NCBI RefSeq assembly: GCF_051622035.1 | Contig: NC_135360.1 | Span: forward strand, 7,802,001-7,866,000 | Source: Arctopsyche grandis | Lineage: Eukaryota > Arthropoda > Insecta > Trichoptera > Hydropsychidae | DNA: 64,000 bases | Direction: 5' to 3' | Part shown: positions 1 to 64,000 of the stretch, one piece after another | Numbering within the stretch: position 1 is the first letter of the stretch | Layout of the letters: each line of letters begins with the position of its first letter | Notes under the pieces: model-generated | Database searches by the model: none | Seen by the model: only the letters and a program-made list of their open reading frames with translations | What the model was told of the DNA's origin: nothing | Translations under genes and position numbers: made by a program

Positions 1-960
1 ATTTTCTTAAAAGCATATAAATTTGATGAGGGATCAATACTGGTTCATTCTAAATACATACATACATTTGTACATATGTATGTATTGTATATATATATAT
101 ATATAGATAATGTAATAATGACAATGTGCAATAAATGTGGCAGCCGAATTGAAATTGAGAAAAGATTCGACAATTTGAGCCGATAGCCGCAATTAACGAC
201 ATTTTAAAACGAAGGAGGGTTTTATCTGTGTGGCAATCGTCGCGACTCGCGCGTTCAATATCTCGTTATTATACCCACTCGTTCTGGATTCGGTAGATTT
301 CCCGCTCGCGGTAATTACATTCAGCATAAATGAGGTCGTCAAATGACATCTTACGCATTCAAACCCTTGTTATACCACGCGTAACTTACGCATAGATACC
401 TACGTGTATATACATACGTATGTATGTATGTGCGTACTTAGTTACCGTGGAATTATTACACTCGGAATAATTACCGAGTACGTTTTAGCGTTGGCGGTTT
501 TACCCAATCTCTATATATATTATACATATGTACACATGTATGTTTGTATAGTGAACCTGAGATAATGGACTGTATTATAGATTTTTTTTATTGTTCATAA
601 ATTACATAGGTTTACAATACGTCTTAGGTCTATTCTTATAGCTACTGCTCCACTAATCATTGTTCTAAAATTGGGGTGACACCACTGTCTACAAGTGTAA
701 ATACACTTTCAACAATGTGCGCCAATTGTAATATAACAGTTGAGTGTTGATAGCTCTGATGTTTTTTACGAATACTTTAGAAATTAATTATGCGTTAGTA
801 TTTGCGTAGGTATTACGATTAAACATAATGAGTTACGATACGGTACGGTAATAAGAACGTGTTCAAAACAAAAATGTTATTTTCCAATTCAATTTACTAG
901 CGAAGTGACGTTTTTACGAAAACCTTACCTCTCCATCTAATCTGGTACCAACTTATAGTT
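1..960. other. AT-rich non-coding, no gene seen
   Basis: No coding signal recognised. It holds TATG/TACA microsatellite patches (about 55-110, 405-435 and 515-550) and a moderately GC-richer stretch at 170-500 that is neither simple nor recognisably repetitive. Confidence 0.6.
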
Positions 961-965
961 GAACA

Positions 966-1082
966 GTATTTTCAGTTGTAATATATTTTGACCAGTTGGA
1001 ATGTAATTCGCCATATGAATCAACTTGCATGGGTTAGATGGAATATATTCAAACTAGTCAAAATATATTACAACAGAAAAAA
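966..1082. repeat. Small inverted repeat (MITE-like)
   Basis: Arms at about 970-1010 and 1048-1082 are inverted copies sharing TTGTAATATATTTTGAC followed by a conserved AGTTTGAAT-like stretch, separated by roughly 40 bp. A short fold-back element or the remnant of one; no target duplication identified. Confidence 0.5.
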
Positions 1083-1147
1083 AGCTTAAAAATAAGTATG
1101 TATAGATTTTCATAACATATTTTTTACATATGTATGCAAGTCTACGA

Positions 1148-1292
1148 TCTATGTAAAGCAAATCGTGTTTAGTAATCTTAGTTTATTCTTGAAGGGTATA
1201 GAAAGACTCTTCACCAGTGTATTATTAGTACCGTTATTTTTTATTCGGTCATCGAATTTTCTGGTAAGTTTGTTAGTAATATCTACATACCA
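1148..1292 (-). pseudogene. Jockey-type LINE reverse transcriptase C-terminal scrap
   Basis: Read on the minus strand this stretch gives DITNKLTRKFDDRIKNNG and SIPFKNKLRLL. It is clearly related to the longer minus-strand fragment at 57.0-57.27 kb, which carries DITNKLTSRFYDRITNNHTN. In jockey-clade ORF2 proteins this is the region just after the RT domain. Only about 48 codons survive, with no other part of the element next to it, so it is a dead fragment. It ends upstream in unrecognised AT-rich sequence. Confidence 0.6.
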
Positions 1293-1299
1293 TAAAGTT

Positions 1300-3058
1300 T
1301 GAGAGGAATCCCGGGCCTTGGAAAAATAATTCCAAAAAAAAATCTTTTACATATATTTTGAATATGCGAAAAATTTATCAGAACTATTAGAAAAATATAT
1401 GTTGAATGCTATGTAAATGCTATTTTTTAAAATAATCGAATAAGAAAGTATGATATAACAGGTACGATTTCACATGGACACAAAGAATGCGTGGATCGAA
1501 AAATTATAAACATTTAGCTTTAAAGAAATATATGTATTTTTATGTAGAATAATATAAAATATCAATATCGATCAGTCAAATGTCCCAAAACGGGGCCACT
1601 CAAGTAGTCCGGGCCCTGGAACTTTAACCCCAGCTTCCCCCCCCCCCCCCCACTCTCTTGGCGACCCTATCTACATACAACTAACTAAATATTATTTTGG
1701 GATTTTTTCTGAGTATCAAATAAATAATATAAATGGTTATATTAAAAAATCTGAGTACTTTACTTTAGTAAATAGCCGTAAACCTGTCGCTTTTAGCGAT
1801 GGAATGTACTCAACTGAAAAATGGTCAATTTGCCCATATTTATGGGTTAATTTATTTCTATACTGTGTTATAAGATATTATTAATAATAATTTAGATGAA
1901 ACCTTTCATGCCTCGAATTTTTGTTAAAAAATTTTTAAAAAATCATAAGGGGAGATATCGTCTAATTCACACCCTATATAAACAATTTTTATCTAGAAAA
2001 AGAACAAGATACAATATAAAATAATAATAATAAAATTAATTTACAATTCAAATAAATTCCAATAAGCATTAATGTATAATTTAAAATTTGATTTGCCTTC
2101 TGGACTTCTTTAGCGAAGGAAGGTCGGTTTTCAAGTTGTACTTCTATATAATATGTATAATATAATATATTATTATTATACATACTTAGTTTGGGTATGT
2201 GTTTTTCTTATATATATATTTTCGTTTGCTCTTTTATTAATTTTCGTAATTTATTATGCTGACGGGCGGCCATACTATCGGCTCAGGCCTGTATCGTGCG
2301 ATCGCTTAATGCTAATTAAATATTGACGATTAGCGTGTGCGCCAACCCGGCCTAAGGGCAAGTTTCGCATGCGAATATTTCAAGACATTGCAAACAGGGC
2401 CGATAATTAAAATGTAATATACGCTGGGTGGTGTATGTATATCTAATATTATAATATGAAATATAATAAAGTCAAATTTTAATTAAATTTACCTTTTTTT
2501 TCGCAGTTGCAAAAGTTGGTACTTTTTCATTATTGAGGGTCTGATTTGTAAATTTAATTTTCATACAAAGGTAGGTCAATGTTTTATACAGCTTTTTTTG
2601 CTGTTTGTATATTATTCAATATGAAAAATAAAATTTAAATATCACGATAGAAATTAATTGGATTTACACTTATTTTTTAATAGTATGTAATTCAATTCCT
2701 ATTATGAATCTTAAGTACATGAATTGTGACGCTTTTGATTATATATAATACTGTGAAAATAAGCTAGAAAATAAAAGTTAAAAAATTTTTATATTGAAAT
2801 GGCATAAAAAGTAGTCATTATAATTAAGGCAGTCAATCCCATTGACTCTTTTAAATTAAATTAATTTTTTTATGGAAATTATATTATACGCATCAACGAA
2901 AATTTGCACACTTTATATTGTATTTTCTATGAAATTTATGTGCATTATTTTGTATCTAAGTGGTTAGTCTTTCATTATACGGTATATGCTTGAATATTTC
3001 ATTCAACTTTGTATAATATTTTTACTTTATCTACGTACATATGTATGTATATATGTAC
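1300..3058. other. Non-coding stretch with one GC-rich island
   Basis: AT-rich, no gene found. A poly-C run lies near 1640-1650. The block at about 2263-2420 is GC-richer, non-repetitive, and holds CGATCGC, two TAAT-type cores and a CGCATGCG palindrome. It has the look of a conserved regulatory island, but this cannot be tested from a single sequence. Confidence 0.35.
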
Positions 3059-3066
3059 ATACATAC

Positions 3067-3564
3067 CAGTGGCGCGCCGTCATTGGACTAGAGGGACTAT
3101 GCTAGTCTTTTACCTAAAAATGTAAAAATATCAACAATTCAAATCGTTCAGAATCGGCTCTATCTGAGGTAGTAGTGGTAGTATAAGTGGTAGTAAAAGT
3201 GATAGTAGAAGTGGTAGTGGATTGTTATGGTATGGTCCGCCGCGTTGTTAGCTTGTACGGACTCAGCGTCTCAGGCATTTATGGAATTTTTACTTAGAAT
3301 ATTTTGATTTTTGTCTATCAAACCTCATTCTTCACTATTTTTTATATTAAATTAACATATATTTACGCAGATTTTGTCGAGTACAAATATGGCAAAGGAC
3401 TCTGCTCAAGAAACGATTACTTATGAACAAATCAGTGCGGATCGCGCGGAAACAAATAACAAAGCCTTGGAATGTTGCATTCTCGATAGAGAATTAATTC
3501 AAAAATTAAAAACAATTTTTGTCCACACCTACTCTCCTGTTTTAAAAGTCACGGTACGCCACTG
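3067..3564 (+). mobile_element. Non-autonomous hAT-like DNA transposon
   Basis: The termini are CAGTGGCGCGCC at 3067 and GGTACGCCACTG ending at 3564, which are inverted copies of each other (CAGTGGCGYRCC). The element is flanked on both sides by ATACATAC (3059-3066 and 3565-3572), the 8 bp duplication expected of hAT transposons, although the flanks are themselves simple-sequence. Length is 498 bp. A short open frame from 3374 (MSSTNMAKDSAQETITYEQI..) contains QISADRAETNNKA, resembling the QISxERxETN-type segment seen in some hAT/zinc-finger MYM-type transposases; that link is from memory. A related copy lies inverted at 61.37-62.17 kb and shares both ends and the GGTAGTAGTGG-type tract. Confidence 0.75.
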
Positions 3565-3572
3565 ATACATAC

Positions 3573-5640
3573 ATACATATATAGGTACAATTTTTTGATC
3601 GTGAAATAATTCGACCTTCAGATTTCCTTTTTATTTTAACCCGTATTGTTTTACCCGTTGACATTTCGTTGATGGTTTTAGAAAGAAGTCAATTAAATAT
3701 ATTTTTATTGCCAAAAAACGGGAGGTTATTTTAAGAGTTTAATTTGTTCAAGAGTTAATTTGTTGTGGCAGAATATGAAAACAGGAACAAAACTGCATTA
3801 ATATACGCAAAATAATACACATTTCATACAAGGTTTTCCAAGGACTATACCTATACATATGTCAAGCTTATACTAAATGCATTTTATGTACATACATATT
3901 TATGCAGCTGAACTAGACGAAAAAATAATTATATGTATATTTAGTTTAAGACAAATTTGATACAGAAAGTTACTCAATTTGCTCATTTTAAATAGTGAAT
4001 ATGTATATGTAGTTGTTTGCAGATTGTACGAGTTGATTCGACAATATACGTATTTACATTGCGAAAAGTTTGAGAAGCGGTGTTCGAGTTAAATCAACAA
4101 AACACACGGTTTGCTTTCTCAACGAGAGAGAAGGGAAAGCGCGGGCGCGTTCAAACTAATACAAAATTTATATTTACTTTGAAACGTCAAATAAATACGA
4201 TTAAAAATAATAATAAAAATACCCTGCGCTTTTTAATTTGCCTCGCTTTTTCGAATTCGACGTGGAAAATTTTCCCTTTGAGGCGAGACGCTTTTCTTTT
4301 CGAACGCAACACAAACACTCTCGCCAGCGCAAGTGTGCTTTTAATTTTGACGTCGATTTTCCACTCGATTAGCTTAACATTTCTTTAAAGAGAAGAACGT
4401 GGGAGGCAGAAATAAAATATATAGGGAAAAAAGGTTATTCGTCGATATTTCGACGACGATGAATAAGTAGAGAGCGGTCGCCTAGTGAAAGAACGCAACC
4501 GTTGAAATAAGCTTCGTACATATTTTTCGGCAAAATATTATCTTAAAAATGGGTCGAAAAAGCGAGTGGAGGAAAAAATGTACTTGCGCATATTCCTTCT
4601 TCGGCTTAGCGAAGTGTGGAGTAATTTCGACCGATAAAGTGGAGATTGTGTGCGATAATATTTTTCGTGCGACTAAATCTGTTCGGCACATTAGTTTCCA
4701 GATAGGAAAATGCGGTTAACGAACCGCTCCGTTCAGGAAAAAATTTAAACCTTGAAAGCCTGACTTGGAAATTTCCCGACGTATTCATTCCCCCATTATG
4801 TTCGTATACATTTGACAAAGGTTTGCTCGTTTGTCGGCCTCGATAAAATGCGATGTCAATAAGATGCCGGCAAGTACATACATAGATGACCCTTGTTTTG
4901 GAATATGTTAATTTATTATCATAAATTATCATCATAAAATGTATTCGGTCCGGTGAGCATCGGTCAGCCGTTGCCAATTTGCATTATGTCCTTGTTTGTG
5001 TGTGTCCTTTTGCTCGAGTTATTATTATGATGTAGATGTTGAATAGACCCTTTTACAATGGATTGCACAGATGTGTGTATGTACGATTGAGTCTGGTCCA
5101 ATAATACATACATATTTATAATAAGATATTGATAAGTTCTCAAATTAAAATTTAAAAAATATATTTACTTCTTTAATATATGCACATAAATTTAATTTCA
5201 ATGTGGTATTTCTTTTACATAAATGTTTGTTAATAATCCTAAATTGATATGTAGGTGATTTTTATGGTTCATAAAAATAAACGTGTTTATATTTCTGATC
5301 ATGCAAAAAATCAACCTTGAAATTTTGACTGATTTTTTTAATTTAATCAATTGTATAATTACATTTTTGATCAAAAGCTTTTTGGATATGTCAAAAATGT
5401 TCACTATTTTCTATGTTTTGGTGGTAAAGGTTTTCTGTGATGATTTCATTTTGAGAAAAAGCTATTTACTCATGTAATCTAATATGGAAAATTATCGAAA
5501 TAATAGAATATTTTGTTCGATTTTACACACAAGTTTGCAATAATCTTACATACATACATACATATTTATATAATAATTGAACTATTTTGTGACCCGTTAT
5601 TTTGTGAATCGTTTTTGAACTATTTTGTGAATCGTTACAT
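3573..5640. other. Non-coding, with a GC-richer block
   Basis: No gene recognised. The stretch at about 4060-4990 is less AT-rich, non-repetitive and has scattered CpG; its open frames carry no recognisable domain. The rest is AT-rich with TACATA microsatellites. Confidence 0.4.
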
Positions 5641-5644
5641 ACAT

Positions 5645-5891
5645 GAGGCGTTTGATTTGAAAGTGGCTGTCCAATTTTCATTTCCAAAATCACTATTTCT
5701 GTTTAATTTCATTCACAAATTATTATCACTTATTTTAATGCGATGTGTCCAGAATCTGATAGGTCACCAATATTACAGGCCAGCAGTAGCTTTAAATATT
5801 TTTAAATGCAAAACATTAAACTTAATTTTTTGTGAAATATTTCTTGAAAAGAATAAAAGTGGACTTATGCCACTGTCAAATATAACGGCTC
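5645..5891. mobile_element. MITE, GAGCCGTTATA family (copy 1)
   Basis: Inverted ends, GAGGCGTTTGATTTGAAAG on the left and the complement of GAGCCGTTATATTTGACAG on the right, bound a 247 bp element. It is flanked by ATACAT on both sides (5639-5644 and 5892-5897), a candidate 6 bp target duplication, though the motif is common here. Internal sequence matches the copies at 32.19, 45.05 and 54.93 kb. Superfamily unknown. Confidence 0.7.
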
Positions 5892-6220
5892 ATACATTGT
5901 TTTCATATTCTTATATCCGTGTGCTTTTCCGTTGTATCTTCTCAACGGAGATACTGCAGATAAATCTTATTTATATGCTTTTTTTCTATATTTCCATCTC
6001 CATTCTTGATTTTATGATATGTTTACTAAGAAAATACCTATTTTTTTAATGTGTCGTTTCCTCTACATTTCACTTTTCATATTAACAATATGAAATATTG
6101 TATATATGTATGTGTTAACCTGTGAATATCCCAGTTCATTTCTCCTATACTACGTATATTCTGTAATATATCCTTTCTATGCTATTATCATTTAAAATTT
6201 TATATTAAATACACACAGCC

Positions 6221-6490
6221 AGTAGCATAGATCAATGGTTAACATATAATGCTTTCAATTATATGATCACGGTTTCTATCCCTGGTGTGTGCTGCTGGCC
6301 AGACCTTGGATATGTGACTCCATGGTCGATCGTTTCCTATTACAGTTTGCCAATTTATCTGATTTCATTGAAACGACTCCAACAAATTGGTATTTCTGTC
6401 CTGTATCTCTAGAAAAAGTTCGAGTGCTGAATACAGCATTTAAATTTTCGCTGATTTGTATTGTATTGTATTGTATTTACCTTGTATAAT
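6221..6490 (+). mobile_element. tRNA-headed SINE (plus strand)
   Basis: It starts with a degenerate tRNA-like head (box A-like TAGCATAGATCAATGG, box B-like GGTTTCTATCCC), followed by the family core GTCGATCGTTTCC, TTTGCCAATTTATCTGATTT and ATTGAAACGACTCCAACAAA. It ends in a TGTAT tandem tail. The core is shared with the SINEs at 14.9, 45.7, 48.8 and 52.3 kb. Confidence 0.75.
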
Positions 6491-7860
6491 ACTTACAATA
6501 CTTCTGTGCAATGTTTGACCATAGATGTTGTGTTAAATGTAAATATAGAATTAATAATTCTTAATGTGTATAGCATACTCGGCTCATTTGAGTAATCTGT
6601 TAAGACGAATTCAGACGGTTATTGTTTGAATAAAATTAAATACTTAAAAATTGTTCTAGTCTTAATTCTATACATCCTCTATGTCTATGAATCTATGTCT
6701 ATACTTATTTTTTGATATCTCAGTCTCTGCAAATCACACAATAGTAGGTACTACATTTTAACGAAACGAACAAGGGAACAATTTTGGCAGCAGATAAGGG
6801 ATGACTCCACATGACCTTTCCACTTATCTTAACCATTACAGTAATCACTTACTTATATGATATAACGACCGCTTAACGGGATCAAATCTCGCGCTATCAA
6901 GTATAGTGCTCGCTTTCTCTCACACCGCTTTTCCGTACTCTCCCACTATCAAAAAGCAATTGTCCCGAAGGAGAGGGCGTCCCCTTTTTGTGTTGTTCGC
7001 AAGTCGGAAAGTCCCATTTTTCTTTGCGCGAAGGAGCGTAGGGAGAGAGAAGTCGACCGAGAGTAATCAAATTACTCCGATTTCCCAAACATATCATCAA
7101 TCAGCGGTCACCGTCGGTGGGCGGGTTGGAAAAGTTTAGTTGTGCAAAATTGTTTGGCGAAACTTGCTTGTGCAAAATATGAACGTGGTATGTACGTACA
7201 TACATATGTATGTATATTGTATAAGGGAACGGTTCGCGGTTTGCGGTTGCAATCGTTTCTTAGCATTATGCGAACCGATTCGTTACAGACGTTGTTACGG
7301 TCCCTATTCTCGTTGGATGGATTGCTACTATAAAGGCGCGTTTACATCGTGATTAATTTCCATTCGGCGCTAAATAAGATTCACCGTGTGTCTTTAAATG
7401 TGTTCGCGTCTGTTGCCCCCGTGCACGATAAAGGTTAATGAGGTTTGCGTTACGCGTGAGGGCTGATGCTGTATTGTCATGTATTATTTTATCAGGAAAA
7501 ATAGCCAAAGTAATTTTGGGTGTCTTTTGTATAGTGTGGTGAAAATTTTTGTTATTTATTCGTAATTTGATAGGAAAAATGAAGGGTCGAATGGTCGCCA
7601 GGCTAAGTGAGTATGGTAGATTTTTTTAATGAATTGATTGAATTTTGATACAATTTAAAACATTATTCAGCTCTGTTTGGGTAAAAATATTATTAATTTC
7701 ATACTCAATGGCGTAACTAGAAAAGTTTGCTTCCCATTTAAAAATTAACATTTTTTGTTACTTAAGAAAATGTCTTTTTCAATATATATTTTCTGAACTT
7801 TTTCATGTTCAATAGTTAATATGGAAAGTTGCACTGTCTGGATTGACCGATGAAAATTTT
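6491..7860. other. Non-coding; GC-richer island 6.9-7.45 kb
   Basis: No gene demonstrated. About 6900-7450 is less AT-rich, not repetitive and CpG-containing. At 7579-7606 an ATG in a fair context runs nine codons into a strong donor-like GTGAGT at 7607; this could be a first coding exon or chance. Confidence 0.3.
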
Positions 7861-7865
7861 TTTAT

Positions 7866-8225
7866 AGCCTTTCATCATCATCATCATTCAGCCATTCACC
7901 ATCCACTGCTGGATGAAGGCCTCTCCAGCACACTTCCAATCGTCTCTGTTTTGCTCAACTCTCATCCAGCTCACCCCATACATTTTCCTTATTTCATTAA
8001 CCCTTCTTCCCTGCGGTCTTTCCTTTTACCCTTTTGCATTCTCTCGGGTACCATTCTAGCACTTCTTATGTTCACCTTTCGTCCATTATTCTAGCCACGT
8101 GACCCACCCATTTCCGTTTCAATCTTTTAACTCTATCAACTATATCCACTACCCTTGTCATACTTTTCGCCTACGTTTCCTGTTTTTCCTCGTTATGCCA
8201 AACATACAACGTTGTATACTTATTT
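7866..8225 (-). mobile_element. 3' end of an endonuclease-RT LINE (antisense)
   Basis: Reverse-strand reading shows the familiar tail of endonuclease-reverse transcriptase proteins: a WVGHVARIMDER-like segment, then a stretch of short frames ending in a CTTCATCCAGCAGTGGATGG-type end (7893-7915 region) and an ATG/ATC repeat. Only the 3' 350 bp are present, as usual for 5'-truncated LINE insertions. The same 3' end recurs at 10.06-10.55 kb (minus), 28.50-29.08 kb (plus) and 33.92-34.23 kb (plus). Confidence 0.7.
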
Positions 8226-8289
8226 GAGTGCAAGAAATACAAAATATAGATGCTGATAACTCGAATTTACGAGAAGTTGAGGCAGGGGA

Positions 8290-8455
8290 TACCGATTTAT
8301 TGGATCCTTCACAATAATTTAGGTAAAAAAACCAGGAAGAGGCTGTGTTTTAATCTCACAAGATCTCGCCAGCAACGTATTTGGCCGGGACTTGAACCCG
8401 CAACCTCTCTACTGGTATGCAAGTACTCTACTAGTCCCCTACGCTGTGGCTATGT
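8290..8455 (-). mobile_element. Second type of tRNA-derived SINE (antisense)
   Basis: On the minus strand there is a convincing RNA polymerase III promoter pair: box A-like TAGTAGAGTACTTG and box B GGTTCAAGTCCC. The body that follows, with GCTGGCGAGATCTTGTGAG, does not match the main SINE family of this window. Spacing is tRNA-like, but no intact tRNA cloverleaf is seen, so it is called a SINE rather than a tRNA gene. Confidence 0.55.
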
Positions 8456-8969
8456 GTATGTAGATACGTCGATAATAATTATGTGTATTGGATATATTTG
8501 GAAAAAACAACATTTATATATGCACATAAATACGTAAAATTTAATTAGAACTTCGATCAAATATCGCGCTATTTTAATATTGACATTTAAACATCTGGAA
8601 ATAGACTAGGATACGTGTATAAAATTCGTTATATACGACATATTACGAACGGTCTAATTTGATGAATCAGTTCAAACAAATGCTGGTAAAGTTTCTGGAA
8701 ACGACTACGTACGTACATATGTATTTATGAATATAACAATCGAACAGTAACACTTCACATTTACTGTAGAAAAGCGCAATTCAATTTTCAAGGACTTGGC
8801 TCACTCCGGCATTGAATAGCTCAGGTACAATGAGTGGCGAATGTTCCTTTGACGAGTGTTTACGCGAATAAACGCGAGCTGTGCCGGTAAGCTCATAATC
8901 CATTCATAACCGAGCTCTCTGTGTAGTTGCCTGCTTCCGCTATTGTGCTGACGAGGTATTCGCATACAC

Positions 8970-9049
<80 letters not shown>

Positions 9050-10057
9050 ATGTATGTACATATGCATATATAATATAATATTAACATTTTGAGAAGCGCT
9101 ATCTCAGCTTAATGATTCCCCGTTCGCTTTGTGCCTCTGCGTTGGTATGTGGTGTGTATGTACCAGCTGGTCTCTGATACGCGAAACTTTTGTCGTTGTA
9201 GAGGAATAGTTGCACGAGTGGAATTTAGTATCAACCATTGCTAGAGAGAGTGTGTGTTAAACTTGAAGAGTATCTGACTGTCTAGAGAGCGCTAGTCCCG
9301 GGATTTCGCGTGTCCCGGGACAAACGCAATTCGGGAGATTCATTGCCGGGATCAGTATAACGGCACGCGTATCACCGCAAACGCAAACCGAACTCGTCGA
9401 AATAATAACGTTGAACTTAAGCATTATATATGTGTGTATGTGTTTGGCGTAAGAAAATATCTCGGGAATTCCCGGGAAATTTTTTTTGCGTCGATTTTTA
9501 TTTTATCTACATATATGTATGTATATGTATGTCTATAGATAATGTTTGTAATCATGAGAAATTATCTCGTTTTTCGATACGTTACAGTATTCCCGAATGA
9601 ATTATTTACACATACATATGTATGTACATATGTAGATGCGAATGAAATGTTTAAATTAATGAAATAAGCCGAGAAATATTTCACAGCGTTATTCATATGT
9701 TTAAATTCGCATTTGATTATTTTGCCAATGGATTCAATAGATGGAATTTTTGGTACAAATTCAAGTGTGAGCTGTTAATCCTTATATTGTTAATTGAGAT
9801 ATTTTTAGACAATAGCATGGTCGGACATATGTATGTATATACATTGTACTATATAAATATGTTCATTTTATTTTGGAAATTACAATGATTTCCTTTTAAA
9901 ACGATACTGATAAAATATCTTATTTTTTCTAGCCGAAAAATCATTAGAATGGGCCTCAAAATTGGATTAACTCCTGGAATGTAAATAAATAATATATTTA
10001 TTTCCCATTCTGCTCCATGCTCGGAAAATATCCATACATAAAAAGTCATGTATATAT
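8456..10057. other. Non-coding; TA microsatellite and GC-rich blocks
   Basis: Includes a long TA dinucleotide array (8970-9045) and two less AT-rich blocks, 8770-8965 and 9110-9420. The second contains a perfect 9 bp inverted repeat, GTCCCGGGA with TCCCGGGAC (about 9295-9321), and further CCCGGGAA sites follow near 9470. No coding domain recognised. Confidence 0.4.
8970..9045. repeat. TA dinucleotide microsatellite
   Basis: Uninterrupted TA repeats of about 75 bp, followed by TGTATG units. Open frames across it on both strands (poly Tyr-Ile) are artefacts. Confidence 0.95.
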
Positions 10058-10553
10058 CATCATCGTCATTCACGGCCATTCTTTATCCACTGCCGGATGA
10101 AGGCGTCCCCAAAATTCGTCTCTCTTTTGAGCAACTCTAATTCATCTCATCCCAAACATTTTTTTTCTGATTTCATTCACCTATCTCCCCTGTGGCCTTC
10201 CTTGCACCCTTTTACCCTCTCTCGGGTACCATTCGTGCACTTTTTTCGTCCATCTATCGTCTGTTCGTCTAGCTACGTGACCCGCCTATTGCATTCTCTT
10301 GGATACCATTCTAGCACTTCTTTTGTCAACCTTTCGTTCATTCTTCTAGCCACGTGATTCACCTATTGCTAGTTCAATCTTTTTACTGTCTCCATTACAT
10401 TAATCACCTTTGTCATACTTCTAACCCACGATTTCCGTTTTCTATCTTTCCAAGCATTCAACGTTCCATAATTCTTTGAGTTAACTGGTCCTTATAAAGC
10501 ATTATGGCGTTCAATGCCCAAGTTTTGAATCCATACGTCATCACTGACAAGAC
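10058..10553 (-). mobile_element. Endonuclease-RT LINE C-terminal fragment (antisense)
   Basis: On the minus strand the ORF remnant includes VMTYGFKTWALNAIMLYKDQ followed by TQRIMER, then AGHVARRTDDRWTKKVHEWY and PREGKRVQGRPQGR, broken by stops and frame changes. These are the post-RT C-terminal motifs of the widespread endonuclease-reverse transcriptase family. A stretch of about 75 bp around CTCTCGGGTACCATT is present twice within it. The 3' end with the ATC-rich tail matches the copy at 7.87 kb. Confidence 0.75.
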
Positions 10554-10975
10554 ACATTGAATGATGCCAAACTCTGATAGGAAGCGATCGACTTGGAGTC
10601 ACATTTATCCAAGTTCAGGGAAAGATGCACTAAATTGCACTGAATAGTGGAGCAGTTTCGAAAAATCCTAATTTTCAAAGGCTCTCGAAAAGAACTTACA
10701 CAAAAGAATTCCACAAAAAAAAAAAGGTTAGCAACCTCGGATAACGTACAAATACCCCTTAACGCTTTTTTGTGGAATTCTATTGCGTTAATTATCCTTG
10801 AGCATCTTTGAAAGTTTGGATGTCTCGACTGTGCAACTATCTCGAGTGCATTTTTCCAGTCACCATACAAGTCTGACCTGTAGCAGTGCAGAAATACTCC
10901 GAATAAAGGTCAACTCAAGGCTTAAACCCGGAACCTCTCAATGGTTAGCATCTACACAACCACCGAGCTGTATTA
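10541..10975 (-). mobile_element. SINE (antisense) split by a fold-back insertion
   Basis: The core of the main SINE (minus strand) is visible at 10560-10618 (TGCCAAACTCTGATAGG, GATCGACTTGGAGTCA). The tRNA-like head is at about 10868-10975, with AAACCCGGAACCTCTCAATGG, the complement of the head. The two pieces are separated by the inverted-repeat element at 10620-10866. CAAGT occurs at both junctions and may be the target duplication. Confidence 0.6.
10620..10866. mobile_element. Fold-back MITE nested in a SINE
   Basis: Two imperfect inverted arms of about 90 bp share ATGCACT, TTGCAC, TTTCAAAG and AGAATTCCACAAAAA, meeting at a spacer near 10712-10770. It sits exactly where the SINE core is interrupted. 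Superfamily unknown. Confidence 0.55.
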
Positions 10976-11394
10976 TATTTCGAATATTGAATGAAGTCAT
11001 ACTTTTTTTTCATAATTATAATAAAGGATCAAAAGTCTCCAAATGTATAAAACAATGTCCATTCTATTCGTATACTTAGTTGAGTGAAATGTTACTTGCG
11101 AATTTTTTTTTTTTTTTTTGGAATATAGCCAATTTCTTAAAGTTTGCTTTATAATTTATGCGATGAATAGAGATCATTTGTGTAAATATATTTATATATT
11201 ATATGTTCTCGAATATCGGAAATTCCCGGCAAATATTTCGCAACGCAAAATCGTACAAAGTTACGTGAGGGGTATAGTACATACGTATTATAATAGAGTA
11301 CGTAATCAGAAATGATCACAAACCAGTAAACGTAATAATAAAAAGCAATTATATATGTATGTGTGTGTGCATGATTTTAAATTTACATATTTAT

Positions 11395-12530
11395 TTATTT
11401 ATTAAAAACAGAAACATACATATTACAATATTTTTTCAAAACATTGACACTAAAAAATTTTCTAGATATTTATTTCTTTATTACATTATCTACATATGTA
11501 CGTAGTAACAATAGATGAAGTTTTGTGATCATGCGAAAATTCGAACTCGAGATTTTGACTGATTCGAACTCAGAAACGATTACTGATCACGTTTTCATGA
11601 TCTAGAAAAAATGTGTCTGTGTGTCTGTGTATTTTGGAGATTTTTTAAACACCGTTTGTCCTATCAAACCGAAACTTAGTATCAGTTACTGAAATTCTTA
11701 TCGACACGACGTAAATTTTTTTTTAATTTTTAAGTTGACCGGAAATGGTACCTCCCCTTATAGGTGTCCTCTTTTTTTTTAAGTTTTTGAATTTAATTAT
11801 ATCCCAAACCACTAACTTTATCGGATTAAATCTTTTTTACATATGATATAAATATTAATTTTTATAATTTTATATTTTTTAAATATTTTTATCTGAACCG
11901 GAAGTAGTACTTTTACTCTACCTCAAAACCTTTATTTATTTCTGCAATAACAAATAAACATTTTATTTTTATTGCAACATTTTTACTTTATCTATGTACA
12001 AACATTGCAACATTTTTACTTTATCTATGTACGTAGTAACAATAGATGAAGTTTTGTGATCATGCGAAAATTCGAACTCGGAAACCTTTTGGTATATTGA
12101 ACTGAAATTTCATATCTAGAAGTTTAAGCATAATACCAAGTTATGTATAAAATTTGGTAAGCATCCTCAACCGGAAGTGGCAGTTTACTCTTGTTGATTT
12201 TTCTTCCACTATTTTTTTCGACCCCTTATACATGTGTGATATTCACGAAAAAAATCAAGTATAATTCTTCTATCAATGTGATGAAAATAAAAAAGACATA
12301 GTTTAATAAACCGGAAGTGGGATTTTCTCCCCTTCAAGAAAGGTCAAAAATGTTGTGCTCACCGCCCTGTCCACACCCCTGAATGTATTAAGCTGAAAAT
12401 TTATATTTGTATTCTTTATGTACTAACTTAGAGCTGCTAACATTTTGGTCAGAATTCGTAAATCGGAAGTAGTATTTTTTTTTTTAAACAATATTTAATT
12501 ATTTTTTTATTATATACATATTACCCCATA
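11395..12530 (+). repeat. Periodic ACCGGAAGT repeat, copy 1
   Basis: A long dispersed repeat starting near TTTATCTACATATGTACGTA and AGATGAAGTTTTGTGATCAT. Inside, a motif close to ACCGGAAGTRGTA recurs at about 11746, 11907, 12173, 12311 and 12464, a spacing of roughly 140-270 bp. The start segment is partly duplicated at 11950-12085. The same layout appears at 16.31-17.04 kb (plus) and, reversed, at 58.49-59.10 kb. No ORF and no inverted ends found. Confidence 0.65.
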
Positions 12531-12639
12531 GGTGCCACTATGTAGAGGTCACCCAAGGAGACACATATGATCAAAATGTTGTACATATGTAAGTACCAAA
12601 TACCATCATTACGCATAATTATTATACACAAAATATAAG

Positions 12640-12903
12640 TTGAAACACTCGGCAACAACCTCTGTCACTTAACTCTTTCACTGCGGAAGCCACCATAGCA
12701 GATTCGTCATATGTAGATGTTCCTCTTCCCAATTGATCGAGCAAAACTAAAGAGTTGATGCAGTGCACCTCAATATTCCTGCTTCCTCACCCAATTCAAC
12801 CAGGAAGGTTAACTGTCCCGAAGTTATCATCGTCATCATCATGGCTTAGTCTTGTAAATATTCCATCGATGACAGCGAAACTGCACTCTGCAGCTCTTCT
12901 TGC
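12640..12903 (-). pseudogene. Msh6: MSH6-like MutS homologue fragment, frameshifted
   Basis: Read on the minus strand, this carries the C-terminal ATPase part of a MutS-family mismatch-repair protein in three joined frames. First comes AECSFAVIDGIFTRL; then, after a shift within an ATC microsatellite (12826-12843), SGQLTFLVELGEEAGILRC; then, after a second shift near 12755, NSLVLLDQLGRGTSTYDES and VASAVKELSDR. The order FTRL, TF.VEL..A.IL, SLVL.D.LGRGT.TYD, A.VKEL fits MSH6 best (MSH2 has FTRVGAGDS and MAEML). In the Walker B region the usual D-E-L-G-R-G is D-Q-L-G-R-G, so the catalytic Glu is lost, and TYDG is TYDE. Two frameshifts plus the loss of key residues mean it is not functional. Possible related N-terminal sequence lies further at 12.95-13.15 kb but is weak. 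It may be a retrocopy or a decayed duplicate; no introns are visible within the piece. Confidence 0.75.
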
Positions 12904-12949
12904 AAAAAATTTGAGATTACTAATGCGAATTAACAATTGTGAACTCTAA

Positions 12950-14287
12950 ATATTTTATTCAATCTATTAAATAAAACTTTCACTGTCATTTTTTTTAATT
13001 AGATACTGTTAAATTATTTAAAAATAAAAATCTTGCAAAGCTGGTTATTTCCAGGCGCTGCTCAGGCGAATGGAAGTTGGAGAAAAAACCTTTCCAAAAT
13101 ACGATTGGTGGTTCTGTAGCATATTGAAAATTGTGAAATATTTAGTATAGCAGAAAAGCAAACTTGCCTGGCGTTAATCAATACCCGTCTGCAGTTCATT
13201 CATACCAAATCTAATAGTCTAAAACCGTAGATTTGCATATCGAGCATATGCAAATGTGAATAAATTCAAACATGAATTTAAATCCATATAATTATTCGAA
13301 TAATTAATTTGTCTTGAAAATTTGGCTTACAATACAAAACGCTCATCGATTAAAATTTCATATACAAAGATACAATATTAACTTTCTTGAAGTTCTAAAT
13401 GAAAGCATAACACGAATCTGCAAATTTTGGCGAGGAGGAGAGTGAATATTTTCGGGATGGGAGAAACGAGTGGAAAGGGGGAAATTTTGAATTTTCGCGA
13501 ATTTCTTCAAATATGGCGCTTAACGTACGCCAAGTCATTAATCGCAGAACAGACTGTGTTTCGAACGATGTACTCAGTACTGAGAAGTAAGCACGCAACA
13601 GCTGTGACTCACATCGAAAAGCCTCGGCATCGAAGAGGTTAACGTCAAATAATATACATTGTATACGTATACTTATATGTTCATATATACGTATGTATCT
13701 ATGTGTATTTGTTGTTTAAAATTGTGGCGCGTTTTACCGCGATAAGTCTCTCGTGAACGTTTCAGATTAATAACTCGTAGTGTTTCGCGCTCGCATTTTT
13801 CATCTGAGCTCTTTCCAACCGGAAATGAAGATGAAACTCTGAAGTTTCGCGAATCCTCCCTCGCTTGTCTGTGTGTGTGTGAACTATTGCGAAAAAAGTT
13901 TGTGTCTATATAAAAAAAAAATTATGCGTGTGTGGTGTGATTTATTAGGCTTTCAATGTTATTGCATGTTTTATCCGGTTATCTTTCGCCATGTGTGTAA
14001 TGTTCTGCGTAATCGGAATGTGTATGTGTTTTGTTTAATCTCGTTAAAGTTTGCGTGCAAACATTTGGCCTTGATTTATGTACATATACGGGAAGATGCG
14101 TAAAGTCAAAATCTGCCGTGTAGAAGTAATTAAAACTTTCATATAATCTCGATTTATCTTTCAATTTATTTATTACGCTTTGATACGAAAGTTTTGTTGT
14201 ATATTGTTTGATGTGTGTTTGTTTTTTTGTTTTTGCACATAACATTGCACTTGTACTGTATTATTTTATAAGCATTTACATACATAT
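12950..14287. other. Non-coding; CpG-containing block 13.39-13.87 kb
   Basis: No gene recognised. The 13390-13870 stretch is GC-richer and non-repetitive; its overlapping open frames on both strands carry no known domain. Confidence 0.4.
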
Positions 14288-14455
14288 GAGCCGTTATAAT
14301 TGAAAGAGGCACTTTTCTTCATTTCGAGAGATATCTCGCAAAATATTAAATATAATATTTTGCGTTATACAATATTTAAAAATACTGGTGGCCTGTAATA
14401 CGATTATTCTGACATTTCGAATTAAAATAAGTGAATTAAAAATTGCATTCAGCCA
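14288..14455. mobile_element. MITE, GAGCCGTTATA family (copy 2, truncated)
   Basis: It begins with GAGCCGTTATAATTGAAAG and continues with the family interior (CGCAAAATATTAAATATAAT, AATACTGGTGGCC, ATTAAAATAAGTGA), then loses similarity before the right end. Confidence 0.65.
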
Positions 14456-14889
14456 AATGCCTGTTGGCCAAGTGGCCATTCAGCCAATAGTCCGTCAACC
14501 AGTTTTGACAGCTAAAATTTTCATACGACACTTGGTGGGTCCATTTGAAGGTTTTTTGACTGTTTGCACGTAAACCTAAGTTTATGTATGAACTAAACTA
14601 GTATATTCATAAACGAATCGGACTGAACACTTGGACTGTAACATATGTATGTATGTATTTAATTGTCTCATTAAAATGCGTCAGATATTGTCTGGCATTC
14701 TCAGAAATAAATTTCAAATCATAGCTATATGTATGTATGTATATGAACATGAATTAGAACATTTGAAATTGCAACTATGACGTTTGCGGTGAATTTATGT
14801 ATATATTTTTTATAAAAATTCGAACATGAGCGACAGCAATTTATTATTTATGTACATATGTATATTTTATATTTACATTTTAAATTCAA

Positions 14890-15302
14890 ACCAGCAGCGT
14901 GGACTAGTGGTTACCATATAAGCTTTCGAACATAGTGGTCACGGTTTAGAGTCTCACTGGTTGCTGCTGATCAGACCTTGGTTTGTGACTACAGGTCGAT
15001 CAGATTTTGCCAATTTATCGGATTTTCATTAAAGTGGTTCCAACAAATTGGCAATCTTTATCCATTTCTCGCAATTTTTGAGTTTTCAGCATTTCGAATT
15101 TCGCTGACTCGTATAAAATGCGAGGCATTTGGCGATTTATATAATAAAAAAATGCTGTGAAAATGTAAAAGTTATCATATTTGTCAAATTTATTCATAGA
15201 TATCTCTATGATGATTTGTTAAAATTATTCTTAAACTGTATATCGATGTTTGTAATTGTTCAGAAAGGCGCATTGATGTTTACATGTTAGGCCTTCCTGG
15301 TA
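14890..15302 (+). mobile_element. tRNA-headed SINE with 3' hairpin, full length
   Basis: Head: AGCAGCGTGGACTAGTGG (box A region) and a degenerate box B near TCACGGTTTAGAGTCTC. Core: CAGACCTTGGTTTGTGACT, GGTCGATCAGATTTTGCCAA, GGTTCCAACAAATTGGCAA. The 3' part ends in the hairpin at 15261-15300, with complementary AAAGGCG/GGCCTTCC arms. About 410 bp; one of the most complete copies in the window. Confidence 0.8.
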
Positions 15303-16309
15303 TATGTACATATACATATACATATGTAAGTAAAAATTGATATTTATGCAACTAAATTATGTACGTTTATAATTATAGTACCAAATTTTATTTTAAGTAA
15401 AAAGTCCATTTAAATATGTATGTATATGTCACAGTGAAATGATATTTCAAGTGAAAATATATTTTCACTGACGTTTCATTAAAATCATAACCAGTTACAT
15501 TTTCAGGGTTGGTTTTATTCATTTAAGATAAGATTTTTAGGGTTGTTATTATTTAGGGGTTAGGATAGGTTAGGTTAAGTAAGGGTTGGCCCTATTAATT
15601 TATGATTTTCACTAGTGAATATATGTACATATGTACGTCAAAAAAGGCGACTAGTCGCGTATTGGTTCGTGTGAAAACTTGATATGATATTCGCTTACTT
15701 AATAAATAAATGCATTGTATCTTGACCGGTCTCGAGGATATTACGGCCAGCATCATTAGGATGTTACCAATTTCCCGGCCGTTGTAAATGAACCCCAACA
15801 TTAAATAAACAATCGTACATAGGTGCGCAGCGGCCCAAAGTTGGACATCTAGTTTAATTGAATTTGAAAATATTGACTTGTTCGAAAGTTTGTATTACTT
15901 TTGGGAGTAGAGGTCGCCGAAATAAGCTTCATCTACACAGCGAGCTCGGCTACGAGATAGTATTAACAATTTTAATTATATCTTTGGGTGTTGGGTGTGC
16001 TTTTGACGGCTGCCGTCAAACGTCGCGTAACGTGAGCCGACAGCAAAGAGTTTCGTTACATTTTGGCGTTTCGGACGCGGAACAAAGGATACCAATTAAA
16101 GTTTTGACGTCAAATCCCCCCCCCGAAACTTTTTCGTCCTGTTGTTTCAAGCGATCGCGTCTCAAATTTGAGACGATCGACGTTCACTGATAGCCTTCGG
16201 GGTGTGTATGTACATAAGATACAGGGTGGTGCAGAGTTGGCGCTCTTTTGGCTGGAAAGTTAGTTTCTCTTTCGATCATTCTTTGAGGGTGTGTTTGATT
16301 TGGGTGTCT
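15303..16309. other. Non-coding, no gene recognised
   Basis: AT-rich, with a CpG-containing stretch near 15930-16200. A 110-residue open frame (15858-16190) has no recognisable domain and is rejected. ATATTTCACTTGA-type inverted pieces near 15440-15475 are minor. Confidence 0.4.
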
Positions 16310-17040
16310 CGTTGTTTTTTTTCTTTATCTATGTATGTACGTACAAACAATAGTTGAAGTTTTGTGACTATGCGAAAATTCGAACTCGAGATTTTGACTG
16401 ATTAGAACTCGAAATCGATCACTGATCAGGTTTTCATGATCTGCATAGAAAAAATGTGTATGTGTGTCTTGTGTATTTTGGAGATTTTTCGAACACCGTT
16501 AGTTCTATCGAACTGAAACTAAGTATCGGTTACAAAAATGTTTATCGATACGACGTAAATTTTCAAATTGGCCTGAAATGGTACCTCTCCTTATTCAATT
16601 ATCAATTTATCATTGGGAGATATGATTCAATTATCTCCCAAACCGCTCAACAGATCGGGCTGTTTTTTATACGTAGTAGAAATTATAAATATTATATATT
16701 AAAGTTTTTTAAATATTTTTACCTCAACCGGATGTAGTACTTTTACTCTGGAGGATCGAGGTTTTTTATTTTTTCTCGGTAATATTTCAGTGTAGTGCTG
16801 AACTGAAATTTCATACCTATCATTTTATGCTTGGTACTAAGCTATACATATTTATATATAATTTGGTGAATACCCGTCAATCGGAAGTGGCGCATTTTTA
16901 TTTTAATCAAATTAATACAAGGATTGTGAATAACATGATTTTTTTTGATCGGGAAGAGCATGTCCTTATTTAAAGGGTCGAAAAAAATTGTAAAAGAAAA
17001 ATCAAACAAGAGTAAAAATCATTAAACCGGAAGTGCCATA
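16310..17040 (+). repeat. Periodic ACCGGAAGT repeat, copy 2
   Basis: Same order as copy 1: TCTATGTATGTACGTAC, AGTTGAAGTTTTGTGACTAT, GAACTCGAGATTTTGACTGA, then GGTACCTCTCC, with variants of ACCGGAAGT at about 16726, 16882 and 17025. It ends at the antisense tail of the next SINE. Confidence 0.65.
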
Positions 17041-17044
17041 AACC

Positions 17045-17575
17045 ATATGCTATTTTATTTATTTTTATTTTTTATTGTTACAATCAATATACACTCGTCA
17101 TTACAGATCGCTCCAATGCGACGAGTGTACGATAATGGTCAGAAATACAATAATACATATATGTTACAATCAGAATACATAGCATATAACAATTAATCAG
17201 TACAGAAATAATAATCATAGAGACATCTATGGATTATTTTTAGATTTTTGTGTACAATTATTATTACAATTTTTATACATATAATAAACACGAAATTATA
17301 GAGATGTCTATAGAGATATCTAAAGATTTCAGATTACTGTGCATAATTTTTACAAATTATACACACAGATTTTGTGACAACGGGAAATGATCTAATACCA
17401 ATTTTCAGGAACCGTTTCAACAATGATCAGATAAAATTGGCAAACTCTGATAGAGAAATGGTCGATTTGGAGTCAAACCCCCAAACCTAACCAGCAGTTT
17501 GACGAGGACTTGAACCTTCGACCTCAGTGGTGCTAAATACATATATACGCTACCATTAAGCCAAACTGCTGGCTT
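17045..17575 (-). mobile_element. tRNA-headed SINE, antisense, with 3' hairpin
   Basis: On the minus strand the head is at the 17575 end (AGCCAGCAGTTTGGCTTAATGG for the A region; box B-like GGTTCAAGTCCTCG near 17500-17520). The core follows (TTTGCCAATTTTATCTGATC, ACGGTTCCTGAAAA). The 3' portion carries a hairpin at 17091-17128 with arms ACACTCGTC/GACGAGTGT, a different stem from most other copies but the same loop type. Confidence 0.75.
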
Positions 17576-17984
17576 ATGTATACGCCGAAAGGCATGCATC
17601 ATGTTAAATGCTTAAATAAAAATTGAAAGCAAACCTTGAAGATGAAAATGACCAAGTTGAGATATATGTATGTAACTAATAATTTCTCTGCTCTGAGAGT
17701 AAATGCCGTGTATTTCTTTTTATTATTATTTGTTCCGTGCTTCATTTGGAGCTCATTGATTAACGGATCAACAACAATAAACTACCTCGACCACCACTTA
17801 CTGCATCTTTTACTCCGATCTCAAAAATCCTTACCTCTTACGTCCACGCTACAATTTTTTTAAATATCAAAACCTTCTAGTTCTATTGTTTATCTATTCA
17901 CTTACACATTTCAAAGTATGTATGTATTGTATTATTATAATTAATACACAAAAAATGAATAAAAAATTACAATAACAAATTAAT

Positions 17985-18040
17985 AACCAATGTAACCTTA
18001 CAGGTTGCCCCAATGCGTCACACCAATCTTACAGTTAAAC
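17985..18040 (-). repeat. Orphan LINE/SINE 3' hairpin (antisense)
   Basis: On the minus strand this reads TGTGACGCATTGGGGCAACC then TGTAAGGTTACA. It has the same loop as the 3' hairpin of the LINE just downstream, with complementary but different stem arms. It is a remnant 3' end of another element lying back-to-back with the 5' side of the intact LINE. Confidence 0.6.
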
Positions 18041-18235
18041 CAAGAACAGTAAAAAAATATCAATCGTTCATCTAATTCAAATAGCCTCGTGTTGAATCTC
18101 ATGAATATTTTATTTTATTTCTATAATAAATAAATAAAATGAATAAATAATAATAAACCAATGTACATATATACAAACAAATTCATATCTGTGCTATCGT
18201 TGTGTCTGGACGTGTTAAATCGTTCGCATTCTACC

Positions 18236-19294
18236 ATGGAGGATATTGTTACTATAAGCCAGAGAATACTCGCGGACCTTTCAAAAAAAGGATCTGGTGC
18301 CAATGTCCTTACCAAGGACAGGGTGCGATACATCAGCGACGAAATTAAAAATATAGTATCCATCGCACGCGTCGCTTTTAATAACCTGGCCTCGCTAAAA
18401 ATCGCTGTGGAGTCCCTCCAGACTATCCACACTGATGTCGGTGAAATAAAGAGGATGATGTGTCGTCCCTTTCCAGCAGCTCTGGCTCCAGCTGTTTTTG
18501 TTGAACCTACAACTCTGCAATCGGGCGAGGTAACATTACGAGAACTCTCCACACTGTCAACTGAATGTAACAATACTACAGTACATAAACAAACACCTGT
18601 CAGATGCCCGTATGACGTTATAGCGGCATCCTCTACCGTTTCACCTCCGCCTTATTCAGCTTCAACTTCACTCGCGTCTGCTTTAGCTTCAGCATCTACT
18701 CCTGGGTGTGCTACTGTTTCTGCTTCTACTGTTTCTGTTTCTGCTTCTCCTACTTCTCCTATAAAACCTGCGAAATCTTACAGTCAGGTCGCAGCGCTAT
18801 CTTCTACTGCTTCACCTCTGCCATCTTCATCTTCAGCTACACTTACATCAGCTTCTGCTTCAACATCTGATTATGTTCCTGTCTCTTGTGCTCCTGCTTC
18901 TGCTTCTACTGTAGATCCTTCAAATTCGTTCAGTCAGGTCGCTGGGACTTCTTCCGGGAGACTGCCATACACTCGTGGATCTGGAGCACCTGATAAAACT
19001 TTACAGGTGGCCACTATTCCGAAATTGAAGAATGTACACGTTTTTAATTTGGCAAATAACTGCACTTGTGATACTGTGAAACAGTTCGTATTAAATAAAA
19101 TTAAAAATAAAAGAATCAACGTTTCTCAGGTTGCTAAAACTGACATGTGCTCGTCATTTAAAATTAGTGTAGATACTGAAACTTTTAATATAATTATCAA
19201 TCCTGAATTTTGGCCTATGGGTACTGGCATAAGAGAATGGTTATTTCTCAAAAAAATCTCTTCGAAACCGATTGCCCAAACCCGTGACCCGTAA
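18236..19294 (+). CDS. LINE ORF1 protein (352 aa)
   Basis: Probably an RNA-binding/chaperone-type accessory protein of the retrotransposon, acting in the ribonucleoprotein with ORF2. I chose ATG 18236 (context CTACCATGG, start MEDIVTISQRIL) over the upstream in-frame ATG 18161, because the extra 25 residues look like UTR. Residues 1-80 are charged with hydrophobic spacing and may be helical. Residues about 110-265 are Ser/Ala/Thr/Pro low complexity in which SQVA recurs (YSQVAAL, FSQVAGT). The C-terminal ~95 residues form a compact domain ending with FKISVDTETFNIIINPEFWP and GTGIREWLF, like the C-terminal domain of CR1/L2-group ORF1 proteins. No CCHC zinc knuckle is seen. The last 23 nt overlap ORF2 in another frame. 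Family placement is from motif memory. Confidence 0.85.
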   Translation: MEDIVTISQRILADLSKKGSGANVLTKDRVRYISDEIKNIVSIARVAFNNLASLKIAVESLQTIHTDVGEIKRMMCRPFPAALAPAVFVEPTTLQSGEVTLRELSTLSTECNNTTVHKQTPVRCPYDVIAASSTVSPPPYSASTSLASALASASTPGCATVSASTVSVSASPTSPIKPAKSYSQVAALSSTASPLPSSSSATLTSASASTSDYVPVSCAPASASTVDPSNSFSQVAGTSSGRLPYTRGSGAPDKTLQVATIPKLKNVHVFNLANNCTCDTVKQFVLNKIKNKRINVSQVAKTDMCSSFKISVDTETFNIIINPEFWPMGTGIREWLFLKKISSKPIAQTRDP

Positions 19295-22115
19295 CATTAA
19301 ACTTTATTATCAAAATGTGCGGGGTTTAAATACAAAACTCAAGGAATTCTACAACAACGCCGCTTCTAGATCTATTGACGTCCTTGCTATTACTGAAACA
19401 TGGCTAAACTCATCTGTACATGATGCCGAAGTACTTGACAGCAGTTTCAATATATATCGCCATGATAGATCTGCCAGAGGTGGTGGTGTTCTTCTAGCAG
19501 TTAAAAATACAAATATTATTTCGGTTGAAAGACTTTGTCATCTTGAGGACATTCATGAATGTGTATGGCTAAAACTAAGATTTGTTAACATTCCTTTTTT
19601 TATATACATATGTACTATTTATTTTCCACCAAGATCTCCACCAAATATTTATAAGCGATTTTTTGATTTAATTATATCTAATTATTCACATTTAAGTAAT
19701 GGTCGCATTTTTATATCTGGAGATTTTAATCTGAATTCTTCTAACTGTTTTCCTGATGACCTTAATTTTTTTATATCTTTATTCAACTTAAAACAAATTA
19801 ATACTATTCGAAACTATTTTAATAATTCCATGTTGGATTTTCTATTAACAAATTTAGATTGTCAGAATATTATTATTTCAAATTCAGTTGATTCCTTGGT
19901 TCCTGAAGACAGCTATCATCCTGCTCTTGATATTCATTTAAAATTAACTATAACTTATTCCTCACTTCGTTTAATAAATAACTGTCTTAATACCTCTGTC
20001 CTAAATGGATGGTTATTTACAAATGTTGATTTCAAATATTTAAATGATATTCTTTGTAATTGTCAATGGGAGCGAGTTTTTGAGTGCAAAGATGTTAATT
20101 TGGCCCTCTCTAATTTCTATGACATTATATATTCTATTTTTAATGATTGTTTTCGGTTGAAAGGATTAGTGACGAGTAAAAGGATTTATCCGCCTTGGTT
20201 TACTAAAGAAATTATTAATCTCTTAAAAAGTAAATATCAAACACATAAACTCTGGAAGAAATCGAGCAATCCTCTTATCTTAAATAATTTCCGTATTTTA
20301 CGTACGGAAATTAAGAAATTAATTAATAATGCATATAATGTTTATGTAGCTGATTGTGAAAGTTCCATAGTTAAAAACCCTAAGAAATTCTGGAACTTCA
20401 TTAATTCTAAACGTGTAAATCGTGTAAAGTCGACCATTATGTACAATGATTCTGGATTGTTAGAGGGTGATCAAAACATTGCTAATGGATTTGCCGACTT
20501 TTTTAAATCAGTTTTCAATAATCTTACTGATTCCATGGAACCTACCAATGACTCGGAATTTACTTTCCCCACTTTAGCGATTAATCATCTTGACTCTTCC
20601 GATCTGAAATATGGCTTTCTAAAGTTAAAAAATATTTATTCTTCCGGTCCTGACTCCATCCCTAATTACATCCTAAAAGGATGTGAGGTTAGTCTCTTAG
20701 AACCTTTAAAATTCATTTTTAATTTAATTCTAAGGAACTCTTCATTCCCCAATTTATGGAAATGCTCTAAAGTAACTCCTATTCATAAGAAGGACGATAA
20801 ATCTTGTGTAAGGAACTACAGACCAATAACTATCTTGTCAGCGCCAGCCAAAATGTTTGAGGTAATATTACACAGATACATTTTTAATCACTTTCAAAGT
20901 ATGCTCATTGATCAGCAGCATGGCTTTCGTCCGGCCAGATCAGCCATTACCAACTTGTTATGTTTCTCTAATGACATAACCAGCACTTTGGATTGTAATA
21001 ATCAAATGGATGTAATATATACTGATTTTGAGAAGGCGTTTGATAAAGTTGATCATAAAATTTTGGTTAGTAAATTAAGTTTTATTGGATTTACTTATAA
21101 TCTTGTTGGTCTTTTTATTTCTTATTTACAGGATCGACGTCAATTCGTTAAGTTTGGGAGTTGCTTTTCTTATGAGTATGTTGCCACTTCTGGGATTCCC
21201 CAAGGATCAAATCTTGGCCCTTTATTATTCCTAATATTTATCAACGATATTCAATCTTCTATTCACCATTCTAAATTTTTATTATATGCGGATGACTTAA
21301 AAATCTATAAGAGAATAATTGATTTACCTGACGCTCTTTATTTGCAAGAGGATTTGAATTCTATTTATGAATGGGCTAATGTTAATAAACTTCCCTTCAA
21401 TATCCTAAAGTGTCGGGTCATTTCTTACTCTCGTTCTCGTTCTCCTATTAAATATCCGTATAAATTTCATGATTCTCTTCTTCAGAGAGAATTATTTATA
21501 TCTGATCTGGGAATAGTCTTCGAAAATAGTTGGAGTTTCAACATTCACATTGAGAATATCTGTGATAGGGCAACAAAAATCCTTGGATTCGTAATCCGTA
21601 ATTCGTCCGAACTAGGGCTCACTGCCATTCGTCTCTTATATTGTACATTAGTTCGCAGTGTGCTCGAGTTTGGCTCCATTATATGGTCTCCCTATCAACT
21701 TCGTTACTCTCTAATGTTGGAACGAGTCCAAAGGAAATTCCTTAGATTTTTATATCTGAAGACATTTGGATTTTATCCATATCTGTTCCCTAGTGCCTTT
21801 GTCTTGGGATCTTTGGGTTTCAACTCCCTGGCAAAGAGAAGAGATTTATTTCTTGGGAAACATTTCGTAAAATTACTTAGAGGAGAGATTCACAATCCCA
21901 CTATCCTGGAGAAACTAAAATTCTGGGCCCCGGAAAATCGTAGAGTTTTAAGAAAACATGATATATTTTTACCAATTAGGGCTAAATCAAACGTGCTCAT
22001 GAACTCCCCCCTCTCGAGAGCTGTTCGACTCCTTAACTTACTGGCACATTACTTGGACCTATTCGATGCCAGTTATGTTGAGTTGGTGGAACACATCCTA
22101 AATAGCACGATATAA
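19272..22115 (+). CDS. LINE ORF2: endonuclease-reverse transcriptase (947 aa)
   Basis: This is the retrotransposition enzyme. It nicks target DNA with an APE-type endonuclease and copies the RNA by target-primed reverse transcription. The N-terminus (YYQNVRGLNTK, residues ~12-22; TETWL; RGGGVLLAV; SGDFNL ~149-154; DSYHPALDI ~213-221) is the endonuclease with its metal and catalytic residues in place. The RT follows: SGPDSIPNYILKG, KVTPIHKKDD, NYRPITIL, QHGFRPARS, TDFEKAFDKVDH (~584-595), GIPQGSNLGPLLFLIFINDI, and the catalytic LLYADDLKIY (YADD 672-675). It ends in the usual C-terminal region (IIWSPYQLRYS, LSRAVRLLN). No stop or frameshift is seen. The start overlaps the end of ORF1 by 23 nt, suggesting termination-reinitiation or leaky scanning. 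Clade call: CR1/jockey group, exact clade not fixed. Confidence 0.92.
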   Translation: MPKPVTRNIKLYYQNVRGLNTKLKEFYNNAASRSIDVLAITETWLNSSVHDAEVLDSSFNIYRHDRSARGGGVLLAVKNTNIISVERLCHLEDIHECVWLKLRFVNIPFFIYICTIYFPPRSPPNIYKRFFDLIISNYSHLSNGRIFISGDFNLNSSNCFPDDLNFFISLFNLKQINTIRNYFNNSMLDFLLTNLDCQNIIISNSVDSLVPEDSYHPALDIHLKLTITYSSLRLINNCLNTSVLNGWLFTNVDFKYLNDILCNCQWERVFECKDVNLALSNFYDIIYSIFNDCFRLKGLVTSKRIYPPWFTKEIINLLKSKYQTHKLWKKSSNPLILNNFRILRTEIKKLINNAYNVYVADCESSIVKNPKKFWNFINSKRVNRVKSTIMYNDSGLLEGDQNIANGFADFFKSVFNNLTDSMEPTNDSEFTFPTLAINHLDSSDLKYGFLKLKNIYSSGPDSIPNYILKGCEVSLLEPLKFIFNLILRNSSFPNLWKCSKVTPIHKKDDKSCVRNYRPITILSAPAKMFEVILHRYIFNHFQSMLIDQQHGFRPARSAITNLLCFSNDITSTLDCNNQMDVIYTDFEKAFDKVDHKILVSKLSFIGFTYNLVGLFISYLQDRRQFVKFGSCFSYEYVATSGIPQGSNLGPLLFLIFINDIQSSIHHSKFLLYADDLKIYKRIIDLPDALYLQEDLNSIYEWANVNKLPFNILKCRVISYSRSRSPIKYPYKFHDSLLQRELFISDLGIVFENSWSFNIHIENICDRATKILGFVIRNSSELGLTAIRLLYCTLVRSVLEFGSIIWSPYQLRYSLMLERVQRKFLRFLYLKTFGFYPYLFPSAFVLGSLGFNSLAKRRDLFLGKHFVKLLRGEIHNPTILEKLKFWAPENRRVLRKHDIFLPIRAKSNVLMNSPLSRAVRLLNLLAHYLDLFDASYVELVEHILNSTI

Positions 22116-22310
22116 ATTTTTCAATCTTATTTCTTTGTTTTTATTTTGTGTACATATTTTTTACTTGATTTTTATTATTTTTTTATGATGTTTTTTTTTT
22201 ATTTATGATTTTTATTATTTTCTTATGTTTTTTTTTATTTATGATTTTTATTATTTTTTTTATGATGTTTTTTTTGTAATTTTTATGATTTTTATTATTT
22301 GTATTAAAAT

Positions 22311-22349
22311 CACATTGACGCTTTGGGGCAACCTGTCAAGTCCCTGTGG
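22311..22349 (+). repeat. LINE 3' terminal hairpin
   Basis: Arms CACATTGAC and GTCCCTGTG pair at seven of nine positions around a loop containing TTTGGGGCAACCTGTCA. The loop matches those of the SINE tails and the orphan tail at 17985, while the arms differ. It is probably the RT recognition structure. Confidence 0.65.
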
Positions 22350-22390
22350 TATTGATTTTTTAAAATAAAATAAATAAATAAATAAAAAAA

Positions 22391-24270
22391 TAAAATAAAT
22401 GTATGTAGTCTCAAAAAAAAAAAATTGCAGTGCATCTTCATTCGATACGACACGTTACCACTCTCGGAAATAGGGAAACTTTTAATGATACGAAATTGAA
22501 TCATCCCGCAGTTTGAAATCGCGCTAATTGCCGCCGATAGCACAAGCGAAAGTAAGCAATTATCGGCCATAACCTATACGTCGTCTTCTCGTCCGCCATT
22601 GTTTTTGGTTTTAATTAATGCTTCTGTCGTAAAGTTTTAGAGACACTGTACCGAGGATAAGGATTAGGGGTGGGGTGGACGGGGGGAGGGGTTGTTGTTT
22701 GAAAGACGCCAAAAGGCAACGATCAACCCCTCAACCCTCCTTGTAACCCACTTATCGTGTTTTCGTCCTAACTTCCCCCCCATACCCCTATACCCCCCTC
22801 CCCTCCCCCTCTATAGCCTATCGATAAATTGACATTATTAATTTCAGTTTAAGCGATATAGATACAACGCAAACAAAATTATAGACGTCAAATATTTATA
22901 TGATGATCTTGTTGGCAATAATGTTGCCTAATTCTGAATATATGTATGTGTATAATAATTTGTATAGGTACGGTATGTGCTTTGTGGGGTTGGATGTGTA
23001 AATTGTGGGCTATTAGTGATAATGGCTGCTACTCTTGATCTGGGTACGTTTCGGGTGAAGTGGAGAATAGTGGGTAGTTTTAAGGATTTCCCTTCTGTCG
23101 AAGAACTTTGATATTTGAAGCATATATTGAAATTTTTCTTTTTATGAGACCGTGCTATTCAGGAACGAACATGGTCCATTGTTTCTCAGTCGCACGGTGG
23201 ATTTTCAAGTGTTCAGATCTCGTTACTCGGTGTGTGTTGTGCTAAGACGCTGTTTGTTTCTGTTAATTGTACGAAGATTACACTGTTCGAAAAATGGCGA
23301 CTTTTTTTTGGTTCAGAGTCGAGATATGACTGTTCTTATAGATCATATGCCCAGTGAAAACAAATCTAGTAATAAAAAATGTTGATTGGCTCGAGATTCG
23401 GAGATATGTATGTGTTTTTGAAATCGCGCGACTTTGTCATAATTGACCTTTTTTAGGCGGCACATTTTGCATGGAAATTTTCAGACACAACGTTAACGAA
23501 ACATCCCCTAAATGTGAAATCAATTACCACGCCCGATTCACCGTGCGCGTTTATCGTGTGTTGAAATTAATTTGGCAATCGAACGTACATTAATGGTGAC
23601 TTGTCCGCGATTATGTATATGGTAATGTCGTTGTTAAACATTGTCTTCTTATAAACTGATGGTGGCCAAAAGGAGGCGGTGAGTCCAGAGGAAGGACACT
23701 GCTGAAGTCTGAAATGACCAAATATTGTAAGTTCATCTTGCATTGACCATGGAAAGCGAACTGCTTCAATACATCGTGATCTGCATCGTTCGTGAGTAAT
23801 TGCTTCGACTTAAAATGTCATGTGGCCATGTCCTCGGATGCACGTCGTCTTGTCAATTGTTAATCTTTATTCAATTCTATGTATGTAAATATATGTATGT
23901 ATGTACATATATACGTGCAAGTACCATTTAAAATTATGAGTATTTCTGTAAGAAATGCGAATATTTATTGTAAAAGTTCCATTGTTTAAGATAAAAAAAA
24001 TTTACTTTATGTGTGTGAAAGTTTAAATTTTACAAAATAAGATTCTTCTTACTTTTCAAAAAAAAAAATCTCAAAAGCTATGAATGAATTATTAATTTTC
24101 TGAGTAGAATTTTTACTTTAATTGTGTGTGTTAAGGTTTATATTTTATGAAATAAGATAAAATTAAGGTAAAATTTTCATAAGGTATTTTCCGCTCATCT
24201 AAATTATGAATTTGTTTTGGATGGGTGTCTTACAAATTTAAATGAAAGATAGAGTTTATAATAATAATAA
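22391..24270. other. Non-coding; G/C-strand-biased tracts and GC islands
   Basis: 22430-22640 and 23450-23700 are non-repetitive, less AT-rich islands. 22665-22815 is strongly strand-biased: GGGGTGGGG and GGGGGGAGGGG, then CCCCCCATACCCC and CCCCCCTCCCCTCCCCC. It could form G-quadruplexes on alternate strands. No coding domain recognised; intergenic between the LINE and the 3' end of the Kelch gene. Confidence 0.4.
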
Positions 24271-24271
24271 T

Positions 24272-24277
24272 TTTATT
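24272..24277 (-). terminator. Polyadenylation signal of the Kelch gene
   Basis: AATAAA on the minus strand, about 95 bp past the TAA stop at 24373-24375. This is the first canonical signal after the stop. Confidence 0.6.
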
Positions 24278-24372
24278 TAAGTTTCGATTGGTAGAATTTT
24301 ACATAATAATCATTTCAAAATATTACATTTATATGTGTATGTACTACATACATACATATGCATGTATGTAGA

Positions 24373-27300
24373 TTAAAAGGCAGAATTATATGGAATCACA
24401 TGTGCCATTAAGGGGATTCCATATCTTATACCGCTAAGACTCTCTATGGATTTCCAATTATTTGTTGTATAGTTGTATTCATAAACATCGCCTTTTACCA
24501 AATCTCCATTTTTTCCACCTAAAAATTAAATTTTACATAATAGCGTACATTGGCACCTTGATTAATTTAGTTGTGTGTTAAGCTCACCTATGCAAAGCAA
24601 TTTGTTTCGAAAAACACAAAGACTGAGTCCGTATAGAGGCTGCGGTAGGTTGACGATATCAGTCCACATTTTTCCTTTGGGATTATAGTACTCAACACTG
24701 TCAATAGTAGTAGTAGTAGTATTGTCCATATTCAAGATTTGACCACCAGCGACATATATATCCCCATAGAATAGTACGCTCTAAAAAAAAATCAATCAAA
24801 ATTTTAAAATTGGTCATCATTAATCGTAACCCATTATTATGTAAGTATTTATGAATATTCACCGAATGACCTTCTCTTCTCCGATTCATTGAAGTGCAAA
24901 AGGACCAAGAATTGGTCTTTTTTGAGTATATTTGGAGTTTATTTGTGGTTCTTTCATTAGTGTCATTTGTTCGCCCGCCCATCACATAAATAGTGTTGCC
25001 AATAACAACAGAAGAGTGTCCAGCAACTGCCAGGTTCATTGGAGCTACATTCATATTCCATTTTTCTTTCTTCTTTTTTTCCATATCATTTTCCTTATTA
25101 TTCCACCTGTTCGAAAGCAATTGGACGATAAATTAAATTTCCGAACTTCTATATACAATAGTATTATTCTTGCACTTCATGAACACCTTTCAACTGATTT
25201 CATAATGCCATTTTCTTCATTATATCCTCCTATGACGTATACATAACTGGATGATTTGTCAGAGATTTTCACTGCTGAAGAATAACAGCGTCTTTCGTTT
25301 AACGGTATCAACGATTCTTTTGTACCTTTTTCCAAGTTGATACAGTCAACCTAACAATAATAAAATTCGTTTTATTGAAACTTAACGAAAAAAACAACTT
25401 CACTGAAATATTACCTTCTTAGATTGTGACCCGCCAATGACTAATAAATAGCCTGCTACCACAGTTGATGCATAATTTAATCTAAAGAAACTAACATCTT
25501 TACTTAAGCTCCATTTATTTTTTTTGCAGTCAAATATATCAAGTGTGTTTCGAGTCTATAGACAAATATACGATTAAACATTATTATTATTATTAGCTAC
25601 ATCAAACACTAGTACTATAAAACTTACATCATATTCCGATGATCCGACTAGTGCTAATTTTTCGATTTTCCAACGCCGATGGGTATTTAATATTTTCTTT
25701 GACAAAATCGATTCGACCGTGACATTTATCATTTTTTTGTATTCCGGTGTTGAATAAAAGTTTGGCAGAACGTCGGTGACGTTTATCTGAAAATAGTGCT
25801 ACAAGTTATTAAAAATTTTCATAAAATGTGCACATTTATAATATTTAATTTAACATATTTACCTCCATCGTTAACGCTGTTAACTTAACGTAGCGCAAGA
25901 GCTCTGGTAATTGAAGTTTTCGTGGTTCTTCGTCTTCCTCCACCCACAATTTAATTGATTTCAATACGTGCATTTCAGAAGACACATTTAAATATTCCGA
26001 TTTGATGATTTCGATCAATTGAGAGATTGGCAGCTGAAGAAAATCTTTGGTTATGTACAACTGAAATAACAAGAACTGAATAATATAAAGTTAATTCTTC
26101 ACAGAACATCTTTTATAATCAAAGCTCACTTTCTCAAAATGGTTTAGGATCAAATCCATTGCTGTTGATATCGCCGTTGGATCATTCGAAAGCGTCAAAA
26201 CTTCTAAGCAGTTTTGTTTGTTTATTGTTTTATAATGTATAGTTTTTATCTTCAACTTGGTGGCTAGCTCCTTAAATTTATCGTAGAGGTCCTTGTCGAT
26301 GTCTGAAATCACATTTCAAACATAAATTTGTACAAAAATATATGATATGATACAGTTTTTACACTTCAAATTCGTCATTTTAGAAATCAAATTCGTCGTT
26401 TTACAAATCAAATTCTTCGTTTTACAAATCAAATTCGTCATTTTACAAATCAAATTCGTCATGTTGCAAATCAAATTAAACAATTGAATGTATTTTATAT
26501 AAAAAAAATGAGAATTTGTTTTTAATCAGACCTTTACTTTAATTAATACCATTATTAATTTCATACCTAATTATGAAATTATATTATTTATTATACTATA
26601 TAATAAATAATATATTATTTATTATAATACTATATAATTATATTATTTATTATAATACTTTATAATTATATTATTTACTAAAATAATATAATTTAATACT
26701 TAATTATATTATTTCATACCTCATAAAAGTATGAAATTAATAATGGTATTAATTAATAAATTATTTATTTAATAATTAATTAATTAATTAATGAACAGTC
26801 TGAAATTGCCTGCAGCTGCAGCAAATGAACTTTTATAAATTATAAATAATACATTCTCTATGTATGTATAATATGTATATATATATATTCTCTTTACATA
26901 CATATTGTATTAAATATTTTCTTTTTCTCTATAATATTCTCTATAAAGTTCCCTATGTACATATAATAAAATTAATATTAAAAAAATATATCCAATTGTT
27001 TAATTTCATTTGCAACATGACGAATTTGATTTGTAAAATGACGAATTTGATTTCTAAAACCACGAATTCGATTTGTAAAACGACGAATTTGATTAGTAAA
27101 ATGACGAATTTGAAGTGTAAAAACTGTAGCTGAATTATTTGGATGTATTTAATAGCTCTTACCTATAATTCCAGTGTAACAAAATTTCAAAATGGCATCA
27201 ATGATTACATTGTCGAAACGCGCAAATATGCCGTTCACATATTTGACACTTTCTGTGTCTAATATTTCGCTACATGCTGAAAGCACAACCTTATGGGCGA

Positions 27301-27506
27301 AGATTCTGCAATTATTGTGGAGAATGATTGTTTAATAACTGTCGTTTTCAACTAATTTAAAATGTATTTTTAGAGATGAAAATATGATACCTCCGGTCGC
27401 GAACAGTATATTCAACGTCAGTGTGTTTTTTATCCTTAGCGCATTTATATAATTTTTCGAATCTACTTTTCGCAAATTCTGAATTCGCCTCAATATGGTA
27501 ACTCAT
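24373..27506 (-). CDS. BTB-BACK-Kelch protein, 10 coding exons, 558 aa
   Basis: Predicted Cullin-3 ubiquitin-ligase substrate adaptor. Exons (minus): 27506-27391, 27305-27163, 26302-26130, 26060-25863, 25786-25628, 25555-25415, 25350-25187, 25106-24863, 24780-24588, 24518-24373. All junctions are GT-AG and the joined frame is open (1677 nt). Domains: BTB ~20-115 (AHKVVLSACSEIL, LKFCYTG), BACK ~120-215 (LYITKDFLQLPISQL, LKSIKLWV), six kelch blades ~250-555. Five have a double-Gly turn (LLVIGG, YVYVIGG, TIYVMGG, DIYVAGG, LLCIGG); the first is degenerate (LALVGSS). Length is typical of the family. The BTB is about six residues short between CSEIL and YTG, where Cul3-binding residues normally lie, so Cul3 binding may be weak. 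The start codon is the first ATG of the first coding exon. Intron 2 holds a 774 bp DNA element. I cannot assign an orthologue. Confidence 0.9.
26353..27126. mobile_element. Fold-back Tc1/mariner-type MITE in Kelch intron
   Basis: Flanked by TA (26351-26352 and 27127-27128). Termini CAGTTTTTACACTTCAAATT are perfect inverted copies. Each arm (~150 bp) carries about five tandem 21 bp units of the type CAAATTCGTCATTTTACAAA+T (left 26367-26471, right about 27012-27111). The arms then share a unique part around AAATTAAACAATTG. The AT-only centre holds a second, nested inverted repeat (ACCATTATTAATTTCATAC at about 26543 and its complement near 26728). Inserted in an intron, so the coding sequence is not disturbed. 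Confidence 0.85.
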
Positions 27507-27610
27507 TTTAAAAAGTTAGTATTTCTCCTTATAAGTAAAAAACTACAAATTACACGCACATATGTACTAATATAATATATGTACATATATAGGTAGTTAG
27601 TGGGACTTAC

Positions 27611-27730
27611 CGATCTGTTGAGTCCTTAAGTGGTGAATGATGATCGAGTAAGTATCATTTGGTGTATAAATGAATTCATATCTTTTGAGATAAAGCTCAT
27701 GAGATAAGAGTTCCGTAAATGATTGTATTG
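27611..27730 (-). promoter_or_regulatory. Likely 5' non-coding exon and promoter side of the Kelch gene
   Basis: A strong donor (CAACAGATCG|GTAAGT) lies at 27611/27610 on the minus strand. A matching acceptor (CTTATAAG|GAGAAAT) lies at 27528/27527, 21 nt before the ATG. This gives an 83 bp intron inside the 5' UTR. The transcription start is not identified; the far end given is a guess. Confidence 0.45.
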
Positions 27731-28490
27731 TTATCAGGACTGGGGTTTTAAGGTTAAATTATTATTATTGTAAGTCTAGGTCTGAGGTTTCAAGATTAAA
27801 TGATCGATATCAAGTTCTGGAGTATTATTACACCTTCTATTCAAATAACCGCAGTTTAGTTAGATGTTTTTCAGTGGTCATTTGATCTCGAAATGTCTGT
27901 AAATGAAGTGATAAATATAGCAATAAGTTGATTATTCGGTGACTTTTGTGGGATATAGCGACGTGTTGTAATACCAGAGCTAGTTCATATCATTTTCATT
28001 AAATTTCAATTGTATCATTTATAATAGAAGTGCTATGTGGGGGCAGATGAATGAAATTTGACTAGTGGGAAGGAAGTAATGTGAAACCTAGCAATGTACT
28101 GAATCCTGTACCAACACCCATATTCAAACACTTGCATATTTGAACATTCTTAACATTTAAAAAAAATATATTCACCGCAACATCCGCGATATTTGTTGGA
28201 TCACTTTTTATCCATAATACATACATATAATAATATATGTATTTATCTATTACCTCCATATGTATATTATTTACTGTGAATATGTGGCGTTAAAACCACA
28301 AAGAAACATGTTTACGTATGTTTTATTCCTTATATATGTACATAACGGTTATCAGCTTGTTTTTATTAGCTGCATAAAAAATAGCGTAATTTATTTTATT
28401 GAATATAAAATTTTCTGAAATTACTTTTTTATAAATGAATAGAGAAATGCAACCGCTTCGGTTAGTCTTTTGTCAGACAGAGATAAGTTC
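27731..28490. other. Non-coding upstream of the Kelch gene
   Basis: AT-rich; no element or coding domain recognised. Probably the 5' flank of the minus-strand Kelch gene. Confidence 0.4.
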
Positions 28491-28495
28491 AAAAT

Positions 28496-29085
28496 GAGTG
28501 AGGCAAGAAGATATCTTATTTATTCAATGCGTTATCTGTGTATGCACTTGAGGGTGTTTTCAGTAACTTGGAATGGGATGCAGCAGGATTAAATATCAAC
28601 GGTCGCCTCCTGAGTCATCTTCGGTTTGCAGACTATATATGTATATACATATGTCCATATGTATATGTAAATATTATAGTACAAAACGATCTAGGTGACG
28701 TTTTTTAACAGATTAACCAAACCAGACAAGTAAAGAAGGAATAAAAATTAACGTAAATAAGACCAAACTTAGGATCAATAGCTATTGCATATTTTATAGC
28801 ATTATTTAAGATATGCAAAGGAATTCGTGACTAATATAGTAGAGCGAGTGATGCGATTGAAATTCCAATGGGCAGGTCACGTAGCCAGAAAAACGGATGA
28901 TAGATGGACGAAAGAAGTGGTGGAATGGTAGCCGTGAGAATGTAAAAGGGTCCAATGAAGGCCATAGACGAAATGGATGGATAACGTTAGAAAAATGTAT
29001 GGGGCCAGTTTATAAAAGTGTTGAATGGAACTCAAACTGTGTTGAAGACGCTTTCACCCAGCAGAGGATCCAACGGAGGGGAGGG
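28496..29085 (+). pseudogene. Endonuclease-RT LINE fragment (sense, broken)
   Basis: The fragment shows VRQ (start of the VRQGD motif), LFNALSVYALEGVF, SNLEWDAAGLNINGRLLSH and LRFADYI. In the last, the second Asp of the usual FADD catalytic motif has become Tyr. It continues with GIKINVNKTKL, then WAGHVARKTDDRWTKEVVEW and the GRP..WMDN tail. The region between is shortened and contains stops and frame changes, so it is non-functional. Same family as the 3' ends at 7.9, 10.1 and 33.9 kb. Confidence 0.8.
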
Positions 29086-29129
29086 GAGGATCGTGGTTTT
29101 CAGACCTCCCCCTGGACGAATTTCATTTA

Positions 29130-30137
29130 ATATACATATCTTCTTCTTCTTTGAAGATATCCGGATCGGAACAGATCTTCGGCGCTCATATTCGGTCCAC
29201 GTGCGCATGTTTCGAAGCCAGGATAACTTTTTCCTGCCAATCCATTTTTTAGCTTCTATGTATTTTCCCCATGGTTATTAAACGAAGAAATTCGTATTTT
29301 GGACCCCGTATCATATGTACATATGTCCGAGGTAATCCATCTTTCTCCGCTTGATGACTGAAATAAGTTCCCTGCCTCTCCCTATCATGCCGAGGACAGC
29401 TTCATTTGATATTTTTTTGGTCCACGGAATCTTCAGCATACGCCTGTAGACCCACATCTCAAAAGCTTCGATGCGGCTGATCATCCTGGTCTTCAGAGTC
29501 CAAGTTTCACATCCATGTAGTAACACTGTCCAGACGTGTGTAGTTCTTCGCGAATCTCAAACGCGTACGAAGATTGAGATGCTTGTTTGTAAGGGCCGCC
29601 TTCATTTTTATATATGTATGCTGTTCTAGCCATCTCGATGCGGATTCTTCATCTGGGTCTATCTCTTCATTCAGCCAGGTACCTAGGTATTTGAATCTTT
29701 TCACTCTTTCTAACACCTCTCCATCCAACGTTAGATCACTTATGTCTATTTGCATTCTATCTACTATCATAAATTTTGTCTTCTTAATATTTATGACCTC
29801 TTCGATTGCTTTCTTGATGTACACGGTCTAGAGATCTTTGCAGGTCTTTTAAAATTTCTGCGACTAGTGTCGTGTCATCAGCATATTAACTTATATTGGT
29901 GATTGTCTCGCCACCCACCTTGATATCTTCCGCTTCTTGGAGAGCATCGTGAAAGATGGATTCGGTGTAGGTGTTAAAAAGAGTAGGTGATAGAATGCAT
30001 CCTTGTCTGACACTAAGTTCTATAGGAATCTCATCAGTGAATTAATCATTGACGCGCATTACTGCAGTCTGATTCCAATAAATATTTCGTAGCAATCTGA
30101 CATCTCTGTTATCCAGGCCAAGTTTCCATATTTGTTA
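29130..30137 (-). pseudogene. Second endonuclease-RT LINE fragment (antisense, broken)
   Basis: On the minus strand: WKLGLDNRDVRLLRNIYWNQ, RQGCILSPTLFNTYTESIF, then the catalytic YADDTTLV immediately preceded by a TAA stop, then KFMIVDR, VKRFKYLGTWLNEEIDPDEE, LLHGCETWTLKTRMISRIEA and FEMWVYRRMLKIPWTKK. After an 8 bp TACATATG-like insertion (near 29313-29322) that shifts the frame, it reads IRGPKYEFLR and GRKKLSWLRNMRTWTEYERR. The stop next to the active site and the frameshifts mark it as dead. It faces the sense fragment at 28.50-29.08 kb and is abutted by the piggyBac element at 30146. Confidence 0.85.
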
Positions 30138-30145
30138 TTTTTTAA

Positions 30146-31104
30146 CCCTTTGACTGCTACAACAACGATAAATCGTTGTTTTGAAATAGGCGAAGATTGC
30201 TACGACGATCGTTGTTGTCGTCATTAATTGTCGTATTTCAATACTTTCTTTGAGTCGCCAGCGCATCAGTGGCACGAAACATTTTTTTTATATACGTATT
30301 TATATTTATTTTTCAATTATGCTTTATAAATATTTATCAATTTTTTAAATAAAAGCTCTTCAATTTCGGGTTCATCATCGAAGTAAATTTCGGGTTCGTT
30401 GTCAATGTCATATAAGGAGTTATTACTTGGGAATTGATTATTGTCGATAAATTCATTTTCAGAATCAGTACAGCTGCTGATTTGTCGAGTTCCTCGGCGA
30501 GGAGCTATTATTTCGCTTTCATCACTTTCACTGTCCGATATCATTTTGCAGAGTTAAAATAAATGGCAAAAAACATTAGAAATCCGCTTTCAATTATATA
30601 GGTCACGAGACGTCACGAATTCGTGCAATCAATCAAATGCAACTGAAATGCATACAAAATGTTTATGATACATGTCGAAAAATTATTTGATTATTAGAAA
30701 CTTCGCATCCTTGTGTGTCTCGCTCACACGTACACAATTAAAACCAAGAAAGAAAGAGAGAAAGACCGCTACCTGTTTCGAATATATCGCATGTTGTAAG
30801 GATACATCGATGTCTAAAAATAGATTGTTGAAAAAAGTAGAGCGTCGGAAAACAATCGTCAAAACTTATTTAGTGTATATATGTAAGTATCTTTTTCGCA
30901 CGCACGCGTGTAAAAGCAAGACAGAAAGAGAGAGCATGAGTCCACAACTGCTTCTTAAAAATGTATATAAAGTATTATAAAAATTACGAGCGTTCGGCGA
31001 AGTAAGTATGTAAAAAAAAATATTATATTTATTTTTTTTCAAAATAATTACAAATGTTAGCATTTTTCGCTTGGACATTGAAAAACCTCGTAGCAGCCAA
31101 AGGG
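30146..31104 (-). mobile_element. Non-autonomous piggyBac-like element
   Basis: TTAA at both edges (30142-30145, 31105-31108), the piggyBac target. Termini CCCTTTGACTGCTAC and the complement of CCCTTTGGCTGCTACGAGG are inverted copies of each other. The 959 bp element keeps an open minus-strand frame, 30317-30544. Its product is acidic and starts MISDSESDESEIIAPRRG, followed by EFIDNN and EPEIYFDDEPEIEELL, as at the N-terminus of piggyBac transposases. The catalytic domain is absent. Confidence 0.85.
30317..30544 (-). pseudogene. piggyBac transposase N-terminal remnant
   Basis: 75 codons, very acidic (Asp/Glu/Ser-rich), inside the piggyBac termini and in the usual place for the transposase N-terminus. 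No DDD catalytic core remains. Non-functional as a transposase; whether the peptide is made is unknown. Confidence 0.6.
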
Positions 31105-31108
31105 TTAA

Positions 31109-32186
31109 CCTAAATTCAATAGACGTATTATTATTTAACATCCCTATTAGAAAAGACTATTTAATTTTTTTCGTAAGCTAATATCCATCGGAATACTAAA
31201 AGCAATAATGTTTTTCAGCAAAAGGAGCATTATTTTGTAATATAGAAAAAAAAATTAAATATAACAATATACATATGTACATATACATATCATTTAATGA
31301 AAAAAAAATATCCTTTGATGCATATATATGTATGTATATTAGTCGAATTATTTAATAAAATATGTAGATAATATTAGGGGTTGAAAAAAAACGGACCATT
31401 GTAGTTTTCTCGGTGAGCATTTTGGCTTTTTTCGCTCGATCGCGTGGCCCATTTCATCCCTTCCTTGTCCCGCTATCGGGAAATCCGGGAATTCGGGATT
31501 ATGATTCCGTAATGATTTCCGTCTCTCGGGATTTTTGGCCCCCGGGGCGTTAAACGGCCGTTGCGCAACGGCAAGGCAGCCGCGTGACGTCACAACAAAT
31601 TGCGGGCAACTTTAATTAAGAGGAATTAAACCGTAATTTATTTGAAAGCATTAACATTCCTTCGCCGGGACGAAAACGTTAACCTCCCAACCCCCCTCAC
31701 TCCCTTTATCCTCTCCGTTCCCGTCTCGGCGCCCCTTTCGTCCTCGAAGCGACCCTTGCCGAATTCTTCGATTCGAATTTCCCGCGCTTTTCCAGCGACG
31801 AACTTCCAATGACGATCGCTGTGCCAACGGCGATTAAGAGGAATTTATAATTGCCATTTATTTGATTTCACCCTACCCTTCTGTCGCCTTAGGTTTAATC
31901 GTTCGATAATTTTTCCTACCTTTAAATTGATAATTCGATTTCGTTGTTCAACGCCCTAACTATTCCTTTCCCTAGAGCAATGTCGAAACATTATAAATAT
32001 TTGAACTTTTTAAGGTTTAAATTTTGATTATGAAATTGCTTTATATGTATTTAATTTATGATAATGTATATTTGGTATCCTTGACTATTTGAAAAACACT
32101 TATTGTATAATGCAAGTACTAAATGTTGATTAGTTGATACCCAACAAAGTAAACAGATACTATTTCCCAGCATAGATTCTACATAT
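31109..32186. other. Non-coding; GC-rich island with TGACGTCA
   Basis: The block at about 31400-31930 is markedly GC-richer than its surroundings and non-repetitive. It holds CGGGAA/TTCCCG sites, CCCCGGGGCG, and a perfect CRE-type palindrome TGACGTCA near 31585. There is no open frame with a known domain. It looks like a regulatory island or a promoter-type CpG region. Confidence 0.35.
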
Positions 32187-32443
32187 GAGCCGTTATATTT
32201 GAAAGTGGTGGAAAGTCCAATTTTCAGTTTCAAAAACATTATTTCTGTTTAACTTAATTCACAAATTGTAATCACTTCTTTTTATTTGATATTTCCAGAA
32301 TCTCAGAAAGGCAGAATAAACGTATTACAAGGCCACCAGTATTTTTAATTTTTTTTAAACGCCAAACATTATATTTAATGTTTTGCGAAATATTTCTCGA
32401 AATAAGGAAAGTGGACTCATGCCACTTTCAATTATAACGGCTC
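32187..32443. mobile_element. MITE, GAGCCGTTATA family (copy 3, full)
   Basis: Bounded by GAGCCGTTATATTTGAAAG and its inverted copy (CACTTTCAATTATAACGGCTC region). 257 bp. Followed almost directly by the right half of another copy. Confidence 0.8.
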
Positions 32444-32509
32444 TTATTATCTCTCACTAATAACTCAAAGACTTTTTATATACGTTTTCAAGGAACTGTT
32501 TGACAAGTT

Positions 32510-32628
32510 GCTATCATGTATTTTAACTCGATATGTCCAAAATCTCGGAAAAGCAGAATAAATGTTTTATAGGCCATCAGTATTTTTAAATAAAAGTGAA
32601 CCTATGCCACTTTTTAATATAACGGCTT
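32510..32628. mobile_element. MITE, GAGCCGTTATA family (copy 4, right half)
   Basis: Matches the right half of copy 3 (CTCGATATGTCCAAAATCTC, GGCCATCAGTATTTTTAAAT, CCACTTTTTAATATAACGGC). The left part is missing. Confidence 0.7.
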
Positions 32629-33915
32629 ATATGTATGTACAGTTGTGAAAATCAAAACAAATATTTAGATGGATTATTTCCATTCGACCAAAATACATCT
32701 GAAGAGATTTCCAATACGACGAAAATAATAAGTAAAAATGAAAACGACACAAGAAAAATCGTTCGTATAATACAAATATAAATAAGGGTGATATATGAGA
32801 CAGAATGAGACACAATAATAACATGTGTACGCTTGGACTAAGGCGATAACAAATACATATGATATTTTTTATACATACACATAGCTAAATAAGCATTTTT
32901 ATACATATACATCATACACATAACATTTATAAACATTTTTAAACATACACATCATGCACATAGCAAGATAATAATTCCAAGAGACTTCAAAATTTACCAA
33001 AGCAATAATACGTCACACCCAGTCTATCGAAGACTTTCACTCAATTGTCGAAGACGATTGACCAAAGTTTGAAACGCTCTCGCTCTGCGGTTTCGGGGCA
33101 AATTCAATTAATCAATTGATCAATAAATTCATTTCGAAGTTGTAAAGCCACCCCCCTTTCCATTCTCATCCCCCTCCTCCCGTCCATCGCCTCGGATGGG
33201 GCCGTCGACTAAATTATGGACCCCAGACACGTACCCTGTTTGCCCACTTCTAAGACGGGCCTCTCTGTTTATATTTAATATCGATAGAATCTTCCCCATT
33301 TATACGTGTCCGTACATTCAATTTTCGATATAAAGTGTTATAGTTTATTAACGACAGTGAAGTAATAATCCGAGGTTTGGCCCCATCTGCTAACCCTTCT
33401 TTCGTGTTGGATTGGATGTGTATGTGTAACCCTTTTCAATGTTTAATCCCAATCTCGGTTTAGATTCATAGTATTGAGAATTTGTCGAACATGTCAGGTA
33501 TTAATTAACCTTGGACAGAGGCTCCCAACTAATTATTTGCTTGTACTCCGAGTGTGGATTGTATGTATTTTCGTGATGGATTTGATGTGTGCAATGCCAA
33601 CTTTTGATTGATTGGTGAAATTTAGAAAAAAATTCTCCAACAGCGCATTGAATATACTACATATTATAAATACACTTCATATCTTCATTATTGCTTAATT
33701 ATATTTATTTATTTATTATACTACAATACATAGGTACATATGTATATGAAAAGAAAATAAAGAGATGTATGAAACTAGATATGTACATACATAATTTGGA
33801 GTGGATTTGGTTGAATGAACGTCTTTTTTTAAACAAAATAATGTCACTTTGCCTAAAGAAAAAGGTCTTCGAAGATAATGGTATTAATTTCAAAATCTTA
33901 CCCTACGTCCAATGC
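32629..33915. other. Non-coding; GC island 33.07-33.30 kb
   Basis: AT-rich, with TACACATA-type short repeats at 32860-32960. 33070-33300 is a non-repetitive, less AT-rich block (CCCCCCTTTCC, GGGGCCGTCGAC). No gene recognised. Confidence 0.4.
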
Positions 33916-33920
33916 ACTTA

Positions 33921-34228
33921 AAGAAGTATGGAACACTATATTCGCGGTATAACGAGGAGATATAGGAAACGGAATACGTGGGTGAGAAGTATAACAAGGG
34001 TGGATGATGTAATGGTGACTGTAAAGAAATTGGAATAGCAATGAGCGTGTTACGTCACTAGAATAACGGACGATAGATGGACGAAAGAAGTGGTCGAAAG
34101 GTACCCGAGGGAATATTAAAGAGTGAAGGAAGGCTGCAAGGAAGATGGATGGACGAAATTAGAAATATACATATGTGGGATGAGATGGATGATAAATAGT
34201 GTGCAAAACAGAGTGGATGATGATGATA
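33921..34228 (+). mobile_element. 3' end of endonuclease-RT LINE (sense)
   Basis: Shows the tail TDDRWTKEVVERYPRE and GRWMDE-like remnants, ending in a GATGATGAT repeat, as in the copies at 7.87, 10.06 and 28.86 kb. Heavily mutated and 5'-truncated. Confidence 0.65.
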
Positions 34229-37200
34229 GTGTGTTTTTTATATAAAAAAGTTTATCTAAACTAAAAAGTATGACTGATTCAACATTGTTGAACATTTTGA
34301 TTTTCATTATTAATAATTTCACGTAAGATAATGACTTAAGCTTTGAAACGTTGACTGTTTTTTTTTGGAGGAGGGGAAAGATAGGGGAACTTAAATGATT
34401 TTCCTTTTCAAAAATTTTATTGTTATATGTAATAAACTATTGTATTAAAAATTCCTGGTAAATTTTGAAATACTACGAAACATCTACATATTTTGAATAT
34501 ATTCGTAGTATAAATTTATTATAAAATATATTATAAAATCGTGTTTAAATAATTGATTTTGAATCTGAATTGGTTAATCTTTTAATGAACTCCGATTTTT
34601 AGCATTTCATTACATTAAAAATAAAAATTTAACAAACATATACATATGTATATATTTATATTGATAAATAAATTTTTCAAATAAAAAAAAAAACAAAATC
34701 AATTTAACATTATTCTATTCATTTATTTGAGCCGCATAGTTTTCCAATCTATGTAGAAGCATTCTGAATAGATATATGTGCACAAACGGAATATGTACAT
34801 ATGTATGACTATTAATTCTACAGCATCCAAACACAGTTTGCTGCATCATGAAAGGTTTGATTTAATAAAGTCATAGATTTATGCTGTACACACATCCAAT
34901 ATGACACACAAGCCAATATAAAATCCCGCCGAATGTAATCATAGCTCGCGTTATTGAATTGTTTGACATGTAATGGGTGTATATTATATTTAAATCTGTT
35001 AATATCGAGAGTGCGTATGAGTCCGCATTGCGTCATGGCGGCCGCGATCAACACTCTCAAAAGCAATATTGACTTGAATATATTTTACAAACGCGATGCC
35101 GATTTTATTGCCGCTCATGTTCCGATTTCGATAGTCCCAAAATCCATTTCCGGTTCAATAAGGCTTAAATTTAAAACGTGCTGGCGTTCAATTTTCACTT
35201 ACCGTTTGTGTCCGTCGGACTTTATGTTGTAAAAACGCTTTATAGTCGATATTGCAAAATGCTCGCTTTCAGTATTGAAAATGGGTGCATTATGATCTTT
35301 ATGTGTCTCTTTTCGAATGTAATGATACTTTCAATCGTTTTGTGAACGCGGATATGGATGTAGTTTTGTGTAATGGAACCAGGCGGTATGAATATATTTT
35401 ATATGTACTTCTGTAGTTTGAATATTGTTATAAAAATTGGCAACAGTAGTGAACATTAGTAGACAACAGCTCGATTAAAATACTGTTTACTATTTTGGGT
35501 CTATTCATACTATCCAGCAGTTCGCGGCTACAGGTATGGCACAAAAGCTCACGTAAACGACAGTTTCTATTCATGCTATCCAGCACCTCATGGTTTCGTC
35601 ACGTTCAGACAGAATTTGGACGAGTGCAAGGCAAAATCGGCCTCACATATACATAGCAGAGCGCGACGATACGGTGCAGTATTGCTTGCGTCGAGTCTAC
35701 ATATATTATCATAATATGACGTTTCTGAAAATACTCATATGCGCATGCGCACTTTCGTTAATACGCGTGCACTCGCTACTATAGCGTCACGTCATGCGTG
35801 AATATTTCCAAAGTGGTCAAAGAAAACCGGGTTTGCTTGATACGTTACGGTGACATATATTGCTGTATGATATGAATAGATTTTGTTGGCTACTGTTGTT
35901 ACTTGCTGTTACGTCTACGCCACGTTACGTATGAATGTGTCCGTACAAAATGTACTAAAGAGCACTTTTCGTACTGTTGGTTATGTGCAGTTGCCGGTAC
36001 GTGCTGTGGTAGTATCAATAGACTTTATTAAAGGTTATGAGATTATTAATCTTCATACAAACGATCATCAACAAAAAATGGAAAAAAATTCAGAAACCAT
36101 TCTAAAATAAATTCATAAAATTAAAAAAAAATCTAATGAATGTACATAAATAGAATTTTTGCCTAAAATTTGATTATACATATGTATATACATACAATCT
36201 AGTCTAAATCGCATATATGTAATCATAAAATTCCAACCTGAGATGTCTAGATTTTAATAACATCTGAGCGTGCCAACAGTTTTAATTAAAATATACCAGA
36301 TAGTTATTCCGTCTTAATATGATGTTTGATGTTCAAACATTTAATTTTTTCCCTTGTATATACATTATACAAGGTTGGTATCGTAAACAACATACTATGT
36401 ATATATTTATTTTATATCACTTATGTATAAGAAACACGACGGGCTCAAATACACAGATTTTTGAAACAATTTTTACAGTTTTCGTCTCCTATAAAAACCA
36501 CTGAGAAACTTTTATATAATAATTCATTCACAATGTGCTATTTATTTTTCATTAAAATATTAAAAAACTCAATTTAATACGTCATGTCGTTAATTTTTTT
36601 GCCAAATTATCTTCCTTTATACGTATGCAATGTATTATATGAATCGCTTATTATTATTATTATTTTAATTAAAAATATTATCTTTTCGCATCTGTAAATT
36701 TGAAAAATTAAATCTCCCCCCCCCCCCCCCTCCCTGTCGTTTATTATTTTTCTTTCCGTGCGGATTAAAAATAAACGTTCGACATAAAGAACGAGAAGCG
36801 ATGCAATCTTGCGTGATAATACCCGAGACGAAGACCGAAACGAAAACGTCTTTGTTCGCTCATAATTAACATTGAAATGTGCGAGTGAATGAATGAACGA
36901 GATGCGAACGTGGAGAGGGGGCATAGAGGAGGTTTTCGCGGTCGAATTATCAATTGTCACGTGCGAAAAGTTGTCGTCGGCAAATAAAAATGAAAAACCG
37001 AATGAAAAATCGCCGCTGTAACTCGAGAAAATCGTTGAAAACAATAAATCTTAAATTTCTCGTCTAAACTTAAAGAGTTTCGAAAAGCTTTGGTGGAACT
37101 ATATACATGTGTATGTACGCAGGTGCCTACTAGTTATGGGTATAAAATGTGTATGAATGGAGTGTTGCTCGAGCAGTGTTTTCTCGTAGCTCTTTTATAC

Positions 37201-38340
37201 GCTCGAGTGGCTTGTGTAACTTACGGTGACCCACTGTACACCAACGAAAGCCTCTTTCTTATATTGAGTAAGAGGTGGCGACTTGCCTTCTCCTTTTCTC
37301 ATTCTCCTCCTCTCCCTTGTCCTCCTCCCCGTACGTCTCTTACTTTCTTTTCTTGCCTTCTTGTGAAAACGTTTTATATACAATTACGATTGTACGATGG
37401 ATACTCGTAAAAAGTATTCTAGAATTAAAATAACAACGTCTATAAAAATAAATTAACTTACTTTCATTTGTTCGGTCGAGTGGTGCTAAATTGCAATTTG
37501 AGCTTTTTGCTAGTTGTTTTTTTTTTGCGCAAAGAAAATGGTTTTAAATTTTCGTTGAATGTTTGCAGATAGCTATGCATGTACAGATAGTCTAAAATTT
37601 ATGAATTTAGAAGCTGAATTCTTAAAAAAAAATTATAATAGTAATTTTAAAGATTCTATATTTTCATTTTTGGTAGTGTTTTCGATGATATTTTATCCTT
37701 GTATTAAAATAGGTTTAACAATGGTCGATAGCGGTGATTCTCATACTTGTTGAAATAATAAGATCGCATGACTAAGCGAAGACCTGAAGAAACGTCCTTC
37801 TCAGCTGGAGACCGCGAGTACGCGCGTGTCGTACGATTCAGTGTGCTGGCGCCTTTATTTTGCTTTCATGCATCCAGTTCTTTGGTCGAGTGGTGCTAAT
37901 TTTTAGTATGGGATAATGGACACGTTTTGTCGTTTTGTTTAGTAGGATGTTTTCAGTATATGATATCCAAGTAGATGGGTTGAAGATAAAGTTACATTCA
38001 GTGTCATTAGATAAGGGGGGAGGGGAGAGTGCTTAAAAAATGTGACAAATTCTCTTTATTTATTTTTTATCTTAATCGTCTATTCAGTATCGATAAAATA
38101 TTTATACTTGTAGAAAGAAACCAAAAAATATGTATAGACATGAAGCTTGCCATTTTTCATATTTTTCATTTTTCATCCATTTTTCATATACTTGATACAT
38201 ATATCTATGAACATATGTATATGCTTTTTGCCCCTTGCCACTTCTCTCCCTCATCATTTGAAAGAAATTGTAAAGCTACAAAATCTAAGCAAAATAAATG
38301 GTTATAATTTTATTAACACTATAAAAAAAATAATAATAAA
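34229..38340. other. Non-coding; several GC-richer blocks
   Basis: No gene recognised. Blocks at 34.95-35.25 kb (with ATGGCGGCCGC), 35.45-36.0 kb (a CTATTCATACTATCCAGCA motif repeated at about 35500 and 35568) and 36.77-37.4 kb are less AT-rich. A C15-plus run lies at about 36716-36731. Open frames here carry no known domain. Confidence 0.35.
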
Positions 38341-38486
<146 letters not shown>

Positions 38487-38819
38487 CATTTGTATCGCAG
38501 AAATGATTTTATAAACAAACAAAACACTTAAAATTTGATTGGAAAAACTAATTATAAAGTACGTACTTATAACCGACAACAATACTTTAGACACGCTCCA
38601 GATGATGTATAAATACATTCTTATTGGAAAGCTTAATATTATATTTTGTCCATTTATCAACGGTCTTAAAGAAGGGCAAGCGATTCTTCACCAATTTGAA
38701 ATTTTCCCTACCTTTCACCCCTTACAAACGAATCACTCCGTAGGTATTATATATTATTCCGATTTTTATATATCTATTTATTTTTTTTTATTATACGAAA
38801 GTTTACTAGCAGTCGTTTG

Positions 38820-39320
38820 AAAGCCGCCTAATTAATTACAAATAAACTGTAAGTTTATTCAACGGAGCGACGGAACAATCGTCGCAGCGAATGCCCTTCT
38901 TCGGGGTCATTAGGGCCCCATTCGAGGGTTAGTTTGCGCGCGCGCAAAGGGTTAATTATCAGCCGGCCAGTAATGAGCAGTTGATGTCGCCCCGGCGCGC
39001 AAATTGTTAACAACGTTCGCCCATTTGGTGAGACCTCGGTGATCCTCGCCTGATTTTGCTCCCTGTGTTGACCCTATGTACCTACCTTCCTCTGCCCCTC
39101 CCTCCCTCCCTCCCACCTCTCTCCCCGCCCTTCCTATGTCCGCAAAACAAATTAGTTTGCATAATTTTCGGCGACTGGTCAAAGAAAACACACCCCCTAT
39201 ATGGGATATAATTGTCCGTGCGATACGGTGTGAATTTCGAGTGAATTTTGAGAGGGGCGGTTAACCCTTTTGGTGCCGAAATTAACCTGGCGCAAGTGTT
39301 TGTGTGTATAATATAGTCCA
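38820..39320. promoter_or_regulatory. GC-rich, non-repetitive island (candidate enhancer)
   Basis: Contains TAATTA cores, GCGCGCGCAAA, CCGGCCAGTAATGAG, ACCTCGGTGA and a TTTGCATAATTT octamer-like site, with no repeat match elsewhere in the window and no open frame of interest. The mix of homeodomain-type sites with CpG-rich sequence is like conserved non-coding elements near insect developmental genes. This is a suggestion only; conservation cannot be seen here. Confidence 0.3.
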
Positions 39321-39599
39321 TTGATAGGGAAATTTATTTGGAATAGTGGAAGAATATTTCTGATTATGAAAGACTTTTAGATAAATTTTTTGTCGTATAC
39401 CGTCTGCCAAATTATATATGGTTTTTGTTATGTATGTATGTATGTATGTATGTATGTATATACATATATAATACTAGTGTTTTTTCTGTTGATATTTCAA
39501 CACATGATTTTGGAATGGAGTTGATAACCGAACTACACTTGAGGCTATTGTTGCTAACGGTTTCACCAAGCACATCCCTTACGGTCAATTTGCATCTCC

Positions 39600-39800
39600 T
39601 CCTTACCTCCACCCCCCCCCCCCCGTGTTACCCCTTCATTCTATCCCTGACACTTGCCTAGCCGTCCACGTACAAATAAGCATGCGTATATGCTTTCGTC
39701 AATGCTCTTCTTATGAACTTCTGATAATTGTAATATTTATTTTTTAAATCTCGATATTTTTCATGTGAAAAAACATGAACATACATACATCCCTTCCGTT
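39600..39800. other. Poly-C tract and flanks
   Basis: A run of about 15 C lies near 39610-39624, after a TATG microsatellite at 39431-39460. No gene. Confidence 0.6.
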
Positions 39801-39818
39801 TTTTACATATCTACATTA

Positions 39819-39957
39819 GCCAGCAGTATGGCTCGGTGGTTGCGTTTATGTTTAGCACCGAGAAGCTACCGGGTTCGATCCCGTGCTAATCTTTAATGCT
39901 GCTGGTCAGATTTGGATATGTGTGACTCCAAGTCGATCGTTTCGATAGATCATTGTT
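39819..39957 (+). mobile_element. tRNA-headed SINE (5' part only)
   Basis: The head is very well kept: box A TGGCTCGGTGGTTGCG and a perfect box B GGTTCGATCCC. Then come GCTGCTGGTCAGATTTGG and GACTCCAAGTCGATCGTTTC, where it stops; the core and hairpin are missing. Near-identical head to the copy at 48.78 kb. Confidence 0.75.
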
Positions 39958-41400
39958 CGATGGGTCGCGAGACCTTATTGGTTGTTGTATACGGCTCATT
40001 TATACGCTGAGGCCTTTTTGGCGCGAAAGCGAGATCAGGCGATTAGTGGTGGTAAAACAGCGGTCCACCAAGTACCTGATCTCTACACTACAATACTATA
40101 GTATAGTACATACGTTTTGTACTAGGCTTTAGAAAGTGGACAATTTCTTTAAATTCATCTTGTATAACTTCTTGCGTAGTTCGTATGATAGGGTAAATGG
40201 TCATAAATTCAGGACGAAATAACAGAAAATGATGGTTTATAGCCTCGAAATCTAGAGAAACGAGTGTACTGTCTTTCAAAGTCTCAACATATTATTAATT
40301 AATGAACTGGACGTGCTTTTGCTTGACTACAGTTGCTCGAAAGTTGTATTTGACAAAATAATTATTTGTTCATCAAAATCTAAAGTTGAGATTTGAAAGT
40401 TTGTTTATCGTAGTGCCTTCTGCTATTGTGGATTTCGTATATACATAGACATTTATCGACAGATGGTGGAAAAATCTCTCTGTGAGTGGGCAACTTAAAT
40501 ACAAGTATTTGTCTCCGAGAGCATTCAAATACATGTCGGGTGTCTCGAGACCGAGAGAGTATTGTAGTGCTATTTAATTTAATGACTAATTGCGACTAAT
40601 TTCAGTATGCATACATAGTTGGCGTCAATCGTGGTGGTCTTAATTGAAAGTCGTTCTTTGTTTGAGTTTTGGTCGATAGTACGTTTGGTCGAGAGTAGCG
40701 ACGGCGAGGGGGTGGTTTAGAGAATTTCAAAATCTATAGTTAAAGTTCGTAAGTGTAACATGATTCGGTTCTTTTTAATGAATCTTGCTGGTAATGGAAA
40801 AAGTTTTTTAATCGATCTGTACTCAATTTAACCCCTTTGAACTGTTTATAAAGTTTGTATGAAGGAGTACATATCTTTCAAGGAGATTTCCTGTATCACC
40901 TACATACGAGTATATAAGTGTTATGTATCAAATTTTATTTAGGGTCTTTAAATTTTAATTTAAATAAATATTAAACGTGCATAGTATCGCTAGTATGTAT
41001 ACAAAAAAATCTTCAAGTGACATTTTTTGTTAAATTGATTCATTAAAATTTATTTACGTAGGTAAAATTGAAAAAAATCTGTACTCATAATTCATTCAAA
41101 TATTATATTAATCCATGCAACAAATGTTATATTCAGATGTTGTATACAATATGTACTGAAAAAGTTTCTCGATGATTCCAGAGAAATCGATTGAAAGTTT
41201 ATTCACATGTACAGATTCATATTGAATGAAAATTGAAATTCCTTTACAAATTTATTTTCATATTTTCTTCGGAATTTTTTTTTTTTGTTATAAATTTGAA
41301 TTTTATCTCAATTTTATTCAACATATGTACATATATTTTTGTAAGAATGTAACATAAATTTATTTGTAAATTTACATATTACGAAAGTATTTGCTTATTC
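39958..41400. other. Non-coding, no gene recognised
   Basis: A short inverted pair, GAGATCAGG/CCTGATCTC, lies at about 40031-40082. The rest is AT-rich; the block around 40.6-40.75 kb is slightly GC-richer. Confidence 0.4.
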
Positions 41401-41409
41401 AGCATCAAA

Positions 41410-41616
41410 TTAAAATATATTTCTTATAACGCGAAGCCATTTATCAGGAATATTCTCCATAAAATGTATTGCCGTGGTACTATCCCATCTTTTTCTAGAA
41501 GCCAAAAATTTTTGTATATAATCAAGTATAATATGTATACATATATAATATGCGTTTTGAGAAAAACAAGATTGCGAAACCATTTCTATTCTATTCTCGG
41601 AAAAAAATCTAATCAA
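41410..41616 (-). pseudogene. mariner-type transposase C-terminal remnant
   Basis: The minus-strand frame ends QKFLASRKRWDSTTAIHFME then NIPDKWLRVIRNIF. The FLASR plus (I/L)P.(R/K)W..VI pattern with a final aromatic is the C-terminal signature of mariner transposases. The upstream catalytic D,D34D region is not visible, and no inverted ends were found nearby. Treat as a probable remnant; family recognition is from memory. Confidence 0.5.
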
Positions 41617-41675
41617 AACTATGCACTTTCGATGTTGTGAACTAACCTTTATTTTTTAATTATTTTTATGGACAG

Positions 41676-41750
41676 TCTTGGAGCAGTGACTCATCAACGA
41701 CAACTTCAATGGAAGGCGTGGCAACCCTTACGTGATTACATCGCAAAATC
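41676..41750 (+). other. Candidate internal exon (75 bp)
   Basis: A pyrimidine-rich tract and acceptor (TTTTTATGGACAG) precede a GC-richer 75 bp segment that ends at a consensus donor (AAATC|GTAAGTG). In the second frame it is open (LGAVTHQRQLQWKAW, then QPLRDYIAKS). It could be a coding or 5' UTR exon of a plus-strand gene, possibly the one starting at 60.12 kb, or chance. No protein recognised. Confidence 0.25.
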
Positions 41751-42640
41751 GTAAGTGATTTTACATAATATTTTCTTGATGGAATATATTCCAACGGTCA
41801 ATCACCCGTTCAAAGGCAAACGATCGTAATAAAATAAAATTTAAGACACACTCAGCATCGCATCATGATTTATTCTCGAAGGAAAGAATAGGTAGGAATT
41901 TCCCGAGACCTTCCTCCCGCATTCTATACATACATACATATATCGAGGATCCAATGAATATTTTCACGCACAAAGAATATATACATATATACCTTATAGT
42001 GTACATACATATGTACACATATGTATATATTATGTATAAAGGAAAGATATTCTATTGGGCGATAAAATATCGCATCATCTATTACTGTGGCGCCAATATC
42101 CGAAATGGGTGACACGTCGCATAAAGTTTGAGAATATTTTAACGTTGTCGTTCCCAACCTTCCCTGTCTCTCTATCTAGGTGAGGGGGAAGCTGAGGGGT
42201 GTGGGGGTGAGTATGCTCCTTTGGCGATTTATAATCCGGTGCGAAATATGCGAATATTAATCACAAATAGGAATAAAATTTGTTGTGCGCGCGACCGAAC
42301 GGCAATATTTATCGTCGTGTGTGTGTGTTTGTGTGTATTGTTCGATGTGCGATAAATAACGTCGCTTTTATTTCTTTGTGTGTTATTTTTATTGTTGGTT
42401 GTGGTGCTGTTGAGCCGTGGTAAATATGTGGGTCAAAGTTTGGCTCACGCGGAAGATGCAGTGCTTGTTTGGGTCGTTAAGGATTTCGTTTGAATGTGTG
42501 TGTGTGTTGGAAGATTTAATGCAATGTTGAAATTATTCGGGTCATCCGTAAAACGTGCCCCAGCCAACTCCTAATTTTTTCCATTTAACTTCTATCTTCA
42601 TTTAATGGAAAACATTCGTGCTCTGAATAATTATAAAAGA
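41751..42640. other. Non-coding, partly GC-richer
   Basis: No gene recognised. 42160-42540 is less AT-rich with a G-rich stretch (GTGAGGGGG to GGGGGTGAG, about 42180-42212) and TGTG repeats. Confidence 0.4.
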
Positions 42641-42804
42641 AAGTGCACTTGTCAAAGACGGTTCGGTGATTATTCCGCACAAAGTGATCTCGCACACGTC
42701 ATTAAAATCTCAATCAAGATACATATATCTGGCATCCGAAACTCCATCCATCGAGAATTGCCACGAGAACTCCATATTTACTAACGAGAACTCGAGTGCC
42801 AGAT

Positions 42805-43310
42805 TTATTTATTTATTTTACAAAAATCAATTAATCAAGCACACTCGTCTAACAGATTGCTCCAAAGCGACGAGTGTGCTAAAAAGATTAAGAAGTACAA
42901 TAGTGAAAAATATAAGTTAAAAAACAAATTACATATACAAATATACAAATTAAATAAGGAAATGATAACTAAATAAAACATGAAATCATAATAAAATCAT
43001 AATTAAAAACACTAACTCAACCATTCTAAATGGTCGCGACCTCCATATCTTAGGAATTGGTGCAGATAATGAAGAGAGACATTACAAATGTCAATGGCAC
43101 CATCCAGTGAATTTAAGAAACGTAGGCCGCGAGGAATGGGAGAATAACTTAATGCCACAGTTCAAGCCAAAGGAGTGTGAAAAAGGGGACGATGGCGGGT
43201 CCATATCACACTCTCTAGAGCATGAAGGCCCAACTCAGCCAGGATAGACGGACAGGAGATACAGCCTCTAATCTACAGATACAGCCTCTAATCTAATCTA
43301 CCTCCATCTA
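42805..43310 (-). mobile_element. LINE C-terminal and 3' end fragment (antisense)
   Basis: On the minus strand a decayed coding piece, PRGLRFLNSLDGAIDI, lines up with the last residues of the intact ORF2 (LSRAVRLLNLLAHYLDLFD). It is followed by a 3' UTR with a hairpin at 42840-42878 (arms CACACTCGTC/GACGAGTGTG) and a TAAA-type tail. About 22 bp at the 5' side (ACAGATACAGCCTCTAATCT) is tandemly duplicated. Confidence 0.6.
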
Positions 43311-43639
43311 CAGATATTCCGTATTCGCGATTTTTATAGCATCGATTGTCATGTGCGCGATCGCAATGTGTGAAAAAATCCGTTTACCGTCAACGACATG
43401 CTAAAAGAGTTGACAGTGGAAAAAGAGAACGTTTTTAGTTTTATTTCCACTAGCCTTAAGATATTATTTAATTTATATAATGTGTTACTAATGCGGCCCA
43501 TTTGCAACGTTTCGGTGACGATTTCGCACACATCACGAAAATCTCGATCATGAGATGAAAATCTGGTAGTTGAAAATTCCGCCCACTGTGAGTTTTCCAC
43601 GCGAACTATTGCGTTTACGAGAATTCGAGTGCCAGATTT

Positions 43640-44004
43640 TATTTTATTTTATTATTATATTTATTTTTACATATAACAGAAAGGCCTTAGCCCAAATGCG
43701 CCTTCCTGGCCATAAACAACGATAAACAATTTATAGAGTAATTTTTATAGACAATTCTAGAGACATCTATAGATAAATTTGACGAATTTGATAAATTTTC
43801 ATTGTCGCGTCATATTTTTAAATGAAATATAGAAGAGGCTTTTAAAAACAACGAATTTGAGATGCTGAAAAATTTAATAGGAATGGGTAAAGGTTCTATG
43901 AAAATCAGATAAATTGGCAAACTCTAATAGAAAACGATCGACCTGGATCAGTCGGTTTGAAAGCACTATATACAATGCAACCACTAATTTATGCTGTGGT
44001 ATTA
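43640..44004 (-). mobile_element. SINE (antisense), internally deleted
   Basis: On the minus strand: a head near 43985-44004 without box B, then core TTTGCCAATTTATCTGATTT and a 3' hairpin at 43679-43708 whose loop has lost several bases. The T-rich antisense tail begins at 43640. Confidence 0.6.
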
Positions 44005-44060
44005 GATATTCCGTATTCGCAATTTTCGTGGCAACATGCCCCGCCTCGAAAGGATACTTC

Positions 44061-45048
44061 ACTGGTCAAATCCAATGTTTGGTTATAAAACTTTTTCGTT
44101 TTTTTTTTTTTTTTTTATACTCCACTGTTTTCGTTCGACTTATTATTATCAAATATTTTTCGGCAACATTTTTATTTTAAGCGTAATGTAATTATGAAAT
44201 TTTTCAGCCGTGCGCTTTTTCCATTTTAATATTTTTTTTTTGCTTTTTATTTTATCTCGCCGGGATTTGTTTTGACACTCGTTGTTAACGATCGCTTCTC
44301 TCATTATATCGCAATTAGATCTCTTCTCGAGATTTCTATTTTGCTTAATTTAGTTTTCATCCCTGTCTCCCGTGCCGTTTGTTCCATCAACATCATCCTC
44401 CTCTACCTCATCTTTTCGCAGCGCAGATTTTTGCGAAGCGATTTCCTCGCTGATTTTCTTTTGTGTTGTCCGAGAGAAAAGTGTGTTTTTATTTATTATT
44501 ATTATTATTTCAAAGCCGTCTGGATAATCAGATTTAACGAGTCGCTTAAATTTAAAATATGAATAGTAAATTGCGATTAATTAATTTCGGTCCTCATTAT
44601 ATGAGACAACGCCAAAGGACGATTTATGTAATGTAATATGCATTGATAAATCACCAGGTCCTCCCATTAATGCCCCAAGGTATGCAATTTATCCTTCTGT
44701 TTCATTTCGTCCGATTTTCTCCGAATTACCGTCTACTATTGGATCTGGAATATCGCTGGTATTGTAAATTATTAAATTTTTATAAAATTAATTTAATAAT
44801 ATTGTTTATCACATTATCACAACTATATATAGTATGATATACAGACATACATAAGTGACATTATTAAGTTCAAATTAATGGATATGAAATACAATATATT
44901 TATATTAAACTGATGTTATTTTTCAACAAAATGGCCTTTATAATTTCTGAAAAGTACCTGTTGTCGGACCCTTCAAACTCGCAAACTTAAACCTTTTATT
45001 AAATAAAAATCACGTGATCATGGATCGATGCCAAGATATAGTAGATAT
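44061..45048. other. Non-coding, no gene recognised
   Basis: AT-rich with a poly-T run near 44100; nothing recognised. Confidence 0.4.
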
Positions 45049-45262
45049 GAGCCGTTATATCTGAAAGTGGCGGAAGTCCAATTGTCAGTTCCAAAAGCAC
45101 TATTTCTGTCTGACTTAATTCACAAATAATCACTTATTTTATTTCAATTCGTCCAGAATCTTGGAAAAAAGAATAAACGTTTTACAGAACATCATTATTT
45201 TTATTTTTAAACTCAAATCATTATATTTAATGTTTTGCGAGATATTTCTCGAAATGAACGAC
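45049..45262. mobile_element. MITE, GAGCCGTTATA family (copy 5, truncated right)
   Basis: Starts GAGCCGTTATATCTGAAAG and follows copy 3 through TTTTGCGAGATATTTCTCGA, then diverges before the right inverted end. Confidence 0.7.
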
Positions 45263-45744
45263 TCATATTGTATATACATGCACATATACATATTTATATG
45301 TATAATAGTCACGAATCAGTCAACATCTTTCAATCGAATGTGAGAATAAACTTTGAGTTATTAAATTGAGCATTGCGTAGCAACTAGAGAAAAAATAATC
45401 TTAATAAACATCATGTTATAATATTTAGATTTAAGATTTTTGCTCAAAGAATTCAAATTCATATTTGCCAGCAACCCTTTTTGATAAAAAGTACATCACA
45501 CATCTACTTATGTACATACAGTATTTTCATCCCAAGAATTTCCCGATGAAGCAAGTTTGGCTGATTTGTTGAATTAATTTTTTGTATGAACGTACATATT
45601 ATACGATTATCGAATTTTTTGACAAACCCATTCATAACATATGTACATTTAACTCATTTCCTTTAAAGCTTTAATACAGTACAATAATATATGTATGTAT
45701 AATATATATGTTTGTAATATATATGAATGTATATATAAACTAGG

Positions 45745-46127
45745 GGTTAGCATATATGCTTTCAAACATAGTGGTCACAGGTTCGAGTCCCACTGGTTGC
45801 TGCTGGCCAGACCTTGGTTTGCGACTCCAGGTCGATTTGCCGATTTATCTGATTTTCATTGAAACGATTCAAACAAATTGACAACCTTCACCCATTTCGA
45901 GTTCTTCAACATCTCGAAATTTGACGATGTATGTATGTATATATAAAACAAAAAAAAAAGCTCCGAAAATGTAAGTTTATCAAAAATGTTTCTAAGATGC
46001 GCATTTGTCTCTGTGATTCTTTGTTAAAATTATTCTCAAAATTGTATAAACATATGTATGTAGATGTTTGTAATTGGCCAGGAAGGCGCATTTGGGTTTA
46101 CCTGTTTGTTTGCCTTCCTGGTATATA
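45745..46127 (+). mobile_element. tRNA-headed SINE with 3' hairpin
   Basis: Box B GGTTCGAGTCCC is perfect; box A is partly replaced by TATA-type sequence. The core matches the copy at 14.89 kb (CCAGACCTTGGTTTGCGACT, GAAACGATTCAAACAAATTG). The 3' end has the best hairpin in the window (46079-46121), ten-base arms CCAGGAAGGC/GCCTTCCTGG. Confidence 0.8.
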
Positions 46128-47330
46128 CATACATATACATATACATGTATGTGTATATGTAAAAATAAAATAAAATGTAATTTGTATAATACATTAGGCC
46201 GAATCGAAAAACGCAAATTATGGATTTTTATCGTTGGAACTAGTGGAAAACTTTTGTCATATCAATTTTTTTTTCTTTTTTCTATTCCCTTGATACGACG
46301 AAGGTTTTCCACTCCGTCCATCGATGAAAATTCGTGTTTAATGTATTATACATACATACATGTGAAGAAGTGCCAAATGACTCGCATCGAAAACCTTCAA
46401 CGACGAAAATGCGCAAAATTCTCAAATCATTTATACGAAAAATTGTCGCTTTTGACTTTCTCACGTACGCGTTATAAATTCGCGTTAATAAAAATATTGG
46501 TCGAAATCGAACGGGAAAATTTCCGGCGGTTTTTTTTTTCGACTCTTCCACGCTAACCCATTCGTAACGCGACACTTTATATTCTCCTCTCGTTGTTTTT
46601 TTTTTCCTTTTTTCTTTTCATTTAACCCCCACCCCCGTGGGTTTCCGCCGGTTTTTACAGTCGGATTCTGCACGTCACGTCGCACTCCCACAGGCTGGGT
46701 GACGTCACGCCTCGAGGCTTTCCCGTTTCGACGGCGAGTCTCGTCGTAATCCATCACGAGACGACGCAACGCTCTCGGGCTCTTGTTGTTTGCGTGCGGC
46801 GAGAAGAATGGTTTCGCCATTTGTAGCCAATTATAATATTAATTATAAACGGGAACGGTTATGTTATATGTATTGTTGCGAGCGAGTGTTTGTATCGTTC
46901 GCGGCGTATTGTGTGTGTGTGTGTGTATGGGCACGTCAAACAAAAGGCTGTTCGGAATTAATTGGGAAGCGGACGGGAGCGGGCTAGGAGAGGGTGTATT
47001 AATTAAAATGTAAAGCGTGTTCGCGGTGCTCGTTTTTAACCGGAGACAGACGACACGCAGCACCAGGAATTAACCCGTCTGCGGTGATGTTGACAACGCA
47101 ACGGAGCAATTGGGCGCGCGGGGGAGGGGGTCTCAAACCACCCCTCTCTCCAGCTCGGACTCGGACGTGAGCCTTCCGGCGTGACCTGTCACGCTCTTTC
47201 GGTATTGTAGTTCATTCCGGTTCATTACAGTAGGGGTGTGTATGTTGACCTCCCTCCCACCGCCCCCCACCCCCCCCCCCACTCCCCCTATAAAACGGTA
47301 GATTGGTTCCGTGTTATGTTTGTACATATA
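46128..47330. promoter_or_regulatory. CpG-rich block with CRE palindrome (candidate promoter)
   Basis: 46600-47200 is among the most CpG-rich stretches here, with TGACGTCACGCC near 46702, CACGTCACGTCG near 46672, and long C and GT runs. No recognisable coding domain. It could be the promoter or first exon of a plus-strand gene, or an unmethylated regulatory island. Confidence 0.3.
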
Positions 47331-47339
47331 TTGCAAGAT

Positions 47340-47450
47340 CTGTGTAGATGGTTTGGTTAGTTCAGATCGACCGTCTCCTGTTGGATTTTGTCAATTTATC
47401 CAATATTGTCAAAATAGTTGTGACGATTTCAATAAAATTGAAATTTTATT
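47340..47450 (+). mobile_element. SINE core fragment
   Basis: AGATCGACCGTCTCC and GGATTTTGTCAATTTATCC, then a GACGATTTCAATAAAATTG-like piece, resemble the SINE core; head and tail are absent. Weak. Confidence 0.35.
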
Positions 47451-47466
47451 TTATTTACATACATAC

Positions 47467-48773
47467 TGTTATGTATCTCACTTATTCCTCGTAGTTCCCA
47501 CAATAATCAAATTCTGTTATGTACCTCGCTTGTAAATGTAGTTCCCACAATAATTAAATTCACTTTCTCACATTCATGTACGTGAGTAACAAGTCCATTC
47601 AAATTCCTGTAAAGGGGATAGTCAGATAAGACAGGAGTGCCGGACTTTGCCCTACCCAGGAATGCTGGACTTTGCCCAACCCCAAAAGATACAAATTACA
47701 CTGAGCAACAAAAAAAAATACCAGAGTGGAGACTAGCCAATCTTCACTAAGTTTGACCCACTGAATTCGAATATGATACTGATTTTTGTTGGTGGATGAT
47801 CGTTTACGAGATATGAGCGTTTAAAAAAATCCGCGATTTTTACAGTTTTTTGGCTTTTGCGGTCTTTAACTCAAAGTTTAGGATTGTTACGCTCAAAGTG
47901 AGTATTGGAATCAATAGTCAGATATTTTTCCTATTAATTGTTATATTTCATTGCCTTAAAATACTTCTAATTAATTGTCTAGCGAATTTTAAAAGTCAAA
48001 AATATACTTTTTTTTACGGATGTTTTTTCCGTGCTATTTTTCATTTATTTGGCAAATTTTTTATTTCACCACGTTTATAAGGATTGGTTTTCTATCTCAA
48101 TATTTTTTTTTTATCTAAACGTACTAACTAAAGCGGTAATTGCAATTTAAATGCTTTCGTTGTATATATGGTTGTATCGCGTAATATGTTAGGGCAAGCG
48201 AGATGGCATATAATCCACCTCACAGAGTACAGCGGTCGGACTACATGCCATCTCGCGTAACAATCCATAATTTTGAGTTAAAGACCGCAAAAGCCAAAAA
48301 ACTGTAAAAATCGCGGATTTTTTTTAATGCTCATATCTCGTAAACGATCACCCACCAACAAAAATAAATATCATATTCGAATTCAGTGGGTCAAATTTAG
48401 TAAAGATTGGCTAGTCTCCGCTCTGGTAACTCAAAAACGTAATTTTTTGTTGCTCAGTGCTATTTATATAGATCACGATTCGATCACATAAGTTAGTCAT
48501 CACCATTGAGACTCCGAGAGTAGTAGTCATCACAATGGAGACTCCGAGAGTGGTAGTCATCACCATCGAGACTCCGAGGGTAGTAGTCATTAATATCGAC
48601 CCCTCAAGTGACGGTCAGCACAGCAACAGAACCAATGCTAATTAGTGAAAAAAAGTTCTAATCGAAAATATCTACCAATAACACAAATGTAACGATTTTA
48701 TGATAATAAATAAATCTTGGTTTGTTAACCAAGTAATTTAAAAAATATATAAACTGCGTTTTGGAACTTGACA
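47467..48773 (+). mobile_element. Candidate solo LTR interrupted by a palindromic element
   Basis: The region begins TGTTATGTATCTCACTT and ends AACTTGACA. It holds a direct duplication of about 48 bp (47466-47562, TAGTTCCCACAATAAT twice), two GGACTTTGCCC-type repeats, three 30 bp tandem units (48495-48584, CATCACCATTGAGACTCCGA type) and AATAAATAAA at about 48708. Such makeup is LTR-like, but no exact flanking duplication was found and no internal retroviral-type genes are present. Confidence 0.3.
47699..48459. mobile_element. Palindromic Tc1/mariner-type element
   Basis: Arms of about 195 bp (47699-47895 and 48262-48459) are near-identical inverted copies starting CACTGAGCAACAAAAAA, with TA next to the left end and one base away from the right end. 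The ~365 bp centre encodes nothing recognisable but holds a perfect 12 bp inverted repeat GCGAGATGGCAT/ATGCCATCTCGC (48198-48209, 48245-48256). The termini resemble those of the element at 53709. Confidence 0.8.
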
Positions 48774-48782
48774 GTACATTAT

Positions 48783-49207
48783 CCAACAGTATGGGTCGGT
48801 GGTTGCGTTTATGTTTAGCACCGAGAGATTACTGGGTTCGATCCCGTGCTAATATTATATTTAGTACTGCTGGGTAGACTTGGATATTTGTGACTCCAAG
48901 TCGATCGTTTCTTATCAGAGTTTGCCAATTTATCTGATTTTAATTGTTGAAACGGTTCTACAAATTGGCAAAAATAATCCTACCCGCTGTCACGAATATA
49001 TCTGAATTTGATTTATGGACAATATGTAAAAATGTATGTACAAGTCTAAGTCCATAGATGTCTCAATGGATTAATTCATTAATGTATTAATTGTTAATTC
49101 CGTGTTCTTCAGCCTCTGTAAATATAGTGATTTACGTAAGAAAATTGTTTGTAATTAATTGTCTAAGAAGGCATATTGGGGTCTACCTCTCACGTCTTCC
49201 TGGCTTC
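48783..49207 (+). mobile_element. tRNA-headed SINE, full length
   Basis: Head with box A region GGGTCGGTGGTTGCG and perfect box B GGTTCGATCCC. Core CCAAGTCGATCGTTTCTTAT, GTTTGCCAATTTATCTGATT. The 3' hairpin region is at about 49162-49202 with partly decayed arms (AGAAGGC and GTCTTCCTGG). Confidence 0.8.
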
Positions 49208-49239
49208 CTTCTTTATTGTGATGTGCTGCATATTAGAAA

Positions 49240-49533
49240 ATGTCAGCGTTGGTTCAAAAACTCAAAATTCATATTAGAGATTTTGATTTAGAAAATGAGC
49301 CTGGAAGAGGACGATGTAGAGGCCCTAAAAAGAGAATTCAAAGCAAATCCGATGATGACAATATAATAATTGTCAAACAAGATCGACAAATCTTGGTCCA
49401 GTACTCAAAGATGCCTAAAAAAATTGATAAAATCCAAAAAGAAAGAATTTGTGTTCCGCGTGCATTGTCCGGCTGCAACAAACGTAAACAAATCGACGTA
49501 TTGAAAGAGGAAAAACATTTGAGCTCATTTTGA
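49240..49533 (+). CDS. Unrecognised 97-residue open frame between two SINEs
   Basis: The predicted peptide is hydrophilic and basic, with no membrane segment or signal peptide: MSALVQKLKIHIRDFDLENE at the start, then a Lys/Arg/Asp-rich part (GPKKRIQSKSDDDN) and two Cys near the C-terminus. An in-frame stop immediately precedes the ATG, so it has no upstream extension without splicing. Its composition is more protein-like than the shadow frames nearby. It could be a scrap of a retrocopied gene or of a transposon, or chance. I do not recognise it. Confidence 0.25.
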   Translation: MSALVQKLKIHIRDFDLENEPGRGRCRGPKKRIQSKSDDDNIIIVKQDRQILVQYSKMPKKIDKIQKERICVPRALSGCNKRKQIDVLKEEKHLSSF

Positions 49534-49671
49534 CATGATTTAATAACTGAAAATGAGAAATGGGTTCTCTATTCGAATATAAAACGAAAAAGGCATCAGT
49601 ATTTTACACAATTCCGCGAAATTCGGGATTGCTGAAAAATCGAGATTTTTTGCCATTTTTGGTTGCCATTT

Positions 49672-49852
49672 TTTGGAACCGTTTCAATGAAAATCAGATA
49701 AATTGTCAAACTCTGATGAAATCGATGGACCTGGAGTCATAAATCCAAGGTCTGGCCAACAGAAACCAGTGGTATTTGAACCCGTGACCACTTTTTTTAT
49801 ACTAACATTATATATGTAATAACCACTAGTCTATTATGCTAGTGGTTAGAAT
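49672..49852 (-). mobile_element. tRNA-headed SINE (antisense, 5' part)
   Basis: On the minus strand: CTAGTGGTTATTACATATA (head), GGTTCAAATACCACTGG (box B region), CCAGACCTTGGATTTATGAC, TTTGACAATTTATCTGATTT, GAAACGGTTCC. The 3' tail is absent. Confidence 0.7.
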
Positions 49853-52255
49853 TTAATGGCCTTAAATATATCATTTATAAATATCATGTTGTATTTATAT
49901 GTGGTGATATAATAACGGCACAATCCCTTAATTGAGCGTTTAGATGGAATTAGGGCGCCAATTCCATAATCCGATAATTGCACTTTGCGTGTTTGGTGAA
50001 AAACGCTGTTTTTCTTTTACGTACTTTTTGTTTTCGAATGATTTTGCCAAATATATTACAATAGTGGTCGTTATCCATTGAAATAATATTCGGTTATCTG
50101 ATTGAATTATGTATATTATAGAGTGTGTATAGGAAAAGTCATGTTTTCCACAAAATACACGAAGCGCGGTTATCGGATTTAATTATGTTAACTACCCAAA
50201 TGACATAATTTTCAATTATACAAACATCTCCCATACATGAAACAAATCGTTTTGTGTTTTTAATTTGCACTAATCCTTCCATTTACGCGAACTACTTTCA
50301 CGAAGATTCACTTTTACGCGTTTGCTCGTATAATCCTTTGCTAAATTTCTTCATAAGTGTGCATCCGAGGCTCCGAGAAGTCATCCGAGAAGTTGGAATA
50401 ATGTCTAATTATATTTAAATCTGTAGCTTTCCAAAATATACCAAGTTGCACATTCACAGTGAGAATTCTCTATTTCGCCCATACATAAGATTTAATTTAT
50501 GTGGTACCTTCGTTGAACCAACTTAGCGAGTAAATTGTGGGATTACTCCAACGTTTGAGTAGATTTTCTTAACGAATTGGATGTATTGAAATAAATCGGT
50601 TTCGATTATCTGAATCATCTGTAATTAGTTTGGATAATTGGGTTTCTATTTCGATAAAAAAATATTTGAAGTAACCTTTAAACCTAGTCATATTTTTGAG
50701 ATAAAGGAATGCTTATATTGATTTGGATCACATTTCATAGAAGTTAATTAATTAAATTTGTCAAATTCGTAAAAGTTATTTAAATACATTGATTGAAATG
50801 TGAATTTAAATCAAATATACATACATACATATCTAATATATATGTAGTTTCGAAACAGACTTTGTATATAACTACTTTTGGTTCGTAGAAAAACAAATGA
50901 ATATTCAAATAAATTTAAATAAAATATAACTATTCAGATATTATAAATTTAATAAAATGTTTACTTTTAGATTGGCCATGCTTAAGCGGTTTCTATTACA
51001 AATACCGAGCAAATCCGGGTAAAAACACTAGTATAATATAATTAAGTAAGCGTTCAACTTGACTTTAAATAAAAATACTATTTGATTTAATGTTATCGTT
51101 CAACTGGAGGATTTTTGTCGTAAATAAATAAACGTGCAAATAAAAAGTGTTTAAATTAAATTCACTCCGTCCGTATTTGTCTGCGATTCGCTTTGATACT
51201 TTCGCTAATTGCACGTTTTCCTTTAAATATTTCAATTTGAATGTCTTCATTTACCTCTGAGCTTCTTCTCTAGTGAATTTTTCGCATATTGTCGAGCGCG
51301 TGGTACACTCGAGGGGTTAAGATTTGTGAGATCTCGTCCTCTGCTCACTTTTACGAGCGATACTAAAAAGAATATATATTTTCGTCGACGACAAAACCCT
51401 TCTCTTTTATTGCGCGTCGATCATTTTCTCTCATGTGTCTCTCTTTTTCTCTGTGTCCGTCCGTCTATCTTTGGAATTTTATTTATTTTCAGCCGCAGCG
51501 CGCTGAGATAAAGGGTAAACTTTATGCGATTTAAAATCTACAACATGTTCTGTGTATGGAATAATATCTTAAAACTGAAATATATTATACATATGTCACG
51601 TCCAAACTTATAATTGTTATACTATTAGTGACCAGGCTATCTACATATACTGAAATTATATTATATTTGATTTCTACATTTTAATAGCACATTACAATGT
51701 TTAATATCATATTTGAATTGGAATAGTAATAAGATTTTTGAAGTATTAAAAACAATTAAAATGAATTTTGTTCGTATGGCATAATAAATATCAGAATTCT
51801 TGACCTATATATTTCAGACCACTTGCTTTGCCGTCTCTAAGTATAAAAGTTAATCTAAAAGTTCCCTGCAAATATGGGTTATTGCTAAACTTTCAAGCAT
51901 TCGTGAAATTGAAGAGGAAAAACAATGACTCGCAGTCGAAGTAATTCTGTTTTTCAAATTTAAACTTTTTTTATAACATGATCGCATTTAAATATACTAA
52001 AATATAAATTTTATTATAGAAAAGTAATATAAAATATATTTAAATTATATTCGATTTTCGTTTTTTCCGGAATTTTCCAATTTTAAATCATATTTGGGTA
52101 AATTAGTGAACCCATTTCACTATTGATCATCAATTTATTAAATCTATTTATGCGTCTTATTTGTTTCAAATAATATTGTAATCGTAAAAATAAATAAGAA
52201 AGATATTTTATATGCAGATTTTTAATTATATATATGTATTTATTTATTTCATTAC
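49853..52255. other. Non-coding, no gene recognised
   Basis: AT-rich throughout; a less AT-rich patch lies at 51.26-51.52 kb. No repeat family shared with the rest of the window was recognised, apart from ATACATA microsatellite patches. Confidence 0.4.
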
Positions 52256-52257
52256 AT

Positions 52258-52618
52258 TTTATACCAGGAAGGCCTTACAGGTTTACCCTAATGCGCCTTC
52301 CTGGGCAATTATAAACAGCAGCATTTTTATTACACAAGTCGCTGTATAACGAGACACTGAAAACTCTCAAATTAACGAGACATCTATGAATTGTACATAA
52401 ATTTTTTTGTACATTAATCATACTCAAATAGTGGTGACTTAGCAGGTAGGAAGGTTTTAAGCCAAAGTCAAATGGGAACCGTTTCAACAATGAAATCAGA
52501 GAAATTGGCAAACTCTGACAGAAAACGATCGACCTGGAGGACAAATATCCAGGTCTGACTAAAACCCGGCGCCTCTCGGTGTTAGGCAGAAGCTTAACGA
52601 CCGAGCTATGCTGTTGGA
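52258..52618 (-). mobile_element. tRNA-headed SINE (antisense, full length)
   Basis: On the minus strand: CAACAGCATAGCTCGGTCGT (box A region), a degenerate box B near GAGAGGCGCCGGGTTTTAGT, the core (GATCGTTTTCTGTCAGAGTT, GCCAATTTCTCTGATTTC), and the 3' hairpin at 52264-52303 with arms CCAGGAAGGC and GCCTTCCTGG. Confidence 0.8.
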
Positions 52619-53708
52619 TAATTAAAAAAGTACATTGTATACATATATGATGAATGAAATTTTAAATATTTAAAATAATTAAATAATCAATCACTCAATG
52701 TAATAAACATAAATTAAAATTATAATAATTTAATTTCATTCCTTAGTTTGTATGTACATTGAAAGGTTTACTTTACTATACCAACTTAACTGACAAAACA
52801 TCCAACGCCTTAACTTATTTTTAAAATTGTATGCATTTTTATTGGATTGTGGATGATGTAAATAATAATGATAATGATTTTAAAGTAATATAATCAACTT
52901 GTTAAATTATTTATTATAAAAAAACATTCTTTCGCAAAATTTTGAGCACTATTTTCTTGTACGATTGACTTTTTTGTATATATATGTATGTATACGTGGA
53001 ATTTTACTCTTGATACAATTACAGTAAGAACTTTATGTCACTTGTTAGTTAAACCTTCCGTTCACCGTAGAATTGGTGCGTATATTTGCGTGACTGGATT
53101 CGAATCGTCCAATAACGGACTTATCGGTCGAATTCGATGGGGGTTTTTTTTTTTTGGGGTGTTTGTTCGCTGCCGGCTAATTGTGTTTTCGCGTTTTTCT
53201 CCACTCGTCTGTTTGTCTGTGGAAAACATTGGATTGGCGTTAGTGTTGTTGTTTTGTTATACGAAGTGGACAAGTACAAACGATGCGTGCCGACCCCGAA
53301 CTTTCCCAGCCAACAAAAGAAACAAAGTTACCCACGAATAAAGGACCGCAAGCCGACGCGATACAACAAAAAAAGAGAATAAAATACAAGACTAAATTAA
53401 TAGACAATCAACGGTATAGCTTCATTTTCAACGAGCGAATAAAAACAATGAAACGTTAAAATGTTGGAAAAATAACGTACGGTGGTGTAGATACTGCCGT
53501 TCGATTGCCCAAATGTATTATTTAGTAGTAGCGAAATGTCCTTTGAAAGGGTTCTCTTTTGTCGTTTACCTTTTGGAGAGGGTGCGTTGAATCTGGATAT
53601 TATGTAGTATCATTCATAGCTTTCAGGAAGTAGAATTCATAGAAATATTCTCAATCACACAGATGATCGTGCTTTCGTTTCAATATTCTTGTTTATACTA
53701 CATATGTA
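52619..53708. other. Non-coding; CpG-containing block 53.0-53.6 kb
   Basis: Overlapping frames at 52988-53382 have no known domain. Nothing else recognised. Confidence 0.35.
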
Positions 53709-54272
53709 CAGTGAGCGACAAAAAAAAAGCTGATTTTGAGATTTCTATGAAATTTGATTTTACTCTTATATGATATTCTATATAGCGATATTCTCAGTAC
53801 AAAAAAACGATGATAAGGATCATAAGGATATTAAAACAGGACATACTATGAATTTTTATTACGTGTTTATTGAAATATTGAAATTATTTGCGAAATGTAT
53901 AAAAATGGGGAAAACGTGTTGGCTGTATTTTGGTCGTGTTTCACTTGTTTTGAAGCGATTTTCAACCTGTAATTTTTTTTTATATGTTGTAAATAAGCTA
54001 TTCTATTAATAAACACAAAGAAATATATAATTATTTACGTTTATAATTTGTTACTCCACATTTATTTTTTATAACTGCCCGAATTCTTCTGGGCATGGAA
54101 TCAAACGTGCTGTTCTTCAAGATCGATTTATTACTGCTTCTAAAATCAGGGATGAGGTCTACGCTTCAACATCCACAGCAATACATACACGAACAATCCA
54201 AAGGAAGCTGAAGAACTTAGGGTTTAGAGCGATCAAATTCGCGAAGAAGCCACATATAAGGTCAAGGTTTTG
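53709..54272 (+). mobile_element. Tc1-like element remnant with transposase scrap
   Basis: TA followed by CAGTGAGCGACAAAAAAAAA at 53709 is a typical Tc1-type left end. At about 54097-54272 an open stretch reads IKRAVLQDRFITASKIRDEV, then TRTIQRKLKNLGFRAIKFAK and KPHIRSRF before a stop. This is the second helix-turn-helix part of Tc1 transposases (TVRRRL..GL.....AKKP). No catalytic domain follows and the right end was not found. Confidence 0.7.
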
Positions 54273-54929
54273 ACAAAATCTGAAAAGGTTATAAATGTCG
54301 GTGTCTTTCTCAAGATATGTTTTGATAATGAAGCTATGAAATTGTTGCAAATATATACGTACATATATATGTATGTATGTATGTATACGTATTATATTTT
54401 TAAACCCAAAAATATATTATTGGGTTTTTTTGTTAGTCTTATAAAGATATATTCGTATTTTTGTGCTTATGAAAACTTTTCCTTCGACGGTTCTGAACAA
54501 CTTTTAAAAGCGTTAATGTAAAATTTTAATGCAAAATTTTCGCCGAGATATTTTTACATTTAAATTAAAGCGTTGTCGCTTTAATGTGGCGTCGAAGATG
54601 TAATCTAATTTTAACATTTTTTGTCGGAATATGATCGCAGTTTTTGTACATAAATATTCATGTATAGATAATTTTGTTATTAATGTTAAAACTTCTCACA
54701 AAAGCAATGATCGATACTTTGTATCTACTACAAAAATTAAGGAAAAATGTCGTCAATGCATTTAAACATTTGAAAATAATATGCTTATAGGCATTTGGTT
54801 TGATTTGTGAGGTAATTCTCAAAAAAAGTCTTGTAAAAAGGGAAGGGGACGAAACAAAACCAATTCGCTCTACCGTGATCAAAGAAAATGTAAAGATTCA
54901 TTGTTTAATATCAAATGATTTGGACATAC
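54273..54929. other. Non-coding, no gene recognised
   Basis: AT-rich; includes a TATG microsatellite near 54360-54390. TTTTTTGTCGG near 54617 might be a decayed right end of the Tc1 remnant, but the match is too short to call. Confidence 0.35.
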
Positions 54930-55182
54930 GAGCCGTTATATTTAAAAGTGGTATAAGTCCACTTTTTTTCATAGTATTTCGCAAAACATTAAATACCTAT
55001 ATAATATTTTGCGTTTAACAATATTTACATAAATACTGGTGGCGTTTAATACGTTTATTCCACTTTTCCGAGATCTTGGACATTTAAAATTAAAATAAGT
55101 GATAACAATGAATTAAGGCGAATGGAAATAGTGTATTTGGAACTGAAAATTGGACTTCCACCACTTTCAAATATAACGGCTC
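54930..55182. mobile_element. MITE, GAGCCGTTATA family (copy 6, inverted, full)
   Basis: Both ends present: GAGCCGTTATATTTAAAAG at the left and the complement of GAGCCGTTATATTTGAAAG at the right. 253 bp. The interior is in the opposite orientation to copy 3. Confidence 0.8.
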
Positions 55183-55215
55183 ATGTATTTTTTTATAAAT
55201 GTTGTGATAAATAGT

Positions 55216-55577
55216 GGGTCTACGTGACGAGCCGGAATGTTAAATTACCGAAAACACAAATATCGGAAGGCAAAGATCGAAAATCGAAAGATCTTAAGTC
55301 GAAAGATAAAAAAATCACTTAATTTGCGCGAGCAGGATACAACAGGAACAAGAGGAACAGGCTTTTCCTCCCGTATTTTGCGCACGCACATTAATACGGG
55401 AGGAAAAGCCTGTTCCTCTTGTTCCTATTGTATCCTGTTTGCGCAAATTAAGTGAGTATGTACCGTTTACCATGCACCCTTTTTTTATCTTTCGACTTAA
55501 GATCTTTCGATTTTCGATCTTTGCCTTCCGATATTTGCGTTTTCGGTAATTTCACATTCTGGCTCGTCACGGAGACC
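55216..55577. mobile_element. Near-perfect palindromic element (Mutator-like fold-back)
   Basis: Arms of about 160 bp are near-identical inverted copies separated by only some 15 bp (about 55378-55393). The ends are GGGTCTACGTGACGAGCC and the complement of GGTCTCCGTGACGAGCC. GATAAATAGT flanks both sides (55206-55215, 55578-55587), a 10 bp direct repeat close to the 9-11 bp duplications of Mutator-type elements. The right arm carries an extra ~25 bp (within 55454-55480) that the left arm lacks. Confidence 0.8.
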
Positions 55578-57005
55578 GATAAATAGTATATGAAAATAAA
55601 AAGAAAAAATAAATATTTTTGAACAAATTTTTTTAATTTTAAATAATACATCAATTTTAAGTTAGAGACGGCATAAATTCACTGATTAATCAGTTGGCTT
55701 TAGTTAAATATATGTACATATGTATATAAAATATAAAACGTGAAAAATTGTCGTTCAATTATTTAGAAACACTGAGGCGTGTGACAAAATTCAAATTGAA
55801 ATTCCGAATAACATACCCACGTTTTTTTTTTCGTGTGATGTCAATCTTACGTCAGATGACGTTAGTATGTATGTATGTATGTATGTAAGTGTTGTTCGGG
55901 TTCCGTAGCTTTTTGATCGCACCTCGTTCGTATCGAATAAGTAAGGCAATCGTTGAATGTGCGTGAAGCGAGAGTTTGAACCTTTCTGTTTATTGGGGTT
56001 CGGTTGACTTAACTTTTGTTTTTATATATTGATCTTGTTTCGTTTCTTGAGTTTAACTGGAACTCGCACGCACTCCGCTCCGCTCACCCCGACAACTTTT
56101 TATTCAATTTGCGCGAATAACAACGTGTGCGTACATATATATGTATGTACATATGTACGAAAAAGACGCATATTCGCGTCACACGCCCTCAACGATGTGT
56201 GGCAGTGGTGCATGTCGACATTTTATTTCATTCGATTTGTATACATATGTATGTATTACTTAGCGCCTCTTCCTGATTAGTATGATGAACTCTCTTTTTA
56301 AGTGAGTAAAGTGACACACATAGAAAAAAGAGATGGCGTTATGGAAAACTTTGAATTTTCCATAGAAAAATTTAAATAAATTGAGTTTTTAAACATTTAA
56401 TAACAAATCGATGCGTAAAAGAAGAAAATAATGAACTAAAAAATCTAATTTTTTACATCATTATAAGGAAAATTCGGGATTTTTCTTAAGAGGGCTGGAC
56501 CCCAGCGCCTTGTTCATACAAACGTATTAGACTTCCCCCTTCCTCAATTATGGCACTAGAGAAATTATTTTTCAATATGCTATTTATATCCACCATGGCG
56601 TGAGGACCATCCAAGGAGCTGTCACTTGATAGAAACCATGCTTAAGTAAAATTAAGGGTTAGGGTGTTTCGAGAGAAGTGGTCTTGTCAAGTTGTTGTTA
56701 TCGTTTCCGTTTCTGTTTTTTTTTTTTAATTGAAATGAATCCTTTTTCTATATAAAAATGACAAAATCACGGGAATCGAGTGAAAAGATTATTTTAAAGC
56801 ACTTTCAAAGATCGGGATAGATAATTTGTAACTGATAATTTTTTATTTTGCAATTTTAATTTAATTTTATTAGTAATCATAGTATTATATTATTCTATTG
56901 TTAATGTACAGCATAATAGGAAAAAGAGCTCAAAAACCTATTTACAATTCTTATAAATGCTCATAATACATTTAATGCATAATATTAATTAAAGACTCTC
57001 TAAAG
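55578..57005. other. Non-coding; CpG-containing block 55.75-56.25 kb
   Basis: Contains a TATG microsatellite and a less AT-rich stretch; no coding domain recognised. Confidence 0.35.
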
Positions 57006-57007
57006 TC

Positions 57008-57265
57008 AATGACCTAAAGCAGATTGTTTTTAGGTAATCTGTGTTTATACCTGAAGGGTATAGACATTTTGTTGTAATCACCGAGACTCTTCACAGGTGT
57101 GTTAGTATGGTTATTAGTGATTCTGTCATAGAATCTACTGGTTAGCTTGTTAGTAATGTCCGTAACAAACGGAATATTATATATGACATGCAGCTTTTTC
57201 AAGTTAGTATATATGGGTGTATTATAAATTATTTTTAGGGATTTATTTTGTATTACTTGGAGCTT
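57008..57265 (-). pseudogene. Jockey-type LINE RT C-terminal fragment (antisense)
   Basis: On the minus strand: LQVIQNKSLKIIYNTPIYTN, LKKLHVIYNIPFVTDITNKL, SRFYDRITNNHTNTP, KSLGDY. This follows the jockey-clade pattern of an LQ..QNK.LR.I...PWY segment, a short helix, then IP.V...I. The upstream RT core is absent. The same stretch recurs in worse shape at 1.15-1.29 kb. Confidence 0.7.
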
Positions 57266-57269
57266 GGAA

Positions 57270-58488
57270 AATCATATATAGAAATGTTCTGTCTTATATA
57301 ATTTCAATGGAAATGTTTAGCACAAGTATTTCAATAATTTAAATGGAAAATTTGGCACAAAAATGCTCATTGCTTACGCATTAATTCCTAAATATACGAT
57401 CTGGGGAAAAGTCTCGTGTTGGTCGCCGTTTTCCCCGGCAGATTTGCGAATTATAACGTGCGGCAATTTGTACGTATTGAATCGGAACAAACGCCCGGAT
57501 GAATATTTATGAAGCGAACGACCCATTGAAACGATTTGACGTGGACGATTTTCAACCGAAATTTTCATACCGAAACGCACGAGACAATGTGCCCCGAAAC
57601 CAGTACTTACATACCTACACCCCCCCCCCCCCCCCCACTCACTACCCCCATCTCGAAAACTCGCCCTTTGAAACTTCTCGAAATTAAGTAGCAGTGGTAC
57701 TACGATGATAGGGAAAGGGAAACTTTGTCACACAACTCGCCGCGTGTTCTACAATAGTGAACTTTGTCGAACATTCCAAGTTTTTTTCTATACATATATC
57801 TATATATTTTAAGATGGGGGTGAGGGAGATATCGGAAGAGGGTAGGGAGGGTTTGGATAAAACGGTTATGGATGTCGTTAAAAGTTTTTTACGAGCTTTT
57901 CGTATCCGTTTCGCGCAGTCGAATATTTCAATAGACATCGATGCTGAAGTCGACTATACTGCTTGTATGTATGTTTTTTTTATGTGGGATTGTTGGTCTG
58001 CGATGGGGGTGGGTTGCTAGGGTGAAAGGGGTGAGATAGTGAGTCTCGGTTGCACTTAACCGGATCCTGGTGCAATGTCACACTCTGCTTGAGGTCGACG
58101 TCGAATCTAATGGATCCTCTACATACATATATGCATATGTATGTATGTATGCATATGTATGCTCTTGTGTAACGTTTGAATTCATCTAGTGAACGGTGGC
58201 ATCCACTCGACTCTCTGGCGATTTGTATACAGCCTCTGATTAATTTCGAGTGCGGCTTTTGAATGTGTTTCGGATTTTAAAACTGTTCTGTACGGTTGTT
58301 CCGGCTTCGGTCAGAATAAATGTGACGTTTATTAATTATAAAATGCGGATGCGACCAACCCACGACTTTTCCTATATTGAGGAATATAGGTAGGGCGCAA
58401 AACAAAATTCGATAATTAAACATATGTACATACACGTTCACACATGTCGGTTATGAGAGCATTTTCGATACAAATTGTGCGCAAATGT
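57270..58488. other. Non-coding; C-run and GC-richer blocks
   Basis: A C-run of more than 15 lies at about 57619-57636. Stretches 57.38-57.78 kb and 58.0-58.4 kb are less AT-rich and non-repetitive. The 87-codon frame at 57757-58020 has no recognisable domain. Confidence 0.35.
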
Positions 58489-58489
58489 A

Positions 58490-59100
58490 GGGACACTTAC
58501 AGAAGACAAAAATTCTACTTCCGGTTGTCGAATTTTGTTCAAATTTTTTTTATTACTTAAAAATAACTATATACATATTATATATATTAAATATCGAGAG
58601 GATAAAAATAATTTAAAAGGTCAAAATAAAATAATGAAATATTATTTAAAAAAAATACCACTTTAGGTTGACGAATTCTGACCAAAACCTTATCAACTCT
58701 AAGTTAGTACATAAAGAATACAAATACGTACACATTTTCAGCTTTATACGTTTAGGGATGTGGAAAAAATCGTGTGGTCGCAATATTTTTACTTTTCAAG
58801 AGGAAAAAATCATACTTGCGGTTTGTTAAATTTACTGATTTTTTTCATAACATTAATACGAGAATAATACTTGAACTTTTTCGTGAAGAGAACACATGTT
58901 TAAGAGGTCGAAAAAAATAGTGGAAGAAAAATCGAACAAGAGTAAATTGCCAAATTTTATTACACAACTTGGTATTAAGCTTAAACTTCAAGATATGAAA
59001 TTAAATTTGAATTTTTTTATTTATTTTCATTACATTTCTCGTAAAGAGCACACATATTTAAAGGGTCGAATAAAATAATGGAAAAATCGGTTATTTATCT
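58490..59100 (-). repeat. Periodic ACCGGAAGT repeat, copy 3 (reversed)
   Basis: On the minus strand the order matches the second half of copy 1: CCATTATTTTATTCGACCC, a segment near TACTCTTGTTCGATTTTTCT, CGTGAATTCT-like spacers, GCTGAAAATGTGTACGTATT, TAACTTAGAGTTGATAAG, TTTTGGTCAGAATTCGTCAA. It has the ACCGGAAGT motif at about 58518-58526 and decayed versions near 58655 and 58808. Confidence 0.6.
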
Positions 59101-60110
59101 ATAGCACATAAATTACCTTGAAAGGAAAAAACTGAATTATTCCAGCATCGAAAACTTAAAATTCGATGTAAATTTAAAAAATGGACATACAATATCCACG
59201 CATCAAGTCATCGATATATAAACGCTATATTTAACACGTACGCCTAATTATTCCCGATTACGTACAAACAAACAGCATATCCGGAAACGATCGGAACGCG
59301 CTGACATACATATGTATATAGGTATGCATGTATATATAGAAACACCTATTCAATATTTAAACAATAACGGATATTCGCCCACATTTGCACACACATTGAA
59401 ATATTATTTGCACAATTACAGTGTTTGCCGAGCGCAGGTTTGTTTATATTATAGGTACATATGGACATTATTATTAAGCTACAATTTGTATATCCGAGCC
59501 GCGGGCGTCGCTGTGCGAATTGTTCAAATTTTTCACAACCGCACACATGTACGAATTTAAATTTTATCCATTTACAGAAATAAATGATTCATCCCCATCC
59601 CTCTCCGTTTCCACCCCCCCTCTCCAGCCCCTCCCCCACCCGTCACACCCCTCGGCAGAGTGTTGTGGTCGGAAAAAAAATGAAAATTGCGACTCGCTTT
59701 TCATCCGTACGTACGTATTTATGTATGTATGTATGTACGTATTACTACAGAGCTCCCCTACAATTCGCCGATTCTAATTTTTTGAAGGATTTCGCTAACG
59801 ACGCAAGCTTTTTGGCCAAAAGAGAGAAATTGAATTTTTAACGTTACCTTATATTCATTTTGTGCTTGTGTGTGTGTGTGTGTTTGTAAATTCAAATTTA
59901 TTTTAACGAATCACTCGCTACAGAGTATATGCGAAAGCGGCGTCTTTGAGATTTATAAAACTCTCTGTTACGGCTTTTTGTTTTCTCTCTTTTATATTAT
60001 TATATTAAATGGCGTACAATTACGTCATGTGCAATAATGTAAACGATTTTTTTCGTTTATATATGTACATATGTATTTATATTAATTATAACGTTGTATT
60101 ATTTTTCTTT
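59101..60110. other. Non-coding upstream of the 60.12 kb exon
   Basis: Patches of less AT-rich, non-repetitive sequence (59.2-59.55 and 59.58-59.78 kb, the latter with CCCCCCTCTCC-type tracts) and TG repeats near 59870. No further exon recognised. Confidence 0.35.
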
Positions 60111-60115
60111 TTCAG

Positions 60116-60193
60116 AAGAATAACATGGCTGACACAGTGAGGCCCGATCCTTTTTCTTCTGTCTACGTTTTGGACGCTCACTTTCAATACAAG
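60116..60193 (+). CDS. Probable first coding exon of a plus-strand gene (23 codons, partial)
   Basis: A long pyrimidine tract and TTTTTCAG acceptor precede position 60116. The ATG at 60125 sits in a good context (AACATGG). The frame runs [10 protein letters not shown], then a stretch ending AHFQYK, to a donor AAG|GTAAAT at 60193/60194, phase 0. Codons are balanced and GC-richer than the surroundings. The following intron starts with microsatellite sequence and no second exon was found before 64000. The real gene would therefore continue beyond the window, with non-coding 5' exon(s) upstream. The product is not recognised. Confidence 0.55.
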
Positions 60194-60245
60194 GTAAATA
60201 TTTGAATAATGTGCGAGTGTGTGTATTTATTTGCCTGCATATACA

Positions 60246-60248
60246 TAC

Positions 60249-60284
<36 letters not shown>

Positions 60285-60285
60285 G

Positions 60286-60363
<78 letters not shown>
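60246..60363. repeat. TA dinucleotide microsatellite
   Basis: About 115 bp of TA repeats with an ACGTATG interruption near 60282, just inside the intron after the 60.12 kb exon. Confidence 0.95.
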
Positions 60364-60366
<3 letters not shown>

Positions 60367-60974
60367 GTATATATTTGAGTAATATTAATTGAATTCAAAA
60401 TGATTCAGCGGAATTTTCGGGGTGGCTTTTGATGGATCAGTTTCGAAACGTTTAGTTCTGCGAAATAAGATTCGGAAAGTTTGCAACTCAAACATTTTAC
60501 AATAAAATATTCAATCAAATTCATTTTAGTATTGCCATGGTTGCTTAGCTTTATACCTACACTATGTATGTATAGGTACAATAAATCTTGCTGTTGAATA
60601 TACCATTTAAATGTACAATATATAATATGTACATATGTATAACAAACGGAATCAATTCACGTGGGTTAAAATTTAGCATAGGGTTTACATGAAATAAGTG
60701 TGTACCATAAAAGTATGTATATACAGTATAGTATTTATTGGTTTTTTATGGCTATTTATATACACAGATTTGTGTAGATGGAAAACGATCATTGTGTTGA
60801 AAAATTAATTTCACTTAAGCTAATAACAGTGTTCTATTGAAAAACTTTTATTTATTATATTCTTGGTACACATTTATAATATCGCAAATACAAAAACGGC
60901 CACTCTACAGAGCCTTCATAATTAGCTGATGTAAGTATGTATATACATACTTACATCAGGATTGAGCTGAAATA
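60364..60974. other. Non-coding (presumed intron)
   Basis: AT-rich; nothing recognised. A short inverted pair GATGTAAGTATGTATATAC/ATACTTACATC lies at 60926-60958. Confidence 0.4.
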
Positions 60975-60976
60975 TA

Positions 60977-61259
60977 CAGCCATGGACAAATGTATTAGGC
61001 CACTTTTATTAATGTTTTTGACTGAAAATACTTTTTTAACGTCAGGTTTTTGAAACGTCAATTACCTGACATTTTTCAATAAAAAATGTACTTTATTAAA
61101 AAAAATAATATAAACAGCGTGACAGTGACTTGCGTAAAAAGGACAATTACTTTTTTTTCCAGTAAGATAAAATGCAGGTGATGGCTGTTTCAAAAACAGG
61201 AATATTTTCGGTTAAGCGCATTTTTTACAAGTGGCCTTATACATTTGTCTACGGCCGCA
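60977..61259. mobile_element. Tc1/mariner-type MITE
   Basis: TA on both sides (60975-60976, 61260-61261). The ends CAGCCATGGACAAATGTATT+AGGCCACTT and the complement of GCCGTAGACAAATGTATAAG+GCCACTT are inverted copies. Inside is a second pair, TAACGTCAGGTTTTTGAAAC with TTACCTGACATT, and no coding sequence. 283 bp. Confidence 0.8.
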
Positions 61260-61372
61260 TATTTTTTTTGTTTTATCAAAGGCGTAAAGCTCAATTATAT
61301 TCTATTTTCAATGAAAAATAAGCGTTAGAAAAGTTTAAAACTGTCTCTTCTTTAAATGGGAGACATGTATCA

Positions 61373-62170
61373 TAGGCGTGCAGTGACTTTTAAAACAGGA
61401 GACTAGGTATGAGCAAAAAAAAAAATTTTAAAAAATAATAATAATTTTTGAATATTAATAATCTGTCTTCTGATAAGTGATCGGTATAATTTTTCATTTT
61501 TGAGATAACAGAAATATTCTAAGTAGCCAATTTTTTCAAATTATATCTTGTTTGTCTTCAAAACTTAGTCTTCTGAATAATTTGTCGAACAATCGATCGA
61601 GAATGCAAGAATTCCTTATTTGTTTCCGCGCGCTCCGCGCTGATTTGTTCTGATAAAATCGTTTCGTGAACCGATTCTCTTAGCATAATTGTACTTAAAG
61701 GGTTATGTGTAAATATGTATCATTTTAACAATTAAAAAATAATTCAGAATGATGTTTGATATACACAAATCATAATTATTTCTTAGTGAAAATTCCATAA
61801 ATGCTGAAAGAGACAAGTAAATTATTTTTTTGTCTTCATCGGAACGCCTATACATAACAATTCACCAGTACCGGAAAGGGAACAGAATTCAGATGTTAAT
61901 TCCGTGCAAGTGAACGACGCGGCGGACCATACCATGACAATCCACTACTACTACTACTACAACAATTATAACAACTAATATATTATAATAACTAATATTA
62001 CAACAACCACTATCACTACCTCAGGTAGGGCTGATTCCGATTTCTGAACTTCGTTAATCAATATGAACAACAATTTGAATTAATTGTAATTGATTTGTTT
62101 GTTTATAAATTTTAGGTAGATTTTAGGTGACTAGCTTAGCCCCTCTAGTCCAATGATGGCACACCACTGA
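61373..62170 (-). mobile_element. Second hAT-like element (antisense)
   Basis: The right edge (CACACCACTG, 62159-62168) and left edge (AGGCGTGCAGTGACTTTTAA) are the complements of the two ends of the 3.07 kb copy. The shared interior includes the ACGCGGCGGACCATACCATG tract, ACTACTACTAC repeats, the CTAGTCCAATGATGG end, and a minus-strand AACAAATCAGCGCGGAGCGC segment that lines up with QISADRAETN of the other copy. It is about 300 bp longer than that copy, so it may preserve more of the parent element. Confidence 0.7.
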
Positions 62171-63400
62171 TACGTATGTATGTATCTATGTATATTTTGT
62201 TAAAGGTTGCAGGTATTTCAAAGAAAATATAATTGGACTCATTTAGGGGTTGAAATATAATTTTAAAGAATTTGTTGCACATTCTAATTTAAAACTTTTA
62301 GTACAAAGTCTGTATTTTTTACGGCAAAATGAGTTCAATGAACACTAACGAAAAGTATTCAGCTCCGTTTGGGCTTCTTCGTTTCAAAGAAATATGTACA
62401 TATGTGCATATATGTATGTATGTGCATACATATGTTCACTCATACGTACATACATAAATATGTTCACTCATACGTACATACATACATATGTTCACTCTTG
62501 ACTATTCTATTGCTTAGTCTCATTACATACAACACATATTGAAATTTGATTTTATATATAAAAATTCTCGGTGACTTTTTTATATACATAGAACTTAACC
62601 TTGTAGCAATGGTTCGTGAGACGCTCATCAAGGCTGTCAATATGGACGTATTTAATTGGCACGTTTCATATGGAATATTGGAAAATATTTGTCGACGACA
62701 TGGCAAATATATCTACCCCTCCCCACCCCCCACCACCCACAAATACCCACACATGGCTTTTTATAATAAAATTTAGGGTTGGCGGGGTTGATTGATGTTC
62801 GCGGGTATGTCAACGGCAGACGTTTCTTTTTCGACGATTCTTGCCTACCTACTCTATACGAAAACGAAAGTGGAAAAAATGAAATAAAATAAAAAAATAA
62901 ATAACAATAATAAAAGGGAAGCCGAACGTCTCACTGTCGCCGCTGTAATCGGCGCGATTCCATTAAGCGGCGTGTTTTATTTTATTTTTGCAACGAGTGC
63001 GCTATAAATTCGGTCGGCTTTGTTCTACGGGGCGTATAATATAATATTATGTGGACACAAACAAAAAGGTGACTGTAGCCGTTTTATTTTCATTAATTTA
63101 AAACGAGTTGATCGTATATTGTATTGTCGTCGTCGCAGTAACGAACGGTCTGCCGGTCGCTCTGAACTGAGCTTATTTTCCCATTTTATCCCTTTCCGGT
63201 CGAGCGTTTTAAAAGTATTGCCTTCGAACGGGTGAAAAACTGTAATAAAATCGAGAAAAGCTCGTCGAACGCTTCACGTTTGCGTAATTTCATAAGCGGC
63301 GACCATTGAGTCTGCACGTCGGAGCTTTATAGTAAATGTCGATCGTAAAGGCTGTGGCGATAAATCAAATTAGGCAATTAAGGCACTTTTTATTGCGTAC
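62171..63400. other. Non-coding; CpG-richer 62.78-63.37 kb
   Basis: A TACATATG microsatellite at 62390-62495, then a less AT-rich, non-repetitive block near 62780-63370. Frames there have no known domain. Confidence 0.35.
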
Positions 63401-63670
63401 TAGCTGGTGTTGCCCGGCGTTGCTCGAGCGGGTAAAGGTTAGAAAAACATTCGAAATGCTCCGACCACTTTCAAAACTTTCCTACATATGATGTACTTTA
63501 GGCATATGTTAGGAATCATAACTTGATATCATGAAGGTATTTTATTTTTCTATTTATTACCCTCTCCCCCCCCCAATTTAAAAATTCTGATTTAAATAGA
63601 GCAATAATGAGCAGTTGATCTAGTGCAAAACATCTAGATAATTGAATACGTGTCGCAAATAAGGGGATAA
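63401..63670 (+). repeat. Possible dispersed repeat start (CTAGCTGGTGTTGCCCGGCG)
   Basis: The phrase around TTGCCCGGCGTTGCTCG resembles a motif common at the edge of insect dispersed repeats. There is only one copy in this window, so this is from memory and not demonstrated. Confidence 0.25.
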
Positions 63671-63981
63671 CTATCATTTTATTTTAAATCTAGTTTTTTT
63701 TTATGGAATAACGTGCTATGTGGTTACATCATTCGTCCCCTCTATAAAAATATTCTCTATCTTTTTCGATTCTCCTGATGAGCCAACGTGCCGTTAGATT
63801 TTTGCACAGTGGAATAACGTCACTTCAAGTCCTAACATGGAGAGGCGCCAGTCGTTCTCTCTGTTAGATTGTTTTGTGTTATGGAATAGCTATGGAATAA
63901 CGTTGTAACTGCATACGCGGATCAAGTCATTCCACACGTTCATAGTGTTTTTCATATTTTTTGTTTTTATTTTTATATTTA

Positions 63982-64000
63982 ATTAATCATGCACACTCGT
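63982..64000 (-). repeat. Start of another SINE/LINE 3' tail, cut by the window end
   Basis: AATTAATCATGCACACTCGT at the very end matches the outer arm and flank of the hairpin tail at 42828-42848 (antisense orientation). Confidence 0.4.

Follow-up and report, generated by a model that had tools for sequence, protein, structure and literature searches.

How the enzyme of a LINE tells its own RNA, and the SINEs that parasitise it, from other RNA has, to our knowledge, been worked out for few LINEs. The question is raised by a stretch of 64,000 nucleotides of the Arctopsyche grandis genome (assembly GCF_051622035.1, NC_135360.1, positions 7,802,001-7,866,000, forward strand; hereafter the window), in which at least eight elements had been predicted to end in a hairpin with a conserved loop on differing stems. 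We consider it quite probable that a single clade of stringent-type LINEs uses this hairpin as the element by which its 3' ends are recognised, and that SINEs are mobilised through it.

A covariance model built from 12 hairpins, among which are four of the eight window or window-like hairpins, gave eight hairpins in the window at E<=0.05 (Table 1) and 35 across a sample of 264 kb, composed of the window and 20 pieces of 10 kb taken at round coordinates. The number predicted was thereby reached, and the hairpins named beforehand were all in place, at 46079 (+), 52264 (-), 17091 (-), 42840 (-), 22311 (+) and 17990 (-). A ninth, decayed hairpin in the window is absent from the covariance-model list. 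The original prediction had assigned the tails to 'SINEs and a LINE'. The tails are indeed shared, but comparison with other loci assigns those at 17990 and 42840 to the 3' ends of two further LINE families and not to SINEs, so that three of the eight tails in the window end LINEs (A, B and D) and five end SINEs.

Table 1. Elements and 3' hairpins of the window, with the matches to the covariance model.
Feature	Positions	Strand	Hairpin class and arms	Model match	Remarks
SINE-1 copy	14889..15303	+			A box with 1 mismatch, B box with 2
Hairpin of this copy	15257-15303	+	E, decayed	15257+	
SINE-2 copy	17087..17570	-			tRNA-like head, A and B boxes without mismatch, shared central body
Hairpin of this copy	17087-17132	-	D-type	17087-	
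Hairpin	17984..18029	-	B, GGTGTGAC/GTTACATT	17984-	Class B lies behind LINE-B ORF2 elsewhere
LINE-A ORF1	18161..19294	+			377 aa; no Pfam match
LINE-A ORF2	19272..22115	+			947 aa; endonuclease PF03372, reverse transcriptase PF00078
LINE-A 3' hairpin	22307..22352	+	A, CACATTGAC/GTCCCTGTG	22307+	2x2 mismatch; AAATA-rich tail follows
Hairpin	42837..42881	-	D, GCACACTCGTC/GACGAGTGTGC	42837-	End of LINE-D fragment
SINE-1 copy	43673..44010	-			B box not found
Hairpin of this copy	43673-43712	-	Shortened	43673-	
SINE-1 copy	45731..46124	+			A box with 1 mismatch, B box without mismatch
Hairpin of this copy	46075-46124	+	CCAGGAAGGC/GCCTTCCTGG	46075+	
SINE fragment	48855..49211	+			
Hairpin of this fragment	near 49163-49203	+	E, decayed		
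SINE	52261..52618	-			Different, possibly tRNA-like head; A box with 1 mismatch, B box not found; shared central body
Hairpin of this SINE	52261-52307	-	E	52261-	

In the 264 kb the loop motif occurred 42 times at up to one mismatch, and in 24 of these 42 the arms paired at 8 or more of their 10 positions, G-U being allowed; the reversed sample gave 26 occurrences, 3 of them with arms so paired, and three order-1 Markov controls gave 22-26, of which 0-1 were paired. With a chance rate of 22-26 per 264 kb lone weak matches mean nothing, and this same rate speaks for regarding the whole pattern as an accident or artefact of alignment, in which AT-rich repeats happen to contain inverted repeats. 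We discount that explanation almost entirely, since the arm-swap, column-shuffle, slide and reversed-sequence controls all fail to reproduce the pattern. Genome-wide, the exact 14-mer TTGGGGCAACCTGT occurs 1320 times and its reversal once. Within the window the exact loop is found only twice (22323+ and 18000-); the other hairpins there have variants of it. A search of Rfam at the gathering threshold returned no matches.

Folding and alignment show that the 'loop' consists of an internal loop and a small inner helix, set inside an outer stem of about 9-12 bp. The outer stem and a 4-bp inner helix form in all ten folded representatives, which rules out a plain unpaired loop of 20 nt. What is conserved is GCWU / UNAR in the internal loop and [GA]G[GA] .. 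[UC]CU in the inner helix. At its tip the inner loop reads GCAA or GCGA in classes A, B and D and in the SINE-2 of the window, but AATT, TTTA or TTCGT elsewhere, a variability that excludes a strict GNRA tetraloop rule. Two of the ten folds are scarcely better than shuffled sequence (LINE-A, z -1.5; a decayed copy of LINE-E at L011, z -1.6), and in the 12-row alignment two-sided change is seen at a single one of the three inner pairs; like the variable tip, both count against the explanation we prefer. The hairpins are followed by AAATA-rich repeat tails. A structured 3' hairpin with conserved pairing ahead of a short repeat tail is the arrangement of stringent-type LINEs; the poly(A)-only end of relaxed-type (L1-like) elements, lacking a conserved 3' structure, was not what we found.

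That the stems differ and yet still pair, as had been predicted, is borne out by five stem classes in which pairing is kept, and the covariation of the stems across genomic copies was examined with programs other than R-scape. In a collection made on the loop only (64 distinct loci, 76 before identical rows were removed), 6.5 of 10 arm positions form Watson-Crick pairs, whereas 2000 arm swaps gave 4.07 (sd 0.21, maximum 4.81). Of 179 cells in 12 chosen representatives, with several from each class, 90.5% are paired and the covariation is 0.730 against 0.245, reached in none of 500 shuffles; for all 34 distinct model matches, whose alignment is fitted to the model, the figures are 87.1% of 505 cells and 0.639 against 0.230, again reached in 0/500. 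Across the five LINE families pairing holds in 56 of 60 stem cells, compared with at most 41 over all 44 rearrangements of the 3' arms. The arm-swap, column-shuffle and family-rearrangement tests were thus all passed. Two measures from the 12-row alignment count against our explanation: double changes are seen at 10 of 15 pairs, a number that many shuffles (142/500) equal or exceed, and for the number of pair types 120/500 do likewise.

Complementarity could also be kept by mutation and not by selection, through template switching at an imperfect palindrome that copies one arm onto the other. Double changes would then arise in a single step, and 48 of 120 comparisons of family pair and position are double changes with pairing kept; the stems, moreover, differ between classes in blocks. 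Arm correction, however, would be expected to erase both the G-U pairs, which are present at many stem positions in the 12-row and 34-row alignments, and the two unpaired stem positions of LINE-A, which are the same in 14/14 copies among 30 exact-loop loci. These unpaired positions also count against our own explanation. In any case, keeping the internal loop and inner helix constant while the arms change would call for selection, and the B and C stems have 19 of 24 arm letters in common, as stepwise compensation would give. We therefore regard arm copying as unlikely. Given this relatedness of the B and C stems, the classes look to have diverged from one ancestral hairpin, with D the most distant. 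We do not count a possible sixth stem class, at L002, L022:9631-9678 and perhaps L026:7666-7710, because its copies are too decayed.

The original prediction called for a LINE to match each stem class, and one was found for all five. The families, LINE-A to LINE-E, are 37-53% identical in the C-terminal region of ORF2. The A and B stems account for 14 and 15, respectively, of the 30 exact-loop loci; the C stem is present at L016 and in 21 of 23 fetched 3' ends, and the E stem in 8 of 9. The D stem is that of L007, where the 3' region that it shares with L024 and with 42837..42881 in the window follows a LINE-D ORF2. Upstream of the class B copy at 17984..18029 no ORF2 match was found, and we interpret this hairpin as terminating a LINE-B fragment. 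Near-identical copies with a long open ORF2 are many for LINE-A, -C and -E; for LINE-A all 48 scored genome matches to ORF2 are full length, at 99-100% identity. The LINE-A stem at 22311 pairs, as predicted, though imperfectly, with 6 bp, a 2x2 mismatch and 3 bp.

The SINEs carry the pol III A and B boxes of tRNA-derived elements in their 5' heads, for example in the copies at 17568- and 45739+; a B box was not found in four of the eight elements examined, some of which are cut or decayed, and ARAGORN called no tRNA. Their arms, compared for real SINE copies only and with the copies grouped beforehand by those arms, match LINE-E best in 11/11 copies of SINE-1 (14-21 of 24 letters, against 4-15 with the other LINEs) and LINE-D best in 5/5 copies of SINE-2 (16-19 of 24, against 4-8). 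None of the 16 hairpins with a SINE-1 or SINE-2 body has an A, B or C stem, and no SINE partner was seen for LINE-A, -B or -C in a search limited to these two bodies. Of the several LINE-SINE partnerships proposed with a common loop, the arm matches thus support two, LINE-E with SINE-1 and LINE-D with SINE-2.

These matches bear on whether, instead of being recognised by the reverse transcriptase, the hairpin serves some other step in the life of the RNA, such as 3' end formation, stability, export or ORF1 binding. The AATAAA-containing tails close behind the hairpins in the LINE and SINE ends that were read would fit such a role. The SINEs share the hairpin, however, and their A and B boxes suggest transcription by pol III, for which mRNA-type cleavage is unneeded, while class-by-class matching of LINE and SINE is what recognition by the reverse transcriptase predicts. 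We consider this alternative, too, improbable.

Less readily set aside, if still doubtful, is the view that all five LINE enzymes read one inner structure and mobilise any RNA that carries it, the LINE-SINE pairs merely recording where a tail was picked up. All classes have the internal loop and inner stem in common, and one LINE-C insertion, C6, a single event present as two duplicates, ends at a SINE-1/E-class hairpin. The LINE-C lineage concerned carries an internal SINE-1 tail. As 5 of 7 copies run on beyond this tail to the C-type hairpin, the SINE tail lies inside the elements of the lineage, and one insertion ended at it; this speaks against a LINE-C/SINE-1 chimera mobilised whole. The terminal C-type hairpin was used in 5 of the 6 insertion events read for this lineage, and C6 is explained as well by the LINE-E protein acting in trans or by a transcript ending at the SINE tail. 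Perhaps, but only tentatively, LINEs A-E and the SINEs form one cross-mobilisation network in which every ORF2 reads the one internal loop and inner hairpin and ignores the letters of the stem. If so, C6 would be a natural tail swap by LINE-C's own enzyme, and an element could change its LINE partner, or a LINE its tail, without loss of function.

For the ORF2 proteins, a tree places LINE families A-E within one clade (support 100/99) together with proteins from other sources. A PW..W motif (residues 308-328 in LINE-A) lies between endonuclease and reverse transcriptase; in 13 aligned ORF2s P307, W309 and K321 are invariant and H325 and W328 nearly so. In L2-clade LINEs a P-W...W motif with basic residues marks the tail-binding region (TBR). 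The putative vTBR is 24-32% identical among A, C and E, against 47-61% for the reverse transcriptase. Special conservation of this stretch is thus unsupported although the read-out is conserved, which counts against our explanation. No relative was found among viral contigs; a bacterial and archaeal collection gave 21 loci of 21-34% identity, many of them in MAGs, which we read as eukaryote-like. Among the 15 of these more distant LINEs whose 3' part was inspected, none has the loop at up to one mismatch and 7 have a string with two mismatches. The conservation of the hairpin described here is that seen within this one genome.

In the recognition mechanism that we favour, and by analogy with other LINEs, the reverse transcriptase would read the hairpin: the ORF2 protein of each family would bind the hairpin at the 3' end of its own RNA, and target-primed reverse transcription would begin in the AAATA-rich tail that follows it. 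The conserved read-out would consist of the internal loop and inner helix. The outer stem would be needed as a helix with its letters largely free, so that families could drift to different stems through compensatory change. SINE-1 and SINE-2, with tRNA heads, a shared central body and the tails of LINE-E-like and LINE-D-like elements, would be mobilised by such elements, the assignment of each SINE to its reverse transcriptase being our inference. A constant inner part within a changing paired stem points to a tag sought by copying enzymes. The panel would amount to a natural stem-swap series, of five LINE families with one read-out and SINE partners for two, which permits the testing of stem against loop recognition and of partner fidelity within one host, and the covariance model finds such elements without protein homology.

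Parts of this arrangement have precedents. The eel LINE UnaL2 mobilises its SINE via a shared 3' sequence with a stem-loop (PMC4176376, PMC3747384), though the eel hairpin, as given there, differs from the present one. The Helicoverpa SINEs HaSE1, HaSE2 and HaSE3 have a central domain in common, and their heads and tails can be exchanged; their LINE-matched tail, unlike those of SINE-1 and SINE-2, matches an RTE LINE, and neither 'hairpin' nor 'stem' occurs in the main text of that paper (PMC3272025). Compensated stems with a conserved loop are already known from monocot L1 LINEs and SINEs, where Ohshima described a 3' hairpin common to both, in which changes of the stem are compensatory and letters of the loop are conserved (PMC3747384). 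That hairpin, as described, belongs to the plant L1 clade and has the loop UCU and the 3' flank CGAG, whereas here we find an insect APE-RT clade, an internal loop with an inner helix, five coexisting LINE families and two supported SINE partnerships. Also comparable are the zebrafish LINEs ZfL2-1 and ZfL2-2, stringent elements of the L2 clade which need the stem as a helix but tolerate swaps of it, though not of the loop, and which, like the present LINEs, have a 3' stem-loop near the element end and a P-W...W linker between endonuclease and reverse transcriptase (PMC4176376). The W-W spacing of 19, compared by residue numbers, is that of W325/W344 in ZfL2-2. ZfL2-1 and ZfL2-2, as reported, are two LINEs with different loops, whereas here five families appear to combine one read-out with different stems, and our best reading is a stringent recognition of the 3' tail, as in the zebrafish and eel LINEs, here through a single read-out held in common by many compensated stems.

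The 3' hairpins of the LINEs and SINEs in this window (G000:C6:7802001-7866000) change the letters of their outer stem while the pairing is kept, as the original prediction had it, and the hairpins that it named are all present in the window sequence. In an alignment of 12 representatives, picked by us with several from each stem class, 90.5% of 179 stem cells are paired, against 65.6% in shuffles, and the covariation score is 0.730, against 0.245 in shuffles (0/500 as high) and 0.04-0.22 in slid-alignment controls. Taken alone, the pairs with changes on both sides (10/15) and the pair types (24) are not unusual, 142 and 120 of 500 shuffles, respectively, having as many. A covariance model was trained on 12 hairpins, and all its matches (34 distinct rows, in an alignment fitted to the model) give 87.1% of 505 cells paired and a score of 0.639, against 0.230. 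Across the five LINE families, LINE-A to LINE-E, 56 of 60 stem cells are paired; the maximum is 41 when the 3' arms are rearranged (44 arrangements), and none of 20000 column shuffles reached 56.

The predicted conservation of the inner part also stands, though this part is not a simple loop and consists of an inner helix and an internal loop whose two sides, GCWU and UNAR, are conserved. Three counted pairs of this helix form in 12/12 rows; one of them is invariant, one has a one-sided change (GU/AU) and one has changed in both partners (GC/AU). All ten folded sequences form the outer stem and, within it, an inner helix of 4 bp, with an internal loop of 3x3 to 4x4 in most folds, partly closed in LINE-B. 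The fold is clearly better than shuffles in 8/10 (z -2.9 to -8.9) and not clearly so for LINE-A (z -1.5) and a decayed copy of LINE-E at L011 (z -1.6). Decayed hairpins at three loci (table) may form a sixth stem class.

Throughout the 475.7 Mb searched (189 contigs), the exact loop 14-mer occurs 1320 times and its reversal once. In a 264-kb sample (the window and 20 samples of 10 kb), the loop motif with at most one mismatch has 42 occurrences, and in 24 of these at least 8/10 arm positions are paired (G-U allowed); the reversed sequence yields 26, 3 paired, and three Markov versions 22-26, 0-1 paired. The covariance model finds 35 matches in this sample, which we sorted as 15 of E-type, 8 of D-type, 6 of C-type, two each of A and B, and 2 of uncertain class; the 8 in the window are 3 LINE ends and 5 SINE ends. 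To avoid circularity, loci were also gathered by the loop alone, the arms being read at an offset fixed at 2 or 3 nt past CTGT, whichever of the two did better, in data and null alike. These 64 distinct loci (76 with identical rows) average 6.5/10 Watson-Crick arm pairs, 22 having at least 8, and 2000 random arm swaps, which ignore the kinship of copies, average 4.07 (sd 0.21, maximum 4.81). We judge some 16 of these 64 loci to be chance loops, and they weaken the contrast with the swaps.

Several stem classes do coexist, each with its LINE. The five families are 37-53% identical in amino acids in the C-terminal region (133-185 positions compared) and lie inside one 20-row clade (100/99), in which LINE-A, -B and -E form one group (98/74, on an unstarred branch), LINE-D pairs with P0008 (99/95) and LINE-C with P0009/10/13/15 (100/92), all proteins from other sources. 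From this grouping, the LINE-C and LINE-D lineages seem to have split from A/B/E before splitting from the other-source elements, and the common inner structure thus seems to be either old or exchanged.

Copy numbers for LINE-A, -E and -C are lower bounds, the best candidates having been scored: 48/48 LINE-A matches are full-length at 99-100% identity, 75/85 LINE-E matches are at 85-100% (at least 13 in a 979-aa open frame) and 96/96 LINE-C matches at 99-100% (at least 19 in a 988-aa frame). Ten 60% matches of the LINE-E search look like LINE-A, five of them overlapping LINE-A matches. LINE-E ends in GGCCAGGAAGGT/GCCTTCTTGGTG in 8/9 fetched ends (seven by script; L092, with its 5' arm cut off, by eye); the hairpin was not seen in the remaining end, L093, and ten further 501-bp pieces ended before it or reached only its start. 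LINE-C ends in GACCATTGTGGC/GCCACAATGGTC in 21/23 fetched ends, including two with a single changed letter, L101 and L091 (outer arm); the remaining two, L082 and L098, are taken up below. Single open frames of 1476-1777 aa contain some LINE-E matches (table), and two LINE-A copies have frames of 1310 and 1317 aa.

Features of the window and of the fetched loci
Feature	Position or locus	Strand	Remark
LINE-A end	22307	+	covariance-model match in window
LINE-B fragment end	17984	-	covariance-model match in window
LINE-D fragment end	42837	-	covariance-model match in window
LINE-A	window		14/30 exact-loop loci
LINE-B			15/30 exact-loop loci
Exact-loop locus of uncertain class	L002		thirtieth locus
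LINE-C	L016
LINE-D	L007
LINE-E	L011
Candidate sixth stem class, decayed hairpins	L002:1501-1514 region, L022:9631-9678, L026:7666-7710
Long-frame LINE-E matches	G000:C6:740070-741440, C12:2015068-2016438, C10:15425000-15425854		usual frame 979 aa
Inverted 21-bp-unit arrays	26351-26496, 26983-27128		around AT-rich core
Dispersed repeat family	5636-5894, 14284-14444, 32180-32447, 45042-45258, 54926-55194	both
Kelch-like open frame	24701-25120	-

Among the other features of the window, the 21-bp arrays are 94% identical over 146 bp and look like a fold-back element, and the Kelch-like frame probably represents, in our reading, host-gene exons. The dispersed repeats (up to ~260 bp, 73-83% identity in pairwise matches) contain no hairpin-model matches.

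The proposed LINE-SINE partnerships are supported, for two pairs (LINE-E with SINE-1, LINE-D with SINE-2), by the SINE arms. Hairpins with the SINE-1/SINE-2 body (body match score at least 7) carry 10 E-type and 6 D-type arms, some decayed, and none of these 16 has class A, B or C arms. In real copies, E-type arms agree with LINE-E at 14-21/24 letters and with the remaining LINEs at 4-15, LINE-E being the best match in 11/11; D-type arms have 16-19/24 in common with LINE-D and 4-8 with others, LINE-D being best in 5/5. The SINEs have a central stretch in common and differ in their heads, A and B boxes being clear in some of them; the three parts (head, body and tail) therefore look modular, as reported for those of Helicoverpa (PMC3272025). 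Separately, the LINE-D fragment at 42837 and a SINE-1 copy at 43673, both on the minus strand, have a nearly identical 3' flank, CTGGCACTCGA[G/A]TTCTCGT, and therefore either sit within copies of one repeat or have a common target.

The LINE-C copy L082, whose open frame is 988 aa long, has a SINE-1 tail and hairpin at its end. This join occurs without mismatch in 7 places (control 0). In five (C2, C3, C6, C8, C11) the sequence continues to a C-type hairpin and then to differing flanks; the SINE tail therefore sits inside the 3' UTR of this lineage, which moved by its terminal hairpin. In the other two (C6:1814 and C6:1847 kb) nothing more of the element follows the SINE-1 hairpin and its AAATA-rich tail. 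Their flank is the same, indicating one duplicated event; we read the flanks as a reading frame of another LINE, split by the insertion, with a repeat of 4-5 nt (TCCC or ATCCC) at the ends. A LINE-C insertion thus started, once, from a foreign-class hairpin, the enzyme being either the LINE-C protein or the LINE-E protein in trans.

For monocot L1s, tails common to LINE and SINE, and stems compensated around a conserved loop, are already described (PMC3747384). Our searches of open-licence papers turned up no account of several LINE families that coexist, have the inner structure in common and differ in their stems. According to PMC4176376, ZfL2-1 and ZfL2-2 of zebrafish tolerate replacement of the stem (at about half the rate for ZfL2-1), replacement or mutation of the loop abolishes or sharply lowers movement, and ZfL2-2 does not move with a broken stem; UnaL2, unlike these, is impaired by altered stem letters. 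The same paper has the ZfL2 proteins binding the hairpin via the region between endonuclease and RT, in which a conserved part is proposed to serve the stem and a variable part the loop. In LINE-A and 12 relatives, P307, W309 and K321 of the corresponding linker are invariant and H325 and W328 nearly so, and these two tryptophans lie 19 residues apart, the same spacing as in ZfL2-2. The putative variable part (vTBR), as placed by us, is 24-32% identical between A, C and E and not specially conserved, which speaks against a simple reading. The stem letters are largely free here, pairing is kept and the inner structure is fixed, a comparative pattern that, by analogy, fits hairpin recognition of the zebrafish type.
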